From: Jannaschia faecimaris
GTDB taxonomy: Bacteria; Pseudomonadota; Alphaproteobacteria; Rhodobacterales; Rhodobacteraceae
Direction of reading: 5' to 3'
DNA length: 64,000 nucleotides
Assembly (NCBI RefSeq): GCF_900107415.1
Contig: NZ_FNPX01000016.1
Location: forward strand, 1 to 64,000
Under the pieces are notes generated by a model. It was not told the origin of the DNA and did not search any database. It saw only the letters and a list, made by a program, of their open reading frames with translations. The stretch's first letter is position 1; each line of letters opens with the position of its first letter. Below, one piece after another: positions 1 through 64,000 of the stretch. A program made the translations under genes and the position numbers.

Positions 1-134
1 ATCCGCGCGGCGTCCTGAACCTTGCGCGCGGTCTCGGCCCGCACACTCAGGCGGCCGTTCAGGACACGGTCCACGGTCGCTGTACTGACCCCGGCGGCAC
101 GGGCAAGATCGGCGATGGTAGGTCGGTTCGCCAT
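1..134 (-). CDS. LacI-family transcriptional regulator (N-terminal fragment, cut by window edge)
   Basis: Only the first 44 codons are in the window; the gene continues past the left edge. The reading begins with ATG at 134 and encodes a LacI-type helix-turn-helix (TIADLARAAGVSTATVDRVL, residues 6-25) followed by the usual hinge-helix lead-in with ETARKVQDAA. It is divergent from the complete LacI-type gene at 287 and shares a 152-bp spacer with it. Being next to an inositol locus, it may control an inositol or sugar transporter lying to the left, but that is inference. The ligand domain is not visible. Confidence 0.85.
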   Translation of the reverse strand, partial: MANRPTIADLARAAGVSTATVDRVLNGRLSVRAETARKVQDAAR

Positions 135-286
135 GCTGGATACTCCGGGCCCGAACGGGCGTCACACTTTGATGTATGTCAGATTACTAGTTCGTTTTCT
201 GATGCATCTTCCATCAAAAACGGTTGCTGCGGCCATACATTCCCCGAAAAAATTGCAACCGATTGCAATTTTGTCGGGAAGACCCG
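135..286. promoter_or_regulatory. divergent promoter region between two LacI-type regulators
   Basis: This 152-bp spacer must hold promoters for both divergent regulators. It contains the strong operator-like palindrome at 251-270 and a weaker imperfect inverted repeat (GATGTATGTCAGA at 171-183 against TCTGATGCATC at 198-208), which could serve the left regulator. The middle is AT-rich compared with the surroundings. No clear -35/-10 pair was assigned. Confidence 0.5.
251..270. promoter_or_regulatory. LacI-family operator, autoregulatory copy
   Basis: AATTGCAACCGATTGCAATT is a 20-bp palindrome with a single off-symmetry pair at its centre. It matches the perfect palindrome at 4504-4519 at 15 of 16 positions. 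It ends 16 bp before the regulator start at 287, so bound repressor would block its own transcription. LacI-family operators are typically such even palindromes with a central CG. Confidence 0.8.
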
Positions 287-1315
287 ATGCTCCAAGCCAA
301 ACGAAGGATGCCGAGGATGCCCGTAACACTCAAGGATGTCGCCCTGCGCGCCGGGGTGAGTCGCTCCGCGGTATCGCGCACCTTCACCGAGGGCGCTTCG
401 GTCAGTTCAAAGACACGCGCCAAGGTCGAACAGGCCGCCGACGATCTGGGTTATGCGCCCTCGGCGCTCGCCTCCGCGCTTTCGACCGGGCGGACCAAGC
501 TGATCGGGTTGGTCGTGTCGAATTTTCAGAACCCGATTTTCCTTGAACTTTTCGACCGCTTTACCCGCGAATTGCAGGACCGCGGGCTGCGCCCGTTGCT
601 GGTCAACCTGTCGGGTGAGACTGACCCCGAAGCCTCGGTCCGGATGCTGCGGCAGTACTCTGTCGACGGCGTGATCGTCGCCTCCTCGACCCTACCACCC
701 AGCTTTGCGCGCGCCTTCGCCGACGCGGGACTGCCGGTCGTCCATTCATTCGGGCGCTGGACCGCGACGCCGGAAACCCATGTCGTTGGTATCGACAACG
801 TCGCCAGCGGGCGCATGGCGGCGCAGACACTTCTGGCGCGGGGTTACCGCAGGCTGGCCTTCATGGGCGGCCCCGAAAGCGCAACTTCAACCCAGGATCG
901 GTTGGCCGGCTTCATCAACGGCGCAAAGGGCCCCGACACCGAAGTCACCGTCAGTTTCGCCGCCGCCTATTCCTTCGACGCGGGCCGGTCCCAGATGCAG
1001 CACCTGCTCGCAACCGGCCCCGCAGCGGAGGCCTATTTCTGCGGCGATGATGTGGTGTCAATCGGCGCGATATCCGCGTTGACCGACGCGGGCCTCTCGG
1101 TGCCGGACGACGTCGGCATTATCGGCCTGAACGATATGGTTCTCGCCGGATGGGACAGCATCGACCTTACCACAATCAGGCAACCCCTTACGCATATTGT
1201 CGATGCGTCAATCGAATTGGTCTTGCTCGCCATCGAAGACCCGGATCGCTTGCCAGAAGCGCGGCTGTTCCCCTGCAAAGTGGTCGAGCGGGGTACGCTG
1301 CGCCCGCTGGCCTAG
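287..1315 (+). CDS. LacI-family regulator, probable repressor of the inositol operon
   Basis: A 342-residue repressor of the LacI/GalR family. The N-terminus carries the helix-turn-helix (TLKDVALRAGVSRSAVSRTF, about residues 14-33); the rest is a periplasmic-binding-protein-like ligand domain beginning near IGLVVSNFQNP and ending with the typical LTTIRQP segment. I chose ATG 287 because GGGAAG lies 5-6 bp upstream; ATG 308 and 317 are later alternatives. A palindrome just upstream and its twin in the iol divergent promoter suggest that it represses itself and the inositol genes, presumably released by an inositol-derived ligand. Its stop overlaps the stop of the convergent gene in the same CTAG. 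Confidence 0.88.
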   Translation: MLQAKRRMPRMPVTLKDVALRAGVSRSAVSRTFTEGASVSSKTRAKVEQAADDLGYAPSALASALSTGRTKLIGLVVSNFQNPIFLELFDRFTRELQDRGLRPLLVNLSGETDPEASVRMLRQYSVDGVIVASSTLPPSFARAFADAGLPVVHSFGRWTATPETHVVGIDNVASGRMAAQTLLARGYRRLAFMGGPESATSTQDRLAGFINGAKGPDTEVTVSFAAAYSFDAGRSQMQHLLATGPAAEAYFCGDDVVSIGAISALTDAGLSVPDDVGIIGLNDMVLAGWDSIDLTTIRQPLTHIVDASIELVLLAIEDPDRLPEARLFPCKVVERGTLRPLA

Positions 1316-2469
1316 CGGAACATCGGCGGGCGAGCGTCGACCCATTTGCCCTCGGCCTTGCCCGACTCGGCCACGGCGAATACGGCGGCCATCGACCGCA
1401 GTCCGTCTTCCGCGCGGGGATAGAGGTTCGCCGCCGGGTCCATCGTCCGGCCTTCCTTGCGGGCGCGGATTGCCTCGGCCAGGTCGGCATAGATGTTCCC
1501 AAAGGCCAGCGGCATTCCTTCCGCATGGCCGACGGTGACGCGGCTGGTGCGGTCGGCTTCAGGTGACAAGTTGCCTTCGCCGCGCTCAATCACCTGCAAC
1601 CGCTGCCCAAGAGGCATGTAATAGAGTTGGTTCGGCTGCTCCTGCGTCCAGCGCAGCCCGCCCGTCTCGCCGAAGACCTGAATGCCCAACCCGTGCTGAC
1701 GTCCGATCGCGATGGAAGAGGTCCAGAGCCGCCCGACCGCGCCACCGTCCATGCGAAAGTTGACCATCGCGTCGTCTTCCAGCGTGCGCACCTCGATGGC
1801 GGAAACGGTATCCGCCGACAACTTGTTTACCTCTTGCCCGGTCACGAAACTGGCCATGTGCAAGGCGTGTATCCCACAGTCGGCGAACTGCGCGCTGACC
1901 CCGGCCTGCGCGGGGTCATAGCGCCAGCGCACGCGCGGATTGTCGGCGTCGGTCGCATCGGCATGGTGGCCATGGGCGAATTCTGCGACCACGACGCGCA
2001 CCTTGCCGATGTCACCCCGCGCCACCATTGCACGCATGTGTCGGACCAGCGAATACCCGGAGTAGCCATAGTTCACCGCGCAGATACGCCCGGTGTGGCT
2101 GGCCATGTGCACCAGCTCCTCGCCCTCCTCGACGGTCATGGTCATCGGCTTTTCGCACAGGACGTGAAAGCCGGCCTCCAGAAACGCCTTGGTGATCTCG
2201 AAATGGGTGGCATTGGGCGTGGCGACGGTGACCAGATCCACGCGGTCGTCGCGGGCCTTCTCACCGGCCAGCATCTCCTGCCAGCTGCCGTAGGCCCGGT
2301 CGGGGTCCAGTCCCAGGCGACGGCCGTATGCCTTCCCTTCTTCCGGACGGTGGTCGAGTGCGCCTGCGGCGAAGGCGAACTCTCCGTCCAACCCCGCGCC
2401 CAGCCTGTGTGCCGGTCCGATCTGGCTACCTTCTCCGCCGCCGATCATGCCCCAGTTCAGTTTCGCCAT
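1312..2469 (-). CDS. Gfo/Idh/MocA-family oxidoreductase, likely inositol-pathway dehydrogenase
   Basis: A 385-residue NAD(P)-dependent dehydrogenase. The Rossmann start shows MIGGGEGSQIG (residues 8-18), and the family hallmark CEKP lies at 105-108. Gfo/Idh/MocA enzymes include myo-inositol dehydrogenase (IolG) and scyllo-inositol dehydrogenases; which one this is cannot be told from sequence alone. Start ATG 2469 is followed at once by the Rossmann strand, with the previous gene ending at 2471. It is the last gene of a three-gene minus-strand operon headed by the promoter near 4500. Its TAG stop shares the CTAG tetramer with the stop of the LacI gene. Confidence 0.85.
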   Translation of the reverse strand: MAKLNWGMIGGGEGSQIGPAHRLGAGLDGEFAFAAGALDHRPEEGKAYGRRLGLDPDRAYGSWQEMLAGEKARDDRVDLVTVATPNATHFEITKAFLEAGFHVLCEKPMTMTVEEGEELVHMASHTGRICAVNYGYSGYSLVRHMRAMVARGDIGKVRVVVAEFAHGHHADATDADNPRVRWRYDPAQAGVSAQFADCGIHALHMASFVTGQEVNKLSADTVSAIEVRTLEDDAMVNFRMDGGAVGRLWTSSIAIGRQHGLGIQVFGETGGLRWTQEQPNQLYYMPLGQRLQVIERGEGNLSPEADRTSRVTVGHAEGMPLAFGNIYADLAEAIRARKEGRTMDPAANLYPRAEDGLRSMAAVFAVAESGKAEGKWVDARPPMFR

Positions 2470-2470
2470 G

Positions 2471-3361
2471 TCAAAATCCGATCGACTGAAGATATGCGCG
2501 GTTGGCCTTCGCATCGCCCAAGGTGTCGGGGTTCTGCGTCGGATCGCAATCCTGCTCGACCGTGCACCAGCCGTCGAATCCGTGGTCCAGCAGGATCTGC
2601 CGCACCGCCGGGAATTCGACGTCCCCCTGCCCCAGGTTGCAGAAGATGCCGTCGCCGCAGGCCTTGTAGAAATCGGTCCGGTTCTCGACTACGGTGGCTT
2701 TCACCTTGGGGGCGATGTCTTTGAAGTGCATGTAACTGATGCGCGCGATGTGCCGCTTCATGAAGGTTACAGGGTCATAACCGGCATAGGAATGATGTCC
2801 GGTGTCGAAACAGATTTTCAGGATGTCTTCCGGCACCTCGTCCAGCAGGCGCTCCAACTCCGGCTCGAAGTCGATGAACCCGGCGGCATGCGCGTGGATG
2901 CCGACGGTCAGGCCATACTCCTCGGCCCCCATGCGCGCGACGATGGCAATACGGTCGCGGAAGGCGGTCCACTCGGCTTGGTCCATCTGCTCCGCTTCGG
3001 CGGCGCGCCCGGCGGTCGGCGCGCGGCGCTCCGAGATGGAGTCGATCAGGACCAGATGCTGCGCCCCGTGCGCGACCAGCGCCTTGCAGGTGCGCACCGC
3101 ACCGTCCATCACGTCATCCCACTGCGCCGGATCGTGAAAGGCGCGGAAGACGACCCCCCCGATCAAGGTCAGATCGTGCTGCGCCAGGCCGTCCGCCAGA
3201 ATGGCGGGGTCTTCGGGCATGAACCCGACGGGGCCAAGCTCGATCCCATTGTATCCCGCCTGCGCGCATTCCTTCAGGACGTGCTGCCACGTCGGGTTGC
3301 GCTGATCCTGTGCAAATTCCACACCCCAGGAGCAGGGCGCGTTACCGATGGATATACTCAT
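2471..3361 (-). CDS. sugar phosphate isomerase/epimerase family TIM barrel (IolE/IolI-like)
   Basis: A 296-residue xylose-isomerase-like TIM barrel. Family metal-binding landmarks are visible: GIELGP near the N-terminus, IHAHAAG, CFDTGHHSYAG, YMHFKDI and the late VEQD. In inositol loci this fold provides inosose dehydratase (IolE) and inosose isomerase (IolI); context favours one of these, but I cannot separate them. No other dehydratase candidate is present in the locus, which favours the IolE role. Start ATG 3361 has GAGG about 8 bp upstream. It follows the upstream dehydrogenase by about 10 bp and precedes the next gene by 1 bp, so the three are an operon. Confidence 0.8.
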   Translation of the reverse strand: MSISIGNAPCSWGVEFAQDQRNPTWQHVLKECAQAGYNGIELGPVGFMPEDPAILADGLAQHDLTLIGGVVFRAFHDPAQWDDVMDGAVRTCKALVAHGAQHLVLIDSISERRAPTAGRAAEAEQMDQAEWTAFRDRIAIVARMGAEEYGLTVGIHAHAAGFIDFEPELERLLDEVPEDILKICFDTGHHSYAGYDPVTFMKRHIARISYMHFKDIAPKVKATVVENRTDFYKACGDGIFCNLGQGDVEFPAVRQILLDHGFDGWCTVEQDCDPTQNPDTLGDAKANRAYLQSIGF

Positions 3362-3371
3362 GATCTGGTCC

Positions 3372-4478
3372 TCATAGATCGACCCAGGCCCGCGCCTCCG
3401 ATGAGGTCCAGGCGGCATCAACCACCCTGTTGACCTCCATCCCGTCGCGGAATGTGGGGAAGATGGATTTGCCCGTCTCAATGGCCCGCAAGAAGTCTCG
3501 GGCCTCGATAATGATCTGGTCCTGGTAGCCGGTGCCGTGCCCCGGCCCTTGGCAGAAGGCGGCGTAATTCGGATGTGCCGGACCGGTCAGGATCTTCGTG
3601 AAACCGCGCCCCGCCTCGGGACCATCGACAAGATAGACATGCAGGGCATTCTGATCTTCCTGATCGAAGCGGATTGATCCCTTCGACCCATGGATTTCGT
3701 AGGCGTAGCCCATCTTGCGCCCCGTCGCCGTACGGCTGACGTATATCTGCCCCATCACACCCGATGCAAAGCGCAGCATCATCTGCGCGTGATCGTCGTT
3801 CGTCACTTGGACAGGCCCATCCGGACCGGGACGCGTGGCATGCACTGTCTCTATCTCGGCGTTCAACGACGCGATCGGCCCCATCAGCGCCAGCGCGCAG
3901 TTGATCGGATGGGGGGCCAAGTCGCCCATGCAGCCTGTCCCCCGCCCCTCAGTCCTCCAGTTGGCGGGCGTGTCGGGGTCAGCCAGGAAATCCTCCGTGT
4001 GCTCGAACCGGCACCACGTGATCCGGCCTAAGGCCCCGGATTTCACCAACCGCATCGCCTCCTGCGTGGCGGGCGTACGGACGTAATTGAAGCCGGTCAT
4101 GTTGACGACACCGGCGGCTTCGGCGGCGTCGACCATCGCCTGGCTGTCGTCCATATCCTGACCCAGCGGCTTTTCGCAAAACACCGGCTTACCCAGGGCA
4201 AAGGCCGCCCCCGCGATCCGGCGGTGCATCGATTGCGGGGCGGCTATGACGACGGCCTCAACCTCGGGCGCGGTCACCAGTGCCCGCCAGTCGGTTGTCG
4301 CGTGGGCGAAGCCATAGGCCGCGCGATACCGCTCCGCAGAGGCATCGGAAGTGGCGCAGACCATTTCCAGCCGGGGGCGCAAATTGGTCTCGAACACGGC
4401 ACCGACGGCCGACATGGCGACGGCGTGCGCCTTGCCCATATAGCCGCCACCGATGATGCCGATTCCGATGTCACGCAT
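3372..4478 (-). CDS. Gfo/Idh/MocA-family oxidoreductase, first gene of minus-strand inositol operon
   Basis: A 368-residue NAD(P)-dependent dehydrogenase with GIGIIGGGYMGKAH (residues 5-18) at the nucleotide-binding start and CEKPLG at 101-106. The conserved late motif GDLAPHPINCAL supplies the catalytic-type His. It may be IolG or a scyllo-inositol or inosose reductase. Start ATG 4478 has a very purine-rich leader (GGGAGGGGGGGAAAC). It is transcribed divergently from iolD, with an operator-like palindrome between the two. Confidence 0.85.
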   Translation of the reverse strand: MRDIGIGIIGGGYMGKAHAVAMSAVGAVFETNLRPRLEMVCATSDASAERYRAAYGFAHATTDWRALVTAPEVEAVVIAAPQSMHRRIAGAAFALGKPVFCEKPLGQDMDDSQAMVDAAEAAGVVNMTGFNYVRTPATQEAMRLVKSGALGRITWCRFEHTEDFLADPDTPANWRTEGRGTGCMGDLAPHPINCALALMGPIASLNAEIETVHATRPGPDGPVQVTNDDHAQMMLRFASGVMGQIYVSRTATGRKMGYAYEIHGSKGSIRFDQEDQNALHVYLVDGPEAGRGFTKILTGPAHPNYAAFCQGPGHGTGYQDQIIIEARDFLRAIETGKSIFPTFRDGMEVNRVVDAAWTSSEARAWVDL

Positions 4479-4503
4479 GTTTCCCCCCCTCCCGGATTTA
4501 CAA

Positions 4504-4519
4504 TTGCAACCGGTTGCAA
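4504..4519. promoter_or_regulatory. LacI-family operator in the iol divergent promoter
   Basis: TTGCAACCGGTTGCAA is a perfect 16-bp palindrome. It sits 25 bp before the start of the minus-strand operon (4478) and 56 bp before iolD (4576), where one bound repressor could close both promoters. The same sequence with one change occurs before the LacI-type gene at 251-270. I did not find another copy in the window. Confidence 0.82.
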
Positions 4520-4575
4520 CATCGCTATTCTGGGATTCGAAAGGGCGCAAGTCTTTTCCAAGGGAGGAGGCCCGC

Positions 4576-6438
4576 ATGACCGAAACGATCCGCCTCACGG
4601 TGGCGCAGGCCATCGTGCGCTGGCTTCTGGCACAGTATATCGACATCGACGGGACCCCGACGCGCATCTGTGGCGGGGGTTTCGGCATCTTCGGGCATGG
4701 AAACGTCCCCTGCCTGGGCGAAGCGCTCTATCCCGTGCAGGACAAGATGCCGCTTTACCGAGGTCAGAACGAAACCAGCATGGGCTTTGCGGCCGCCGGA
4801 TATGCCAAGTATCACCTGCGCCGGCGCTTCATGTTCTGCACCGCATCGGCCGGTCCCGGTACTGCGAATCTGCTGACTGCTGCCGCCCTCGCTCATGCGA
4901 ACCGTCTGCCCATGCTGATGCTGTGCGGCGATACGTTCCTGACCCGCCTGCCCGACCCCGTGCTGCAACAGCTGGAGCATTTCAACAACCCCACGCTGGG
5001 CTTGAACGACGCCTTCAAGCCGGTCACCCGCTTTTGGGACCGCATCACGCACCCGCTGCAAATCCTGCAATCCCTTCCCGCCGCGCTGGCCACGATGCTG
5101 GACCCCGCGGACTGCGGCCCCGCATTCATCGGCCTGCCGCAGGACGTGCAGGGTTGGGCGGCTGACTACCCCGTCGAATTCTTTGCGCCCCGCACCCATC
5201 GCATCCGCCGTCAGGCCGCCGACGCGGCCGAAGTCGCCGATGCCGTTGCGTTGCTGAAGGCAGCAGAGCGCCCCGTCATCGTCGCGGGCGGCGGGGTGCA
5301 ATATTCCGGGGCCGTGGCCGAACTGACTCGCTTCGCCGAAATGCACGATATCCCTGTGATCGAGACTATCGCCGGGCGCGCCAACCTGACGGACGATCAC
5401 CCCCTGAACATCGGTCCTGTCGGCGTCACCGGGTCGGATTCGGCCAACTGGGCGGCCGAAAACGCGGATCTTGTCTTCGCCGTCGGCACACGGTTGCAGG
5501 ATTTCACCACCGGCAGTTGGACCGCATTCGCCGCAGATGCGAAACTGCTGCACCTGAACGCCGGGCGCCATGATGCCGCCAAGCACCTTGCCACCACTGT
5601 TGTCGGCGACGCCAAGCTGGGCCTGACCGCGATTTCGGACGCGATGGGTGGGCAGAAGGCCCCCGCCGATTGGCGCGGAGACTGCCAAGCTCAGCGGGTC
5701 AAGTGGAACGCCACCCGCGAGGAAACCTGCCGCCCCGGCAACCGCCCCAACTCCTATGCGCAGGCGATCGGCACCGTGAATGCGCTGATGGCCCCGAATG
5801 ATCGCGTCGTCGCCGCCGCGGGCGGTCTTCCTGCCGAAGTCACGGCCAACTGGAAGACGCTGAACCCCGGCACGGTTGATGTCGAATTCGGCTTCTCCTG
5901 CATGGGATACGAGATCGCCGGCGGTTGGGGGGCTCGCATCGCGCAGGCCGAATCCGACCCCGACGGCGACACGGTCGTCTTCACCGGCGACGGCAGCTAC
6001 CTGATGTTGAATTCCGACCTCTATTCCGCCGTCCTGACGGAGAAGAAACTGATCGTTCTGGTCCTCGACAACGGCGGCTTCGCGGTCATCAACAAGCTTC
6101 AGAACAACACCGGTCAGGATAGTTTCAACAATCTGATCGCCGACACGCCCACCGCCACGCGACAGGTCCGCGTGGACTTCGAAGCGCACGCCCGCGCACT
6201 TGGTGCGACCGCCGAAACCGTCTCTAACGCTGGCGAATTGACCGAGGCGTTCAAGCGCGCGAAAGCCCGCGCGGAAACCTCGGTCATCGTGATGGAGGTC
6301 GACCCCTATGAGGGCTGGACGACCGCGGGCCACGCCTGGTGGGAAGTCGGCACGCCCGAGGTCTCGGATAGCGTCTCCGTCCGCGCGGCCCATGACGATT
6401 GGGAATCGACCCGCTCGCGGCAACGGAAGGGTATCTGA
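4576..6438 (+). CDS. iolD: 3D-(3,5/4)-trihydroxycyclohexane-1,2-dione hydrolase
   Basis: A 620-residue thiamine-diphosphate enzyme of inositol catabolism that opens the cyclohexanedione ring to give 5-deoxy-glucuronate. The catalytic-type ThDP Glu is visible at E66 (GQNETSMGFAAAGYAK). The ThDP/Mg motif begins GDGSY at 471-475 and closes at N499 (LDNGGF), with the usual spacing. The N-terminal segment RICGGGFGIFGHGN is typical of IolD. ATG 4576 has a strong AGGGAGGAGG site; longer readings would run through the operator. It is the first gene of iolDCBJ and its stop overlaps iolC. Supply of its cofactor is covered by the thiMED operon further along. Confidence 0.95.
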   Translation: MTETIRLTVAQAIVRWLLAQYIDIDGTPTRICGGGFGIFGHGNVPCLGEALYPVQDKMPLYRGQNETSMGFAAAGYAKYHLRRRFMFCTASAGPGTANLLTAAALAHANRLPMLMLCGDTFLTRLPDPVLQQLEHFNNPTLGLNDAFKPVTRFWDRITHPLQILQSLPAALATMLDPADCGPAFIGLPQDVQGWAADYPVEFFAPRTHRIRRQAADAAEVADAVALLKAAERPVIVAGGGVQYSGAVAELTRFAEMHDIPVIETIAGRANLTDDHPLNIGPVGVTGSDSANWAAENADLVFAVGTRLQDFTTGSWTAFAADAKLLHLNAGRHDAAKHLATTVVGDAKLGLTAISDAMGGQKAPADWRGDCQAQRVKWNATREETCRPGNRPNSYAQAIGTVNALMAPNDRVVAAAGGLPAEVTANWKTLNPGTVDVEFGFSCMGYEIAGGWGARIAQAESDPDGDTVVFTGDGSYLMLNSDLYSAVLTEKKLIVLVLDNGGFAVINKLQNNTGQDSFNNLIADTPTATRQVRVDFEAHARALGATAETVSNAGELTEAFKRAKARAETSVIVMEVDPYEGWTTAGHAWWEVGTPEVSDSVSVRAAHDDWESTRSRQRKGI

Positions 6439-7400
6439 TGGATCTGTCAGGCAAGGATTTCCTGATCGTGGGCCGTGCGGGAATGGATTTTTATCCCGAC
6501 CCGCCCGGCACCCGGACCGAGGACGCGACGCAGTTCGTCTCGTGCCTTGGCGGCTCATCGGCCAACATCGGTGTGGCTCTGGTAAAGCAGGGCTGCAAGG
6601 CCGCGCTCGTCACGCGCGTCAGCGACGATGCCATCGGGCGCTTCGCCGTAAACCAATTGGACCACTACGGAATCGACCGCACCCAAGTGACCCCCGTCGG
6701 CGGAGAGGCCCGCAATTCACTGGCCGTGGTCGAGACCCGGATCGAAGACCACCAGTCCGTCATCTATCGCAATGGTGCCGCCGATTTCGAGATGACCGTC
6801 GCGGATGTTCAGGCCGCCACCTATGCCGGGCGCAGCGCGCTGATTACCACCGGCACTGTCTTCGCCGCCGATCCCAGCCGCACGGCAGCTTTTCGCGCCT
6901 TCGACCTCGCGCGCGACGCGGGCCTGCCGCTGATTTTCGACATCGACTACCGACCTTACTCCTGGCCCTCCGCGCAAGTGGCCGCCGACGTTCTCAGCCG
7001 CGCGGGCGATATGTGCGATCTCATCATCGGCAACGACGTGGAATTCGGCTTCATGGCCGGGGACTACGACAAGGGGCTGGAAAAGGCCCGCCAACTTGCC
7101 GCTGACGGCAAGCTCATCGTCTACAAGATGGGCGAGTTGGGCGCGATCACCTTCCACAACGGCCAGGAGATCCGCACCGGCATCTACCGGACGCAGGCAC
7201 TCAAGCCGACCGGCGCGGGCGACAGCTTCATGGGCGGCTTCATCGCGGCTCTTGCGAACGGCCACGACATCAGGACCGCCGTTCTGCGCGGATCGGCCAG
7301 CGCGGCGATGGTCGTCGCCCGCGTCGGCTGCGCCCCCGCCATGCCCACCACCGACGAACTCGAGGCCTTCCTGGCCGACCACCCCGGACCGACGGAGTAA
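6438..7400 (+). CDS. iolC: 5-dehydro-2-deoxygluconokinase
   Basis: A 320-residue PfkB-family sugar kinase. The substrate-side motif GGSSANIGVALVKQG lies near residue 38, and the catalytic signature TGAGDSFMGG is at 258-267, with the general base at D262. In the inositol pathway it phosphorylates 5-dehydro-2-deoxygluconate. The start ATG 6438 shares one base with the iolD stop (TGATG), so translation is coupled. Length and position between iolD and iolB support the call over a generic ribokinase. Confidence 0.92.
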   Translation: MDLSGKDFLIVGRAGMDFYPDPPGTRTEDATQFVSCLGGSSANIGVALVKQGCKAALVTRVSDDAIGRFAVNQLDHYGIDRTQVTPVGGEARNSLAVVETRIEDHQSVIYRNGAADFEMTVADVQAATYAGRSALITTGTVFAADPSRTAAFRAFDLARDAGLPLIFDIDYRPYSWPSAQVAADVLSRAGDMCDLIIGNDVEFGFMAGDYDKGLEKARQLAADGKLIVYKMGELGAITFHNGQEIRTGIYRTQALKPTGAGDSFMGGFIAALANGHDIRTAVLRGSASAAMVVARVGCAPAMPTTDELEAFLADHPGPTE

Positions 7401-7405
7401 GCCCG

Positions 7406-8260
7406 ATGCACATCCCCCCCCATAACAACCAGAACAAGCCCATCGTCGATATCGACAACCCGACGGTGCCCCTGAACTATTTCAACATCGTGAAACTGAA
7501 ACAGGGCGAGACCTTTGATTACCGCGTGCCCGGATACGAGACGTGCATCGTACCAGCGACCGGCACGATCACCGTCGACGTCGCGGGCGAAACCTACAAG
7601 GATCTGGGCTTGCGGCGGGTCGATGTCTTCGAGGGTGACCCCGAAGGCTGTTACGTCCCGACGGACACTGCAGCGCGCATCACCTGCCGGTCCGACGCCG
7701 CCGAGGTCTTCATCGCGGGGGCCAAGTACGACGAGGTCCTCAAGCCGTTCGAGGTACGCGCGAAGGATCTCGACAAGGTGCAATACGGCTCCGATGACAC
7801 GAAAACCCATCGCCGCATCGCCCATATTCTAGGAGCCGGCTACCACGACCGGGTCGGGCGCCTTCTCGTGTCGGAGCTCTTCACCGTGGGCCAAGGCGGC
7901 TGGTCGGGCTTTCCCAGCCACAAGCACGACACTGACCGCAAGGACGGCGACGAAATCATCGAGACGCGCCACGACGAGACTTATAACTTCCGGTTCAAGC
8001 CGAACTACGGCTCTGGCGTGCAGATGCTGCAACGCGAGGACAACAAGCCCGGCGATGCCTATCACATCATGGACGGCTCCACGATTTGTCTGGACAAGGG
8101 CTATCACCCCTGCGCCGTGCTGCCGGGCTACGAGATGTACTACTTCACGATCCTGGGCGGCTTGTCGCAGCGCTCGCTGAAGCAATACTTCCAGCCGACC
8201 CACGCCGAGCAGCTGCACACGATTCCGGGCATCATGGACATGGTGGCCAAGTTCAAATGA
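7406..8260 (+). CDS. iolB: 5-deoxy-glucuronate isomerase
   Basis: A 284-residue cupin-type isomerase converting 5-deoxy-glucuronate to 5-dehydro-2-deoxygluconate. Features typical of IolB are visible: a metal-site cluster FPSHKHD, the acidic ETRHDETYNFRF stretch, and a GYHPCAVLPGYEMYYF block near the end. It starts 5 bp after iolC and its TGA overlaps the ATG of the aldolase gene (ATGA). Confidence 0.95.
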   Translation: MHIPPHNNQNKPIVDIDNPTVPLNYFNIVKLKQGETFDYRVPGYETCIVPATGTITVDVAGETYKDLGLRRVDVFEGDPEGCYVPTDTAARITCRSDAAEVFIAGAKYDEVLKPFEVRAKDLDKVQYGSDDTKTHRRIAHILGAGYHDRVGRLLVSELFTVGQGGWSGFPSHKHDTDRKDGDEIIETRHDETYNFRFKPNYGSGVQMLQREDNKPGDAYHIMDGSTICLDKGYHPCAVLPGYEMYYFTILGGLSQRSLKQYFQPTHAEQLHTIPGIMDMVAKFK

Positions 8261-9084
8261 CCCTCGTCACCCTGTCCGAGGTGCTGCAACCCGCCCTGCG
8301 CGACGGGCGGGCCATCGCTGGCGTCGTCTGCCTTGGCTGGGAAGATGCCCGTGCATACGCCCATGCGGCGCAGGCTGTCGGCGTATCGTTGATCCTTCAG
8401 GCCGGACCGTCTTGCCGCGCGCATACCCCCCTGCCCGTTTTGGGCGCGATGTTCCGGTCGCTGGCTGCGGATGTCGATGTGCCCATCGTCGCTCATCTGG
8501 ATCATGGCTACGAAGAGAGGGAGTGCGCCGCCGCCATTGATGCGGGTTTCACGTCGGTGATGTTCGACGGCTCCAAGCTCTCGCTCGGCGACAACATCGC
8601 GCGCACCCGCGCCATCGCGGAAATGGCCCACGCAGCGGGGGTCAGTTGCGAAGGCGAGATTGGATTCGTGGGGTACGCCGACGGCGCGGAGAGCCGTGGC
8701 ACAGACCCGGCCGAGGCGGCGCAATTCGCGCGGGATACCGGCGTTGACGCGATGGCGATCTCGGTCGGCAACGTGCACCTTCAAACAGACGCGGGCAGCG
8801 GGCTGGACGAAGCCCGTATCGCCGCCATCGATGCCATGACCGAGGTGCCTCTCGTCATCCACGGCGGCTCGGGCGTGCCCCACGCACAACGTGCGCGGCT
8901 GGCCCGCAACACGTCGATCTGCAAGTTCAATATCGGGACGGAGCTGCGGCAGGTCTTCGGCAGCGCGCTGCGCGATGTCTTGGCCGCGGATGCCGCGCGC
9001 TTCGACCGTGTACAGATTCTGCGCGATGTAGAGCCTCGGATCCATGCCGCCTGCGTAGCGGTTTTGCGGTCGATGCAGGACTAA
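8257..9084 (+). CDS. iolJ: class II aldolase, probable 6-phospho-5-dehydro-2-deoxygluconate aldolase
   Basis: A 275-residue class II (zinc) aldolase. The zinc-site motif HLDH is at 80-83, and the later VIHGGSGVP carries another ligand-type His; the C-terminal part keeps the KFNIGTELR phosphate-site motif. Fructose-bisphosphate and tagatose-bisphosphate aldolases share this fold, so the IolJ role rests on its place as the last gene of iolDCBJ with a 4-bp overlap (ATGA) with iolB. The product would be dihydroxyacetone phosphate and malonate semialdehyde; the dehydrogenase IolA for the latter is not in the window. Confidence 0.82.
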   Translation: MTLVTLSEVLQPALRDGRAIAGVVCLGWEDARAYAHAAQAVGVSLILQAGPSCRAHTPLPVLGAMFRSLAADVDVPIVAHLDHGYEERECAAAIDAGFTSVMFDGSKLSLGDNIARTRAIAEMAHAAGVSCEGEIGFVGYADGAESRGTDPAEAAQFARDTGVDAMAISVGNVHLQTDAGSGLDEARIAAIDAMTEVPLVIHGGSGVPHAQRARLARNTSICKFNIGTELRQVFGSALRDVLAADAARFDRVQILRDVEPRIHAACVAVLRSMQD

Positions 9085-9346
9085 ATGAGCGTATATCCGC
9101 CGCTCTTGGCCTCTGTATCGACGACGGCGAGAAGCCCGGGGTTCGGGCCGAAGAAGGTGCCCCCTGCCCTGCCTATGAGCGAATGCATGACACTCCAGCA
9201 TGACATAGGCCGGCACCTCTACCTCAGTAATGCTCCGCCAGAACCTCGGTCGCCAGAGTGATGGATCAGTCTCTAATCCCGACGGTAGGGACTAATAGGA
9301 CCAAGAATTGAGAAGCGGTGTACGCATCGCCCCCCAGGTTTGGGGC
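9085..9346. other. intergenic spacer between iolJ and the replication module
   Basis: No gene is supported here. A weak inverted repeat lies near 9271-9292 (TAATCCC against GGGACTA around a 7-bp loop), which could form an imperfect hairpin between the convergent iolJ and initiator genes. It lacks a convincing T-run in either direction, so I do not call a terminator. The rest is unremarkable GC-rich sequence. Confidence 0.4.
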
Positions 9347-10021
9347 TCAATCCACCAAGTCGACGTCCAGACCCTGATGCCGCGCAAGTGCTTGTAGTCG
9401 TGAAAGGTGGTGTGTGCGCACAAAAGAGCCGTGGAATCGCGACGGGACCTTGAGGCGCAGCACTCCATCACGTTCCCCGAGCGTGACGAGCGGTGCGAAC
9501 CAGGCGTTGAACACCCCTGCGTCCTCGGCCTGAAGCGTCGTGGCGATGCGCGCCCAAGCCCCCTCCCCCATGACTGGAAATGGGACGACAGTCGGGTTGC
9601 TCTCGTCAACAGGCTTTGAACTCATTCGAACCACAAAGTCCGGACCGACATTTGCCCAGCAGGGTTCTGTCTGTCCAAGCAGTGCGTCCAGACCCAACCC
9701 GTAGCACGCGACCCGGCCGCGTGCGGCGGGTCGCTTCAAGATCAGCCAACCGAGCTCTCTGAGCCGTGCCATTTCACGTTTCACGGTCCGTTGGTCAACG
9801 GACCAGAGCGCTGCAATCTCCCGCTGCCCGGTGGTGAGCGAATCTTCCTGCCAGTTGTACCGTGCCGTCAGAAGCGTCATCAGGCGCAGGGCGATGCGCT
9901 GACGATGCTTGTCGCCAGCACAGCCAAACGCGCCGAGGGCGGTCAGTACGTCGTACTTCAAGGACGGTGTTTGACGTCCCTTAAGATTCGGTCGTCCCAT
10001 GTTTTGTCGGCCGAGACCCAT
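9347..10021 (-). CDS. DnaA-like plasmid replication initiator
   Basis: A 224-residue protein whose second part (about 155-215) resembles the N-terminal domain I of DnaA: AWARIATTL, then NAWFAPLVTLGERDGVLRLKV and SRFHGSFV. The first part (about 42-110) looks like a winged helix with Q(R)TVKREMARLRELGWL. There is no AAA+ ATPase or DnaA DNA-binding domain IV, so it is not chromosomal DnaA. This build matches the DnaA-like initiators of Rhodobacteraceae plasmids, and it lies divergently next to parA/parB as those do. ATG 10021 has AGGAGG 5 bp upstream. Confidence 0.8.
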   Translation of the reverse strand: MGLGRQNMGRPNLKGRQTPSLKYDVLTALGAFGCAGDKHRQRIALRLMTLLTARYNWQEDSLTTGQREIAALWSVDQRTVKREMARLRELGWLILKRPAARGRVACYGLGLDALLGQTEPCWANVGPDFVVRMSSKPVDESNPTVVPFPVMGEGAWARIATTLQAEDAGVFNAWFAPLVTLGERDGVLRLKVPSRFHGSFVRTHHLSRLQALARHQGLDVDLVD

Positions 10022-10159
10022 CTGGTCCTCCTGCCCTTTGCTGCTCGATCAACCGTTATTCCGGCTGTTGCCCTGATTTGCGTTGGATTTCGCGATTCTG
10101 TCAAGCACCGTTGTTCTGTATCGTAATCATAGAAATGAAATTGGTATGGATACGGTATA

Positions 10160-10204
10160 GGGGGACACTATGTCTGTCACCCTTGTTGAGCATTGTGTCC
10201 CCTC
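10160..10204. repeat. inverted pair of GGGGACA iteron-like repeats
   Basis: GGGGGACACTATG (10160-10172) faces CATTGTGTCCCCTC (10191-10204), giving arms that pair over GGGGACAC with about 20 bp between. Two further cores of the same type occur in reverse orientation at 10224-10236 and 10291-10300. Repeats of this kind beside an initiator gene are usual initiator-binding sites. Confidence 0.55.
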
Positions 10205-10301
10205 AAGCAGAGGTAGGAGCGTCCACCTGTCCCCCCAACATAAGGGTCTTCATACACGTCGGACGCGAATCGGTCTGCGTCGCTGCTGAGCCCTGTGTCC
10301 T

Positions 10302-10317
10302 TTTCCCCGCAGGGAAA
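10302..10317. repeat. candidate partition site (parS-like palindrome), copy 1
   Basis: TTTCCCCGCAGGGAAA matches the perfect palindrome at 12794-12809 with one mismatch. It lies 69 bp before the chosen parA start, a usual place for a ParB-bound or ParA-autoregulation site. Confidence 0.65.
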
Positions 10318-10385
10318 TGCCAAGTTGCAACAAAGCGATATTGCGGGATTTACCTGTTTGTCAATTTCGGCGTATTTCGGTTCCA

Positions 10386-11714
10386 ATGAATGAACAACGT
10401 TGGGGCGGACCTATGCTCGACTATCGCGACTTGCAGGCGATGCGCGACAGCTCACTGAAACTCCAAGGGTGGATTCGTCGGCAGACGTTTTCGCCCGGCA
10501 ACGAAAAGGTTCTGCGGCGCTTTTCGTCGTGGGAAGTATCGGAGTTGATTTTCCGCGTGAACCAGAACACCTTTCGCGGGCGGCTGGTCGCGGATCCGAC
10601 CTTGCCTTCGGGTGAGGTGGAGCAAGACGGGCGGCAGCGGTGGTTCAGTCTCGAGGAAGTGAACGAGCTGCGCCGGAAGCTCAAGATCAATCGCCAGACG
10701 TTGATGCCTCCCCGCCCCTCGGGCAAGCGCGCGATCCGGGTTGCGGTCAGCAACTTCAAAGGTGGCGCGGGCAAGTCGACGACCGCCCTTCACCTGGCTC
10801 ATGCGGCGGCGTTGGACGGCTACCGTGTTCTATGTGTCGACTTTGATCCGCAGGCCACGCTGAGCCATTCGATGGGTCTGAGTGACGTGAGCGAGGAGCA
10901 TACGGTCTGGGGGATTCTCGCGCGCGATCTGATCCGTGAAACGGAACGCATGAATTCCGCCACACAGGGTGCCGAGTCTGGCCGCAAGATGCCGCACCGT
11001 AAATTGCCGTCTTCGATTGCGGACACGGGGCTTGGTGATCTGCGCCAGTCCGATTTTATCAAGCCGACCTGCTGGTCGACAATCGACCTGGTTCCAAGCT
11101 GCGCGAATGCGGCATTCGTTGAGTTCGCAAGTGCGCAGTACCGGCACATGAATCCCGACTGGTCCTTCTTCGCTGCGGTATCACGCTGGCTCGATGCCCT
11201 GCCCCGGGACGCCTACGATCTGGTAATCTTCGATTGTCCGCCGGCGATCGGGTACCAGTCGATGAACGCTGTTTTCGCCGCGGACGTCCTCTACATCCCT
11301 TCGGGCCCGGGCTATTGGGAGTACGACTCCACGACGTCCTTCATTGGTCAGTTGTCCGAGGCACTCGAAGATCTTGTCGGTTTCGGCGATTTCCCCACGG
11401 GGAAATCCGATTTCGGGAAGACCTTCCTTGATGTGAGGTTTCTGTTGACCCGGTACGAGCCGGGTAACGATCTGCACCGCGCGATGAAGGATGCCTTTGG
11501 CAAGGTCTTCGGCGACCGCATGGCACAGAACCCGATCGAGCATACGCGCGCTGTGGAGCAGTCGGGGCGTTTTCTCAGTTCCGTCTACGAGATCGATTAT
11601 CGCGATATGACGCGGGAAACATGGCGCCGGGCGCGGTCCACCTTTGACACGGCTTACGGTGAATTCCGCGAAACAATTCTGACCGCATGGGACAAGATGG
11701 AGGATGAGGCATGA
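10386..11714 (+). CDS. parA: ParA-type partition ATPase
   Basis: A 442-residue ParA/Soj-family ATPase of the large, plasmid type. An N-terminal extension of about 115 residues contains a winged-helix-like segment (FSSWEVSELIFRVNQNTFRG), expected for self-regulating plasmid ParA. The deviant Walker A KGGAGKS is at 125-131, followed by VDFDPQATLSHSMG and the Walker B region LVIFDCPPAIG. Start: ATG 10386 is in frame but has poor spacing to any ribosome site; ATG 10413, preceded by GGGGCGGA, is the alternative. A 16-bp partition-like palindrome lies inside the gene (11390-11405). The stop overlaps parB (ATGA). Confidence 0.92.
   Translation: MNEQRWGGPMLDYRDLQAMRDSSLKLQGWIRRQTFSPGNEKVLRRFSSWEVSELIFRVNQNTFRGRLVADPTLPSGEVEQDGRQRWFSLEEVNELRRKLKINRQTLMPPRPSGKRAIRVAVSNFKGGAGKSTTALHLAHAAALDGYRVLCVDFDPQATLSHSMGLSDVSEEHTVWGILARDLIRETERMNSATQGAESGRKMPHRKLPSSIADTGLGDLRQSDFIKPTCWSTIDLVPSCANAAFVEFASAQYRHMNPDWSFFAAVSRWLDALPRDAYDLVIFDCPPAIGYQSMNAVFAADVLYIPSGPGYWEYDSTTSFIGQLSEALEDLVGFGDFPTGKSDFGKTFLDVRFLLTRYEPGNDLHRAMKDAFGKVFGDRMAQNPIEHTRAVEQSGRFLSSVYEIDYRDMTRETWRRARSTFDTAYGEFRETILTAWDKMEDEA
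11390..11405. repeat. candidate partition site (parS-like palindrome), copy 2, inside parA
   Basis: TTTCCCCACGGGGAAA differs from the perfect copy at 12794-12809 by one base. It lies within the parA coding sequence. Being the same 16-mer as sites before and after the module, it is unlikely to be chance. Confidence 0.6.
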
Positions 11715-12793
11715 GCCGCAAACGCCGTATATTCGATGTCGACCTTCCCGAGGATCCGGCCGAAGTCCCCGAAGAGGTGGAGACGAAATCCGCGCGACGG
11801 GGCCCTATGGCCTCGGCCATCGGCGAGGTAGGCGACGCGCGGCGGTATCGCGAGAAGATGGAAGCGGATATCCGCGCCGAGAATGACGCCTTGGCTCATG
11901 AGCTTGTCCGACTGAAAAAGCTGGGGTTGGTGACGGACCTTGTGCCGCTGGACGCGGTGCGGACGACCAAGCTGACACGGGACCGTCGTATCTCCGACCG
12001 TCTGGACCTCGCTGATCTGAAGACATCGCTGCGTGAGATCGGGTTGAGCAACCCCATCCGCGTCGAAGCGGACGGGGCAGGGGGGTATGAGCTGGTCCAG
12101 GGGCTGCGCCGCCTGACGGCTTACCGGGAGCTGCTGGCCGAGACGGAGGATGATTGTTGGGCGCAGATACCGGCGGGTATCCTGGCGGCGGGTCAGTCTG
12201 ATGCGGGGCTCTATCGCCGGATGGTCGATGAGAACCTGATCCGCAAGGATGTGAGTTTCGCCGAAATGGCCCAGTTGGCGCGGGCCTATGCGGCCGACCA
12301 CGTGGACGGGTGCACCAGTGTTGATGATGCGGTAAACGCATTGTTTGCCAGCGTGGCACCGCAAAAGCGCAGCTACATCCGCCGGTTTGCACTGGTGATG
12401 GCGGGGCTGGAGAAAGTGCTGGACCATCCATCTGCGATGTCGCGGTCTGTCGGGTTGGCGCTGGCGGATCGGCTTGAGGCGGATGCTACGTTTGTTGGCA
12501 CGGTCAGCGATGCGCTGCGGGTAAAGCCGGAACGAGATGCGGCGACGGAACTAGCCATTCTGCGGCAAGTGGTCGAAGGGCATGCGGCACCGTTGCCCAC
12601 GAAGAAGCGCGGTGCACCCAAAGGGCGAAGCGGACGGGTCGCCCTGTCTGTTCCGGTCGGGCCGGGCGTGCGGGCAACTGCGACGCAGGGCAAGATGGAG
12701 CTGCGTGCCGAGGTGGATTTCGGTGCCGTTGACCGAACGCGTCTTGAGAAGGCAATCGAGGCGTTCTGGCGGGAAATAGAGGCGGATACCTGA
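11711..12793 (+). CDS. parB: ParB-type centromere-binding protein
   Basis: A 360-residue ParB-family protein. The ParB/Srx-like domain is visible around residues 75-150: DLVPLDAVRTTKL, LADLKTSLREIGLSNPIRV and YELVQGLRRLTAYREL, matching the family's GERRyRA position. A helical DNA-binding region follows with NLIRKDVSFAEMAQLARAY. The acidic N-terminus (EDPAEVPEEVE) may contact ParA. It overlaps parA by 4 bp (ATGA). A perfect candidate partition palindrome begins 1 bp after its stop. Confidence 0.9.
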   Translation: MSRKRRIFDVDLPEDPAEVPEEVETKSARRGPMASAIGEVGDARRYREKMEADIRAENDALAHELVRLKKLGLVTDLVPLDAVRTTKLTRDRRISDRLDLADLKTSLREIGLSNPIRVEADGAGGYELVQGLRRLTAYRELLAETEDDCWAQIPAGILAAGQSDAGLYRRMVDENLIRKDVSFAEMAQLARAYAADHVDGCTSVDDAVNALFASVAPQKRSYIRRFALVMAGLEKVLDHPSAMSRSVGLALADRLEADATFVGTVSDALRVKPERDAATELAILRQVVEGHAAPLPTKKRGAPKGRSGRVALSVPVGPGVRATATQGKMELRAEVDFGAVDRTRLEKAIEAFWREIEADT

Positions 12794-12809
12794 TTTCCCC
12801 GCGGGGAAA
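12794..12809. repeat. candidate partition site (parS-like palindrome), copy 3, perfect
   Basis: TTTCCCCGCGGGGAAA is a perfect 16-bp palindrome starting right after the parB stop codon. Two one-mismatch copies lie before and inside parA. A hairpin terminator role is less likely: no T-run follows. Confidence 0.7.
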
Positions 12810-12829
12810 CCTTGCAAGGTGGAATTAGT

Positions 12830-12849
12830 CTGACTAGCTGACTAGTCAG
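12830..12849. promoter_or_regulatory. toxin-antitoxin operator
   Basis: The octamer CTGACTAG occurs twice in direct repeat (12830-12837, 12838-12845), and the second is the first part of the perfect palindrome CTGACTAGTCAG (12838-12849). It ends 17 bp before the antitoxin ATG. Phd/YefM antitoxins bind such palindromes to repress their own operon. Confidence 0.7.
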
Positions 12850-12866
12850 AAGGTCAGGGGGCTATC

Positions 12867-13127
12867 ATGTGGACCGTTCAAGACGCAAAAGCTAAGTTCA
12901 GTGCCGTTGTCGAAGCTGCCCTCGCTGGTGAGCCGCAGCATGTCACTCGGCGCGGGGAGCCAGCGGTCGTGATCGTGTCCGAAGAGGATTGGGCGGCCCT
13001 TAACGAGTTGAAGAAACCGGTGATGTTCGGTGACATTATGGGCGACATTCCGCAGGCCCCGGACGATGAGCCGGACTTTGACTTCAAACGCCTCGGCAAT
13101 GCCCGCCCGCGCGACATCGATTTCTGA
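12867..13127 (+). CDS. Phd/YefM-family antitoxin
   Basis: An 86-residue antitoxin. The N-terminal Phd/YefM fold begins MWTVQDAKAKFSAVVEAAL, followed by HVTRRGEPAVVIVSEEDW, the usual DNA-binding/dimer unit. The acidic, disordered C-terminus (PQAPDDEPDFDF) would wrap the toxin. Its TGA overlaps the toxin ATG by one base. With the palindromic operator upstream it forms a complete addiction module, in line with a plasmid location beside parAB. Confidence 0.9.
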   Translation: MWTVQDAKAKFSAVVEAALAGEPQHVTRRGEPAVVIVSEEDWAALNELKKPVMFGDIMGDIPQAPDDEPDFDFKRLGNARPRDIDF

Positions 13128-13543
13128 TGTACCTGCTTGATACCGATGTCCTGTCGATACTGCGACGGCAGAAGCGGTTTCCGGAGATTGCGGCCTGGTT
13201 CGCCCTCCGCCCTCTCCATGCGATGCACCTTTCGGTCGTCACGATTGCGGAAGTTGAGACTGAAATCGAGATGGCGAACCGGCGGAACCCCGTTTTCGCC
13301 GCTGATCTGCGTGATTGGATACAACGCGTGCAGTCCGTCGATTTCGCGGGGCGACTACTCCCGGTGGATGCAGAAGTGGCTGTAGCGTGGGGCCAAATGG
13401 CGGCGCGCATCGGCAATAGCGAGAATGACTTGCTGATCGCCGCAACCGCGCAGGTGCACGGATTAACTGTGATCACACGCAACGCGCGCCATTTTGAGCC
13501 GACGGGCGTGCCCGTGATCAACTTATCGGGAGCGGCTGAATAA
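13127..13543 (+). CDS. vapC: PIN-domain toxin, VapC family
   Basis: A 138-residue PIN-domain ribonuclease. Acidic active-site residues expected for VapC are in place: D5 (LLDTDVLS), E42 (TIAEVETEIE) and D101 (ENDLLIAATA), with the closing TRNARHF motif at 118-124. VapC toxins cut initiator tRNA or other structured RNA and are neutralised by the upstream antitoxin. Pairing with a Phd-type antitoxin is common in alphaproteobacteria. Translation is coupled to the antitoxin (TGATG). Confidence 0.92.
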   Translation: MYLLDTDVLSILRRQKRFPEIAAWFALRPLHAMHLSVVTIAEVETEIEMANRRNPVFAADLRDWIQRVQSVDFAGRLLPVDAEVAVAWGQMAARIGNSENDLLIAATAQVHGLTVITRNARHFEPTGVPVINLSGAAE

Positions 13544-13669
13544 AGACTTGGAAAGGCTTTGTTTCTCGGGGCTGCGCCGATACCTCCCGAGACGGAAACG
13601 GAACAGCCCACAGGACGGCAGAGACTCGTATCTGTCGCCCGGACGCCCCGGCTACGTAAGGAAGACGCA

Positions 13670-14338
13670 ATGAACCTCAACGATGATTTCACCACGCGCG
13701 TGCTGGTCCATGCTGATCAGCTCGACTGGCAACCGTCGCCGATGCCGGGCGTCGACCGACGGATGCTGGACCGGATCGGCGGAGAGGTGGCGCGGGCCAC
13801 GACGATCGTCCGCTACGCGCCTGAAAGCCACTTTTCCGCGCACACCCATACAGGTGGCGAGGAATACATCGTGCTGGATGGCGTGTTTCAGGACGAACAC
13901 GGCGATTTCCCGACGGGGACCTATGTGCGAAATCCACCGACCAGCCAGCACACGCCAGGTTCGGACCTGGGGTGCACGATTTTCGTCAAGCTGTGGCAAT
14001 TCGACATGGACGACCGGACCCAAATTCGTCGCGAGATGGGCGCGGAGATGGTCGGCGCGGGGCCGGGTCTTCGGGTGCAGGAGCTGCACCGCGACGCGAG
14101 GGAGGCTGTTACCTATGAGGAATGGGACGCTGGCGCGCGGGTGACCCGGGATTTGCCCGGCGGGGCCGAGGTTCTTGTTCTGTCAGGCACCGCGACCGAG
14201 AGCGGGGAGAGGCTGGACGCGCGGTCTTGGCTGCGCCTTCCGGTCGGAAGCCGCCTTGACGCCGTCGCGGGGGACACAGGCGCGAAGGTCTGGATCAAGT
14301 CCGGACACATTCCCTTCGCCGCGGCCCCGGCGGTGTGA
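13670..14338 (+). CDS. cupin protein related to the ChrR sensor domain
   Basis: A 222-residue cupin. The metal-site set is visible: H58 and H60 ([10 protein letters not shown]), E64, and H94 (PTSQHTPGS), with the ChrR-like run [20 protein letters not shown]. In ChrR this domain senses singlet oxygen and holds an ECF sigma factor, but this protein lacks the N-terminal zinc anti-sigma domain and no sigma gene adjoins, so a regulatory role is not shown. A weaker second cupin half may fill residues 140-220. ATG 13670 has AAGGA upstream. It overlaps the next gene (GTGA). Confidence 0.75.
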
Positions 14339-15372
14339 GCGACACGGATGTTCTGATCGTCGGCGGTGGACTTTCGGGCCTGGCGCTGGCGGATCGATTG
14401 CAGGCTGCGGGACAAGACTGGCAGCTGATCGAGGCGCGCAGCCGTCTGGGCGGGCGGATCGACGTTTTGCGCCATGGTGGAACGGCGTTCGACATGGGCC
14501 CGTCATGGTTCTGGCCCGGTCAGCCGCGCATGGCGGCGATGGCGGATCGGCTGGGACTGCACGTCTTCTCCCAACATGCAGATGGTGCGCTGATCTGGGA
14601 GGATGAATCAGGGGGCGTGCAGCGTGATCGTGGCTTTTCGTCGATGGCGGGCAGCCTTCGGATTGCCGGTGGTATGGCCGCGATGATCGATGGATTGGCC
14701 ACCGGCTTGCCGTCCGTGCGGCTGCACCTTGGGTCGGCGGTCGCGGAGGTGCGACCGGACGGTGTAACGTTGTCTGATGGGTGTCGCATCGGCGCGCGCC
14801 GGATCGTCATGGCCTTGCCCCCGCGCGTGGTGGCGGAATTGGCATTTTCCCCTTTGTTAGAGCCTGAAATTCTGTCTGAACTGCGCGCAGTACCGACATG
14901 GATGGGCGGACAGGCAAAATTCGTTGCCGTGTACGACCGGCCATTCTGGCGCGACACGGGTCTGTCGGGAGACGGGATGTCGCGGCGCGGCCCACTGGTC
15001 GAGATCCACGACGCGAGCGGGCCAACCGGAACGCCCGGTGCGTTGTTCGGATTTGTCGGCGTGCCGGCGACGCACCGGGCGGGGCAGGGGGCCGCGATCC
15101 GGCAGGCCGCGACAGCACAGCTGGCGCGGATGTTCGGCACACGGATCCCCGTCGCCACGCAGCTTACGGATTGGGCGGATCATCCCGAGACGGCCAGTGC
15201 GTTGGACCGGCAACCCTTGTACGCGCACCCGGACTACCGGATGCCCGCCGCATTGGCGCAGCTTTGGGACGGCGCACTGATGCTCGGCTCGACCGAGGTG
15301 GCCCCGGAGCATGGCGGCTTTCTTGAGGGGGCGCTGGCGATGGCCGATCACCTTTCCGTGCGCCTGAACTGA
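14335..15372 (+). CDS. FAD-dependent amine-oxidase-like oxidoreductase
   Basis: A 345-residue flavin monoamine-oxidase-family protein. The dinucleotide motif [17 protein letters not shown] is at 6-22, with the typical follow-on [12 protein letters not shown] and the C-terminal FAD motif [17 protein letters not shown]. It is shorter than most monoamine oxidases (about 450), so part of the substrate domain is reduced. The start is GTG 14335 overlapping the cupin stop. Substrate unknown. It precedes the dehalogenase gene by 60 bp on the same strand, so it may act on the same compounds. Confidence 0.8.
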
Positions 15373-15432
15373 GGCGCGCTTGATCTCCTCTGGCGGGGGG
15401 ACCACGGTCGCCGCACTGAACAGGAGCCGCCG

Positions 15433-18400
15433 ATGACCCCTCGCTTTTTCTCAACCAAGGACCGGCCCCCCTACCTGGGTCCCTATCCGGTCGAGAGGTT
15501 GGCGCGGTGCCACGACATGCCCGACCTGCAACTGGTGCCCGCGATGCGGCAGATGTCGTATCGACGGGCGGATGATCCGTTTTCCATCGTCAACGCCATG
15601 GGGGAGCATCAGGCCATGCTGGATGCGATCCGGGACGGGCTGGTCAACGGAGTGCGGTCCGATATTCCGGCAGACCCGGTGGAGCGTTCCAAGCATCTGA
15701 AAGGGTTCGGCTATTTCTGTGACGCGGCTGTGATTGGTGTGGGGCCGGTGCCCGAAGCCGCCCTGCTGCCCGTGCCATTTGTGAACCCGGACGTGGCGCG
15801 GTTGGTCGAGGATCTGAAGACCCGGCAGACCAAGACGCTCGCTTCCGGTATCGACACGATCATGGCGGATCTGCGAGATTCTGCGGACGCCCCGCCATCG
15901 CCGGTTGGCGGGCACACCCATGCGATCGTCCTGATGTACGAAAACCCCCGCGACCCGGAGTCCGGAGAGGCGGGGTGCGGCTGGATTGCGGACGCACAGG
16001 CGCACCGCGCCGGACTTCTTGCGGCCGAGACCGCGGCGGTCCTGTCCAACTACATCCGCCTGTTGGGGTTCGATGCCAAAGGGCATACCGTGTCCGCATC
16101 CGACGTGGATCTGGGGCGCTTGGCCGTGGCAGCGGGCGTGGCCACGGTCGAGGACGGGGTGCTTACGCATCCCTATGTCGGGCAACGGTTCGGACTGGCG
16201 GCGGTCACTACGACGCTTGACCTGGCGCGCGATCTGCCGCTGGCGCACAAGCAGCCGCCCGGCGCGTTCGGCTTGTCGTGGAAGTTGGGGCGCGGGACGG
16301 TGAAGTCGGCAGGCAACGCGGTGCCGTTCAAGGGGCGGCGCTTCGTGGACGGGGCGCATCCCTTCGAGACGCTGAAACGGGTCGACAAGCCCACCACTTA
16401 CATCGACGAACCCCGCGTGCCCCGGGTGCCCAAGCGTGCCGACCTGTTCGCGCGGGTGCAATTCGGCGACATGGGCAAACCGGTGCAGGATCAGGCGCGG
16501 GGCGGACATTACGTTCGCAAGGCGGCCCCCTCGATGGCCCAGCGGCGTGCTCTGGGGGCATTCGTCCTGTTGCAGGACGGGGAGACGGCGGCGAAAACGA
16601 CAGTATTAGAGCCTGAAAACGCGGCGGAGCTGGTCAAGGCGACAGCCTACTGGCTTGGCGTAGATGCCGTTGGAATCAGCCGCTGCCCGGACTGGACCTG
16701 GTACAGCCATGACGCGCGCGGCGATCCGATCGACCCGCCGCATGACCAGGCGATCAGCATGATCGTGGACCAAGGCTACGATACGATGGAGGGCGCATCC
16801 GGTGACGACTGGATCAGCGTGGCGCAGTCGATGCGGGCCTATTTGCGGTTTTCCCTGCTGGGCGGGGTGATTGCGGCGCAGATCCGGCGCTTGGGATATT
16901 CCGCCAAGGCGCATTCGGTGATGGACGGGGAGGTGTTGCAGCCGCCGCTCCTCCTGCTGTCAGGTTTGGGCGAGGTCAGCCGGATTGGTGAAGTGATCCT
17001 GAACCCGTTTCTTGGCCCCCGTCTGAAATCCGGCGTCGTGACGACCGATCTGCCGATGGCGCACGACAGGCCGATCGATTTCGGACTGCAGAGTTTTTGC
17101 GAAAGCTGCAACAAATGCGCGCGGGAATGTCCGTCGGGGGCGATCACCGCCGGGCCAAAGCTGATGTTCAACGGCTACGAGATCTGGAAATCCGACAGCC
17201 AGAAATGCGCCACCTACCGCATCGGGACAGAGGGCGGCGCAATGTGTGGACGGTGCATGAAAACCTGTCCCTGGAACCTTGAGGGGCTGTTTGCCGAAGC
17301 CCCGTTCCGCTGGGCCGCGATGAACGTACCACGGGCCGCGCCGCTTCTGGCGAAGCTGGATGACGCGGTCGGCAATGGCGGATTGAACCCGGTCAAGAAG
17401 TGGTGGTGGGACCTGGAGATCGAGGAAGACGGAGCCTACCGGCCGACGCGCAAGCCGGTGAATGCGCGCGATTTGCAGCGCGATCTGGATCTCCGCTATG
17501 CGGATCAGACGTTGGCCGTATATCCCGCGCCACTTGCCCCGCATCCCTATCCGTACCCCGCCCCGATGGACCGGGAGGCAGGGATCGAAGCATATCAGGC
17601 GATGATCACTGCTGATGAGTATCGGGCGCGGTTAGAGCGCGGAGAGGTGCCTACCGACCACGTCTATACAGCTGCGGGCGGATCCCCGGTCATACAGCTG
17701 CGCGTTGATCGGGCGGAGACGGTGGCCGAGGGGGTCATGGCTTTCGATCTTGTGTCGCCAGAAGGCGCAGACCTGCCGGCGTGGCAAGCAGGCGCGCATC
17801 TGGACGTGGTCGTGGCCCCCGAGTTCCTGCGCCAGTATTCGATGTGGGGTGATCCGGCGGACCGGTCGCGGTACCGGATCGGCGTTCTGCGCGAAGCTGG
17901 CGGGCGGGGTGGCTCGGCCCTGATGCACCGTATTTTCACGCCTGGGCGGACGGTCTTCGTGTCCAGGCCGATCAACCATTTCCCGGTCCACCCGGCCCCG
18001 CATTCGGTGCTGATGGGCGGGGGCATCGGGATCACGCCGATGATCGCGATGGCGCATGAATTGCACCGGGCGGGGTCATCTTTCGCGCTGCATTATTCAG
18101 GCCGGTCGCGGGCGACTATGGGGTTTCTGCCGGAGCTGCGCGCAGCGCGATGGGCCGACCATGTGCAGGTTCATATCACCGACGAAGAGACACGGGCCGA
18201 TATGGCCACCGTGATGGCGGATCTGCCCGCAGGAACGCATGTCTATGTCTGTGGGGCGGAGCGCTACATGGCTGCCGTCATGGCGGCTGCAGCGGCCGCC
18301 GGAGTGCCCGAAGAGGCGCGGCATCTGGAGTATTTCAACGTCCCCGACTTGCCCCCCTACGAAAACCACCCCTTCATTCTGCGACTGATCCGGTCAGGAC

Positions 18401-18633
18401 GCGAAATTGCCGTGCCAGCCGACCAGACAGCGACCGACGTGCTGGCCCAAAAGGGCGTGCACGTGGACGTCAAATGTAGCGATGGAATTTGCGGCGTGTG
18501 CAAATGTGGGCTGATTTCCGGGACGGTAGAGCACCGGGATTTTGTTTTGTCCAAGGCGCAACGGGAAAGTGCGATCATCCTTTGTCAGAGCCGCGCTGCG
18601 CAACCGGGCGGCATCGTCGAGATCGATTTGTAG
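15433..18633 (+). CDS. self-sufficient reductive dehalogenase fused to a flavin/2Fe-2S reductase
   Basis: A 1066-residue fusion. The dehalogenase part (to about 620) ends in two 4Fe-4S motifs: C556-C559-C562-C566 and C592-C605-C608-C612, the arrangement of RdhA enzymes, with the B12-binding region before it. A phthalate-dioxygenase-reductase-type module follows: FMN motif RQYS (800-803), nucleotide motif GGGIGITP (about 861-868), and a C-terminal plant-type 2Fe-2S site with C1015, C1020, C1023 and C1051. This is the BhbA type of cytosolic, catabolic reductive dehalogenase, which takes electrons from NAD(P)H and needs no membrane anchor; accordingly there is no Tat signal and no rdhB. ATG 15433 has AGGAG upstream. 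Likely substrates are halogenated phenols; the true one is unknown. Confidence 0.9.
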   Translation: MTPRFFSTKDRPPYLGPYPVERLARCHDMPDLQLVPAMRQMSYRRADDPFSIVNAMGEHQAMLDAIRDGLVNGVRSDIPADPVERSKHLKGFGYFCDAAVIGVGPVPEAALLPVPFVNPDVARLVEDLKTRQTKTLASGIDTIMADLRDSADAPPSPVGGHTHAIVLMYENPRDPESGEAGCGWIADAQAHRAGLLAAETAAVLSNYIRLLGFDAKGHTVSASDVDLGRLAVAAGVATVEDGVLTHPYVGQRFGLAAVTTTLDLARDLPLAHKQPPGAFGLSWKLGRGTVKSAGNAVPFKGRRFVDGAHPFETLKRVDKPTTYIDEPRVPRVPKRADLFARVQFGDMGKPVQDQARGGHYVRKAAPSMAQRRALGAFVLLQDGETAAKTTVLEPENAAELVKATAYWLGVDAVGISRCPDWTWYSHDARGDPIDPPHDQAISMIVDQGYDTMEGASGDDWISVAQSMRAYLRFSLLGGVIAAQIRRLGYSAKAHSVMDGEVLQPPLLLLSGLGEVSRIGEVILNPFLGPRLKSGVVTTDLPMAHDRPIDFGLQSFCESCNKCARECPSGAITAGPKLMFNGYEIWKSDSQKCATYRIGTEGGAMCGRCMKTCPWNLEGLFAEAPFRWAAMNVPRAAPLLAKLDDAVGNGGLNPVKKWWWDLEIEEDGAYRPTRKPVNARDLQRDLDLRYADQTLAVYPAPLAPHPYPYPAPMDREAGIEAYQAMITADEYRARLERGEVPTDHVYTAAGGSPVIQLRVDRAETVAEGVMAFDLVSPEGADLPAWQAGAHLDVVVAPEFLRQYSMWGDPADRSRYRIGVLREAGGRGGSALMHRIFTPGRTVFVSRPINHFPVHPAPHSVLMGGGIGITPMIAMAHELHRAGSSFALHYSGRSRATMGFLPELRAARWADHVQVHITDEETRADMATVMADLPAGTHVYVCGAERYMAAVMAAAAAAGVPEEARHLEYFNVPDLPPYENHPFILRLIRSGREIAVPADQTATDVLAQKGVHVDVKCSDGICGVCKCGLISGTVEHRDFVLSKAQRESAIILCQSRAAQPGGIVEIDL

Positions 18634-18731
18634 GCTTCACGCGACCCCGAAATCCGGCTGAAGGGGGGGTCGGATTGACGCGGGGCGGATGACCACTAGG
18701 TCTTTGCGGGCAGCCAACACAGGAGATGACC

Positions 18732-19268
18732 ATGGCATCCGAAGACCGCGCAGGCGGCCGCCTGATGGACCGGCCCGAGTATTCGAAGAAGACCAAGCCG
18801 TTGACCCGACCGCCAGAAACCACGGTGACCGACGCCGTCGCGGCCATGTCCGACAAAAGTTATGGCTGCGTGATTGTGACCGATGGCGATGACAAGGTAC
18901 TCGGCGTCGTGACCGAGCGGGACATCATGAACAAGGTTGTGGGTCGTGGCATGGATGCGACCAAGACCAAGTTGTCCGAGATCATGACGTCCGACCCGCG
19001 TGTCGCACAGGAGACGGACAACATGCTGGACTGGCTGCGCATGATGTCGAACGAACGGTTCCGCCGTTTGCCGGTTGTGGATGCCGACGGCCGGATCAAA
19101 GCCGTTTTCACGCAGGGCGATTTCGTCAGCTACACCTGGCCGGACCTGATGGGGCAGATGAAGTCCATTTTGAAGGCCCAGACGATGGGCAATTTTCATT
19201 ACGTTCTGATCGGCGGTGCCATCGTGATCTATGCGCTGGCGATGATCGTCGTCTTGTCGGTGGTCTGA
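18732..19268 (+). CDS. CBS-domain protein with C-terminal membrane helix
   Basis: A 178-residue protein with two CBS motifs (TVTDAVAAMSDKSYGCVIV and later RFRRLPVVDADGRIKAVFT) forming one Bateman module, then a C-terminal hydrophobic helix (about 158-176, VLIGGAIVIYALAMIVVLSV) that would tether it to the membrane. CBS pairs bind adenine nucleotides or SAM. I chose ATG 18732 because AGGAG at 18721-18725 is well spaced for it but abuts the earlier ATG 18726. Its partner is unknown. Confidence 0.82.
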   Translation: MASEDRAGGRLMDRPEYSKKTKPLTRPPETTVTDAVAAMSDKSYGCVIVTDGDDKVLGVVTERDIMNKVVGRGMDATKTKLSEIMTSDPRVAQETDNMLDWLRMMSNERFRRLPVVDADGRIKAVFTQGDFVSYTWPDLMGQMKSILKAQTMGNFHYVLIGGAIVIYALAMIVVLSVV

Positions 19269-19338
19269 CGCCGGCACTTGCAAATCGGGTTCAGGCGGCT
19301 TCTAGGGGGGCCTGTTCTTTCTAGCCCGAGTTGACCCC

Positions 19339-20178
19339 ATGAAGCCCCTTTTGTTCCTTTTGATGACGGCGTTGCCCGCGAGCGCCCAAACTTTGTATTT
19401 CTCTGCCATCCCCGACGATGACGAGACCCGGTTGGTGGAAAGATTCAGCGCCGTCGCCGCGTATCTGGAGGGGGAACTGGGCGTGGATGTCGAATACATC
19501 CCGGTCAAAAGTTATGCCGCCGCCGTGACTGCCTTCCGTAATGACCAGATTCAGTTGGGGTGGTTCGGTGGACTATCGGGGGTGCAGGCGCGTCTTGCCG
19601 TGCCCGGATCGCGGGCTTTGGCCCAAGGCGCGGAGGACGAAACCTTCGTGAGCTACTTCATCGCCAATACCGACACCGGGTTGGAGCGGACGCAGACGTT
19701 CCCCAACCTGGCAGGGCGAAGCTTTACCTTTGGCGCGCAGACCTCCACCTCGGGACGGCTGATGCCGGAATACTGGCTGCGCGAAGAGACGGGGCAGGCC
19801 CCTGCGGAGTTGTTCTCGGACGTGGGGTATTCGGGCGACCACGGTCAAACCCTGCGGCTGGTGGCGTCCGGGGCCTACGAGGTCGGGGCGATGAACTTCT
19901 CGGTCTATGACAACGCGGTGGCCCAAGGCGCGCCGGAGGTGGAGCGTGCACGCATCATCTGGCAGACACCACCCTATCCCGACTACAACTGGACGATCCG
20001 CGGCGACGTGGATGCGCGCTTTGGTGAGGGCTTTGCCGACCGGGTGCAGGCGGTTCTGGTGGGCATGGACGATGCCGATCTGCTGGCGTCCTTTCCGCGC
20101 TCCGCCTTCATCCCGGCGGATAACGCCCTGTATCAGCCGATCGAAGACACGGCCCGCGACCTGGACATCATCGACTGA
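19339..20178 (+). CDS. phosphonate/phosphite-type ABC transporter substrate-binding protein
   Basis: A 279-residue PhnD-family periplasmic protein. A signal peptide spans residues 1-16, with cleavage after ASA. Family features include the AAVTAFRNDQIQLGWFGGLSG block and the TFGAQTSTSGRLMP loop, where Ser/Thr residues usually bind the phosphonate or phosphite. It is the first gene of a three-gene transporter; its TGA overlaps the ATPase ATG by one base. Ligand not known. Confidence 0.85.
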   Translation: MKPLLFLLMTALPASAQTLYFSAIPDDDETRLVERFSAVAAYLEGELGVDVEYIPVKSYAAAVTAFRNDQIQLGWFGGLSGVQARLAVPGSRALAQGAEDETFVSYFIANTDTGLERTQTFPNLAGRSFTFGAQTSTSGRLMPEYWLREETGQAPAELFSDVGYSGDHGQTLRLVASGAYEVGAMNFSVYDNAVAQGAPEVERARIIWQTPPYPDYNWTIRGDVDARFGEGFADRVQAVLVGMDDADLLASFPRSAFIPADNALYQPIEDTARDLDIID

Positions 20179-20828
20179 TGGACCTCGCGCTCCGCCAGCA
20201 GACGCTCGGTTGGGGTGAACGTGTTGTTCTGCCCGATGTCACGCTGGAGATCCGCAAAGGGGAGCGTGTCGCCCTGATGGGGCGCAGCGGGGTGGGCAAG
20301 TCGACCCTGCTGGGCGCGTTGCAGGCGCGGGCAGCGGGCCGTGCTGCCGTCGTCGCGCAGGATCACGGGCTGGTCGATGCCCTGAGCGTGTTTCACAACG
20401 TCTGGATGGGGCGGCTGGCTGATCATGGGACGTCGCGTAATCTGCGCACGTTGGTCTGGCCTAATGCGCAGGAGCGCGCTGCGGCCGAAGCGGCATTGGC
20501 GCGCGTCGGGATGGACGGGCTGCAAAGACGTATGGTCGCGTCGCTTTCGGGCGGCCAACGTCAACGGGTGGCGCTTGCCCGTGCAATCTTGCGCGGGGGG
20601 ATGGCGGTCTTTGCGGATGAGCCGGTATCGGCGCTTGACCCGGCGCAGGGCGATGCGTTGCTGCAGTCTCTGGCGGCCAAGTTCGAGACTTCGGTGATGG
20701 TATTGCACGACACTGGGCAGGCCTTGGGCTTTGCCACGCGGATCGTTGGGTTGAAAGCCGGGGGCATCGTACTGGACGCACCCGTCGCCGAAGTCGACGC
20801 GGCCCGCCTGATGGAGCTTTACGGGTGA
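20178..20828 (+). CDS. ABC transporter ATP-binding protein (PhnC-like)
   Basis: A 216-residue ABC ATPase. Walker A GRSGVGKST, the signature [15 protein letters not shown] and Walker B AVFADEPVSALDP are all intact. It is shorter than usual PhnC (about 250), with a compact C-terminus. It overlaps the genes on both sides (TGATG and GTGA), so the three proteins are made together. Confidence 0.88.
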   Translation: MDLALRQQTLGWGERVVLPDVTLEIRKGERVALMGRSGVGKSTLLGALQARAAGRAAVVAQDHGLVDALSVFHNVWMGRLADHGTSRNLRTLVWPNAQERAAAEAALARVGMDGLQRRMVASLSGGQRQRVALARAILRGGMAVFADEPVSALDPAQGDALLQSLAAKFETSVMVLHDTGQALGFATRIVGLKAGGIVLDAPVAEVDAARLMELYG

Positions 20829-22303
20829 CGCTGCGCTTGTGGCACGTCGCGACCGGATTCCTTCTACTGACCGTGATTGCGCTTGTCCTTGCCGACCTCG
20901 ACGGGATGCGACCGGACCCCTGGCTAACGTTGGCGGCGATGGGGCAGGGACTGCTTTCGCCTGACTTCTCGGACATCGGGGGTCTGGCGCGGGCGACCGG
21001 CCTGACACTGGCGTTCGGGTTTTGCGGCGTTGCCGTCGGCGCGACGCTTGGCCTGCTGCTTGCCCCGCTTTACCACCGTGCCCCGGTGCGCTGGCTCTGC
21101 GTTTCGGTGCGCGCCGTGCATGAGCTGTTCTGGGCGTTGCTGTTGTTGAACGTGACCGGATTGTCTCCGCTGACGGGGGTGCTGGCTATCGGACTCCCCT
21201 ATGCAGGCATCTTCGCCAAGGTTTTTGCGGAGTACATGGAGGAGGCACCCGACCCACTGCCGCCGGGGACGGGCGCGGCGGTGGCGGTCCTTTGGGCGCG
21301 GTTGCCGGGGTGCCTGCCACAGATGCGGACCTACACACTCTACCGGTTGGAGTGCGGGTTGCGGTCCTCGGCGGTGCTGGGCTTTGTCGGGCTGCCGACG
21401 TTGGGTTTCCAGTTGGAGACCTTCTTCCGACAGGCCGAATATGGCTCGGCGGCGGCCTGCCTGATGATTTTCCTCGGACTGATCCTTCCGATGCGCCGGT
21501 GGATGGTCTGGCGTTTGGCCCCACTTTACCTGGGCGCGTCGATCATGGCCCTGGCTTGGATCGCGCACCCGCCGATGGGAGACGGGGCCTTGATGCGGTT
21601 CCTGTGGGACGTACTGCCCGCCCCGCTGCGCTCGGGCACTGAATGGGGCGGCTGGTTGCATCGGGTCTTCGTTCAGCAGGCGCTGCCCGGTTCGGTCGCC
21701 ACGATGGTGACGGCACAACTGGCGTTGGCCGGTGCGGCGGTGCTGTCGCTGATCGCCTTTCCGATCATCGTGCCGCGCGTCACGGGGCGTGTCGGTGCGC
21801 TGGTGGGGCACGGGGTGCTGGTCGTGGTACGGTCCTTGCCGGAGTACATGATGGCATTCGTGTTTTTACAGGTGTTCGGACTGTCGCTCCTGCCGGCCGT
21901 GCTGGCGCTGGCATTGCATAACGGGGCGATCATCGCGCACCTAATGGGGTGGCAGGCGGCGGAGGTGCCGCTGCGCCCAGATGCGCCACACGGGCTGACC
22001 CTCGTGGGGTGGGAGTTGTTGCCGCGGATGTCGGGGAATTTCGTCGCGTTGTGTCTCTATCGTTGGGAAATCATCGTGCGGGAGAGCGCGATTGTCGGTC
22101 TGCTGGGGATAGGCACGCTGGGTTTCTACTTTCAGACGAATGTGCAGGAGTTGCGTCTGGACCGGGTGGTGGCCCTGCTGGCAGTGGCGATCGTGATCAC
22201 GCTTGTCATCGACGGGATGTCGCGTCGACTGCGCGCGGCAATGGGGTCATCCGGTGCCCTGCGGATCGAAGGGCGGCGGGGTCAGGTGGTGCGGACCACG
22301 TAG
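20825..22303 (+). CDS. ABC transporter permease, two PhnE-like halves fused
   Basis: A 492-residue integral membrane protein with two permease units. The first half has the loop LYRLECGLRSSAVLGFVGLP, the second LYRWEIIVRESAIVGLLGIG; each is the E-x-R-x-SA-x-x-G coupling motif that PhnE uses to contact the ATPase. Usual PhnE is about 270 residues and acts as a dimer, so this is a natural tandem fusion. The start is GTG 20825 overlapping the ATPase stop. Its last 22 bp overlap the 3' end of the convergent HAD gene. Confidence 0.87.
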   Translation: MTLRLWHVATGFLLLTVIALVLADLDGMRPDPWLTLAAMGQGLLSPDFSDIGGLARATGLTLAFGFCGVAVGATLGLLLAPLYHRAPVRWLCVSVRAVHELFWALLLLNVTGLSPLTGVLAIGLPYAGIFAKVFAEYMEEAPDPLPPGTGAAVAVLWARLPGCLPQMRTYTLYRLECGLRSSAVLGFVGLPTLGFQLETFFRQAEYGSAAACLMIFLGLILPMRRWMVWRLAPLYLGASIMALAWIAHPPMGDGALMRFLWDVLPAPLRSGTEWGGWLHRVFVQQALPGSVATMVTAQLALAGAAVLSLIAFPIIVPRVTGRVGALVGHGVLVVVRSLPEYMMAFVFLQVFGLSLLPAVLALALHNGAIIAHLMGWQAAEVPLRPDAPHGLTLVGWELLPRMSGNFVALCLYRWEIIVRESAIVGLLGIGTLGFYFQTNVQELRLDRVVALLAVAIVITLVIDGMSRRLRAAMGSSGALRIEGRRGQVVRTT

Positions 22304-23172
22304 TCTGGACGGATACCGGAAATAGCGATGGCGGCATCGATGTCGCGGTCGCGCATGATACCGTGCGATGTGATCAGCGCAGAGGCTACGCCCGCGACCT
22401 GTGCGCCCAGGATGTCGGTGTGCAGGCTGTCACCGACCATCACGGTGCGACCGGGGGCACCGATGCGCGCGAACGCCAAATCGTAGATGCCGCGGAAAGG
22501 TTTGCCGTGGAACTGTGGCTCGACCCCCGTGGCATCGGCAAGTCTGTGCGCCCAATAGCCGGGTTCGCGTGACGGGCTGTCTTCGCGGGGGGCGGCGATG
22601 TCGGGGTTTCCGACATGGACGGGGCGCGGATCGTTGCGCAGGCTGGCCTCCAGCATTGCCTGCCGCGCGTCTGTCCATTGCGCCGACCCGATAAGCAGGA
22701 ACCCCGTCGCCGCGTCGTAAGCGCTCGTGTCTTCGCGCAGAAGGGTTGGAGAGAGCGTCTCTAGCCCCGCGCCGGTCGTGGCCATGGCACCCCACACCGG
22801 GGAAGCGTCAGTCTCCAACGCGGCCAAGAGTGCCATACGACTTGTTATCACATCCTTGGGTGTGAAGCCGAAACCAAGCCGGTCGTATTTCTCCATCAGT
22901 GTATCATGCGGCAGTCCCGCCGCGTTTGATACGATGATCAGGCGCTTGCCCGCATCGCGCAGGGCGTGGACCCTGTCCCGTGCGCCGGGGATGGCAGTTT
23001 CACCAACGTTAAGGACGCCGAACGCATCCAGCAGGAAGGTATCGAAGTGATCCGCAAGGTCGGCCAGTGTATCGACGGGGGTACAGGCCCCGTGCCGTCC
23101 GGGGGGCGGCAGGCGCGTACGGACTGCGTGGTAGGCGTCGAAGATCTCACCGGTGGAAGGCCCGTCTTTCAA
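22282..23172 (-). CDS. HAD-superfamily class IIA hydrolase
   Basis: A 296-residue HAD phosphatase of the NagD-like class IIA group. Motif I is TFLLDAFGVLNVGETAIPGA; motif II includes IIVSNAAGLPH; the late motif reads VMVGDSLHTDILGAQVAG. I propose TTG 23172 as start: it overlaps the permease stop (TTGA) and is preceded by a G-rich stretch; the upstream ATG 23205 would extend into the permease. Placement as the last gene of a phosphonate-type transporter operon suggests that it removes phosphate from an imported or derived compound. Confidence 0.8.
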   Translation of the reverse strand: MKDGPSTGEIFDAYHAVRTRLPPPGRHGACTPVDTLADLADHFDTFLLDAFGVLNVGETAIPGARDRVHALRDAGKRLIIVSNAAGLPHDTLMEKYDRLGFGFTPKDVITSRMALLAALETDASPVWGAMATTGAGLETLSPTLLREDTSAYDAATGFLLIGSAQWTDARQAMLEASLRNDPRPVHVGNPDIAAPREDSPSREPGYWAHRLADATGVEPQFHGKPFRGIYDLAFARIGAPGRTVMVGDSLHTDILGAQVAGVASALITSHGIMRDRDIDAAIAISGIRPDYVVRTT

Positions 23173-23984
23173 ATGATTGCCCCCCGCACCTTGGCCGAAA
23201 CCCATTCGGAGATCACGACAGCCAGCAGGATCACCAACAGGATCAGCGAAACCTGGGGCCAAGCCAGCGTGTTGAGCGAGCCTTGAAGCTGCAACCCGAT
23301 GCCGCCCGCGCCCACGAGGCCCAGCACGGTGGATTCGCGGATGTTGATGTCCCACCGGAACACCGCGATACCCGCGAAGGCGGGGGCGATCTGCGGGACG
23401 ATCCCCCAGGCCATGACCTGCCAGCGGGAGGCTCCGGTTGCGGTGATCGCCTCGACCTGCGTTGCGTTGATCTCCTCGATTGCTTCGTACAGCAGTTTGG
23501 CGCAGAAGCCGATGGACCGGATGGAGATGGCCACGACGCCCGCAAAAACGCCTGGACCGATGATCGCAATCAGCAGCAGCGCCCAGATCAACGAGTTGAT
23601 TGACCGGGTCGCCACGATGATCAGCAGGGCGATGGGCCTAATGAAGTAGACCGAGGGCGTTGTGTTGCGGGCCGCCAGGAAGGCGACCGGCACTGCCATG
23701 AAGAGGGCCGCGATCGTGCCCAGCGTGGCGATGTTTATCGTATCCCAGATGGGCCACCAGAGGTTCGAGATATAGGACCAGCGCGGCGGAGTGGCCCGGC
23801 TCAGGATGTCGCTCGCGATGGCTGGCGCGTCCCAGACGAAAAACCACGTGGTGGCATCTGAAATGCGCGCCCAGCACCACAGGAAGATGGCGACGCCGAG
23901 GAGCCAGCCGAACCAGTGCAGCAGGGTCTGATTACGTGTGCGGTGCCGCCAGACGGGGCCGGATTCAGTGTCTAATATCGGCAT
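23169..23984 (-). CDS. phnE: phosphonate ABC transporter permease
   Basis: A 271-residue PhnE-family permease with about six membrane segments. The ATPase-coupling loop reads [20 protein letters not shown] near residue 217. It is paired with a second PhnE at 23984-24799; the two probably form a heterodimer. It shares 1 bp with the upstream permease gene and 4 bp with the downstream HAD gene. Confidence 0.9.
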   Translation of the reverse strand: MPILDTESGPVWRHRTRNQTLLHWFGWLLGVAIFLWCWARISDATTWFFVWDAPAIASDILSRATPPRWSYISNLWWPIWDTINIATLGTIAALFMAVPVAFLAARNTTPSVYFIRPIALLIIVATRSINSLIWALLLIAIIGPGVFAGVVAISIRSIGFCAKLLYEAIEEINATQVEAITATGASRWQVMAWGIVPQIAPAFAGIAVFRWDINIRESTVLGLVGAGGIGLQLQGSLNTLAWPQVSLILLVILLAVVISEWVSAKVRGAII

Positions 23985-24799
23985 TATTGCACCTTCGCGC
24001 GGACAATACCGCTGATGTATTCAAGAGCCATGACGACGACGATGATCAGCAGCAGGATCGCCGCCGCCGTATCGTATTCATAGCGGTCGAAGGCGGTGTT
24101 CAGCGTGGCACCGATGCCTCCCGCACCCACCAAACCCAGAATCGCGGATTCGCGGAAGTTGATGTCCACGCGGTAGATCGACAGCCCGATCAGGCGGGGC
24201 ATAACCTGCGGTTGCACCCCGTAGTTGATCCATTGCAGCCATTTCGACCCGGTGGCGCGGACGGCCTCCGATTGGCTGCGGTTCATGCTCTCGATGTCCT
24301 CGGCCAGCAGTTTCGACAAGAATCCGATGGTCGCGAAGGACAGGGTCAGGAAGCCCGCTAGCGGCCCGAAACCGAAAATCGCGACCAGAAGGATCGCGAC
24401 GATGATTTCCTGCAATGCGCGGCTGACGGCGATGATGCCGCGGCAGACCATGTACACGGGCAGGGGGGCGATGTTGCGCGCGGCCCCGAGTGCGATGGGG
24501 ATCGAGATGATGATGCCCACCACCGAAGACGCGACGGTTATCACGATGCTTTCCAGCATTCCGTCCCAGATGTCGGTAGCGCGGGACGTGAAGTCAGGCG
24601 ACATGAACGCCAAGACGAAGGCCCAGCCGCGATCAAGACCTTCGTAGACGCGCGACCAGTTCACCTCGACCGAGGCGATCGCCAGGATCAGGTAGATTAC
24701 GAACCCGATGCCGAGGGTCCAGCGCAGCCAGGGACGGCGGACCAAAGGCGGGCGCTTCCAGCGGGTGCCGACCAGGTCGTGCAACAGTGCGTGGGTCAC
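23984..24799 (-). CDS. phnE: phosphonate ABC transporter permease
   Basis: A 271-residue PhnE-family permease with the coupling loop [20 protein letters not shown]. It is clearly a paralogue of its neighbour at 23169, with a longer N-terminal cytoplasmic lead ([19 protein letters not shown]). It overlaps the ATPase gene by 4 bp (ATGA). Confidence 0.9.
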
Positions 24800-25593
24800 G
24801 CGATGGCCTCCGCTTCTTCGTCCTCGTCGTCGACTTTGTCGATGGTCGCTTCCCAGTCTTCCTCGCCGTAGATTTCAGTCAGCTTGTCGGGCGTCAGACC
24901 ATCTGGTGGCCCGTCATAGACGACAGCCCCCAGTCGTAGGCCAATGACACGCTGCACGAACATCTGGGCAAGCGCGACATCGTGGATGTTGATGATCGCG
25001 GCCAGACCCCGTTCGGCGCACAGCTCGCAGATGAGGCGCATGATCTGGCGGGAGGTCTTGGGGTCGAGGGAGGCGGTTGGCTCGTCCACCAGCAATACGG
25101 CCGGGTCCTGAATCAGGGCGCGGCAGATGCCGACGCGCTGCCGCTGGCCGCCCGAGAGTTCGTCGGCCCGTTTGTCGGCCATATGCAGCAGGCCCACGCG
25201 GTCGAGCAGGCGGAAGGCCTCGTCCACGTCCTTTTGCGGGAAGCGCCGGGTCAGCGATTGCCAGAACCCGACATAGCCGAGGCGCCCTGACAATACATTT
25301 TCCATGACGGTCAGCCGTTCGACGAGGGCGTATTCCTGAAAGATCATTCCCATGCGCCGGCGTTCGCGGCGCAAGCGGGACGGGCTGAGGCGGGTCAGTT
25401 CCGTGTCGCCCAGCCAGACCTCGCCGGATGTCGGCTCCACAAGGCGGTTTATGCAGCGGATCAGTGTTGATTTCCCGGCACCCGACGGCCCGATCAGCGC
25501 CAGAACCTGGCCGTTGGGGATGTCCAGTTCGACGGCTTTCAACGCCTGATCCCCGGTCTTGTATGTCTTCACGAGCTTGTCGAGCCGCAGCAT
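24796..25593 (-). CDS. phnC: phosphonate ABC transporter ATP-binding protein
   Basis: A 265-residue ABC ATPase with Walker [14 protein letters not shown]-loop [10 protein letters not shown], signature [15 protein letters not shown] and Walker [14 protein letters not shown]. The run [22 protein letters not shown] is typical of PhnC. The C-terminus has an acidic tail ([12 protein letters not shown]). ATG 25593 follows GGGA; a longer reading exists but lacks a ribosome site. Confidence 0.9.
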
Positions 25594-25669
25594 GTTTTTC
25601 CCAGTCTTGAAATAGTCACGCACGGCGAACCCGGGTGGGCCGCCGCGCGCAGGTCGTTTCAGGTGGTGC

Positions 25670-26641
25670 TTACTCGCAGGCGTAGCTGACGTCGTTGGCG
25701 GAATCGATCTTGCGGATCACGTCCCAGAACCCGGCATAGTCCATCTCGATGAACTGGGCCTCGCCGTTCTTGCTGAACTCTTCCTCCAACGAAGAACCTT
25801 CCCAGTCGAAGCTGAAGAAAGCCCCGTGGATCGCGTCCTGCAACTCGGGCGTCAGGGTGTTTACGGTGCCGTAGCCGGTCGTTGGGAAGGTCTGCGACGT
25901 GTAGATCGTCTTGATCTGATCCCGGTTTACGACGTCGCGCTCCAGCATCCGGCCAAGTACCGAGTTGGCGATTGCCGCGGCGGGGTAGTCGCCGTTGGCA
26001 ACACCGAGGATCGAGTTGTCGTGCTTGCCCGAGAAGACCGGCTCGAAGTCTGCCCCGGCCTGCATTCCGAAATCGGCCTTGAGGATGGCCGACGGGGCCT
26101 TGAAGCCCGAGTTCGATGTCTCGGAGGTAAAGGCCAGCGTTCCGCCCTTGATGTCCTCGACAGATTCGATGCCGGTCTCAGGGTTAGTGATGATCTCCAT
26201 CTCGTAGCCGAAGCTGCCGTCAGCCGCGGCCATGATGGTAAAGGGGCGGAATCCGGCGCAGTTGACGGCCAACGGGTTCGACCCGGTGTTGAAGCCCGCG
26301 ATATGCAGGCGGCCCGAACGCATCGCCTCGATCTGGGCGGCGTTGTTCTGGACCGGGAAAAAGACGATCTCCTTGCCCGTGGCCTCGGCCAGATGGTCGA
26401 GGAAATCGGCCCAGGCCGTCTTGTAGACGGCGGGATCTTCGACAGGCGTGTAGGCGAAGATCAAGGTATCGGGGTCAATCTGGTCGGCCGGATCGCTGGG
26501 CACATCGGCCAGCAGGTCGCCATCGGTATCGCAGAAACGGTCATCCAGCGTTCCGCGCTCGCAGTCCTGCGCCAAAGCAGGCAGCGCGGCGAAGGCCAGC
26601 GCGGTTGCGGCAACAGCCCCGAGAAGATCGGTCTTGGTCAT
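25670..26641 (-). CDS. phnD: phosphonate ABC transporter substrate-binding protein
   Basis: A 323-residue PhnD-family periplasmic protein with signal peptide 1-24 (AALPALA|QD). The ligand-site-type segments [14 protein letters not shown] and [16 protein letters not shown] match the family. ATG 26641 has AAAGGGAGAG upstream. It is the first gene of phnD-phnC-phnE-phnE-HAD. A possible Pho box lies about 70 bp upstream (26710-26728). There are two PhnD-type proteins in this window, and they are distant from each other. Confidence 0.9.
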
Positions 26642-26709
26642 TTGGTACTCTCCCTTTGTGGGCAGCAAGGCGCCGCCTCCGGTTCCTACGGGGCCCACTG
26701 CAGGTTCAC

Positions 26710-26728
26710 CGTAACATGTTCATGACGG
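26710..26728 (-). promoter_or_regulatory. possible Pho box upstream of phnD
   Basis: Read on the minus strand, CCGTCATGAACATGTTACG resembles the PhoB consensus of two CTGTCAT-like heptamers separated by 4 bp (one mismatch in the first, about two in the second). It sits about 70 bp before phnD. Phosphate starvation control of such transporters is known in related bacteria. The match is only moderate. Confidence 0.35.
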
Positions 26729-26802
26729 GTTGAACGATAAATTGTGACAGTGTGTCGAGTGCTTTACCAGATTTCCTTGGTTGACTTTCGGGGTGTCCAC
26801 GC

Positions 26803-26892
26803 GATGTTAGGAGGGCCGGGGGCGCCCTTCGTCATGTGGGCTGAGATGAACCCTTCGAACCTGAACCGGATAATGCCGGCGGAGGGAGGTGC
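26803..26892 (+). ncRNA. TPP riboswitch (THI element)
   Basis: The conserved core is clear: GGCTGAGATGAACCC followed by GAACCTGAACCGGATAATG and CCGGCGGAGGGAGG, which are the thi-box pyrimidine- and pyrophosphate-sensor segments of the TPP aptamer. It lies 46-135 bp before thiM, on the same strand, and would switch off thiMED when thiamine pyrophosphate is plentiful. Confidence 0.93.
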
Positions 26893-26915
26893 GATGGGAC
26901 TTACATCTTTCGCGC

Positions 26916-26934
26916 CTCTTCCCCGGAGGGAGAG
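26916..26934 (+). promoter_or_regulatory. probable ribosome-site-masking hairpin of the TPP riboswitch
   Basis: CTCTTCC (26916-26922) can pair with GGGAGAG (26928-26934) around a 5-base loop, with one G-U pair. The Shine-Dalgarno sequence GGAGGGAGAG of thiM lies in this loop and stem, so closing the hairpin would hide it. There is no T-run, which fits translational rather than transcriptional control. Confidence 0.55.
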
Positions 26935-26937
26935 ACA

Positions 26938-27735
26938 ATGACTGCCAATACTGATTTGCTAGACGCCCTGACCGCCCTGCGCGCGCAGGCCCCGCTTGTG
27001 CATTGCATGACGAATTTTGTTGCTATGAACGTTGCCGCGAACGTGGTGTTGGCCGCCGGAGCTTCGCCCGCGATGGTCCATGCGCCGGAGGAAGTGCAGA
27101 CTTTCACCCCGATGGCAGGGGCGCTGACGGTGAATATCGGGACCCTCTCGGAGTCGTGGCTGACATCGATGCGGATGGCTGCCGAAGCCGCGGGGGCGTC
27201 AGACACGCCATGGGTTCTGGATCCCGTTGCGCTGTTCATCACCCCGTGGCGGATGCAGGCGGCACGTGACCTTCTGGCGCTGAAGCCGGCTGTGGTCCGG
27301 GGCAATGCCTCGGAAATTCTGGCGCTGGCCGGTCAGGCTGGCGCTGGCAAGGGGGCCGATAGTGGGGACGACGTGACCGACGCCATCGAAGCGGCCCGGG
27401 CCTTGGCCAAGGCGAAGCGCTGCGTCGTCGCGGTGACCGGCGTTCGTGACTTCGTGACGGATGGAACGCGACACGTCTGGATCAGCGGCGGGTCACCGAT
27501 CATGCCGCGTGTGACGGCGCTTGGCTGCGCGTTGACGGCTTTGGTTGGCGCTTTCGTCGCGGTTGCCCCCCCGTTCGAGGGAACGGTCGCGGCCATGACG
27601 ATGTTCGCGGAAGCGGGCGCGCGTGCCGGCGAGGTGGCGCAGGGACCGGGAAGTTTCCAGGTGGCGCTTCTCGATGCACTTGCAAATGTCACGCCGGAGG
27701 ATCTGGCCGATGGAGGCCGGGTCGAATGGGCCTGA
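26938..27735 (+). CDS. thiM: hydroxyethylthiazole kinase
   Basis: A 265-residue thiazole kinase for thiamine salvage. Diagnostic blocks include PLVHCMTNFVAMNVAANVVL near residue 19, VLDPVALFITPWR, and VRGNASEILALAG. The catalytic region TALGCALTALVGAF has Cys where many kinases have a Gly-rich loop, as usual for ThiM. ATG 26938 follows GGAGGGAGAG. It is first in thiM-thiE-thiD behind the riboswitch. Confidence 0.95.
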   Translation: MTANTDLLDALTALRAQAPLVHCMTNFVAMNVAANVVLAAGASPAMVHAPEEVQTFTPMAGALTVNIGTLSESWLTSMRMAAEAAGASDTPWVLDPVALFITPWRMQAARDLLALKPAVVRGNASEILALAGQAGAGKGADSGDDVTDAIEAARALAKAKRCVVAVTGVRDFVTDGTRHVWISGGSPIMPRVTALGCALTALVGAFVAVAPPFEGTVAAMTMFAEAGARAGEVAQGPGSFQVALLDALANVTPEDLADGGRVEWA

Positions 27736-28358
27736 TGCAGGGGGAGTTACAGCTCTACCTGGTGACCGACCCTATGCTGTGCCCGGGCCCCACGTTGGTA
27801 GAGCAGGTGCGCGCGGCGGTCGCCGGGGGCGTCACCATGGTGCAGATCCGCGACAAGCGGGTCGGAACGGCCGGCCTGGTCGAACAGACGCGCGCGGTTA
27901 TCACCGCGTTGGTGGGTACGGGCGTACGGGTGGTCGTGAACGATGATCTGGAAGCCGCGATTACCAGCGGGGCCGACGGCGCGCACATTGGGCAGGACGA
28001 CGGCGATCCGCGCGCGGCGCGGGCGCGATTGGGGCCGGGCAAGATACTTGGCCTGTCTTGCGAGTCGGAAACGCTCGTGCGGGCGGCGCGGGACAGCGGG
28101 GCGGACTACCTGGGCCTGGGCCCCGTGTTCGCGACGGCAACCAAATCTGACCACAAGACCCCAATCGGACTCGACGGGCTGGCGGCGATGGTCGCGGCAA
28201 GCGGTCTGCCGACGGTGGCCATTGGCGGGTTGAACGCCAGCCACGTCGACGGGGTGCGCGCAGCGGGGGCAGACGGGCTTGCTGTGGTCTCGGCCATCTG
28301 CGGGACACCGGATCCGCGCGCCGCCGCGGCGGCATTTTATCCCGAGGTGCGACCATGA
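27726..28358 (+). CDS. thiE: thiamine-phosphate synthase
   Basis: A 210-residue TIM barrel joining the thiazole and pyrimidine phosphates. Motifs VTMVQIRDKRVGT, VVNDDLEAAITSGADGAHIGQDD and GLGPVFATATKSDHK are typical, as is the phosphate-binding end VAIGGLNASH. ATG 27726 (with GGAGG 9 bp upstream) overlaps the end of thiM by 10 bp; ATG 27735 is a possible later start. It overlaps thiD by 4 bp. Confidence 0.95.
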   Translation: MGLMQGELQLYLVTDPMLCPGPTLVEQVRAAVAGGVTMVQIRDKRVGTAGLVEQTRAVITALVGTGVRVVVNDDLEAAITSGADGAHIGQDDGDPRAARARLGPGKILGLSCESETLVRAARDSGADYLGLGPVFATATKSDHKTPIGLDGLAAMVAASGLPTVAIGGLNASHVDGVRAAGADGLAVVSAICGTPDPRAAAAAFYPEVRP

Positions 28359-29152
28359 TTGCGAACGTATTGTCCATCGCGGGGTCCGATCCTTCGGGGG
28401 GTGCGGGGATTCAGGCCGATCTGAAATCAATTGCGGCGAACGGTGCCTACGGCATGGCGGTCCTGACTGCGCTGACGGCGCAGAACACCCAAGGTGTGAG
28501 CGGCGTACACCGCGTGCCGCCGGCCTTCGTGGCCGACCAGATCAAGGCAGTCTTCGACGACGTGCGGGTGGATGCTGTCAAGATCGGCATGATCCTCGAC
28601 GCGGAGATCGCGGGGTCCGTGGCCGATGCCCTGTCGGGGCTGGACGTTGTGATCGTGCTGGACCCGGTGATGATCGCCAAGGGGGGCGCATCGCTGTTGA
28701 ACCCCGAGGCGGTGGCCGTGCTGCGGGATCGGTTGCTGCCTCTGGCAACGGTGCTGACGCCGAACTTGCCGGAGGCGGCCGCGTTGCTGGGTGCCGAGGT
28801 GGCCGAAGTGCGAGAGGAGATGGCGGCGCAGGGGAGGGCTTTGCGCACGCTCGGGCCGGAGCACGTGCTGATGAAGGGCGGGCATGGTGCGGGGGCGGAA
28901 AGCTCGGATTGCCTGGTGTCTGATTGCGGGGTCACGTGGTTCGATGCGCCGCGCATTGCGACGAAGAATACGCATGGCACAGGGTGCAGCCTGTCGGCGG
29001 CGCTGGCCGCGCAGCTGGGGCAGGGGCGCAAACCGCAGGAGGCGGTGCGGCGTGCCAAGGCCTTCATTACGGATGCGATCGCCGGGGCCGATGACCTGAC
29101 CGTAGGGTCAGGTCACGGGCCGATACATCACTTCGTCAACCTCTGGCGCTGA
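28355..29152 (+). CDS. thiD: hydroxymethylpyrimidine/phosphomethylpyrimidine kinase
   Basis: A 265-residue ribokinase-fold enzyme that phosphorylates HMP twice. The start SIAGSDPSGGAGIQADLKSI and the catalytic end motif NTHGTGCSLSAALAAQL (general-base-site Cys/Gly loop) are diagnostic. ATG 28355 overlaps the thiE stop (ATGA). With ThiM and ThiE it completes salvage of both halves of thiamine; thiC/thiG are not in the window. Its 3' end faces hemA with a 5-bp gap. Confidence 0.95.
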   Translation: MIANVLSIAGSDPSGGAGIQADLKSIAANGAYGMAVLTALTAQNTQGVSGVHRVPPAFVADQIKAVFDDVRVDAVKIGMILDAEIAGSVADALSGLDVVIVLDPVMIAKGGASLLNPEAVAVLRDRLLPLATVLTPNLPEAAALLGAEVAEVREEMAAQGRALRTLGPEHVLMKGGHGAGAESSDCLVSDCGVTWFDAPRIATKNTHGTGCSLSAALAAQLGQGRKPQEAVRRAKAFITDAIAGADDLTVGSGHGPIHHFVNLWR

Positions 29153-29157
29153 GACGG

Positions 29158-30372
29158 TCAGGCGACGGCGTGCGCGATTGCGCATTGCCGCCAGAGCGTG
29201 CGTAGCGCGTTGACCAAATGGTCGATGTCGGCATCGGTGTGCAGGGGCGAAGGGGTGAAGCGCAGCCGCTCCGTTCCCTTGGGCACGGTAGGATAGTTGA
29301 TGGGCTGCACGTAGATACCCCATTCGTCCATCAGGTAGTCGGCCAGCATCCGTGTCTTGACCGGATCCTTGATCATGACGGGTACGATGTGACTGTCGTT
29401 GTGCATGTGGGGAATCCCCTCGCGGTCAAGTGCGGCGCGCAGGCGGGCGACCTGGCGGCGCTGCTGCATCCGCTCGTCCGAGCTTTCCTTCAGGTGACGG
29501 ATCGAGGTTCGTGCGGCCGCAGCCACGGCAGGCGGCAGGGCGGTGGTAAAGATGAAGCCGCTGGCAAAGCTGCGGATGAAATCGCATAGCGCGGCGGACC
29601 CGGTGATATAGCCGCCGACGACGCCGTAAGCCTTGCCCAGCGTGCCTTCGATCAGGGTAATGCGGTGGGCCAGACCCTCCCGCTCGGACACGCCACCGCC
29701 GCGCGGACCATACAGGCCCACGGCATGGACTTCGTCGAGGTAGGTCATGGCCCCGTATTTTTCGGCCACCTCGACGATCTCCTTCATGGGGCAAATGTCG
29801 CCGTCCATGGAGTAGACCGACTCAAAAGCGACGATCTTCGGCACGTTGGCGGGCAGGGCGGCCAGCTTAGCCTCAAGGTCGGCCACATCGTTATGTTGCC
29901 AGATGACCTTACGGGCGCGCGAATGGCGGATGCCTTCGATCATGGAGGCGTGGTTGCCCGAATCCGACAGAATCACGCAATCCGGCAGGCGAGAGCCAAG
30001 TGTGGACAGCGCCGCCCAGTTCGACACGTAACCCGAGGTGAAGAGCAGCGCCGCTTCCTTGCCGTGCAGATCGGCCAACTCGGCCTCAAGCAGCAGGTGG
30101 TCGTGGTTGGTGCCCGAGATGTTGCGCGTGCCGCCCGCGCCGGTGCCGGTACGCTGCACTGCTTCGCACATGGCTGCGACAACGCTGGGGTGTTGGCCCA
30201 TGCCAAGGTAGTCGTTGGAGCACCAGACCGTCACGTCCCGCTTCTGGCCATCCTCATGGTTGGCGGCGCGGGGAAACTTGCCGCACTTGCGTTCCAGTTC
30301 CTTGAAGTAGCGATAGTTGCCTTCATCCTTCAGGGCCTGAAGCTGTTCTTCGAACATGGCATCAAAGTTCAT
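29158..30372 (-). CDS. hemA: 5-aminolevulinate synthase
   Basis: A 404-residue PLP enzyme condensing glycine and succinyl-CoA, the first step to heme and bacteriochlorophyll in alphaproteobacteria. Visible features: N-terminal [11 protein letters not shown], the substrate loop [15 protein letters not shown] near residue 78, [10 protein letters not shown] around 213, and PLP-lysine K247 in GTLGKAYG. It is the last gene of the bchFNBHLM-lhaA-puhABC-acsF-puhE chain and overlaps puhE by 4 bp, so it should be co-induced with the photosynthetic apparatus. A second housekeeping copy may exist elsewhere. Confidence 0.96.
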
Positions 30373-31178
30373 GGGTCGGTCCCTTCTTGATGGGTCGTGG
30401 TGGCCGGAAGCATCCAGCGCCAGAGTTTCGCGTCAGGCAGGGGCACCACCATCAGCCAGTGTTCCAGGGCGGCCAGTCCGGCCAGGGTCGTCAAAAGGGC
30501 AAAGCCTATCGTGGTCGCCGGGTCGTTGACCGAGATCAAATGCGCGGCGAAGGAGAGGGTCGCAACGCTCAGGATCGTAACGCTGATCGGGAAGGCGATC
30601 GAGATCGGGCCTTGCCGGAAATAGGATTTGAGGTGCTGCAACGGGTGGGGCAGGAACTCGGTGTTGATGCGCGGCACGCCGAAGAACAGGTTCAGCTTGG
30701 CCGAAATCCGGGCAAAGAAAAGTATGAGGTAGGCGTAGAGGCCGAACGGGTTTTCGGCGGGGTGGCTGACCACCATGACTGCAAAGAGCGTCAGAAGCAG
30801 CAGGATTTCGTGGTGGGACATGGCCGTCCAGGCGCGCACGAAGCGGGCCCAACCGGTCAGGAGTGGCGGGCATTCGCCGCGCTCCGGCCCGGTGATGACA
30901 CCCGCCAGGAACGCCAGCTCAACCCAACCCCAAACCAGCAGGACGCTGGCAAACGACAGGTATATGTTCACGGCCGTCAATTCGCCGGAGGTGACGATCA
31001 GTCCGGCGATGCCGAGTGCGAGAAAGGGCACGCCGAGGACGACCGAGCGGCCGTGGGCCGTCCGGTCGCCTGCATCGCTGCGGCGGACCACGAACAGGAT
31101 CGCGCCGGTGGAAAACCACCAGGCGAAGATGGCGAAGACCGCCGCCATCCAAGGTTCATTGATCCAGCCTTCGGTCAT
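30369..31178 (-). CDS. puhE: photosynthetic complex assembly protein PuhE
   Basis: A 269-residue membrane protein with about seven hydrophobic helices and the conserved block [19 protein letters not shown], typical of the PuhE family found only in photosynthesis clusters. It affects reaction-centre and Bchl levels in Rhodobacter. It starts 1 bp after acsF and overlaps hemA (ATGA). Confidence 0.92.
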
Positions 31179-31179
31179 G

Positions 31180-32319
31180 TCAGTACGCCGGCTCCATCCG
31201 GGGGCTTTCGGGCACCTCGTTGGGGATCGACGGAATCAGCAGGGTCGAGACGAAGGCCGTCGCGGCCTTGGCCATTCCTGCCAGCCGGGAGACGGTACCC
31301 TCAATCCCACCGCGTGCCTTGGCGGCTGCGATCTGCCGGGAGGCGGCTTCCATTTTATTCAGGTTTGCCTGCCAGCGCGGGTGGTCAATATCCAATGTAA
31401 AGGGAAACACCTGTTTGGAAATCTCGGAGGTCTTGCGGAAAACCTCTTGTCCGTACCAGGTCACATCGACGCCCAAGGCATCGTGGAACAGTGGTCGCTG
31501 ATGGTCACGGACCCACATCGTTGAATAGACGGCCGTCAGGAAGAACTTGATCCAAAGCTTGTTGACGCCCGAGGTCAGTTTCGGATCAGTCTTGAGCAGG
31601 AGGGCAAAGGCCTCGCCGTGGCTGAACTCGTCATTGCACCATTCGCGGAACCACTGGAAAATCGGGTGAAATCGATGTTCTGGGTGTTTTTCCAGGTGCC
31701 GGAAGATCGTGATGTAGCGGGCGTAGCCGATCTTCTCTGACAGGTAGGTCGCGTAGTAGATGAACTTGGGCCGGAAGTAGGTGTACTTCTTCTTTTGCGT
31801 CAGGAAGCCCAGGTTCACGCGGATGCCTGCCTCGCGCAGGGTGTCGTTTATGAAACCGGCGTGCCGTGCCTCGTCCCGCGCCATCAGCTGGAAGAGGGTG
31901 GTGATGTCCTCGTTCGAGCCGCGCCGCTTCATTTCCTTGTAAAGCACGCAGCCCGAAAATTCGGCGGTGCAGCTTGAGATCAGGAAGTCGATGAACTCCT
32001 TGCGCAGGGCCGGGTCCATGCCCTCCCAATCGACCTGCCAGTCGTCGTTTTTCTTGAAGTGGCCCTTGTTCGGGTCGCTTTTCATCTGCGCGATCAACTT
32101 GTCCCAGTCCGACCGCACCGGGGTCACGTCGATGCTGTCCATCTCGTCGAAATCGGTGGTGTAGAAACGCGGGGTCAGCAGGGTGTTCTGCATGGCCACC
32201 TCGGTGGCCTGTTCGCTGGTCATGCCATCGGCGAAGTCGGCGGCGGCGGCGGCGGCGTCCTGGGCGGCGATGGCCTCCTCGGCGGTGTCGGCGAAGGCGG
32301 AATGCTTGGGGGCGTTCAT
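31180..32319 (-). CDS. acsF: aerobic Mg-protoporphyrin IX monomethyl ester oxidative cyclase
   Basis: A 379-residue diiron enzyme forming ring E of bacteriochlorophyll with O2. Carboxylate/His motifs for the diiron site are visible: SCTAEFSGCVLYKE, MARDEARHAGF and CNDEFSHGEAF. The N-terminus is Ala-rich and probably flexible. ATG 32319 has GAGGTGAT upstream and overlaps the stop of the small upstream gene (ATGA). The anaerobic cyclase BchE is not in the window, which fits an aerobic phototroph. Confidence 0.96.
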   Translation of the reverse strand: MNAPKHSAFADTAEEAIAAQDAAAAAADFADGMTSEQATEVAMQNTLLTPRFYTTDFDEMDSIDVTPVRSDWDKLIAQMKSDPNKGHFKKNDDWQVDWEGMDPALRKEFIDFLISSCTAEFSGCVLYKEMKRRGSNEDITTLFQLMARDEARHAGFINDTLREAGIRVNLGFLTQKKKYTYFRPKFIYYATYLSEKIGYARYITIFRHLEKHPEHRFHPIFQWFREWCNDEFSHGEAFALLLKTDPKLTSGVNKLWIKFFLTAVYSTMWVRDHQRPLFHDALGVDVTWYGQEVFRKTSEISKQVFPFTLDIDHPRWQANLNKMEAASRQIAAAKARGGIEGTVSRLAGMAKAATAFVSTLLIPSIPNEVPESPRMEPAY

Positions 32320-32612
32320 GACATCACCTCTTCCGAGAAGGAAAATTCGCAAAGCTCCATGAACTCGAAGTCACCGGTGTGACGGGTCCAGAAACGCTCG
32401 ACCGTGCTGGCGCGGGTGATGGTTGCGGTGCGGGTGTCCGATACCACCTCGCCATAGGCGGCCATGAGTTCGGGGCCATCGACTTCGACCGTGTCGCCGG
32501 GGCCGACGACGGCCCCGTTCAGAAATTTGCAATGCGCCGAAAGCTCGTCGAAGCGGTGCGAGATCGTGATCTCGCAGGGCGCGGTTTCGCGGGTGCGGGT
32601 GAGAAATCCCAT
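32316..32612 (-). CDS. conserved small protein of the puh-acsF region
   Basis: A 98-residue protein without signal or membrane helix. It has TAPCEITISHRFDELSAHC, GDTVEVDGPELMAAYGE and the C-terminal EFMELCEFSFSEEVMS. A small gene at this place, between puhC and acsF, is a recurrent feature of photosynthesis clusters in this group, but its function is not established. Coupling to acsF by a 4-bp overlap suggests a role in cyclase function or assembly; this is inference. ATG 32612 is chosen because upstream residues are unlike coding sequence. Confidence 0.8.
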   Translation of the reverse strand: MGFLTRTRETAPCEITISHRFDELSAHCKFLNGAVVGPGDTVEVDGPELMAAYGEVVSDTRTATITRASTVERFWTRHTGDFEFMELCEFSFSEEVMS

Positions 32613-32631
32613 GGTCGTTCGTTCCTCTCTG

Positions 32632-33108
32632 TCAGCTGTCCAGAAGATCGGCGAAGGCGGCGACATTGTCCTGCCCGTAACCGATGAGGACGATGGACCA
32701 GCCCGTCGCATCATCCAGGATGGCCACTTGCCCATTGTCCTGGCGGACAACCCGTATTGGGGCGGCCACATCTGCACCCCGGAGGGCACGCTCGCGGTTG
32801 ATCGACACCCAGATGACGTCGATGAACCCCTTCTTGCTATCATTGGAATGCGCCACTTGCACACCGTTCATGTCGAAAAGTGCCACGCCGGAGGCGCGGT
32901 CGCCAACCATGGTCAGGGAGACCTCGTCGAGGATGGCGGCCGCCGGTCGCGTGCCCTCCAGCGGGCGGTCGGTGAGCCGCGCGTAAGCCACGAGGGCCAG
33001 TGCGCCGATCATCAGGGCGAACATCGCCTGCACCAGGAACCGCGGAACCATTTCGCGGTCGCGCATCTTCATCTGATTGGCGAGGGAGGCGGTAGGATTG
33101 CGTTGCAT
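32632..33108 (-). CDS. puhC: photosynthetic complex assembly protein PuhC
   Basis: A 158-residue protein with a single N-terminal membrane helix (about 24-42, LVQAMFALMIGALALVAYA) and a periplasmic domain ending in IDVIWVSINRERALRG and AILDDATGWSIVL, as in PuhC. PuhC is needed for normal core-complex assembly. ATG 33108 is 5 bp after the puhB stop. Confidence 0.9.
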   Translation of the reverse strand: MQRNPTASLANQMKMRDREMVPRFLVQAMFALMIGALALVAYARLTDRPLEGTRPAAAILDEVSLTMVGDRASGVALFDMNGVQVAHSNDSKKGFIDVIWVSINRERALRGADVAAPIRVVRQDNGQVAILDDATGWSIVLIGYGQDNVAAFADLLDS

Positions 33109-33113
33109 GTCGA

Positions 33114-33767
33114 TTACTCCGCAGCGATCACGCCGACAGGCGCTGGTGTGTGGGACGTTTCGACGCGAGCCAAGCGCGGTTCGGCAACGCGGGTTTCGGC
33201 CGCCTCTGCGAAGATCTTGGCGACAGTCGCCGCGTCGGGGATCGCGCGCAGGCAGGGCTGCGCCGGGGCGATGCGCCATGGCCGCACGTGGGGCCAGGAC
33301 ATCAGGTAGGAAATCCGGGTGCCGTCGCCCGACAGGTCGAAGGCGATATTGCCGTGACCCGACTTGCGCAGCGCCAAGTGGGCGTTGGTGATGCAGACGT
33401 AGGGAAGGTTCAGCGTCATTGTCAGGGCGGCCCCGATCCGCATAGCGACCCGGCGGTTGGTCAGGGTATAGACCGTCGCGCGGGCCTGTACCCAAGCCAG
33501 GACTGAGACGATGCCGGCGGCCAGCGCCCCGGCCACAACGAAGGGCACCGCGTGCAACAGGGCTTGCGTGATAGGGTAGTCCGCCGCGGAGGCCATGACC
33601 CGCCAGACCGCCAGCACGGCGAAGTACCCAAGGATCCAGTTCAGCTTCCAAGCCTCGCGCGCCAGGCGCTTGGGATCCGGGGAACCTTGCCACAGAATGA
33701 CTTCGCCGTCTGGCAGAGCCTCGGGCAAGCCGCGAACAGGTTCGAATTTAAAGTCGTCGTGGTGCAT
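33114..33767 (-). CDS. puhB: reaction-centre assembly protein PuhB
   Basis: A 217-residue membrane protein with about three helices and a PH-like cytoplasmic domain: EVILWQGSPDP near the N-terminus, TVYTLTNRRVAMRIGAAL and ISYLMSWPHVRPWRIAPAQP. PuhB helps reaction-centre assembly in Rhodobacter. It lies 62 bp downstream of puhA. Confidence 0.93.
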   Translation of the reverse strand: MHHDDFKFEPVRGLPEALPDGEVILWQGSPDPKRLAREAWKLNWILGYFAVLAVWRVMASAADYPITQALLHAVPFVVAGALAAGIVSVLAWVQARATVYTLTNRRVAMRIGAALTMTLNLPYVCITNAHLALRKSGHGNIAFDLSGDGTRISYLMSWPHVRPWRIAPAQPCLRAIPDAATVAKIFAEAAETRVAEPRLARVETSHTPAPVGVIAAE

Positions 33768-33829
33768 TGGTCATCCCCCGATGGGTCTTGGTGGTGGTCC
33801 GGGCCACGTGTCGGCCCGGACATGTCGTG

Positions 33830-34603
33830 TCAGAGTTGCGGCTCGCTCCGCGACGGCGTTGCATAGAGCGTGCCGCCCCCGAACCACGCCATGATCTTCT
33901 CTTCCTCAAGAAGAGTGATCTGGTTGTCCGCCTTGATCGTCGGAATGCCGGCCATGTTATGCGAATGGAGCGAGTCGATCTGAACGCGATCGCGCTTGAG
34001 CCGGGCGAAGTTCATCGGGATCAGGCGTTGCTGACCGGAGCCTTCGGGGTTTAGGTCGACAACCAGGTAGCGGACCATCTGCTCAGGCACGTCGATCCAC
34101 ATGTCGGTGATGCGGCCAACCACTTCCTTGTCGGCGGTTTGCACGGGCAACCCCAGCGGGTTGATCCCGGCGGAGACGGTGAAGTCCTCGACCTTGGACA
34201 GCGGTTTGATCTTGGCGTGGCCGTGGCCGTCAAGTTCGGGGTGGTCACTGCGGTTGGCCCAGGACGCGGGGCCGACACCATCAACCATCGGATCCCCGGT
34301 GGGAACGTAGGGCGAGCCGCCCGCGTCGCTGGTGCGCGCGATGGCAAGATCGCTGCGATCGGGGCGCTGGCCCGAAGGCACCGATACGCTGCCGCGTCCA
34401 TCGCGGAGCAGAAACGTCTTGTCCTTGGGGGCAGGGAAGACACCGGGTGAGGCGGCGGGGCTGCCGTCATCATCCACGAGAGGGTAGCCCTCGCGCTGGT
34501 TTTCGGTCTGCAGGTAGACGACGAGGACGGCGAAGAAGAGCCAGAAGCCCCAGATCGCCGCGCTGGCGAGATCGAAGTCTCCGAAGAATGTTGTGCCGAG
34601 CAT
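33830..34603 (-). CDS. puhA: photosynthetic reaction centre H subunit
   Basis: A 257-residue subunit H. One N-terminal membrane helix (about 12-31, ASAAIWGFWLFFAVLVVYLQ) precedes the REGYPL motif at 37-42 and a PRC-barrel domain with VGRITDMWIDVPEQMVRYL. It covers the cytoplasmic face of L/M and gates protons to QB. It is preceded by lhaA with 21 bp between. Confidence 0.97.
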   Translation of the reverse strand: MLGTTFFGDFDLASAAIWGFWLFFAVLVVYLQTENQREGYPLVDDDGSPAASPGVFPAPKDKTFLLRDGRGSVSVPSGQRPDRSDLAIARTSDAGGSPYVPTGDPMVDGVGPASWANRSDHPELDGHGHAKIKPLSKVEDFTVSAGINPLGLPVQTADKEVVGRITDMWIDVPEQMVRYLVVDLNPEGSGQQRLIPMNFARLKRDRVQIDSLHSHNMAGIPTIKADNQITLLEEEKIMAWFGGGTLYATPSRSEPQL

Positions 34604-34624
34604 GGGGTATCCTCCTGGGCGGGG

Positions 34625-36055
34625 TTAAGTCGGGAAATCCGCAAGACCGCGTGACGTGGTCTGACGGTGATGAATACTGCGCGACCGGACCAGCGGCCCA
34701 AGAGCCGCCAGCGTGATGAAGAGCAGTGCGATTTCGATGTGGTAAACCGTGGAATAGCCGGTCGCGGGGTCGGACAGCGCAGCACCCAGACGGCCCGTCT
34801 CGGCCAGCGCGTTGACGCCGTCGCGCAGTGCGCCGCCAACAAAGATCGATACGCCCGCCGCCGTCGCCTGTGCCGCGCCCCAAGCCCCGAGGGCCAGGCC
34901 CTTGCCGGCGGTGCCGCTGCCGTCGAAGGCCATGATTGCGGTCAGGGTGCAGACCGAAAACAGACCGCCGCCGAACCCGATGCCGAAGGCCCCGATGTAG
35001 AACAGAAGACCGCTGTCGAGGGGGGCGGCGAAGATCACCGCCGAGAAGGCGCAGACACCGGCAAGGATGCCGCCGCCCGCCATGCGGAATGGATCGCGCC
35101 CCCGCTTGAGCCCGCGCGCCGCGACCCCGAAGCCCAGCAATGCGCCGCCCGCCCAGAGCGAAGTCAGTAGGGTCGTTGCCGAGACTGACAGGCCCAGAAT
35201 CTCGCCGCCGTAAGGCTCCAGCAGGACGTCCTGCATGTTGAAGGCCAGCGTGCCGATGAACACTACGACCAGCAGGCGGGCAACGTTGCCCTGCGCCGTC
35301 AGATCGCGCCAGGCGTCGCGGAAGGGCGGGCGTGGTACGGCACGCTCTTCGCGGGTCATGGGTGTCACCTTTTCCTGCTTCCACAGGGCGATGGTGTTCA
35401 GAACGATGGTCACGACCGCGGTGCCCTGCACGACCTGTACAAGGCGCAGCGCGCTGAAATCGCGCAGGAGCGTGCCGATGATGACGGCGCTGACGCCCAT
35501 GCCCACGAGGAACATCACGTAGAGGAGCGCTACGACCTGCGGCCGGGTCTCTTCGGTCGCGCGGTCGGCGGCAAGGGCGAGGCCCGCCGTTTGGGTCATA
35601 TGCATGCCAAGCCCGGTCATCAGGAAGGCCAGCGCGGCACCCACGGTGCCCGCCCAATCGGGGCCGGCGACCTGATCGCCGGACAGCACCAGAAGCGCCA
35701 TGGGCATGATCGCAAGGCCACCGAATTGCCACAGCGATCCAAACCAGAGGTAGGGGATACGCTTCCATCCGATTGCGGAGCGGTAGGTGTCGGATCGAAA
35801 TCCGAGGATTGCGCGGAAGGGTGCCACCAGAACCGGGATCGCGATCATCATGGCGACGATGGTGGCAGCGACGCCCAATTCCACGATCATGACCCGGTTC
35901 AGCGTGCCCAGCAGCATGACCGAGGCCATGCCGACCGACACCTGAAACAGCGACAGGCGCAGCAGTTGGCGCAGGGGCAACTGCTCGCTGACCGCGTCGG
36001 AGAACGGCAGCATGTTGAGCGTCATGCCCTGGATCATGCGGCGACCGAAGATCAT
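34625..36055 (-). CDS. lhaA: light-harvesting 1 assembly protein LhaA (PucC family)
   Basis: A 476-residue 12-helix major-facilitator protein of the PucC/BCD family. LPLRQLLRLSLFQVSVGMASV and GTLNRVMIVELGVAA at the N-terminus, followed by FRSDTYRSAIGWKRIPYLW, identify it. LhaA promotes LH1 assembly, probably by handling bacteriochlorophyll. ATG 36055 overlaps the bchM stop (ATGA). A second member of the family is next to bchG at 47862. Confidence 0.94.
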   Translation of the reverse strand: MIFGRRMIQGMTLNMLPFSDAVSEQLPLRQLLRLSLFQVSVGMASVMLLGTLNRVMIVELGVAATIVAMMIAIPVLVAPFRAILGFRSDTYRSAIGWKRIPYLWFGSLWQFGGLAIMPMALLVLSGDQVAGPDWAGTVGAALAFLMTGLGMHMTQTAGLALAADRATEETRPQVVALLYVMFLVGMGVSAVIIGTLLRDFSALRLVQVVQGTAVVTIVLNTIALWKQEKVTPMTREERAVPRPPFRDAWRDLTAQGNVARLLVVVFIGTLAFNMQDVLLEPYGGEILGLSVSATTLLTSLWAGGALLGFGVAARGLKRGRDPFRMAGGGILAGVCAFSAVIFAAPLDSGLLFYIGAFGIGFGGGLFSVCTLTAIMAFDGSGTAGKGLALGAWGAAQATAAGVSIFVGGALRDGVNALAETGRLGAALSDPATGYSTVYHIEIALLFITLAALGPLVRSRSIHHRQTTSRGLADFPT

Positions 36056-36720
36056 GGCGTCACCTCGAGGGCGTGCGAAATGTAGAACCCCGAACTGACG
36101 CGTGTGACCGGTGCCAGCGTGGCCGAGGTCAGCCGGCGCGACAGGTTTTTGTGCGATTGCGGCACCATCGTGGGCGAGCGGTCCGCCCGTGGGAAGAGCT
36201 TGCCTACGCGCCACATCGCCATCAGGAGCGGTGTGCGTGGAGCGACGGTGAAGAGGACAGAGCCGGTTGTGCGCGCCGCCAGCGCGTCGAGGGCCGCGGC
36301 GAGGTCGGTCTCGGAATAATAGATCAGGCTGTCCATCGCGGTGACGTGGTCGAAGCGGCCAAGGCCCACGTCCAGCATATCGCCCGAGCGGAAGTCGATG
36401 GTGCCGGTCAGGTCGGCGGGCATCCGACGGCGCGCGATATCGACCAACTGCGGCGAGATGTCGATCGCCAGAACATCGGCCCCGCGCCGTGCCATTTCAT
36501 GCGCCAACGCCCCGGTGCCGCAGCCTGCGTCCAGCACGCGCAGGCCGGTCAGATCGCGCGGCATCTGGCTCAGGATGATCGCGCGCATCCGATCCCGGCC
36601 CGCCCGAACCGTGGCGCGAATGCCCGAGACCGGGGCGTCGGAGGTCAAAGCCTCCCAAGCCTTTGTCGCGGTGCGGTCGAAATAGGTTTCGACGCGTGTC
36701 AGGGTCTGGTCGTAGGTCAT
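36052..36720 (-). CDS. bchM: Mg-protoporphyrin IX methyltransferase
   Basis: A 222-residue SAM methyltransferase that makes the 13-methyl ester of Mg-protoporphyrin IX. Motif I LRVLDAGCGTGALAHEMA is near residue 67, and the start TYDQTLTRVETYFDRTATKAW is the BchM signature. ATG 36720 is 1 bp after the bchL stop; it overlaps lhaA. Confidence 0.95.
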   Translation of the reverse strand: MTYDQTLTRVETYFDRTATKAWEALTSDAPVSGIRATVRAGRDRMRAIILSQMPRDLTGLRVLDAGCGTGALAHEMARRGADVLAIDISPQLVDIARRRMPADLTGTIDFRSGDMLDVGLGRFDHVTAMDSLIYYSETDLAAALDALAARTTGSVLFTVAPRTPLLMAMWRVGKLFPRADRSPTMVPQSHKNLSRRLTSATLAPVTRVSSGFYISHALEVTP

Positions 36721-36721
36721 G

Positions 36722-44494
<7,773 letters not shown>

Positions 44495-44547
44495 CTCGTC
44501 TCCCCGGCGAAAGTTCCCCTGAAATCGTGGCACTCTGGCGCACCATG

Positions 44548-44565
44548 TGTCAACGGTGATTTACA
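44548..44565. promoter_or_regulatory. PpsR/CrtJ site, bchF promoter
   Basis: TGTcaacggtgatttACA is an exact TGT-N12-ACA. Read toward bchF, its end provides a TTGACA -35 box, so bound PpsR would cover the promoter. It is one of a pair in the bchF-ppaA spacer, the arrangement PpsR uses for co-operative binding. Confidence 0.85.
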
Positions 44566-44654
44566 CGTTGGTGACAGTTCGTCCTGATTGATTTACTGAG
44601 CCGGGGGTCGTCGGGCCATATAAATAGGCCTATTGAACGGAACGGCGTGGTGTT

Positions 44655-44672
44655 TGTCATATTGATTTGACA
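44655..44672. promoter_or_regulatory. PpsR/CrtJ site, ppaA promoter
   Basis: TGTcatattgatttgACA is an exact TGT-N12-ACA. Its right end reads TTGACA in the direction of ppaA. Between this site and the one at 44548 lies a 12-bp palindrome, AATAGGCCTATT (44623-44634), of unknown meaning. Confidence 0.85.
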
Positions 44673-44763
44673 CTCACCCTGCCATGCCTGACGATGAGGA
44701 CAACCTTTTTGGTTCATCCTTTGGGAGGATTCTCTGCTGCCCCCATCTTTCGATCATCCGCTG

Positions 44764-45477
44764 ATGCCTCGGGGACATGAGATCGCCCGCGTCGCCCGTG
44801 GGGCCTTGCAAGCCATAGCGCTGGACCTGATGCCGTTGGCCCAGCAAGATCATGTTCAGCGGCTGACAGGGGCTGTCCTTTCGCCCCGCCAGGACGCGTG
44901 GCGCAACGTCGGCCTTGCCATGATCGATGCCGGGTGTCGGCCTGCTGATATAATCGACATCTATATACCGGCCACTGCGCGCCGCCTTGGCGATGACTGG
45001 CTGGACGACGCCGCCAGTTTCGCTGATGTCACCCTCGGGTGTGTCCGTCTGCGGTCCCTGTTGACCTGGGCGGACGATATGCTGGATGAGTTGGACGTCA
45101 TGCCGTCCATTACGCATGGGCAGGTTTATCTGCTCACACCGGAAGGGGCACAACACCGTCTGGGGCAGCACGTCTTCATGGCGCAGCTTTTGCGGCACGG
45201 AGTGGCTGCACGGATCGTTTCCGACCCGGCAGAGGTTTCCGACGCGGATATCGTCATGATTTCCGCATCCGGCGCTGACACCCAGCAGGCTCTGATCGAC
45301 ACGGTGAATTGCGCCCGTCGCATCGGGCGCGATCCCTTCGTGATTCTGGGCGGCGGCGCGGTCGAGATTGATCGGGGCCGCTGTAAGGGGGCGGGGGCCG
45401 ATCTTGTGACCAATGACCTGGACATCGCGCTGTCTGAATGCAGGGCGCGTGGTCATCCGCTCCGGCTGAGACGTTGA
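44764..45477 (+). CDS. ppaA: PpaA/AerR-family B12-binding regulator
   Basis: At least 237 residues with a cobalamin-binding domain in the C-terminal half (LRHGVAARIVSDP, DIVMISASGADTQQALIDTV, PFVILGGGAVEI) and the helical part LGDDWLDDAASFADVTLGCV. AerR/PpaA proteins bind B12 and antagonise PpsR/CrtJ, tying pigment genes to light and B12. The ATG at 44764 has no ribosome site; a good GGGAGG at 44723-44728 instead suits in-frame CTG codons at 44734/44737, so the real N-terminus may be about ten residues longer with a non-AUG start. It is 2 bp upstream of ppsR. Confidence 0.88.
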   Translation: MPRGHEIARVARGALQAIALDLMPLAQQDHVQRLTGAVLSPRQDAWRNVGLAMIDAGCRPADIIDIYIPATARRLGDDWLDDAASFADVTLGCVRLRSLLTWADDMLDELDVMPSITHGQVYLLTPEGAQHRLGQHVFMAQLLRHGVAARIVSDPAEVSDADIVMISASGADTQQALIDTVNCARRIGRDPFVILGGGAVEIDRGRCKGAGADLVTNDLDIALSECRARGHPLRLRR

Positions 45478-45479
45478 AC

Positions 45480-46892
45480 ATGGACGCCACCGCATCAGGC
45501 GCATGGTTCCAAGGACTTTTGCCCAACGCGCGCGCCGACATTCTTGCCAACCTCGTGGCCGGCGTTGCCGACATGGCGCTTCTTGTTGGTTGGAACGGGG
45601 CAATCACCGACCTGCGCGTGCGGCCGGGACTGGACTTGGGGCTAAGTATTGAAGGTTGGACCAGTGCCTCGATCCAAAGCCACCTGACACCGGAAAGCGT
45701 TCCCAAGCTGGAGCGATGTCTGACCGCCTTGCAGCGGGGCAGCGAGCAACTCCCCCTGAGTGAATTGAACCTCCTCGTAGACAAGAGCGGCCCGGATCTT
45801 CCAATGTCGTTCAGTTTCCACCGCATCGAACGGGAGGCGGATGTCTTGATGCTGGGGCGCGACCTGCGGCCTTTAGCCGAGATCCAGCAGCAGTTGGTCG
45901 TCGCCCAGATGGCAATGGAGCGCGATTACGAAGCGCAGCGGGCGACTGAAACGCGGCTTCGTGTTCTCATGGCGACGACACCTGATGCTTGCCTGTTCGT
46001 GAACGTCGCGCGGCGCGAAGTGACCGATGCCAATGCTGCGGCGGGCCACCTGTTCAAGACGGAGCCCTTGGAACTGAAGGACACGGCACTTGAGTCGATC
46101 CTACGGGTCGGACAGGATGTGGATCTTGTCGAGCAATTGGTCGCCACCGCGCGGCAACCCGACGGAAAGGTCAGCGCAACAACCGTATCTGACGGCTCGG
46201 ATATCGACATCCTGCCGACTTCTTTCCGCATACCAGGCGCGCACATGCTGCTTTGCCGAGTGATCGCCAAGCGCAGCGCCGTTTCCGACACGGACACCAT
46301 GGGCGAACGCCTGTCGGGGTTTTTCGCCTCCAGCCCCGACGCGATCGTCTTCACCGCAGGTGATGGTCGCATCCTGAGCGCCAACGGCAGCTTCCTTGAC
46401 CTCGTCGAGATGCCCCAGGAGGACAGTGTCCGCAATCAGAGCCTCGCCGACTTTCTGGTACGGGGAAGCGTCGATTTGTCGGTTCTTCTGGCCAATGCCA
46501 GCCGGTCCGGATCGCTTCGGTTGTTCTCGACCAAAATTACCCAGGCCTCGGGGCAGGGGCGCTCGGTCGAGATCTCGGTTACCCGCCTGCAGGCAGGGAT
46601 CCGGTCGATTTTTGCGCTTGTAATGCGTGACACCAGCCGGGCTGCCGCGTTGCGAACCGAAGGTGTTGATCCGTCGGTCGATCTCGACTCGATCGTCGAT
46701 CTTTTGGGCAAGCAGTCGCTCAAGGATATCGTGGCGCAGGCAACTGACGTAATCGAGCGGATGTGCATCGGGGCCGCCGTAGACCTGACATCCAACAATC
46801 GAGTTGCCGCTGCGGAAATGCTGGGTCTGTCGCGCCAGTCGCTGTATGTTAAGCTGCGCAAATACGATCTGCTCAAGCGCGACGTCGACTGA
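45480..46892 (+). CDS. ppsR: photosynthesis repressor PpsR (CrtJ)
   Basis: A 470-residue regulator: N-terminal PAS region, a Q-linker helix around 138-160 (LAEIQQQLVVAQMAMERDYEAQ), two PAS domains (about 161-275 and 280-395), and a Fis-type helix-turn-helix at the C-terminus (NNRVAAAEMLGLSRQSLYVK). Cysteines C259 and C429 fall where the redox-active pair of Rhodobacter PpsR (C251/C424) is expected; C429 lies just before the DNA-binding part. It represses bch, crt and puf genes aerobically through TGT-N12-ACA sites, five of which occur in this window. Confidence 0.95.
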   Translation: MDATASGAWFQGLLPNARADILANLVAGVADMALLVGWNGAITDLRVRPGLDLGLSIEGWTSASIQSHLTPESVPKLERCLTALQRGSEQLPLSELNLLVDKSGPDLPMSFSFHRIEREADVLMLGRDLRPLAEIQQQLVVAQMAMERDYEAQRATETRLRVLMATTPDACLFVNVARREVTDANAAAGHLFKTEPLELKDTALESILRVGQDVDLVEQLVATARQPDGKVSATTVSDGSDIDILPTSFRIPGAHMLLCRVIAKRSAVSDTDTMGERLSGFFASSPDAIVFTAGDGRILSANGSFLDLVEMPQEDSVRNQSLADFLVRGSVDLSVLLANASRSGSLRLFSTKITQASGQGRSVEISVTRLQAGIRSIFALVMRDTSRAAALRTEGVDPSVDLDSIVDLLGKQSLKDIVAQATDVIERMCIGAAVDLTSNNRVAAAEMLGLSRQSLYVKLRKYDLLKRDVD

Positions 46893-46942
46893 CGCAGGGC
46901 TTTTGCGCGTCTCGCGAAGATTACACTTGCCGCGACTCGCAC

Positions 46943-46960
46943 TGTCAGCTTAAGTTTACA
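46943..46960. promoter_or_regulatory. PpsR/CrtJ site abutting the bchG start codon
   Basis: TGTcagcttaagtttACA is an exact TGT-N12-ACA ending 2 bp before the bchG ATG. A possible promoter is TTGCCG (46927-46932), 17 bp, TTAAGT (46950-46955), whose start would be at or next to the ATG. The site covers that -10 box. Confidence 0.8.
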
Positions 46961-46962
46961 CC

Positions 46963-47865
46963 ATGACCAGTCTGACCCCCTGCGCGCGGGCGCGCACATT
47001 GCCTGAACCCGCCGCCATGCTGCGGCTTATCAAGCCTGTGACTTGGTTTCCGCCGATGTGGGCGTTCTTGTGTGGGGCGGTGTCGTCGGGTGTCGCCTTG
47101 GGGCCGGAATGGCCGATTGTCTTGCTGGGCATCCTTCTGGCCGGGCCGATCACCTGTGGGATGAGCCAGGCCGCAAACGATTGGTGTGACCGGCACGTGG
47201 ATGCGATCAATGAACCCAACCGCCCGATCCCGTCAGGCCGGATACCGGGCCGATGGGGGCTTTGGATCGCGCAGGCGATGTCTGTGCTGTCTCTGGCCAT
47301 CGGCTGGCAATTCGGGCCTTGGGGCTTTGGGGCCACCGTGCTGGCAGTGATGGGTGCGTGGGCCTATTCGGTCGAGCCGATCCGGCTGAAACGCTCTGGT
47401 ATCTGGGGGCCGGGCCTCGTCGGTATTTGCTACGAGGGGCTGCCTTGGTTCACTGGCGCGGCCATTCTGGTGTCTGGCGCTCCCGGCTGGGACATCGTCA
47501 TCATCGCCACGCTTTATGCCTTGGGCGCGCATGGGATCATGACGCTTAATGATTTCAAAGCATTGGAGGGCGACAAGGTCATGGGTATCAACAGCCTGCC
47601 GGTTACCTTGGGTCCCGAACGTGCGGCGAGGGTTGCCTGCTGGGTGATGATCGTGCCTCAACTCGCGGTTGTTGGCCTTATTTGGTCTTGGGATCGTCCG
47701 GTCTTTGCCTTGGCCATCGCTGCGCTGATCCTTGCGCAACTGGCCGCAATGCGCGTGATGTTGCGCGACCCCAAGGCCAAGGCCCCTTGGTACAACGGCA
47801 CGGGCGTTGTGCTTTATATCTCTGGGATGATGGTCGCGTCCTTCGCATTGCGGGGCCTCGCGTGA
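46963..47865 (+). CDS. bchG: bacteriochlorophyll synthase (geranylgeranyl/phytyl transferase)
   Basis: A 300-residue UbiA-family membrane prenyltransferase esterifying bacteriochlorophyllide a. KPVTWFPPMWAFLCG, the Asp-rich SQAANDWCDRHVDAINEPNR and the second motif LNDFKALEGDKVMGINSLPV are diagnostic. No Shine-Dalgarno sequence precedes ATG 46963; the PpsR site lies there instead, so the mRNA may be leaderless. Its stop overlaps the GTG of the next gene. Confidence 0.95.
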   Translation: MTSLTPCARARTLPEPAAMLRLIKPVTWFPPMWAFLCGAVSSGVALGPEWPIVLLGILLAGPITCGMSQAANDWCDRHVDAINEPNRPIPSGRIPGRWGLWIAQAMSVLSLAIGWQFGPWGFGATVLAVMGAWAYSVEPIRLKRSGIWGPGLVGICYEGLPWFTGAAILVSGAPGWDIVIIATLYALGAHGIMTLNDFKALEGDKVMGINSLPVTLGPERAARVACWVMIVPQLAVVGLIWSWDRPVFALAIAALILAQLAAMRVMLRDPKAKAPWYNGTGVVLYISGMMVASFALRGLA

Positions 47866-49145
47866 CGCTCGGGTGGCTCCAGATCGTCCGACTGGGGTTG
47901 GTCCAGATGGCGCTTGGCGCGGTCGTGGTCCTCACCACGTCAACGTTGAACCGTCTGATGGTCGTGGAGTTCGCCTTGCCGGCTGTTCTGCCTGGAGCGT
48001 TGGTCGCGCTGCATTACGGTATCCAGCTCAGCCGCCCGCGGTGGGGCTTTACCTCCGACACCGGCGGATCGCGCACGCGGTGGATTGTGGGCGGCATGGC
48101 CGTGCTGGCGCTCGGCGGGTTCTTCGCCGCCTATGCCGTGACGCTTTTCGCGACATCCTACGCAATGGGTCTGGCCCTTTCCGTTTTGGCCTATGCGGCG
48201 ATTGGCCTTGGTGTCGGCGCGTCGGGCACGTCGCTCCTGGCGCTTTTGGCTACCGCGACTGAACCGCGCCGTCGCGCCGCCGCCGCTACGATCACCTGGC
48301 TGATGATGATCTTCGGAATTGCGGTGACGGCTGGCTTGTCGGGGCAGTTCCTCGACCCGTACACACCCGCGCGACTGATGGCGGTCGTGGCGGTCGTGAC
48401 CGGCGGTGCTTTCGTGCTGACCTGCGGCGCAGTGCTCGGGGTCGAGCGTGGCGTGGCGGCCGTCGTGCCCGAGCCTGCCACTCCGTTCCTCAACGGCTTG
48501 CGCGAAATATGGGCCGAAAGGAAGGCTCGGAATTTCACGCTGTTCGTGTTTCTGTCGATGAACGCTTACTTTATGCAGGAACTGATACTGGAACCTTTTG
48601 CAGGGTTGGTTTTCGCCTTCACACCGGGCCAGTCCACGGCCCTCAGCGGCGCGCAGAACGGCGGCGTCTTTGTCGGAATGCTGCTGGTCGGCATTGCCGC
48701 GACGGGTCTGAAATTCGGGTCGCTGCGGTCCTGGGTGATTGCCGGGTGCATTGGATCGGCTGGATCACTTTACATAATTGCAATTACAGGTCTGGGCTGG
48801 CTGGCTTTGCCACTCACGCCGCTGGTCGTGGCACTCGGCGTGTTCAACGGCATGTTCGCGGTCGCAGCCATCGGGTCGATGATGGCGCTGGCCGCCGAGG
48901 GGCGCGCGCGGCGTGAAGGCACACGCATGGGTCTTTGGGGTGCGGCGCAAGCGATTGCCGCCGGCTTTGGCGGCTTGTGCGGCGCGGCCGGCGTCGACCT
49001 GCTGCGCGGCCCTTTGGCGGATGGGGAAGCCTTTGCCGGCGTGTTCCTGTTCGAAGCCGTCTTATTCATGGCTGCCGCCCTGATGGCCTGGCAGGTGATG
49101 GAATCGCGCAGGCCCCGACAAGAGGCGATGATGCCCGGTGAATGA
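47862..49145 (+). CDS. PucC/BCD-family major facilitator next to bchG
   Basis: A 427-residue, 12-helix protein of the same family as LhaA (LNRLMVVEFALPAVLPGALV, FTSDTGGSRTRWIVGG, TRMGLWGAAQAIAAGFGG). A member between bchG and bchP is standard in these clusters (often called bch2 or orf428); it may deliver bacteriochlorophyll to apoproteins. The start is GTG 47862, overlapping the bchG stop (GTGA). Confidence 0.9.
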   Translation: MTLGWLQIVRLGLVQMALGAVVVLTTSTLNRLMVVEFALPAVLPGALVALHYGIQLSRPRWGFTSDTGGSRTRWIVGGMAVLALGGFFAAYAVTLFATSYAMGLALSVLAYAAIGLGVGASGTSLLALLATATEPRRRAAAATITWLMMIFGIAVTAGLSGQFLDPYTPARLMAVVAVVTGGAFVLTCGAVLGVERGVAAVVPEPATPFLNGLREIWAERKARNFTLFVFLSMNAYFMQELILEPFAGLVFAFTPGQSTALSGAQNGGVFVGMLLVGIAATGLKFGSLRSWVIAGCIGSAGSLYIIAITGLGWLALPLTPLVVALGVFNGMFAVAAIGSMMALAAEGRARREGTRMGLWGAAQAIAAGFGGLCGAAGVDLLRGPLADGEAFAGVFLFEAVLFMAAALMAWQVMESRRPRQEAMMPGE

Positions 49146-49161
49146 TTTTGGGAGAGATGTG

Positions 49162-50346
49162 ATGGATCAGTTCGACGTTGTCGTTATCGGCGGTGGTCCC
49201 TCGGGTGCCACGGCCGCCACGGACCTCGCCTCTCTTGGGCACAAGGTCGCCATGCTGGACCGCGACGGGCGGATCAAGCCCTGCGGTGGGGCCATCCCGC
49301 CCCGCGCCATAACGGATTTCGATATCCCCGACAGCCAGATCGTCGCCCGGATCACGACGGCGCGCATGATCTCCCCCACCAAGCGACAAGTGGACATCCC
49401 GATCGAGAATGGCTTCGTCGGGATGGTTGATCGAGAGCATTTCGACGCCTTCCTGCGCGACCGCGCCGTCGCCGCCGGGGCGGAGCGGCGCACGGGCACC
49501 TTCCAGGCGATTACCCGTGACGATGCCGGAACCAAAGTCACGTATCGCGACAAGCAAACGGGAGAGCCGGTGACGGTCCGAACCCGGCTCATCATCGGGG
49601 CCGATGGGGCGCGGTCCAATGTGGCGAAGGCCGAGGTGCCGGGTGGCGACAAGATACCTTACGTGATCGCGTACCATGAAATCATTGAGGCCCCGGCCCG
49701 GACCGCGACCTATGATCCTGACCGCTGCGACGTGATCTATGACGGCGCGATCTCTCCGGACTTCTATGGTTGGGTCTTTCCGCACGGCGGCCAAGCCAGC
49801 GTCGGTATGGGCACGCAGCACGCGGGCGTGGACCTGAAGGATGCGACCGCAGCATTGCGTGCGGCTTCGGGGCTGACGGATTGCAAGACCATCCGCAAGG
49901 AAGGCGCGCCGATCCCGCTCAAGCCGCTCGACAAGTGGGACAACGGGCGCGACGTGGTGCTGGCCGGGGATGCGGCCGGTGTTGTCGCGCCGTCGTCTGG
50001 CGAAGGCATCTTCTATGCGATGGTCGGGGGGCGCGTGGCCGCGACAGCGACGGCCGCTTGTCTTGCCTCGGGCAAGGCGAAGGATCTGCAGATCGCGCGC
50101 AAGCTTTTCATGAAGGAGCACAAGGCCGTCTTTAAGATCCTCGGAGCCATGCAGGATGCCTATTACAAGAGCGACATGCGCCGCGAACGTTTCGTGTCGC
50201 TGTGCCATGATGTCGACGTGCAGAAGCTGACGTTCGAAGCTTACATGAACAAGAGACTGGTTCATGCGCGGCCCCTGGCACACCTGAAGATCGGGCTGAA
50301 GAATCTGGCGCACCTGGCTGGGATCGTATCGCCCACGCGGGTCTGA
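49162..50346 (+). CDS. bchP: geranylgeranyl reductase
   Basis: A 394-residue FAD enzyme reducing the geranylgeranyl tail to phytyl. FDVVVIGGGPSGATAATDLA at the N-terminus, KPCGGAIPPRAITDFDIPD and VVLAGDAAGVVAPSSGEGIF are typical of ChlP/BchP. ATG 49162 has GGGAGAG upstream. It is the last gene of bchG-pucC-like-bchP and is followed by a strong hairpin. Confidence 0.95.
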   Translation: MDQFDVVVIGGGPSGATAATDLASLGHKVAMLDRDGRIKPCGGAIPPRAITDFDIPDSQIVARITTARMISPTKRQVDIPIENGFVGMVDREHFDAFLRDRAVAAGAERRTGTFQAITRDDAGTKVTYRDKQTGEPVTVRTRLIIGADGARSNVAKAEVPGGDKIPYVIAYHEIIEAPARTATYDPDRCDVIYDGAISPDFYGWVFPHGGQASVGMGTQHAGVDLKDATAALRAASGLTDCKTIRKEGAPIPLKPLDKWDNGRDVVLAGDAAGVVAPSSGEGIFYAMVGGRVAATATAACLASGKAKDLQIARKLFMKEHKAVFKILGAMQDAYYKSDMRRERFVSLCHDVDVQKLTFEAYMNKRLVHARPLAHLKIGLKNLAHLAGIVSPTRV

Positions 50347-50396
50347 CGGCGAAGCGAGGGGGCGGCCCCTCGCGCTCCCCGGAGTATTCTTGAAAC

Positions 50397-50438
50397 GAAG
50401 AAGGGGGCGCAGGATTTTCTTCCGCGCCCCCTTCTTTT
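50397..50438. terminator. bidirectional terminator between bchP and dxs
   Basis: AAGAAGGGGGCGC (50398-50410) pairs with GCGCCCCCTTCTT (50424-50436) around a 13-base loop. T-runs follow on the plus strand, and the 5' A-rich side gives them on the minus strand, so it can serve both convergent operons. Confidence 0.85.
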
Positions 50439-50456
50439 GTGTATTTTCCGGACGAC

Positions 50457-52358
50457 TCAGGCGGGTGTCAGTTTCCATTTCGCGCCCGCGGCCTGCGCTG
50501 CCGTCGCGGCGATGTCTGTTGGCGTCAGGCCCGCGTCTGCATACATCGCATCGGGAGCGGCCTGATCTATGAAGCGATCGGGCAGCGTCATCGTACGGAT
50601 TGCGAGATTACCATCCAAGAGCCCTTCGCCCGCGAGGAAGTGCAAGACCATCGCACCGAAGCCGCCGACCGAACCCTGTTCCACCGTGACCAAAGCACGG
50701 TGATCGCGGGCAAGCATACGGATCAGGGCGTGGTCCAGCGGTTTGGCGAAGCGCGCATCGGCAAGGGTGACCGACAGGCCCTGGGCCTCCAGCAGCGCGA
50801 CGGCTTTGCGGCATTCGCCAAGGTGTGCTCCGAAGCTGAGAAGAGCGACATCGCTGCCCGACTGCACCACGCGGCCCTTGCCGATTTCCAGGGGCGTGCC
50901 GACTTCCGGCATTTCCACCCCTTCCCCCTCGCCGCGCGGATAGCGGAAGGCGATGGGGCCGTTGTCATGTGCGGCGGCTGTGGCGACCATGTGAACCAGC
51001 TCCGCTTCGTCGGAGGCGGCCATGACTGTCATATTGGGAAGTGCGGCGAGATACCCCACGTCGAAGGCCCCGGCATGTGTCGCGCCGTCGGCCCCGACCA
51101 GGCCGGCCCGGTCAATGGCGAAGCGGACGGGCAGGTTTTGCAGCGCGACGTCATGCACGATCTGGTCGTAACCGCGTTGCAGAAAGCTGGAATAGATTGC
51201 GCAGAACGGTTTCAGGCCCGTTGCGGCCAGACCGGCGGCAAAGGTCACGCCGTGTTGCTCCGCTATGCCGACATCAAACATACGCGCGGGGTGGGCCTTG
51301 CCGAAGATGTCCATGCCGGTGCCCGAGGGCATTGCCGCCGTGATGCCGATGATCTTGGGATCCGTCTCGGCCAGCTTGGCCAGCGCGGTGCCGAAGACCG
51401 AGGTATAGCTGGGTGCATTGGGGCGCGACTTGGCCTGCACGCCGCTGCGGACGTCGAACTTTGCAACGCCGTGACCGCAGTCAGCGGCTCCTTCGGCGGG
51501 GGCGTAGCCCTTGCCCTTCACCGTGCAGGCGTGAATCAGGACCGGCCCTGTTGCGCGGGTGCGCGCCGTGCGCAACACGGCCAGAAGTTGGCTCATGTCG
51601 TGCCCGTCGATAGGGCCGATGTACTGAAAACCGAGTTCTTCGAAAAGCGTCCCTTGCCCGCCTGTCGCGCCTGTCACCAGTTGGCGTGCGCGGCGCGCCT
51701 GATCGCGCAAAGGACCCGGCAGCGCCTTCTCGATATCGTTGGCCATTTCCTGCAGTCCGCCGAGTGGCGAGGCATAGAGGCCGGAAAGGTATTTGGAGAG
51801 AGCGCCGACCGGCGGCGCGATGGACATCTCGTTGTCATTGAGGATGACGAACATCCGGCGCCCCTCGGCCCCGGCGGCGTTCAGCGCCTCGAATGCCATA
51901 CCTGCGCCGATCGCCCCGTCGCCGATAACGGCAACCGCATCGCCCGTCGCCTGCCCCATATCGCGGCCTACGGTAAAGCCGAGGGCCGCGGAGATCGAGG
52001 TGGAGGAATGTGCGGCTCCGAACGGATCGTATTCAGATTCGCTGCGCTTGGTAAACCCGGACAGGCCCCCTTCCTGGCGCAGCGTGTGCATCCGGTCGCG
52101 GCGCCCGGTCAGGATTTTGTGCGGATAGCACTGGTGCCCCACGTCCCAGATAATCTTGTCGCGGGGGGTATCAAAGACCGCGTGCAGCGCGACGGTGAGT
52201 TCCACGACGCCCAGCGAAGACCCCAGATGCCCACCCGTTTTCGAAACGCTGCCGATGACTTCGGAGCGAAGTTCATCCGCCAGGCGACCGAGTTCGGGAT
52301 CGGACAGGCTGGCAAGGTCGGAAGGGACGTTGACACGATCGAGGTGGGGGGTGTGCAT
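50457..52358 (-). CDS. dxs: 1-deoxy-D-xylulose-5-phosphate synthase
   Basis: A 633-residue ThDP enzyme making DXP for isoprenoids. [18 protein letters not shown] with the closing LNDNEMSI forms the ThDP site; [15 protein letters not shown] and the C-terminal transketolase domain ([12 protein letters not shown]) fit. ATG 52358 has GGAGGAACG upstream. A dxs copy directly after pufX is the Rhodobacter arrangement, adding precursor for carotenoids and the Bchl tail. It needs thiamine diphosphate, as does IolD. Confidence 0.96.
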
Positions 52359-52396
52359 GGTCGTTCCTCCGGCATGGGGTCTTGGGCAGATTTGAA

Positions 52397-52431
52397 ACGG
52401 GGGGCGATGACCCGATGCCATCGCCCCCCGT
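52397..52431 (-). terminator. strong hairpin after pufX (end of puf operon)
   Basis: ACGGGGGGCGATG (52397-52409) pairs perfectly over 13 bp with CATCGCCCCCCGT (52419-52431) around a 9-base loop. On the minus strand it is followed only by a short TTT, so it may act as a partial terminator or 3' stabiliser, letting some transcription reach dxs. Confidence 0.75.
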
Positions 52432-52440
52432 CATGTGTTG

Positions 52441-52677
52441 TCAGGCGTGGCTGTGCCTGGTTTCGATCTCAAGCACCGAAAGCGGCGTGGGGTCGGGTGC
52501 TTCCTGGCTTTCGGGGGGCAAGAGACCGCCAACCCAAGCGAAGAAGGCAACGAAGAGCACGACGCTGAGGGAGAAAGCCGCAGCGTACCCGGCCCCCTTG
52601 AGCATCAGGATCGTGATGTCCCCCCGAAGACGCGCGCGTGGATCACCCGAGGTGCCGAGATAGTCGTGATTGGCCAT
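52441..52677 (-). CDS. pufX: PufX core-complex protein
   Basis: A 78-residue protein with one membrane helix (about 30-51, YAAAFSLSVVLFVAFFAWVG) introduced by MLKGAG, matching the MMKGAG of Rhodobacter PufX. A Pro-rich C-terminal segment follows. PufX opens the LH1 ring for quinone exchange and in some species dimerises the core. It lies where many other purple bacteria have pufC, with 18 bp to pufM. Confidence 0.88.
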   Translation of the reverse strand: MANHDYLGTSGDPRARLRGDITILMLKGAGYAAAFSLSVVLFVAFFAWVGGLLPPESQEAPDPTPLSVLEIETRHSHA

Positions 52678-52695
52678 TATGGCGTCCTCCTTGTG

Positions 52696-53622
52696 TCAGT
52701 CGAGCGGGGCGTAGCCGTGGTCCTGCGCCCAGATAAACCAGTTGTCGACAACCGTGCCGGTCAACAGGATTCCGATGCCGCCCGTGAGCGTCGTCAGAAC
52801 CGCAAACCACCAGGCCCAGCGGTGAATGCCTTCCATCGTGGCGTTGAATCCCATGGTCCAGCGCCAGAACAGCGCCGCGCGTTCCGTGGCCGTGCCGCGG
52901 TCAACGATCTGTTCGATCTCCCGCTCTCCGCCATAGCGGCTGACGGCAAGGATCGTGGCACCATGCATGGCGAACAGTAGGGCCGAGCCATAGAGGAACA
53001 CGATCGAGAGTGCGTGGAACGGATTGTAGAACAGGTTGCCGTAGGTCAGCGAGAACAGGTTTGTCCAATCCAGATGCGAGAAGACGCCGTAGGGAACCGC
53101 CTCCTCCCAGGATCCCATCAGGATCGGCCGGAACAGACCAAGGACAAGGAACAACCAGATCGCGGAGGCGAAGGCCCAGCTGACATGCTTGCCCAAGCCC
53201 AGCTCTTCTGCACGCAGGTAGGTGCGGATCCACCAGCTGATGACCGATACGAGCAGGAAAAACCCAGCGATCAGGAACCAGCCGCCTTCATTGAGCGGGG
53301 CCATGCCCAGCCCGTAGTCGGCTGACGGTGGCTCCAACGACAGCCAGAAGAGATCCCGGAAGAACAGGGCCGGATTGTAGCCGACCTGCGCCCAGAAGTT
53401 CATGCCGATGATGAAGAACCATGCGCTGCCTGCGGCGAGCGACAGCAAACCGAACGGGCCCAAGTAGATCGGCCCGAGCTGTGCGTTGCCGATCAGGCCG
53501 GCCAGCTTGGAGAAGCTTGTTCCCGTGGTGCGTTCGCGTTCCGCGTCCACGCCTTCGACCATGCCCATCTCGGGCGGACCCTGGACCTGAACCTGCGTGA
53601 ATATGTTTTGATATTCGAGCAT
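52696..53622 (-). CDS. pufM: photosynthetic reaction centre M subunit
   Basis: A 308-residue, five-helix subunit. The start [14 protein letters not shown], the helix-C region [39 protein letters not shown] (with the Bchl-ligand His) and [20 protein letters not shown] (non-heme iron ligand) are conserved. ATG 53622 shares a base with the pufL stop. The C-terminus is of normal length for species without the pufC extension. Confidence 0.98.
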
Positions 53623-54467
53623 CAGAAGACTCCTCCCTCGATATCGGCCCACCAGGGCAGTTGCGCGTACCAATCCCACCAGGCGGCCCAGGGCTCGAAC
53701 CAGACGGTACCAGAGATGACGATGCAGACCGCGCTCCAGAAGCCGGCATTCAGTGCCAGCAGGAGACCCAAACGGTGAATGCCTAGCGGCCCGATCGAGT
53801 AGCCGATGAGATCACGGAAATAGGTGTCCTCGTGCTCGGGCGATTTGATTTCCTGGCCCTTGGGCGGGTTCACCGCCGACAGGACGAGAGAGCCGTGGAG
53901 CGCCAGTGCGAAGCACGTCGTGAAGAAGAACGTGATCGCGACCATGTGGGCCGGGTTGTAGTGGAAGTTACCGTAGGCGTAGCCGACGTTGTTCACCCAA
54001 TCGAGATGGCTGAAGATGCCATAGGGGAAGCCGTGTCCCCAGGCCCCCATCAATGCGGGGCGGATGATGACCAGCGTCACGTAGGCAAGGATCGCCACCG
54101 AAAAGGCGAAAGGCACGTGATAGCCGATGCCCAGTTTGCGGCAGATCTCGACCTCGCGCAGGGCCCAGCTGACGAATGCACCCGTCGCGCAGATCGTGAT
54201 GATCTGCCATAGCCCGCCTTCGGCCAGGGGTGCGGCTCCAAGGCCGACCTCGAGCGCGGGCGGATCAATCGAGATCAGCCATGGGTTCCACGTGTCGCCA
54301 AGCGAGGCACCGTAGAAGATGAGGATTGTGCCGAGTGCGGCGAAGAAGAACGTCGTGACCCCGAAGAAGCCGACGTAGAACGGCCCCACCCAGAAATCGA
54401 ACAGGTCGCCGCCGATAAGCGTGCCGCCCCGGACGCGGTATTTTCGTTCGAAGGTGAGCTGTGCCAT
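53622..54467 (-). CDS. pufL: photosynthetic reaction centre L subunit
   Basis: A 281-residue, five-helix subunit. [20 protein letters not shown] at the start, [20 protein letters not shown], and the QB/iron region [20 protein letters not shown] followed by [19 protein letters not shown] are conserved. ATG 54467 has GAGAGAAG upstream. It follows pufBA after a 119-bp spacer with a hairpin. Confidence 0.98.
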
Positions 54468-54533
54468 CTTCTCTCTCCAGTTGGTGCGCGCGCGGGGACG
54501 CAAGCCCAAAGCGCACGGTGAAATTCCTGGTTT

Positions 54534-54568
54534 GTCGTGGGCGGGCGGTTGGGCCAGCCGCCCACGAC
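54534..54568 (-). other. intercistronic hairpin between pufA and pufL
   Basis: GTCGTGGGCGG (54534-54544) pairs with CCGCCCACGAC (54558-54568), 11 bp with a 13-base loop. In Rhodobacter a hairpin at this place protects the pufBA mRNA from 3' decay, giving more LH1 than reaction centre. The same role is expected here. Confidence 0.75.
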
Positions 54569-54586
54569 TATTTCAATGCCGGTCGA

Positions 54587-54751
54587 TCACTCGACGGCTT
54601 CCGCGGCGAATGCGCGCTCGAACCAGTTGGTTTCCGGGTTGCTGAGCAGGACGAGGTGAATCATCGCTGCAAGCAAGAACAGGAAGACGCCCTGAGCCAC
54701 GAAAACGCGGCGCGGGTCGAAGACCAGCCAGATCTTGTAGAACTGTGCCAT
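54587..54751 (-). CDS. pufA: light-harvesting 1 alpha subunit
   Basis: A 54-residue antenna polypeptide beginning [20 protein letters not shown], with a single helix and the Bchl-ligand His at position 32 ([10 protein letters not shown]). The C-terminal ETNWFERAF holds the Trp used in pigment hydrogen bonding. It lies 18 bp downstream of pufB. Confidence 0.95.
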
Positions 54752-54769
54752 TGTGGTGTCCTCCTCCGG

Positions 54770-54925
54770 TTACCAGCTGAACCAGGGCAGCTTGAAATAG
54801 GTCAAAATGTGCGCAACTACCGCCACCGCAGTGAACAGGTAGAATCCGCTCAGATAGACCGAGTGCAATTCCTGCGCCTGCTCGTCTGTCAAACCTGTGA
54901 AAGACAGGTCGGATTTATCAGCCAT
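54770..54925 (-). CDS. pufB: light-harvesting 1 beta subunit
   Basis: A 51-residue antenna polypeptide. The N-terminal half has [20 protein letters not shown], with conserved His21. The membrane helix carries the Bchl-ligand His39 ([10 protein letters not shown]), and the protein ends with KLPWFSW. ATG 54925 has AGGAGAAAAC upstream. Confidence 0.95.
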
Positions 54926-54979
54926 TGTTTTCTCCTGAAAAAGATGAACTGACGCCGCGAAACCCCCGCGACCGGGTAT

Positions 54980-55000
54980 GACGGGGGCTCATCCCCCGTC
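54980..55000 (-). other. hairpin between pufQ and pufB
   Basis: GACGGGGG (54980-54987) pairs perfectly with CCCCCGTC (54993-55000) around a 5-base loop. It lies 54 bp before pufB. It may mark an mRNA processing or protection point, or act as an attenuator; there is no T-run for termination. Confidence 0.6.
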
Positions 55001-55036
55001 TGATTCCACCACCCCGGAGGGATTGGCGAACATGGG

Positions 55037-55285
55037 TCACGCGCTGAAGATCCGCGGCGTGATGATCTGTGCCTGCGCCCAGGCGGTGCGCAGCGGCCCG
55101 CGCTCGGGCAACTCCATCCGGCGCAGGGTCGACAGCGTCCAGGTCAGACAGGTCAACGGCAGGGTCGCCAGGAAGATCAGGGCGAAATACGCGTAGTATT
55201 CCCGCTGATGCGCCCGCACGCGGCGGGATTTGTGCCCGGTCACCTGCGGTGTGAAATCAATATGGTCCGTCGTGAAGTCGGTCAT
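55037..55285 (-). CDS. pufQ: PufQ, bacteriochlorophyll-related membrane protein
   Basis: An 82-residue protein with one membrane helix (about 30-48, [20 protein letters not shown]) after a charged N-terminus ([13 protein letters not shown]). Its place between bchZ and pufB is that of pufQ; PufQ promotes Bchl synthesis or carries intermediates. ATG 55285 overlaps the bchZ stop (ATGA). Confidence 0.92.
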
Positions 55286-56745
55286 GTCCTGTCTCCTCCG
55301 GTCTTGGGTTGCAGCCGGTCGAGCGTCGCAAGAACGACCCGTTCGGCCCCCTCTTCGAGCGCGGCTTTTTCAGCCGCGTCGCGCAGGGATTTGGCCGCCG
55401 AAATCCGGGTCAGGACCGGATGAGAGGCGACAATTTCGTCAAGGCGGGCCTGCGCGTCGGCATCCCAAGGGAAGTCGCGGCGCAGGGGCGTGGGTGTGGC
55501 GGGAGTCGCGTCCATCTCCGCGCCGAGCGGCAGGATGTGGAACAGCGCATCGAAGAGGCCGTTGCAGACTTCTTGAATGAGGTAGGTGGCCCCGCCGTAG
55601 CCCATGAAGGGCGTACCGGTGTGACGGCGGATCGCGGCCCCCGGAAAGCTGGCGGGGATGAACGCCGGGGACGGGCCGAATCCGCCCTTTGTCTCGGCGA
55701 GATACATCTTCTCGTTGATCGACCCCATCAGGATCATTGGCCGTTTGTCGTGCACCATGGCACGGACGCGATCATTATCTGTTTTCTTGCCGCGGGTGCG
55801 CGCCACGGCGAAAGCACAAGGCAGGCCCATCTCGTTTTCAAGGAAATTGCGGATACCGCGGGCATAGGTTTCGGTTGCGACGATGCCAAAACTGGACGTT
55901 GAAAAGAAATCCTGTGTGACCGAACGCCAGAGATCCCAGACGGGTTTGAGCGTTGAATGCTTCTCCGCCTCGATGAAAGGTTCGGGGTCGAGGCCCGTCA
56001 ACTCGCCCAGCTTGCGCAGGAACTTTGTTGTGGAATCGATACCGATGGGGGCCTGCAGATACGGCTTGGACAGCACTTCGCACAGGCCCCTGCCAAACTC
56101 CCGGTACATCGTGACGTTGACGTCGGCATTCACCAGGTTGCGCATTTCGGCGACGTGCGCGCCCAGCGGCATGACCATGTTGATCTCGGCTCCGATACCT
56201 TCGACCAAGCGCCGGATCTCGGCCAGGTCGGAAGGCATGTTGAAGGTGCCGTACATCGGCCCGAGGATGTTGACGCGGGGCGCGGCATCTTCGGCGCGCT
56301 TCTTCTCGGGCGGCATCCGGCCTTTGGTCATGCCGAATTCCGTGAAGATCCAGGTCATCGCGCGGTCGGCGCTTTCCCATTGGTCTTCGTCGATGGTGCG
56401 CGGCAGGAAGCGCTGGATATTCGTCCCCTGGGGGGTCACGCCGCCGCCGATCATCTCGGCGATCGAACCGGTGACGACGACCGCAGGCAGTGCCGGGTCG
56501 AGGGTCTGCCAGGCGCGCTTCATCGCCTCCTCGGTACCCGATCCCATCTCGTCTTCCGACAACCCGGTAACGACGATCGGCAGCTCGTGCGGCGGCAGGC
56601 CGTCAGTGTAATGCAGCACCGAGGTCACCGGCAGGTTCTCGCACCCGACCGGGCCGTCGATCACCACCTGCAAGCCCTTGACGGCGCAGAAGGCATAAAC
56701 GGCACCCCAGTATCCGCCAGCACGATCATGGTCTTGCACCAACAT
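55282..56745 (-). CDS. bchZ: chlorophyllide a reductase subunit Z
   Basis: A 487-residue NifK-like subunit of chlorophyllide reductase (ring B). [20 protein letters not shown] carries a cluster Cys; [19 protein letters not shown] and [20 protein letters not shown] are typical. ATG 56745 shares one base with the bchY stop (TGATG). Confidence 0.96.
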
Positions 56746-58328
56746 CAGATCATCTCCGATGCTTTTGCAGCGCGGGCGCGCTTTTCGATTTTCTTGAGGT
56801 TTTGGGCCCGGAACTGTGGGTGCAAGTTCGGTGCGCCGTTCCAGACACCGGCGGTGTCGCCCTTGCCCACACCCTCGAAAAAGGCGCGCATCGTATCCAT
56901 CCGACCCTTGTTGGCCATGGCCGTTCCGACGACTTCGGTCAGCGATCCGGCACCGGCGATTCCCATCAGGGGCCGCGCCGAAATCAGGTTCGTATAGTAG
57001 AGCGACGGAATGCCCATCTCCTTGCCCTTCTGCACCACGGGAGTGGTGCCGATAGCAAGGTCGGGGCGTATCGCTTCCATCGCCGACAGATCGTCTTCCA
57101 GCGAGGCGCGGAACTTGACGCGTGTGCCGCGTGCCTCCAGCCAAGCCGCGTCGTCCGCGGACCAGCGGGACTTGGCGCAGGCCGTGCCGACATAGGGAAT
57201 CTCTGCGCCGCTTTCGATCAGCAGTCGCGCAACCAGCAACTCCGACCCCTCATAGCCCGAGAGCGTGATCGTGCCATTGATCGGGTTCGCGGCCAGACCA
57301 CCCTTGATGGCGGGCAGCACGGCATTCTGTGCCTCGGCGATCCTGTCAGCCGGCAGGCCGAACGCGGCACCAATGTTGGCCAGCCAACTTGCCGTGCCCT
57401 CGTACCCGACGGGCGCGGAGCCGACGATCGGTCGACCGGCAGCTTCAAACTCACGAACGGAGGCAGTGTAGAAGGGGTGGATCGCGGCGACGACACTGCA
57501 ATCCAGCGCGCCATAGAGCTCGCGCCATTCGCGGCAGGGCACAACAGGACCGGCGGCCAGACCCAGCGGGGCCAGCATCGCGCCGATCATCATCGGGTCG
57601 GCAGGGAACATCTCGCCCAACAGGGCGACGGTCGGCCGGTCCGATTTGCCTGCGTCGGGCCGCGCCACCGGGCCGGCCTCGATCTCTTTGCGGGCGTAAT
57701 TCAGCATCGCACCGGCCAGCACATCCTTGGCCTCGGCGTGGGTGGGAACGCCAAATCCCGGCACGTCGATACCGATGATGCGGACGCCGTCGATTTCCTC
57801 GGGCAGCAGGCGCAACGGCACACCGGAGGCCGTGGGCACGCAGAGGTTGGTGACCACGATCGCATCCAGACGGTCACCGTCGGCCAGATCGTGCACCGCT
57901 TCGCGGATATCCTCGAACAGTTTGCCGGTAACGAGTGTTTCGGAATTGAACGGGACGTATCCGACCGAGCGGCGCGCACCGTAGAAGTGTGAGACGAACG
58001 ACAACCCGTAAACGCAGCAGGCGGATCCGGACAGGATCGTCGCGACCCGCTTCATCCGCAGACCAACGCGCAGCGATCCGAAGGCAGGGCACATGCTTTG
58101 CGGCTGATCGTGGGGGCCGGTGGGATAGTCGGCGGCGTACTTTTCCAGCAGCTCGGACTGGCCAGCGGCGCGCGCGGCCTCCTTCAGGGTGGAGGCCGAA
58201 GTGCAGGCCCCCTGAGGGGCCGCCATATCCGGTACCGGGGCCGCATCGGTGAGGGGCGCATTGGCTTCGGTGATCTCCACCGTGCCGGCGTCGTCGTAGG
58301 AGACGTTATATCCCTCGCGCTCAGACAT
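56745..58328 (-). CDS. bchY: chlorophyllide a reductase subunit Y
   Basis: A 527-residue NifD-like subunit. The Cys-rich [20 protein letters not shown] and [20 protein letters not shown] give cluster ligands; [20 protein letters not shown] follows. The extra N-terminal 60 residues (acidic, Ala/Pro-rich) are usual for BchY. ATG 58328 overlaps bchX by 8 bp. Confidence 0.96.
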
Positions 58329-59328
58329 CGTCGTACACGACCTCAAGGCTTTCCTTCGGCTTGGACTTGGTGCCGCGCATGTCGGCATCCGTGGCAGGCA
58401 CCAGAACGACATCGCCGCCGGTATCCTTGCTATCGAACAGCGCGAGCAGCCCGTCCTGATCAAGTGCAGCCGGCCGTACCGGGGGGGCCACGGCCACTTC
58501 GTCACCGAGGGCCGCAAACAAGCTGCCCCACTGGCTCTCGGAGGTGCCGACGATCTGATAATTGGCAGATTTCTTGCGCAGGTCATCGTCCTGCGGAATG
58601 GCGGCCAGGACAGGGATCCCGACGGTCTTGGCAAAGGCCGCAGCCTCGCCGGTGCCATCGTCCTTGTTAATGACGAGGCCCGCAACACCCACGTTGCCAC
58701 CCAGCTTGCGGAAGTATTCAACAGCTGAACAGACGTTGTTGGCCACATAGAGCGACTGAAGGTCGTTCGACGCAACCAGGATCACCTTCTGCGCCATGTC
58801 GCGGGCAATCGGCAGACCGAAGCCACCGCAGACAACGTCGCCCAGAAAGTCGAGCAGGACATAATCGAAATCCCAATCATGGAAGCCCAGCTTCTCCAGC
58901 AGCTCAAAGCCGTGGATGATGCCGCGTCCGCCGCAGCCGCGGCCAACCTCAGGCCCACCCAACTCCATGGCGAAAACACCGCCGCGCTTGAAACAGACGT
59001 CGCCGATGGCGACCTCTTCGCCAGCGAGCTTCTTTTTGGAGGATGTCTCGATGATCGTCGGGCACGCCTTGCCCCCGAACAGCAAAGACGTGGTGTCGGA
59101 TTTCGGATCGCACCCGATCAGGAGGACGCGCTTGCCCTGTTCGGCCATCATGTGGCTGAGGTTGGCCAGCGTGAACGACTTTCCGATACCGCCCTTGCCA
59201 TAGATCGCGATGATCTGAGTTTTTGACGTTGGTTCGCCCTGCGGCACTTCAAGCGTCACATCTTCGTTGGCTTCGTCGCGCAGACGCTGGTTGAAGTCGC
59301 GCAGGTCGGGGACGGTGTCGAGAGTCAT
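58321..59328 (-). CDS. bchX: chlorophyllide a reductase iron protein X
   Basis: A 335-residue NifH-like ATPase. The P-loop [20 protein letters not shown] has the BchX-typical Phe after GKS. Cluster Cys lie in [14 protein letters not shown] and [17 protein letters not shown] 59328 has GGAAGG upstream and overlaps the bchC stop region by 4 bp. Confidence 0.97.
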
Positions 59329-60266
59329 GCTGAGCCTTCCCAATCAAGGATCATTTTCAGGCAGGCGGGGTCGTCGAACGCCTGTTGGTAAGCTGCGGGC
59401 GCGTCGTTCGCCGCCCGGCGGTGTGTGATCAGCCCATCCATCGAAAGCGCACCGGACTCGATCAGCGCGCGCGTCGCCAACAGGTCTCCGCTGGTCCATT
59501 CGGCGGCGACGCGGAAGCGGGCTTCCTTCATGAAGGCGGGGGGGAACGCGAAACTGATAGGTGCGGGATAGAACCCCGCAAGCACGATCTCCCCACCCTT
59601 TGCCAGGCGACCGATAAGGTCGGGGATCAGACCCGCGTCGCCGGATGCGTCGTAGATCGAAGTGTAATTGCGGCGGTCATCAGCTTCAGGGTGCACGACC
59701 TTGTAGCCCGTGGCGCCGGCACAGCGACCGATGTTCTTTTCCCAAACGGTGGGCGGCTTGCCACCAGCGGCGACGGTAAGGCGGGCCAGCAGACGCCCCA
59801 GCACACCGTGGCCAACAATCAGATCCGGCAGTTCGGCCCGGGGTCCGGCCATGGCATGGCGCGCGGTCGCGGCCAGTGCCAGAAGGGCACCGCGTGCTCC
59901 GTGCGCACCGTCCAGGCGAACACAGCGCGACGCATCGCTGACCAATGTGCGGGCCGCGCCGCCGAACAGGCCGTGCGCCCCTTCGTAGCAGTTGGCACCG
60001 GGCACGAAGACCGTGTCGCCGACATTGAAGTTGGAAAGCGCACCTGCATCGACGACCTCGCCCGACGCTTCGTAGCCGGGGACCAGTGGATAGCCCATGC
60101 CGGGAAACGGCGGCATGTCACCGGACCAAAACAGTTTTTCAGTCCCGGTCGAGATACCCGAATGGCGAACCTGAATAACGACATCCGACGGGCCGGGGGT
60201 ACAGAGCGGGAGCTTGTCGAGCGACAATGCGCGCGGGCCGCTGAGGATGATGGCGTCTGTTTCCAA
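59325..60266 (-). CDS. bchC: 3-hydroxyethyl bacteriochlorophyllide a dehydrogenase
   Basis: A 313-residue zinc-less alcohol-dehydrogenase-like protein oxidising the 3-hydroxyethyl group to acetyl. [20 protein letters not shown] and [15 protein letters not shown] are diagnostic. The start is TTG 60266 with GGAGG 5 bp upstream; no ATG gives the right N-terminus ([13 protein letters not shown]). It heads bchCXYZ-puf. A PpsR site lies 66-83 bp upstream. Confidence 0.95.
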
Positions 60267-60331
60267 TGAATCCTCCCCGGATCTTGACGGTGCCTGCCGG
60301 ATGAGAGACTCACCTCCGCAATATCGTCCTG

Positions 60332-60349
60332 TGTAACGTAGGCCTGACA
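60332..60349. promoter_or_regulatory. PpsR/CrtJ site, bchC promoter
   Basis: TGTaacgtaggcctgACA is an exact TGT-N12-ACA between bchC and crtF. A second, imperfect half-matching copy (TGT-N12-ATG) lies at 60359-60376. Paired PpsR sites before bchC are known in Rhodobacter. Confidence 0.82.
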
Positions 60350-60379
60350 CTTCTGACCTGTCAATGTAAGTTTATGCTG

Positions 60380-61486
60380 TCACGATGAAACAGACGCCTG
60401 AAGGACCGATGTCACGAACGGCCGTAGCGGCCGGACGGGCCGCGCCACATCGAAACCGGCGGTGCCGCACAGGGTCGCAATCTCAGCAAAGCTCCGGGTT
60501 CGACCCGTTCGCATCGCCATAGTGTACAGGGAAAAGTAAGCGTCTGCGGCCCTTTCCGGAACATCCCCACCGGACATCGGCTCGGAGATGATCAGCCGCC
60601 CGCCGGGTGGCAATGCCGTACGGCATTTCGACAAAAGATCAGCAATTGTTTCATCGTCATGGTCATACAGAACCCGCACCAGCGAGATCGCGTCGCACCC
60701 GTCCGGCAGGGAATCATCGCGGAAAGATCCCGGCACAATGTCCACACGGGCTGACAGTCCAGCGGACGCAAAACGCGCTGTCGCCTGGGGCACAACCTGG
60801 GGCAAATCGAACAAGACCAGCGCCATATCCGGGTTCGCCGACGCGGCCGCAGTCAGGAAGGCCCCTGCCCCGCCGCCCACGTCGCACAATCGTTTCACGC
60901 CGCGCAAAGACACCCGCCGCAGCGTGTCCTCTGCCACCATCGCCTGGCTCTCGGTCATCAGGCGGGAGTACCGTGCGGCCTCTGTGGGCCCCATCTCACC
61001 GCCAAAGACGTAGGGCCAGAAACCGGCCAGTTCCGTTTCGACGTCACCCCGAAAAAACGCGACCGGATCGGCAAGATCGCGGTAGAGTACGTCGTGATGC
61101 CGGATCATGTCGCGCAGGCCCGGCACCCCCACCATCGCAGCCCCCTTCCGGGTCAGCGAGAATCTTCCGTCGCGCTTGCGCTTGAGCAGGCCAAGCGACG
61201 CGGCACCCTGTAAAAGGACTTTCATCCGCGCCTCGGGCACCTCGCAGCGCAGGGCAAGCGCGGCAGGTTTTGCCGGTCGCTCCATCAAAATGTCGGGAAT
61301 GTCGAACTGGACCAGCGCCGAAAGGATCTGGCTGTGGCAAAACCCCGCGACAAGATCGAATAGCGCCTCTCCATCGCGACGGACCAACCCTTGTGTCAGG
61401 GGAAAGCGCGCAGCCCAACCCTGGAACCGGGGCGACGCGATCAGGCGATGCGTCCACCCGGGACGAAGGGGGGCGACGGCGGCCAT
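60380..61486 (-). CDS. crtF: hydroxyneurosporene-type carotenoid O-methyltransferase
   Basis: A 368-residue SAM methyltransferase making the methoxy group of spheroidene/spirilloxanthin carotenoids. An N-terminal dimerisation part ([20 protein letters not shown]) precedes motif [17 protein letters not shown] near residue 198, and [16 protein letters not shown] 61486 directly follows the crtE stop. Confidence 0.95.
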
Positions 61487-62365
61487 CTATTCGCCGGGCA
61501 CCTGCGATGCACGCCATTTCAGCGGTGTCAGAACTTCGGCCTGCGCGGTCACCAACTTGGCGAGATGCGCCTCGCCCGGACATTTCGGGATCGAGGATAT
61601 CGCGCCCGACAGGATATCACGCATCCGGCTGATGGCTCCCTGCACACCCAGTTGCGAAACCGCGTTGGGACGTCCATGCAGGTCATCCTGACCCACTGGC
61701 TTGCCCAGCGTTTCCTCATCATAGAGTGCATCGCGCAGGTCATCGGCCACCTGAAACGCCTCGCCGATGCGATCGCCCAGATCCTCCCAGGCCTCCGCAT
61801 CATGTCCGGCGGCCACCGCACCCATCTGGGTCGCGGCAATGAACAGCGCGGCGGTCTTGGCTCGGTGGTATGCGCGCAGATCGACTTCGGCTTCACTCTC
61901 CCAGCCCTGACCGGCACAGATCCCGTTCGGCATACCGGTGCGGGTCGCCAATATCTCGATCAGTTTTGCGGCGCGCAGCGGGTCCTGCGGTGCCGCGCGA
62001 GCCAGCACCTCGAATGCCATGACGATAAGGCTGTCTCCCGCCAGAATCGCCAGCGGCTGACCAAAGGCACGGTGGACGGCGGGCTTGCCACGCCGGATGT
62101 CGGCATCATCAAAACAGGGCAAATCATCGTGCACCAACGAAGCGCAGTGGATCAGCTCCAGCGCGCAGGCGGCGGCATCGGCCAACGCGGGACGATCATC
62201 GCCACACGCCGCTGACACCGACAACAGCAAGGTCGGGCGGATTCGGGCCCCGCCAGGCGTGACCGTATAATGCAGAGCCGAGGCAAGCTTGCCGGGTGAC
62301 GGTCGGGCCTGTCCCCGTGCAATGGCAGCCTGGATTGCGCGGTCGATACGGTCGGACAAGCCCAT
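61487..62365 (-). CDS. crtE: geranylgeranyl diphosphate synthase
   Basis: A 292-residue prenyltransferase. The first Asp-rich motif is VHDDLPCFDDADIRRGKP, with the usual insert; the second is FQVADDLRDAL. GGARIRPTLLL precedes them. ATG 62365 has AGGAGGTGG upstream. It starts crtE-crtF, which read on toward bchC, and shares a PpsR-site promoter region with crtD. Confidence 0.95.
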   Translation of the reverse strand: MGLSDRIDRAIQAAIARGQARPSPGKLASALHYTVTPGGARIRPTLLLSVSAACGDDRPALADAAACALELIHCASLVHDDLPCFDDADIRRGKPAVHRAFGQPLAILAGDSLIVMAFEVLARAAPQDPLRAAKLIEILATRTGMPNGICAGQGWESEAEVDLRAYHRAKTAALFIAATQMGAVAAGHDAEAWEDLGDRIGEAFQVADDLRDALYDEETLGKPVGQDDLHGRPNAVSQLGVQGAISRMRDILSGAISSIPKCPGEAHLAKLVTAQAEVLTPLKWRASQVPGE

Positions 62366-62413
62366 GATGCCACCTCCTGAAACAAGGTGTTTTGCACGAT
62401 GAAGCGGCAAAAC

Positions 62414-62431
62414 TGTAAATTACAGTGGACA
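62414..62431. promoter_or_regulatory. PpsR/CrtJ site in the crtE-crtD divergent promoter
   Basis: TGTaaattacagtggACA is an exact TGT-N12-ACA, 49 bp before crtE and 42 bp before crtD. Its right end supplies a TGGACA -35-like box for crtD with AACACT 17 bp on. Confidence 0.82.
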
Positions 62432-62472
62432 CATGGCTGCCAGCTGTCAACACTACAGGTCAGGAGATGTAT

Positions 62473-64000
62473 ATGCCCGAGACGACAGACCAATCCGGCG
62501 TTTACGTGATCGGGGCCGGGATCGGCGGACTCTCGGCTGCGCTGCGCCTTGCACATGCGGGCCTGCCCATCACGGTACTGGAACGTCAGGCCACGCCGGG
62601 CGGAAAAATGCGGTGTACGCCGTCCGACGCCGGTCCGGTTGATGCCGGACCCACGGTCCTGACCCTTCGGCCCGTATTCGAGGCCCTGTTCGCCGACGTT
62701 GGCGAATCGCTTTCTGAACACGTGACTCTGCACGCGAACCCGGTCCTTGCCCGGCATTTCTGGTCCGACGGCACACGACTGGACCTGATGGCCGACCCCG
62801 CCGCCAGCCGCGCCAACATCGAAGCCGTGTTCGGAACACGGGCCCGCGACGACTTCGACCGTTTCAGCAACCGCGCCCGCCGCCTGTTCGAGGCTTTCGA
62901 CCTGCCGATGATGCAATCGGCCGCCCCGTCGCAGGCGCGGCTTGCCAGACGCGTACTGCGAAACCCTGCATTGATTGCCGACATGGCCCCGCACCGCAGC
63001 CTGATGTCCCTGCTTGATGAAGCCTTTCAGGAACCGAAGCTGGCGCAGCTATTCGCGCGCTACGCCACTTATGTCGGCGGTCTGCCGCACCATGCGCCGG
63101 CCCTGCTGTCGCTGATCTGGCAGGCCGAGGCGCAGGGGGTCTGGTCCGTCAAAGGCGGAATGCACCGCCTCGCCCAGGCGATTGCGCGGCTGGCGCAGGC
63201 ACGCGGCGCACGCATCCTTTACGGTCAGACCGTCACCGGGCTCCTAATGAGGGACCGTCGCGTAAGCGGCATCGTGACCCGGACCGACCGTTTTGCCACC
63301 GATCAGGTTGTTTTCAACGGCGATCCACGTGCCCTGCAGACCGGGCTTTTGGGACAAGGCGTCAGCCGGGCAGTGCCCGCCGCCTCGGTGGAGCCCCGCA
63401 GCCTATCGGCACATGTCCATACCTTTGCAGCCAGACCGCAGGGGCCTGACCTTGCCGCGCATAACGTTTTCTTCGCGGACAAGCCGATGGCTGAATTCGG
63501 GCCGTTGGCGCGGGGTCTCGTCCCCGAGGATGCGACCCTCTACATCTGTGCCCAGGACCGGGGCGGCGGGGCCTCGCCCAACGCGCTGGAAAGGTTCGAA
63601 ATCATCCGCAACGCCCCCCCGACCCTGTCGGACAACCACGATCCGACCGAGGAGACCACCCAATGTCACACCCGGACTTTCCAGCGCCTGGCCCGGTTCG
63701 GGCTGCGGTTTTCGCCCGCGCCGCAAGTCACGACGCTCACGACGCCGACGGATTTCGCGGCGCTGTTTCCCGGCAGTCAGGGGTCCCTCTACGGGCGATC
63801 CCCCGCGGGGCTGACGGCGGCGCTGAAACGGCCGCGGGCGCGAACGGCGGTGCCGGGGCTCTATCTGGTGGGCGGGGGCGCACATCCGGGGGCGGGGGTC
63901 CCAATGGCGACGCTCTCCGCCCGGCATGCGGCCGAGGCGATTCTGGCGGACCGAACTTCGACCTCTCTGTCCCATCTGGCGGCTACGCCTGGTGGTATGT
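62473..64000 (+). CDS. crtD: carotenoid 3,4-desaturase CrtD (right end cut by window)
   Basis: At least 509 residues, open at the window edge but close to its end by family length. A phytoene-desaturase-like FAD enzyme: VYVIGAGIGGLSAALRLAHA at 11-30, then GGKMRCTPSDAGPVDAGPTV, and the C-terminal GLYLVGGGAHPGAGVPMATL. The divergent partner crtE and the place before an expected crtC identify CrtD over CrtI. ATG 62473 has AGGAG 6 bp upstream; the earlier ATG 62467 touches that site. Confidence 0.9.
   Translation, partial: MPETTDQSGVYVIGAGIGGLSAALRLAHAGLPITVLERQATPGGKMRCTPSDAGPVDAGPTVLTLRPVFEALFADVGESLSEHVTLHANPVLARHFWSDGTRLDLMADPAASRANIEAVFGTRARDDFDRFSNRARRLFEAFDLPMMQSAAPSQARLARRVLRNPALIADMAPHRSLMSLLDEAFQEPKLAQLFARYATYVGGLPHHAPALLSLIWQAEAQGVWSVKGGMHRLAQAIARLAQARGARILYGQTVTGLLMRDRRVSGIVTRTDRFATDQVVFNGDPRALQTGLLGQGVSRAVPAASVEPRSLSAHVHTFAARPQGPDLAAHNVFFADKPMAEFGPLARGLVPEDATLYICAQDRGGGASPNALERFEIIRNAPPTLSDNHDPTEETTQCHTRTFQRLARFGLRFSPAPQVTTLTTPTDFAALFPGSQGSLYGRSPAGLTAALKRPRARTAVPGLYLVGGGAHPGAGVPMATLSARHAAEAILADRTSTSLSHLAATPGGM

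What the first reader, a model, noticed from the sequence alone, without database searches (positions are those of the whole stretch)
9347..64000. Photosynthesis gene cluster linked to a DnaA-like plasmid replication and partition module
The window joins a DnaA-like initiator, parA/parB and a toxin-antitoxin pair to an almost complete photosynthesis cluster within 16 kb. This indicates an extrachromosomal photosynthesis replicon, as known in Roseobacter litoralis and Sulfitobacter guttiformis. Here it differs in carrying pufX, inositol catabolism, thiamine salvage and a dehalogenase, so it may be a separate lineage of such plasmids.
Basis: partly seen in the sequence, partly recalled or inferred. 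Interest (0 to 1): 0.75.

Follow-up and report, generated by a model that had tools for sequence, protein, structure and literature searches.

The report
Photosynthesis plasmid replacing a lost cluster
This is a circular plasmid, already described in print, that carries the photosynthesis genes of a marine bacterium; the new point is that the chromosome still seems to bear the scar of an older, different photosynthesis cluster, whose leftover genes include the two that the plasmid cluster lacks.

Summary
In detail: a DnaA-like initiator, parAB and a Phd/VapC pair lie 16 kb from a photosynthesis gene cluster (PGC). The 89,326-bp contig has an exact 95-bp terminal overlap; closing it completes a LacI-type gene; GC skew turns at the initiator; chromosomal dnaA is elsewhere. 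It is a plasmid.

It is not new: size, contig number and GC match Jannaschia faecimaris in Liu et al. 2019 (PMC6739100), which describes this PufX-type replicon, lacking idi and cyc2.

Not found in print: a chromosomal scar. In 9 of 9 Jannaschia with a chromosomal PufC-type PGC it starts beside hslV (6 of 9 end at thiQP). In J. faecimaris that place holds hslUV-idi-ppsR2-cyc2-thiQP, in native order and orientation. PpsR2 nests among native PpsR; joining it to plasmid PpsR is rejected (p-AU 4e-11). So the plasmid PGC looks like a replacement, not the host's own cluster moved out as Liu et al. proposed, with relict genes supplying what it lacks. All 11 genus members without a native PGC keep remnants there; ppsR2 stays in 4 of 4 with a PGC plasmid, 0 of 7 without. 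PpsR2's function is inferred.

The parts
9347..10021 (-). DnaA-like replication initiator (224 aa)
   Evidence: Pfam DnaA_N 31.8 bits; 289 plasmid records hold a relative; GC-skew minimum here
10022..10412 (.). Probable origin region between divergent initiator and parA; repeats TGTCCCC(T/C)CAA at 10196 and 10228, an inverted GGGGGACA nearby
   Evidence: block conserved in 6 of 6 aligned Jannaschia plasmids; pattern found twice in the window, 0.15 expected, 1 of 100 shuffles as high
10413..11714 (+). ParA
   Evidence: tree
11711..12793 (+). ParB
   Evidence: (Pfam score just under cut-off)
12867..13127 (+). Phd/YefM-type antitoxin
   Evidence: PF02604, 54.3 bits
13127..13543 (+). VapC/PIN toxin
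   Evidence: PF01850, 50.3 bits
1312..9084 (.). Inositol catabolism block (IolE-, IolD-, IolC-, IolB-like, aldolase, two Gfo/Idh/MocA); also on the PGC-less sister plasmid G001:C14
   Evidence: sharing
15433..18633 (+). Reductive dehalogenase fused to ferredoxin/flavin reductase (1066 aa)
   Evidence: TIGR02486 over cut-off, Fer2
19339..26698 (.). Two phosphonate-type ABC uptake systems (with a HAD hydrolase gene between)
26808..26904 (+). TPP riboswitch
   Evidence: Rfam RF00059, 67.9 bits
26938..29152 (+). ThiM, ThiE, ThiD thiamine salvage
29158..36055 (-). hemA, puhE, acsF, a small conserved gene, puhC, puhB, puhA, lhaA
   Evidence: blastp to R. litoralis PGC
36052..44434 (-). bchM, L, H, B, N, F
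44764..46892 (+). ppaA and plasmid ppsR (TIGR02040, 346.4 bits, cut-off 275.4)
47017..50346 (+). bchG, PucC-family transporter, bchP; about 110 bp to dxs, no idi between
50457..52358 (-). dxs
52441..52677 (-). pufX in the place of pufC
   Evidence: PF11511 78.4 bits
52696..55285 (-). pufM, L, A, B, Q
   Evidence: PufQ
55282..60116 (-). bchZ, Y, X, C
60380..64000 (.). crtF, crtE, crtD; PGC goes on outside the window to bchO at contig position 72222

Best explanation
The window is most of a circular 89.2-kb DnaA-like plasmid of Jannaschia faecimaris that carries a PufX-type PGC. Shown: the contig closes, skew and conserved repeats put the origin at the initiator/parA gap, partition and addiction genes are present, and the plasmid PGC lacks idi and cyc2, which lie on the chromosome with a PpsR-like gene. 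Strongly inferred from gene order and trees: the host line once had a different, PufC-type PGC between hslUV and thiQP, deleted except for idi, ppsR and cyc2. Inferred: phototrophy here runs on both replicons, the plasmid giving pigments, reaction centre and antenna, the chromosome giving isopentenyl-diphosphate isomerase and the soluble electron carrier. Inferred, weaker: the plasmid arrived before or as the native cluster was deleted, so ppsR2 was kept, perhaps as a second regulator.
For: Identity: 3,810,757 bp in 48 contigs, contig GC 63.95, PGC GC 64.01, 87.23 and 42.06 kb if kb = 1024 bp against 3.81 Mb, 48 contigs, 63.95, 64.01, 87.2 and 42 in print. Plasmid. Native site: hslV-crtC flank in 9 of 9 PufC species, tspO-thiQP in 6 of 9. 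Scar hslUV-idi(<)-ppsR2(<)-cyc2(>)-thiQP, same order and orientation as in the native PGC. Remnants at this place in 11 of 11 species without a native PGC, 10 of them with two or more genes, all in native order. PpsR2 with native PpsR (8 of the 9 native species in the tree) against all 21 other rows 100/100; joined to plasmid PpsR rejected, p-AU 3.8e-11; native PpsR as a clade without PpsR2 rejected, p-AU 2.3e-4. Scar idi are mixed among native idi. In 17 of 17 non-Jannaschia loci where dxs and bchP adjoin, idi lies between them, as in G013's PufX PGC; the four Jannaschia plasmids have no idi and no cyc2 hit. ppsR2 is a full open frame with a conserved DNA-binding end in 4 of 4; pN 0.29-0.46 against pS 0.60-0.67 in the 4 of 6 pairs compared.
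Against: PpsR2 sits on long branches and scores under the PpsR equivalog cut-off (222.6 against 275.4), so its place could be helped by long-branch effects. The idi tree does not make scar plus native idi one clade (not rejected either, p-AU 0.28): G013's PufX-cluster idi and one outside idi (L114) fall among them. Three native PGCs (G005, G014, G016) lack thiQP in the stretch fetched; the G009 scar lacks hslV, G008 lacks thiQP, G017 has only weak partial thiQP matches, G013 keeps idi alone. The crtI-like remnants are only 37-41% identical to native crtI. The tie of ppsR2 to the plasmid (4 of 4 against 0 of 7; Fisher 0.003) rests on only 2-3 independent pairs in a poorly resolved species tree. 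I had no search left to look at hslUV-thiQP outside the genus, or for ppsR2 elsewhere in the genomes. No expression data.
Confidence: 0.82

Rival explanations
1. Liu et al. 2019: the Jannaschia plasmid PGC is the product of a first move of a chromosomal PGC onto an extrachromosomal replicon (initial stage), in the simplest form the host's own cluster.
For: The cluster is one unbroken block and its tetranucleotide make-up is within the range of a chromosomal contig.
Against: The host scar derives from a PufC-type cluster while the plasmid cluster is PufX-type; plasmid PpsR groups with Sulfitobacter PufX plasmids (100/99); PufM is 71-76% identical to the nine native ones but 83-93% to the four other PufX-type ones in the genus.
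Confidence: 0.07
2. idi-cyc2 at hslUV-thiQP is an old housekeeping pair, and ppsR2 was inserted there later as a regulator; no native PGC was ever deleted in this lineage.
For: idi is present in 20 of 20 genomes; idi and cyc2 sit together in genomes without PufM too (G001, G007, G008, G009).
Against: The native PGC lies between these very flanks with idi, ppsR and cyc2 spread over 22 kb in the same order; one insertion cannot interleave them. Some scars also keep crtD or tspO in order. PpsR2 nests in native PpsR.
Confidence: 0.08
3. The par module belongs to an element integrated in the main chromosome.
For: None found.
Against: Terminal overlap, gene completed by closure, skew, dnaA elsewhere.
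Confidence: 0.02
4. ppsR2 is a decaying relict with no role; its link to the plasmid is shared ancestry. (This concerns PpsR2 only and is compatible with the replacement reading.)
For: Fast divergence (41-58% identity in the pairs compared); few independent contrasts.
Against: Open frame and HTH kept in 4 of 4, pN below pS in 4 of 4 pairs compared; not at the scar in 7 of 7 without the plasmid.
Confidence: 0.3

Closest known systems
Jannaschia faecimaris phototrophic ECR, Liu et al. 2019 (PMC6739100)
   Same: The same replicon: size, GC, PGC size, PufX, DnaA-like I, no idi or cyc2
   Different: Main text has 0 hits for remnant, vestig, hslU, inositol, dehalogenase, permut; I add closure, skew origin, sister plasmids and the chromosomal scar
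Plasmids of J. donghaensis and J. pohangensis (same paper; G011:C1 and, by size and GC, G006:C18)
   Same: PufX PGC, same gene order, same rep orientation; terminal overlaps 90 and 95 bp
   Different: G006 rep module is in another ParA subclade (99/98), shared with modules of G007, G016 and G018 whose contigs hold no PufM; accessory modules differ
pRLO149_94 of Roseobacter litoralis (NC_015741), Thalassococcus pS3A, Tateyamaria omphalii pDOK1-4-3, Roseobacter ponti p1
   Same: DnaA-like plasmid PGCs with rep between hemA and bchO
   Different: pufC, idi and cyc2 kept; rep inverted; accessory DNA on the other side of the PGC; separate ParA clade
Sulfitobacter plasmids (S. alexandrii, Sulfitobacter sp. 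S190) and S. sediminilitoris contig G061:C4
   Same: PufX-type PGC, nearest in the 19-gene PGC tree if rooted on the Roseobacter group
   Different: keep idi and cyc2; bchG-ppsR junction opened; S190 and S. alexandrii ParA only 60% identical
Brinkmann et al. 2018 (PMC6052148) scenario of PGC transfer and replacement
   Same: Infers PGC loss and replacement from trees (passages)
   Different: 'remnant', 'relic', 'vestig', 'hslU': 0 hits in the main text; supplements not seen

Membership tests
DnaA-like plasmid | short DnaA-like initiator divergent from parAB | tested here: met
DnaA-like I plasmid | compatibility group I assignment | tested here: inconclusive
   ParA groups broadly with R. litoralis-type modules called group I in print; but Liu et al. 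also call the S. alexandrii module group I, whose ParA is only 60% identical and far off in the tree. No group references were built
Circular plasmid | closed circle | tested here: met
   95-bp overlap, gene completed across the join, skew; no long reads
Circular plasmid | dispensable, no core genes | tested here: inconclusive
   no tRNA in window, dnaA and rpoB elsewhere; 16S absent from the whole assembly; curing not testable
PufX-type PGC | pufX, no pufC | tested here: met
Complete Rhodobacteraceae PGC | idi and cyc2 in the cluster | tested here: not met
   no hit on the contig; both on contig C12
PpsR/CrtJ (for chromosomal PpsR2) | over the TIGR02040 equivalog cut-off | tested here: not met
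   222.6 of 275.4 bits, though aligned over the full profile
PpsR/CrtJ (for chromosomal PpsR2) | redox/light repressor of PGC promoters | not testable with these tools
   needs bench work

The most novel reading that the evidence does not exclude
In one genus phototrophy was lost and re-supplied by a plasmid more than once: a foreign PufX cluster displaced the native PufC cluster, trimmed idi and cyc2 because the chromosome kept them, and the relict PpsR was kept as a cross-replicon regulator of the newcomer, so that neither replicon alone makes a phototroph.
Probability: 0.4. Interest if true: 0.75.

Novelty: new variant of a known kind. Interest (0 to 1): 0.58.

Why it matters
Whether patchy phototrophy in Rhodobacteraceae reflects old clusters lost or new ones gained has been argued from tree conflicts. 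Here there is a fixed chromosomal address with a PGC in 9 species and graded remnants in 11, so loss can be read directly, and in 4 of the 11 a plasmid cluster of another type has taken over. It turns the debate into locus-by-locus checks, argues against the 'initial translocation' reading of the Jannaschia plasmids, and gives a case of a pathway split over two replicons by complementary gene loss. The replicon itself is already known; the novelty rating refers to the split, replaced system.

Tried and rejected
Host naming by 16S failed: no SSU match in the assembly. The one genome-contig scan (best 80 loci kept) did not return this genome; identity rests on the match to the published table. 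Looking for a separate plasmid lineage by accessory genes led nowhere, because the modules mix.

The idea that type I and type II clusters are circular permutations (rep in the hemA-bchO interval in 11 of 11 plasmids mapped) was kept as a side remark. The junction survey of 80 loci (18 closed, 35 scored open, 27 too short) does not decide it: five of the 35 in fact have bchP near puf, and many clusters simply show nothing of the PGC beyond dxs in the flank.

PpsR boxes (TGT-N12-ACA, motif recalled): 13 in the PGC against 4.4 expected by base shuffling, but over the whole window only 10 against 6.6 by dinucleotide shuffling, 15 of 100 shuffles as high, so I make no claim from them. No ppsR trace was found by blastx in the idi-cyc2 gaps of G001, G007, G008 and G009 (best E 0.25).

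The first rpoB trees were wrong, because some loci were read on the wrong strand, and are not used; one search replaces them. The 19-gene PGC tree holds no native PufC Jannaschia rows. The test called H3 is empty in an unrooted tree. The rows of the idi tree from other genera were chosen because they had idi, so that tree says nothing of how common idi is; I use for that. The blast step ran with an empty query and was redone. The Rponti map has 942 unfetched bases filled with N.
Full report
Observation. PufX is confirmed. The window is positions 1-64000 of contig C5 (89,326 bp) in a 3,810,757-bp, 48-contig genome.

Plasmid, not chromosome. The contig ends share an exact 95-bp overlap. Closing it joins two gene pieces into one 343-aa LacI-type regulator whose relatives on two other contigs align over all 343 residues. 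Cumulative GC skew has its minimum at the initiator and its maximum 46 kb away, as expected for bidirectional replication of an 89.2-kb circle. Chromosomal dnaA and rpoB lie on other contigs. The contig's tetranucleotide distance to contig C11, which bears dnaA (0.093-0.135 in 7 windows), is within that of 20 windows of C11 itself (0.074-0.148).

Already in print. Liu et al. 2019 (PMC6739100; outline, passages and sections 6, 9 and 12 read) list J. faecimaris with genome 3.81 Mb, 48 contigs, phototrophic replicon 87.2 kb at 63.95% GC, PGC 42 kb at 64.01% GC. Here: 63.95%, 64.01%, and 87.23 and 42.06 units of 1024 bp. They report the DnaA-like I module, PufX type, an unbroken block, and lack of idi and cyc2, and read it as an initial stage of chromosome-to-plasmid translocation.

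Sister plasmids. In 20 genus genomes PufM is found in 14 and PufX in 5. Four PufX clusters lie on contigs with a DnaA-like module and exact terminal overlaps: C5, G019:C33 (124,925 bp), G011:C1 (67,245 bp, the J. donghaensis contig) and G006:C18 (50,639 bp, which fits J. pohangensis in the paper's table by size and GC). G013 has a PufX cluster on a 2.55-Mb contig. G001:C14 (57,092 bp, 95-bp overlap) shares the module and the inositol block but has no PGC. The four plasmid PGCs form one clade (G006,(G019,(C5,G011))), with Sulfitobacter PufX plasmids next when rooted on the Roseobacter group (19 genes, 7,919 columns, 12 rows). Their ParA fall in two supported subclades of a genus-wide clade, G006 with modules of G007, G016 and G018, the others with those of G001 and G004, none of these five on a contig with PufM: the PGC has changed backbone, or the backbone its module. 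In 11 of 11 PGC plasmids mapped the module lies in the hemA-bchO interval, in one orientation in 6 and the other in 5.

The chromosomal scar. Because idi and cyc2 are missing from the plasmid I looked for them in the genome: both lie on contig C12, 1.7 kb apart, with a PpsR-like gene between them (C12:350195-351706). The order is hslU-hslV-idi-ppsR2-cyc2-thiQ-thiP (ThiQ and ThiP are my names for an ABC ATPase and a large permease). In G004 (its plasmid equals that of Jannaschia sp. M317 by coordinates and length) a PufC-type PGC lies between hslV and thiQ, with idi(<), ppsR(<) and cyc2(>) in this order and orientation. The hslV-crtC flank is there in 9 of 9 PufC species (in G014 with about 1 kb between), tspO-thiQP in 6 of 9. 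At the same place the 11 other genomes keep: idi-ppsR2-cyc2 (G000, G011, G019); the same plus a crtI-like gene (G006); idi-cyc2 (G001, G007); idi-cyc2-crtI-like-tspO (G009); crtD-idi-cyc2-tspO (G008); idi-crtI-like-tspO (G012, G017); idi alone (G013). Exceptions in flanks: no hslV in the 13 kb fetched for G009, no thiQP in G008, weak partial thiQP matches in G017.

Whose ppsR is it? In a tree of 33 PpsR (native rows from 8 of the 9 PufC species; G005 was fetched later), the four PpsR2 are one group (100/99) inside the native PufC-type PpsR of Jannaschia; native plus PpsR2 split from all others at 100/100. Joining PpsR2 with plasmid PpsR costs 95.9 log units (p-AU 3.8e-11); making native PpsR a clade without PpsR2 is rejected (p-AU 2.3e-4). 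Long branches are a caveat, but gene order is independent evidence. Scar idi are mixed with native idi in the idi tree, for instance G008 with G005 and G016 (99/95), which also go together in the species tree; that tree also puts G013's PufX-cluster idi and one idi from another genus among them.

Reading. Well supported: an ancestral PufC cluster at hslUV-thiQP, deleted to different degrees in 11 of 20 genomes; a PufX cluster on plasmids in four of these; idi and cyc2 gone from the plasmid and kept in the scar. Inferred: complementary supply, and the order of events. Since ppsR went from the scar in 7 of 7 lineages without the plasmid and stayed in 4 of 4 with it (Fisher 0.003), the plasmid may have been present when the native cluster was lost; but this is 2-3 independent pairs only, and one of the seven, G013, has a PufX cluster on its chromosome. 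PpsR2 is under constraint (pN 0.29-0.46, pS 0.60-0.67; HTH end conserved), so a role is likely but untested.

Literature. Searches that bear on prior report: (two returned no paper; others listed 20 of 48, 15 of 16 and 15 of 31). I opened four papers: PMC6739100 (as above); PMC6052148 (sections 12, 14, 17 and passages); PMC3176799 and PMC3141670 (passages). The main texts of PMC6739100 and PMC6052148 have no hit for 'remnant', 'vestig' or 'hslU'. The others, among them PMC13386836, PMC12654162 and PMC4149021, I saw only in the listings. Subscription papers and supplements were not seen, so 'not found in print' means in these searches.

Noticed in passing
window 15433-18633: 1066-aa reductive dehalogenase fused to an oxygenase-type reductase with a 2Fe-2S domain; relatives at 84% on two of the sister PGC plasmids (G019, G011), and similar DNA on another Jannaschia sp. 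M317 plasmid.
   Followed up: partly
window 10190-10240: Repeats TGTCCCC(T/C)CAA and an inverted copy between the initiator and parA, conserved in 6 of 6 Jannaschia plasmids aligned; possible iterons or parS.
   Followed up: partly
G001:C14 (L140-L142): Sister contig of 57 kb with a 95-bp terminal overlap, the same rep module and inositol block but no PGC.
   Followed up: partly
G019:C33 87-109 kb: About 22 kb of other DNA opens the dxs-bchP junction that is shut in the other three Jannaschia plasmids.
   Followed up: no
L260-L261, L283-L285, idi-hslV gap: A TGT-N12-ACA site at the same aligned place upstream of hslV in 4 of 4 species with a PGC plasmid; none in this gap in the other scars scanned. 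No chance control was run for the gap.
   Followed up: partly
L049 / G061:C4: Sulfitobacter sediminilitoris contig of 139 kb carries a PufX-type PGC with a DnaA-like module between bchO and hemA; not among the 13 strains of the 2019 table.
   Followed up: partly
L217 412-1095: PLSDB's automatic resistance call labels a DnaA-like plasmid initiator as MexK efflux pump; it looks like a mislabel.
   Followed up: no
G000 assembly: No 16S rRNA match in an assembly rated 99.95% complete; rRNA operons may have been left out of the contigs.
   Followed up: no
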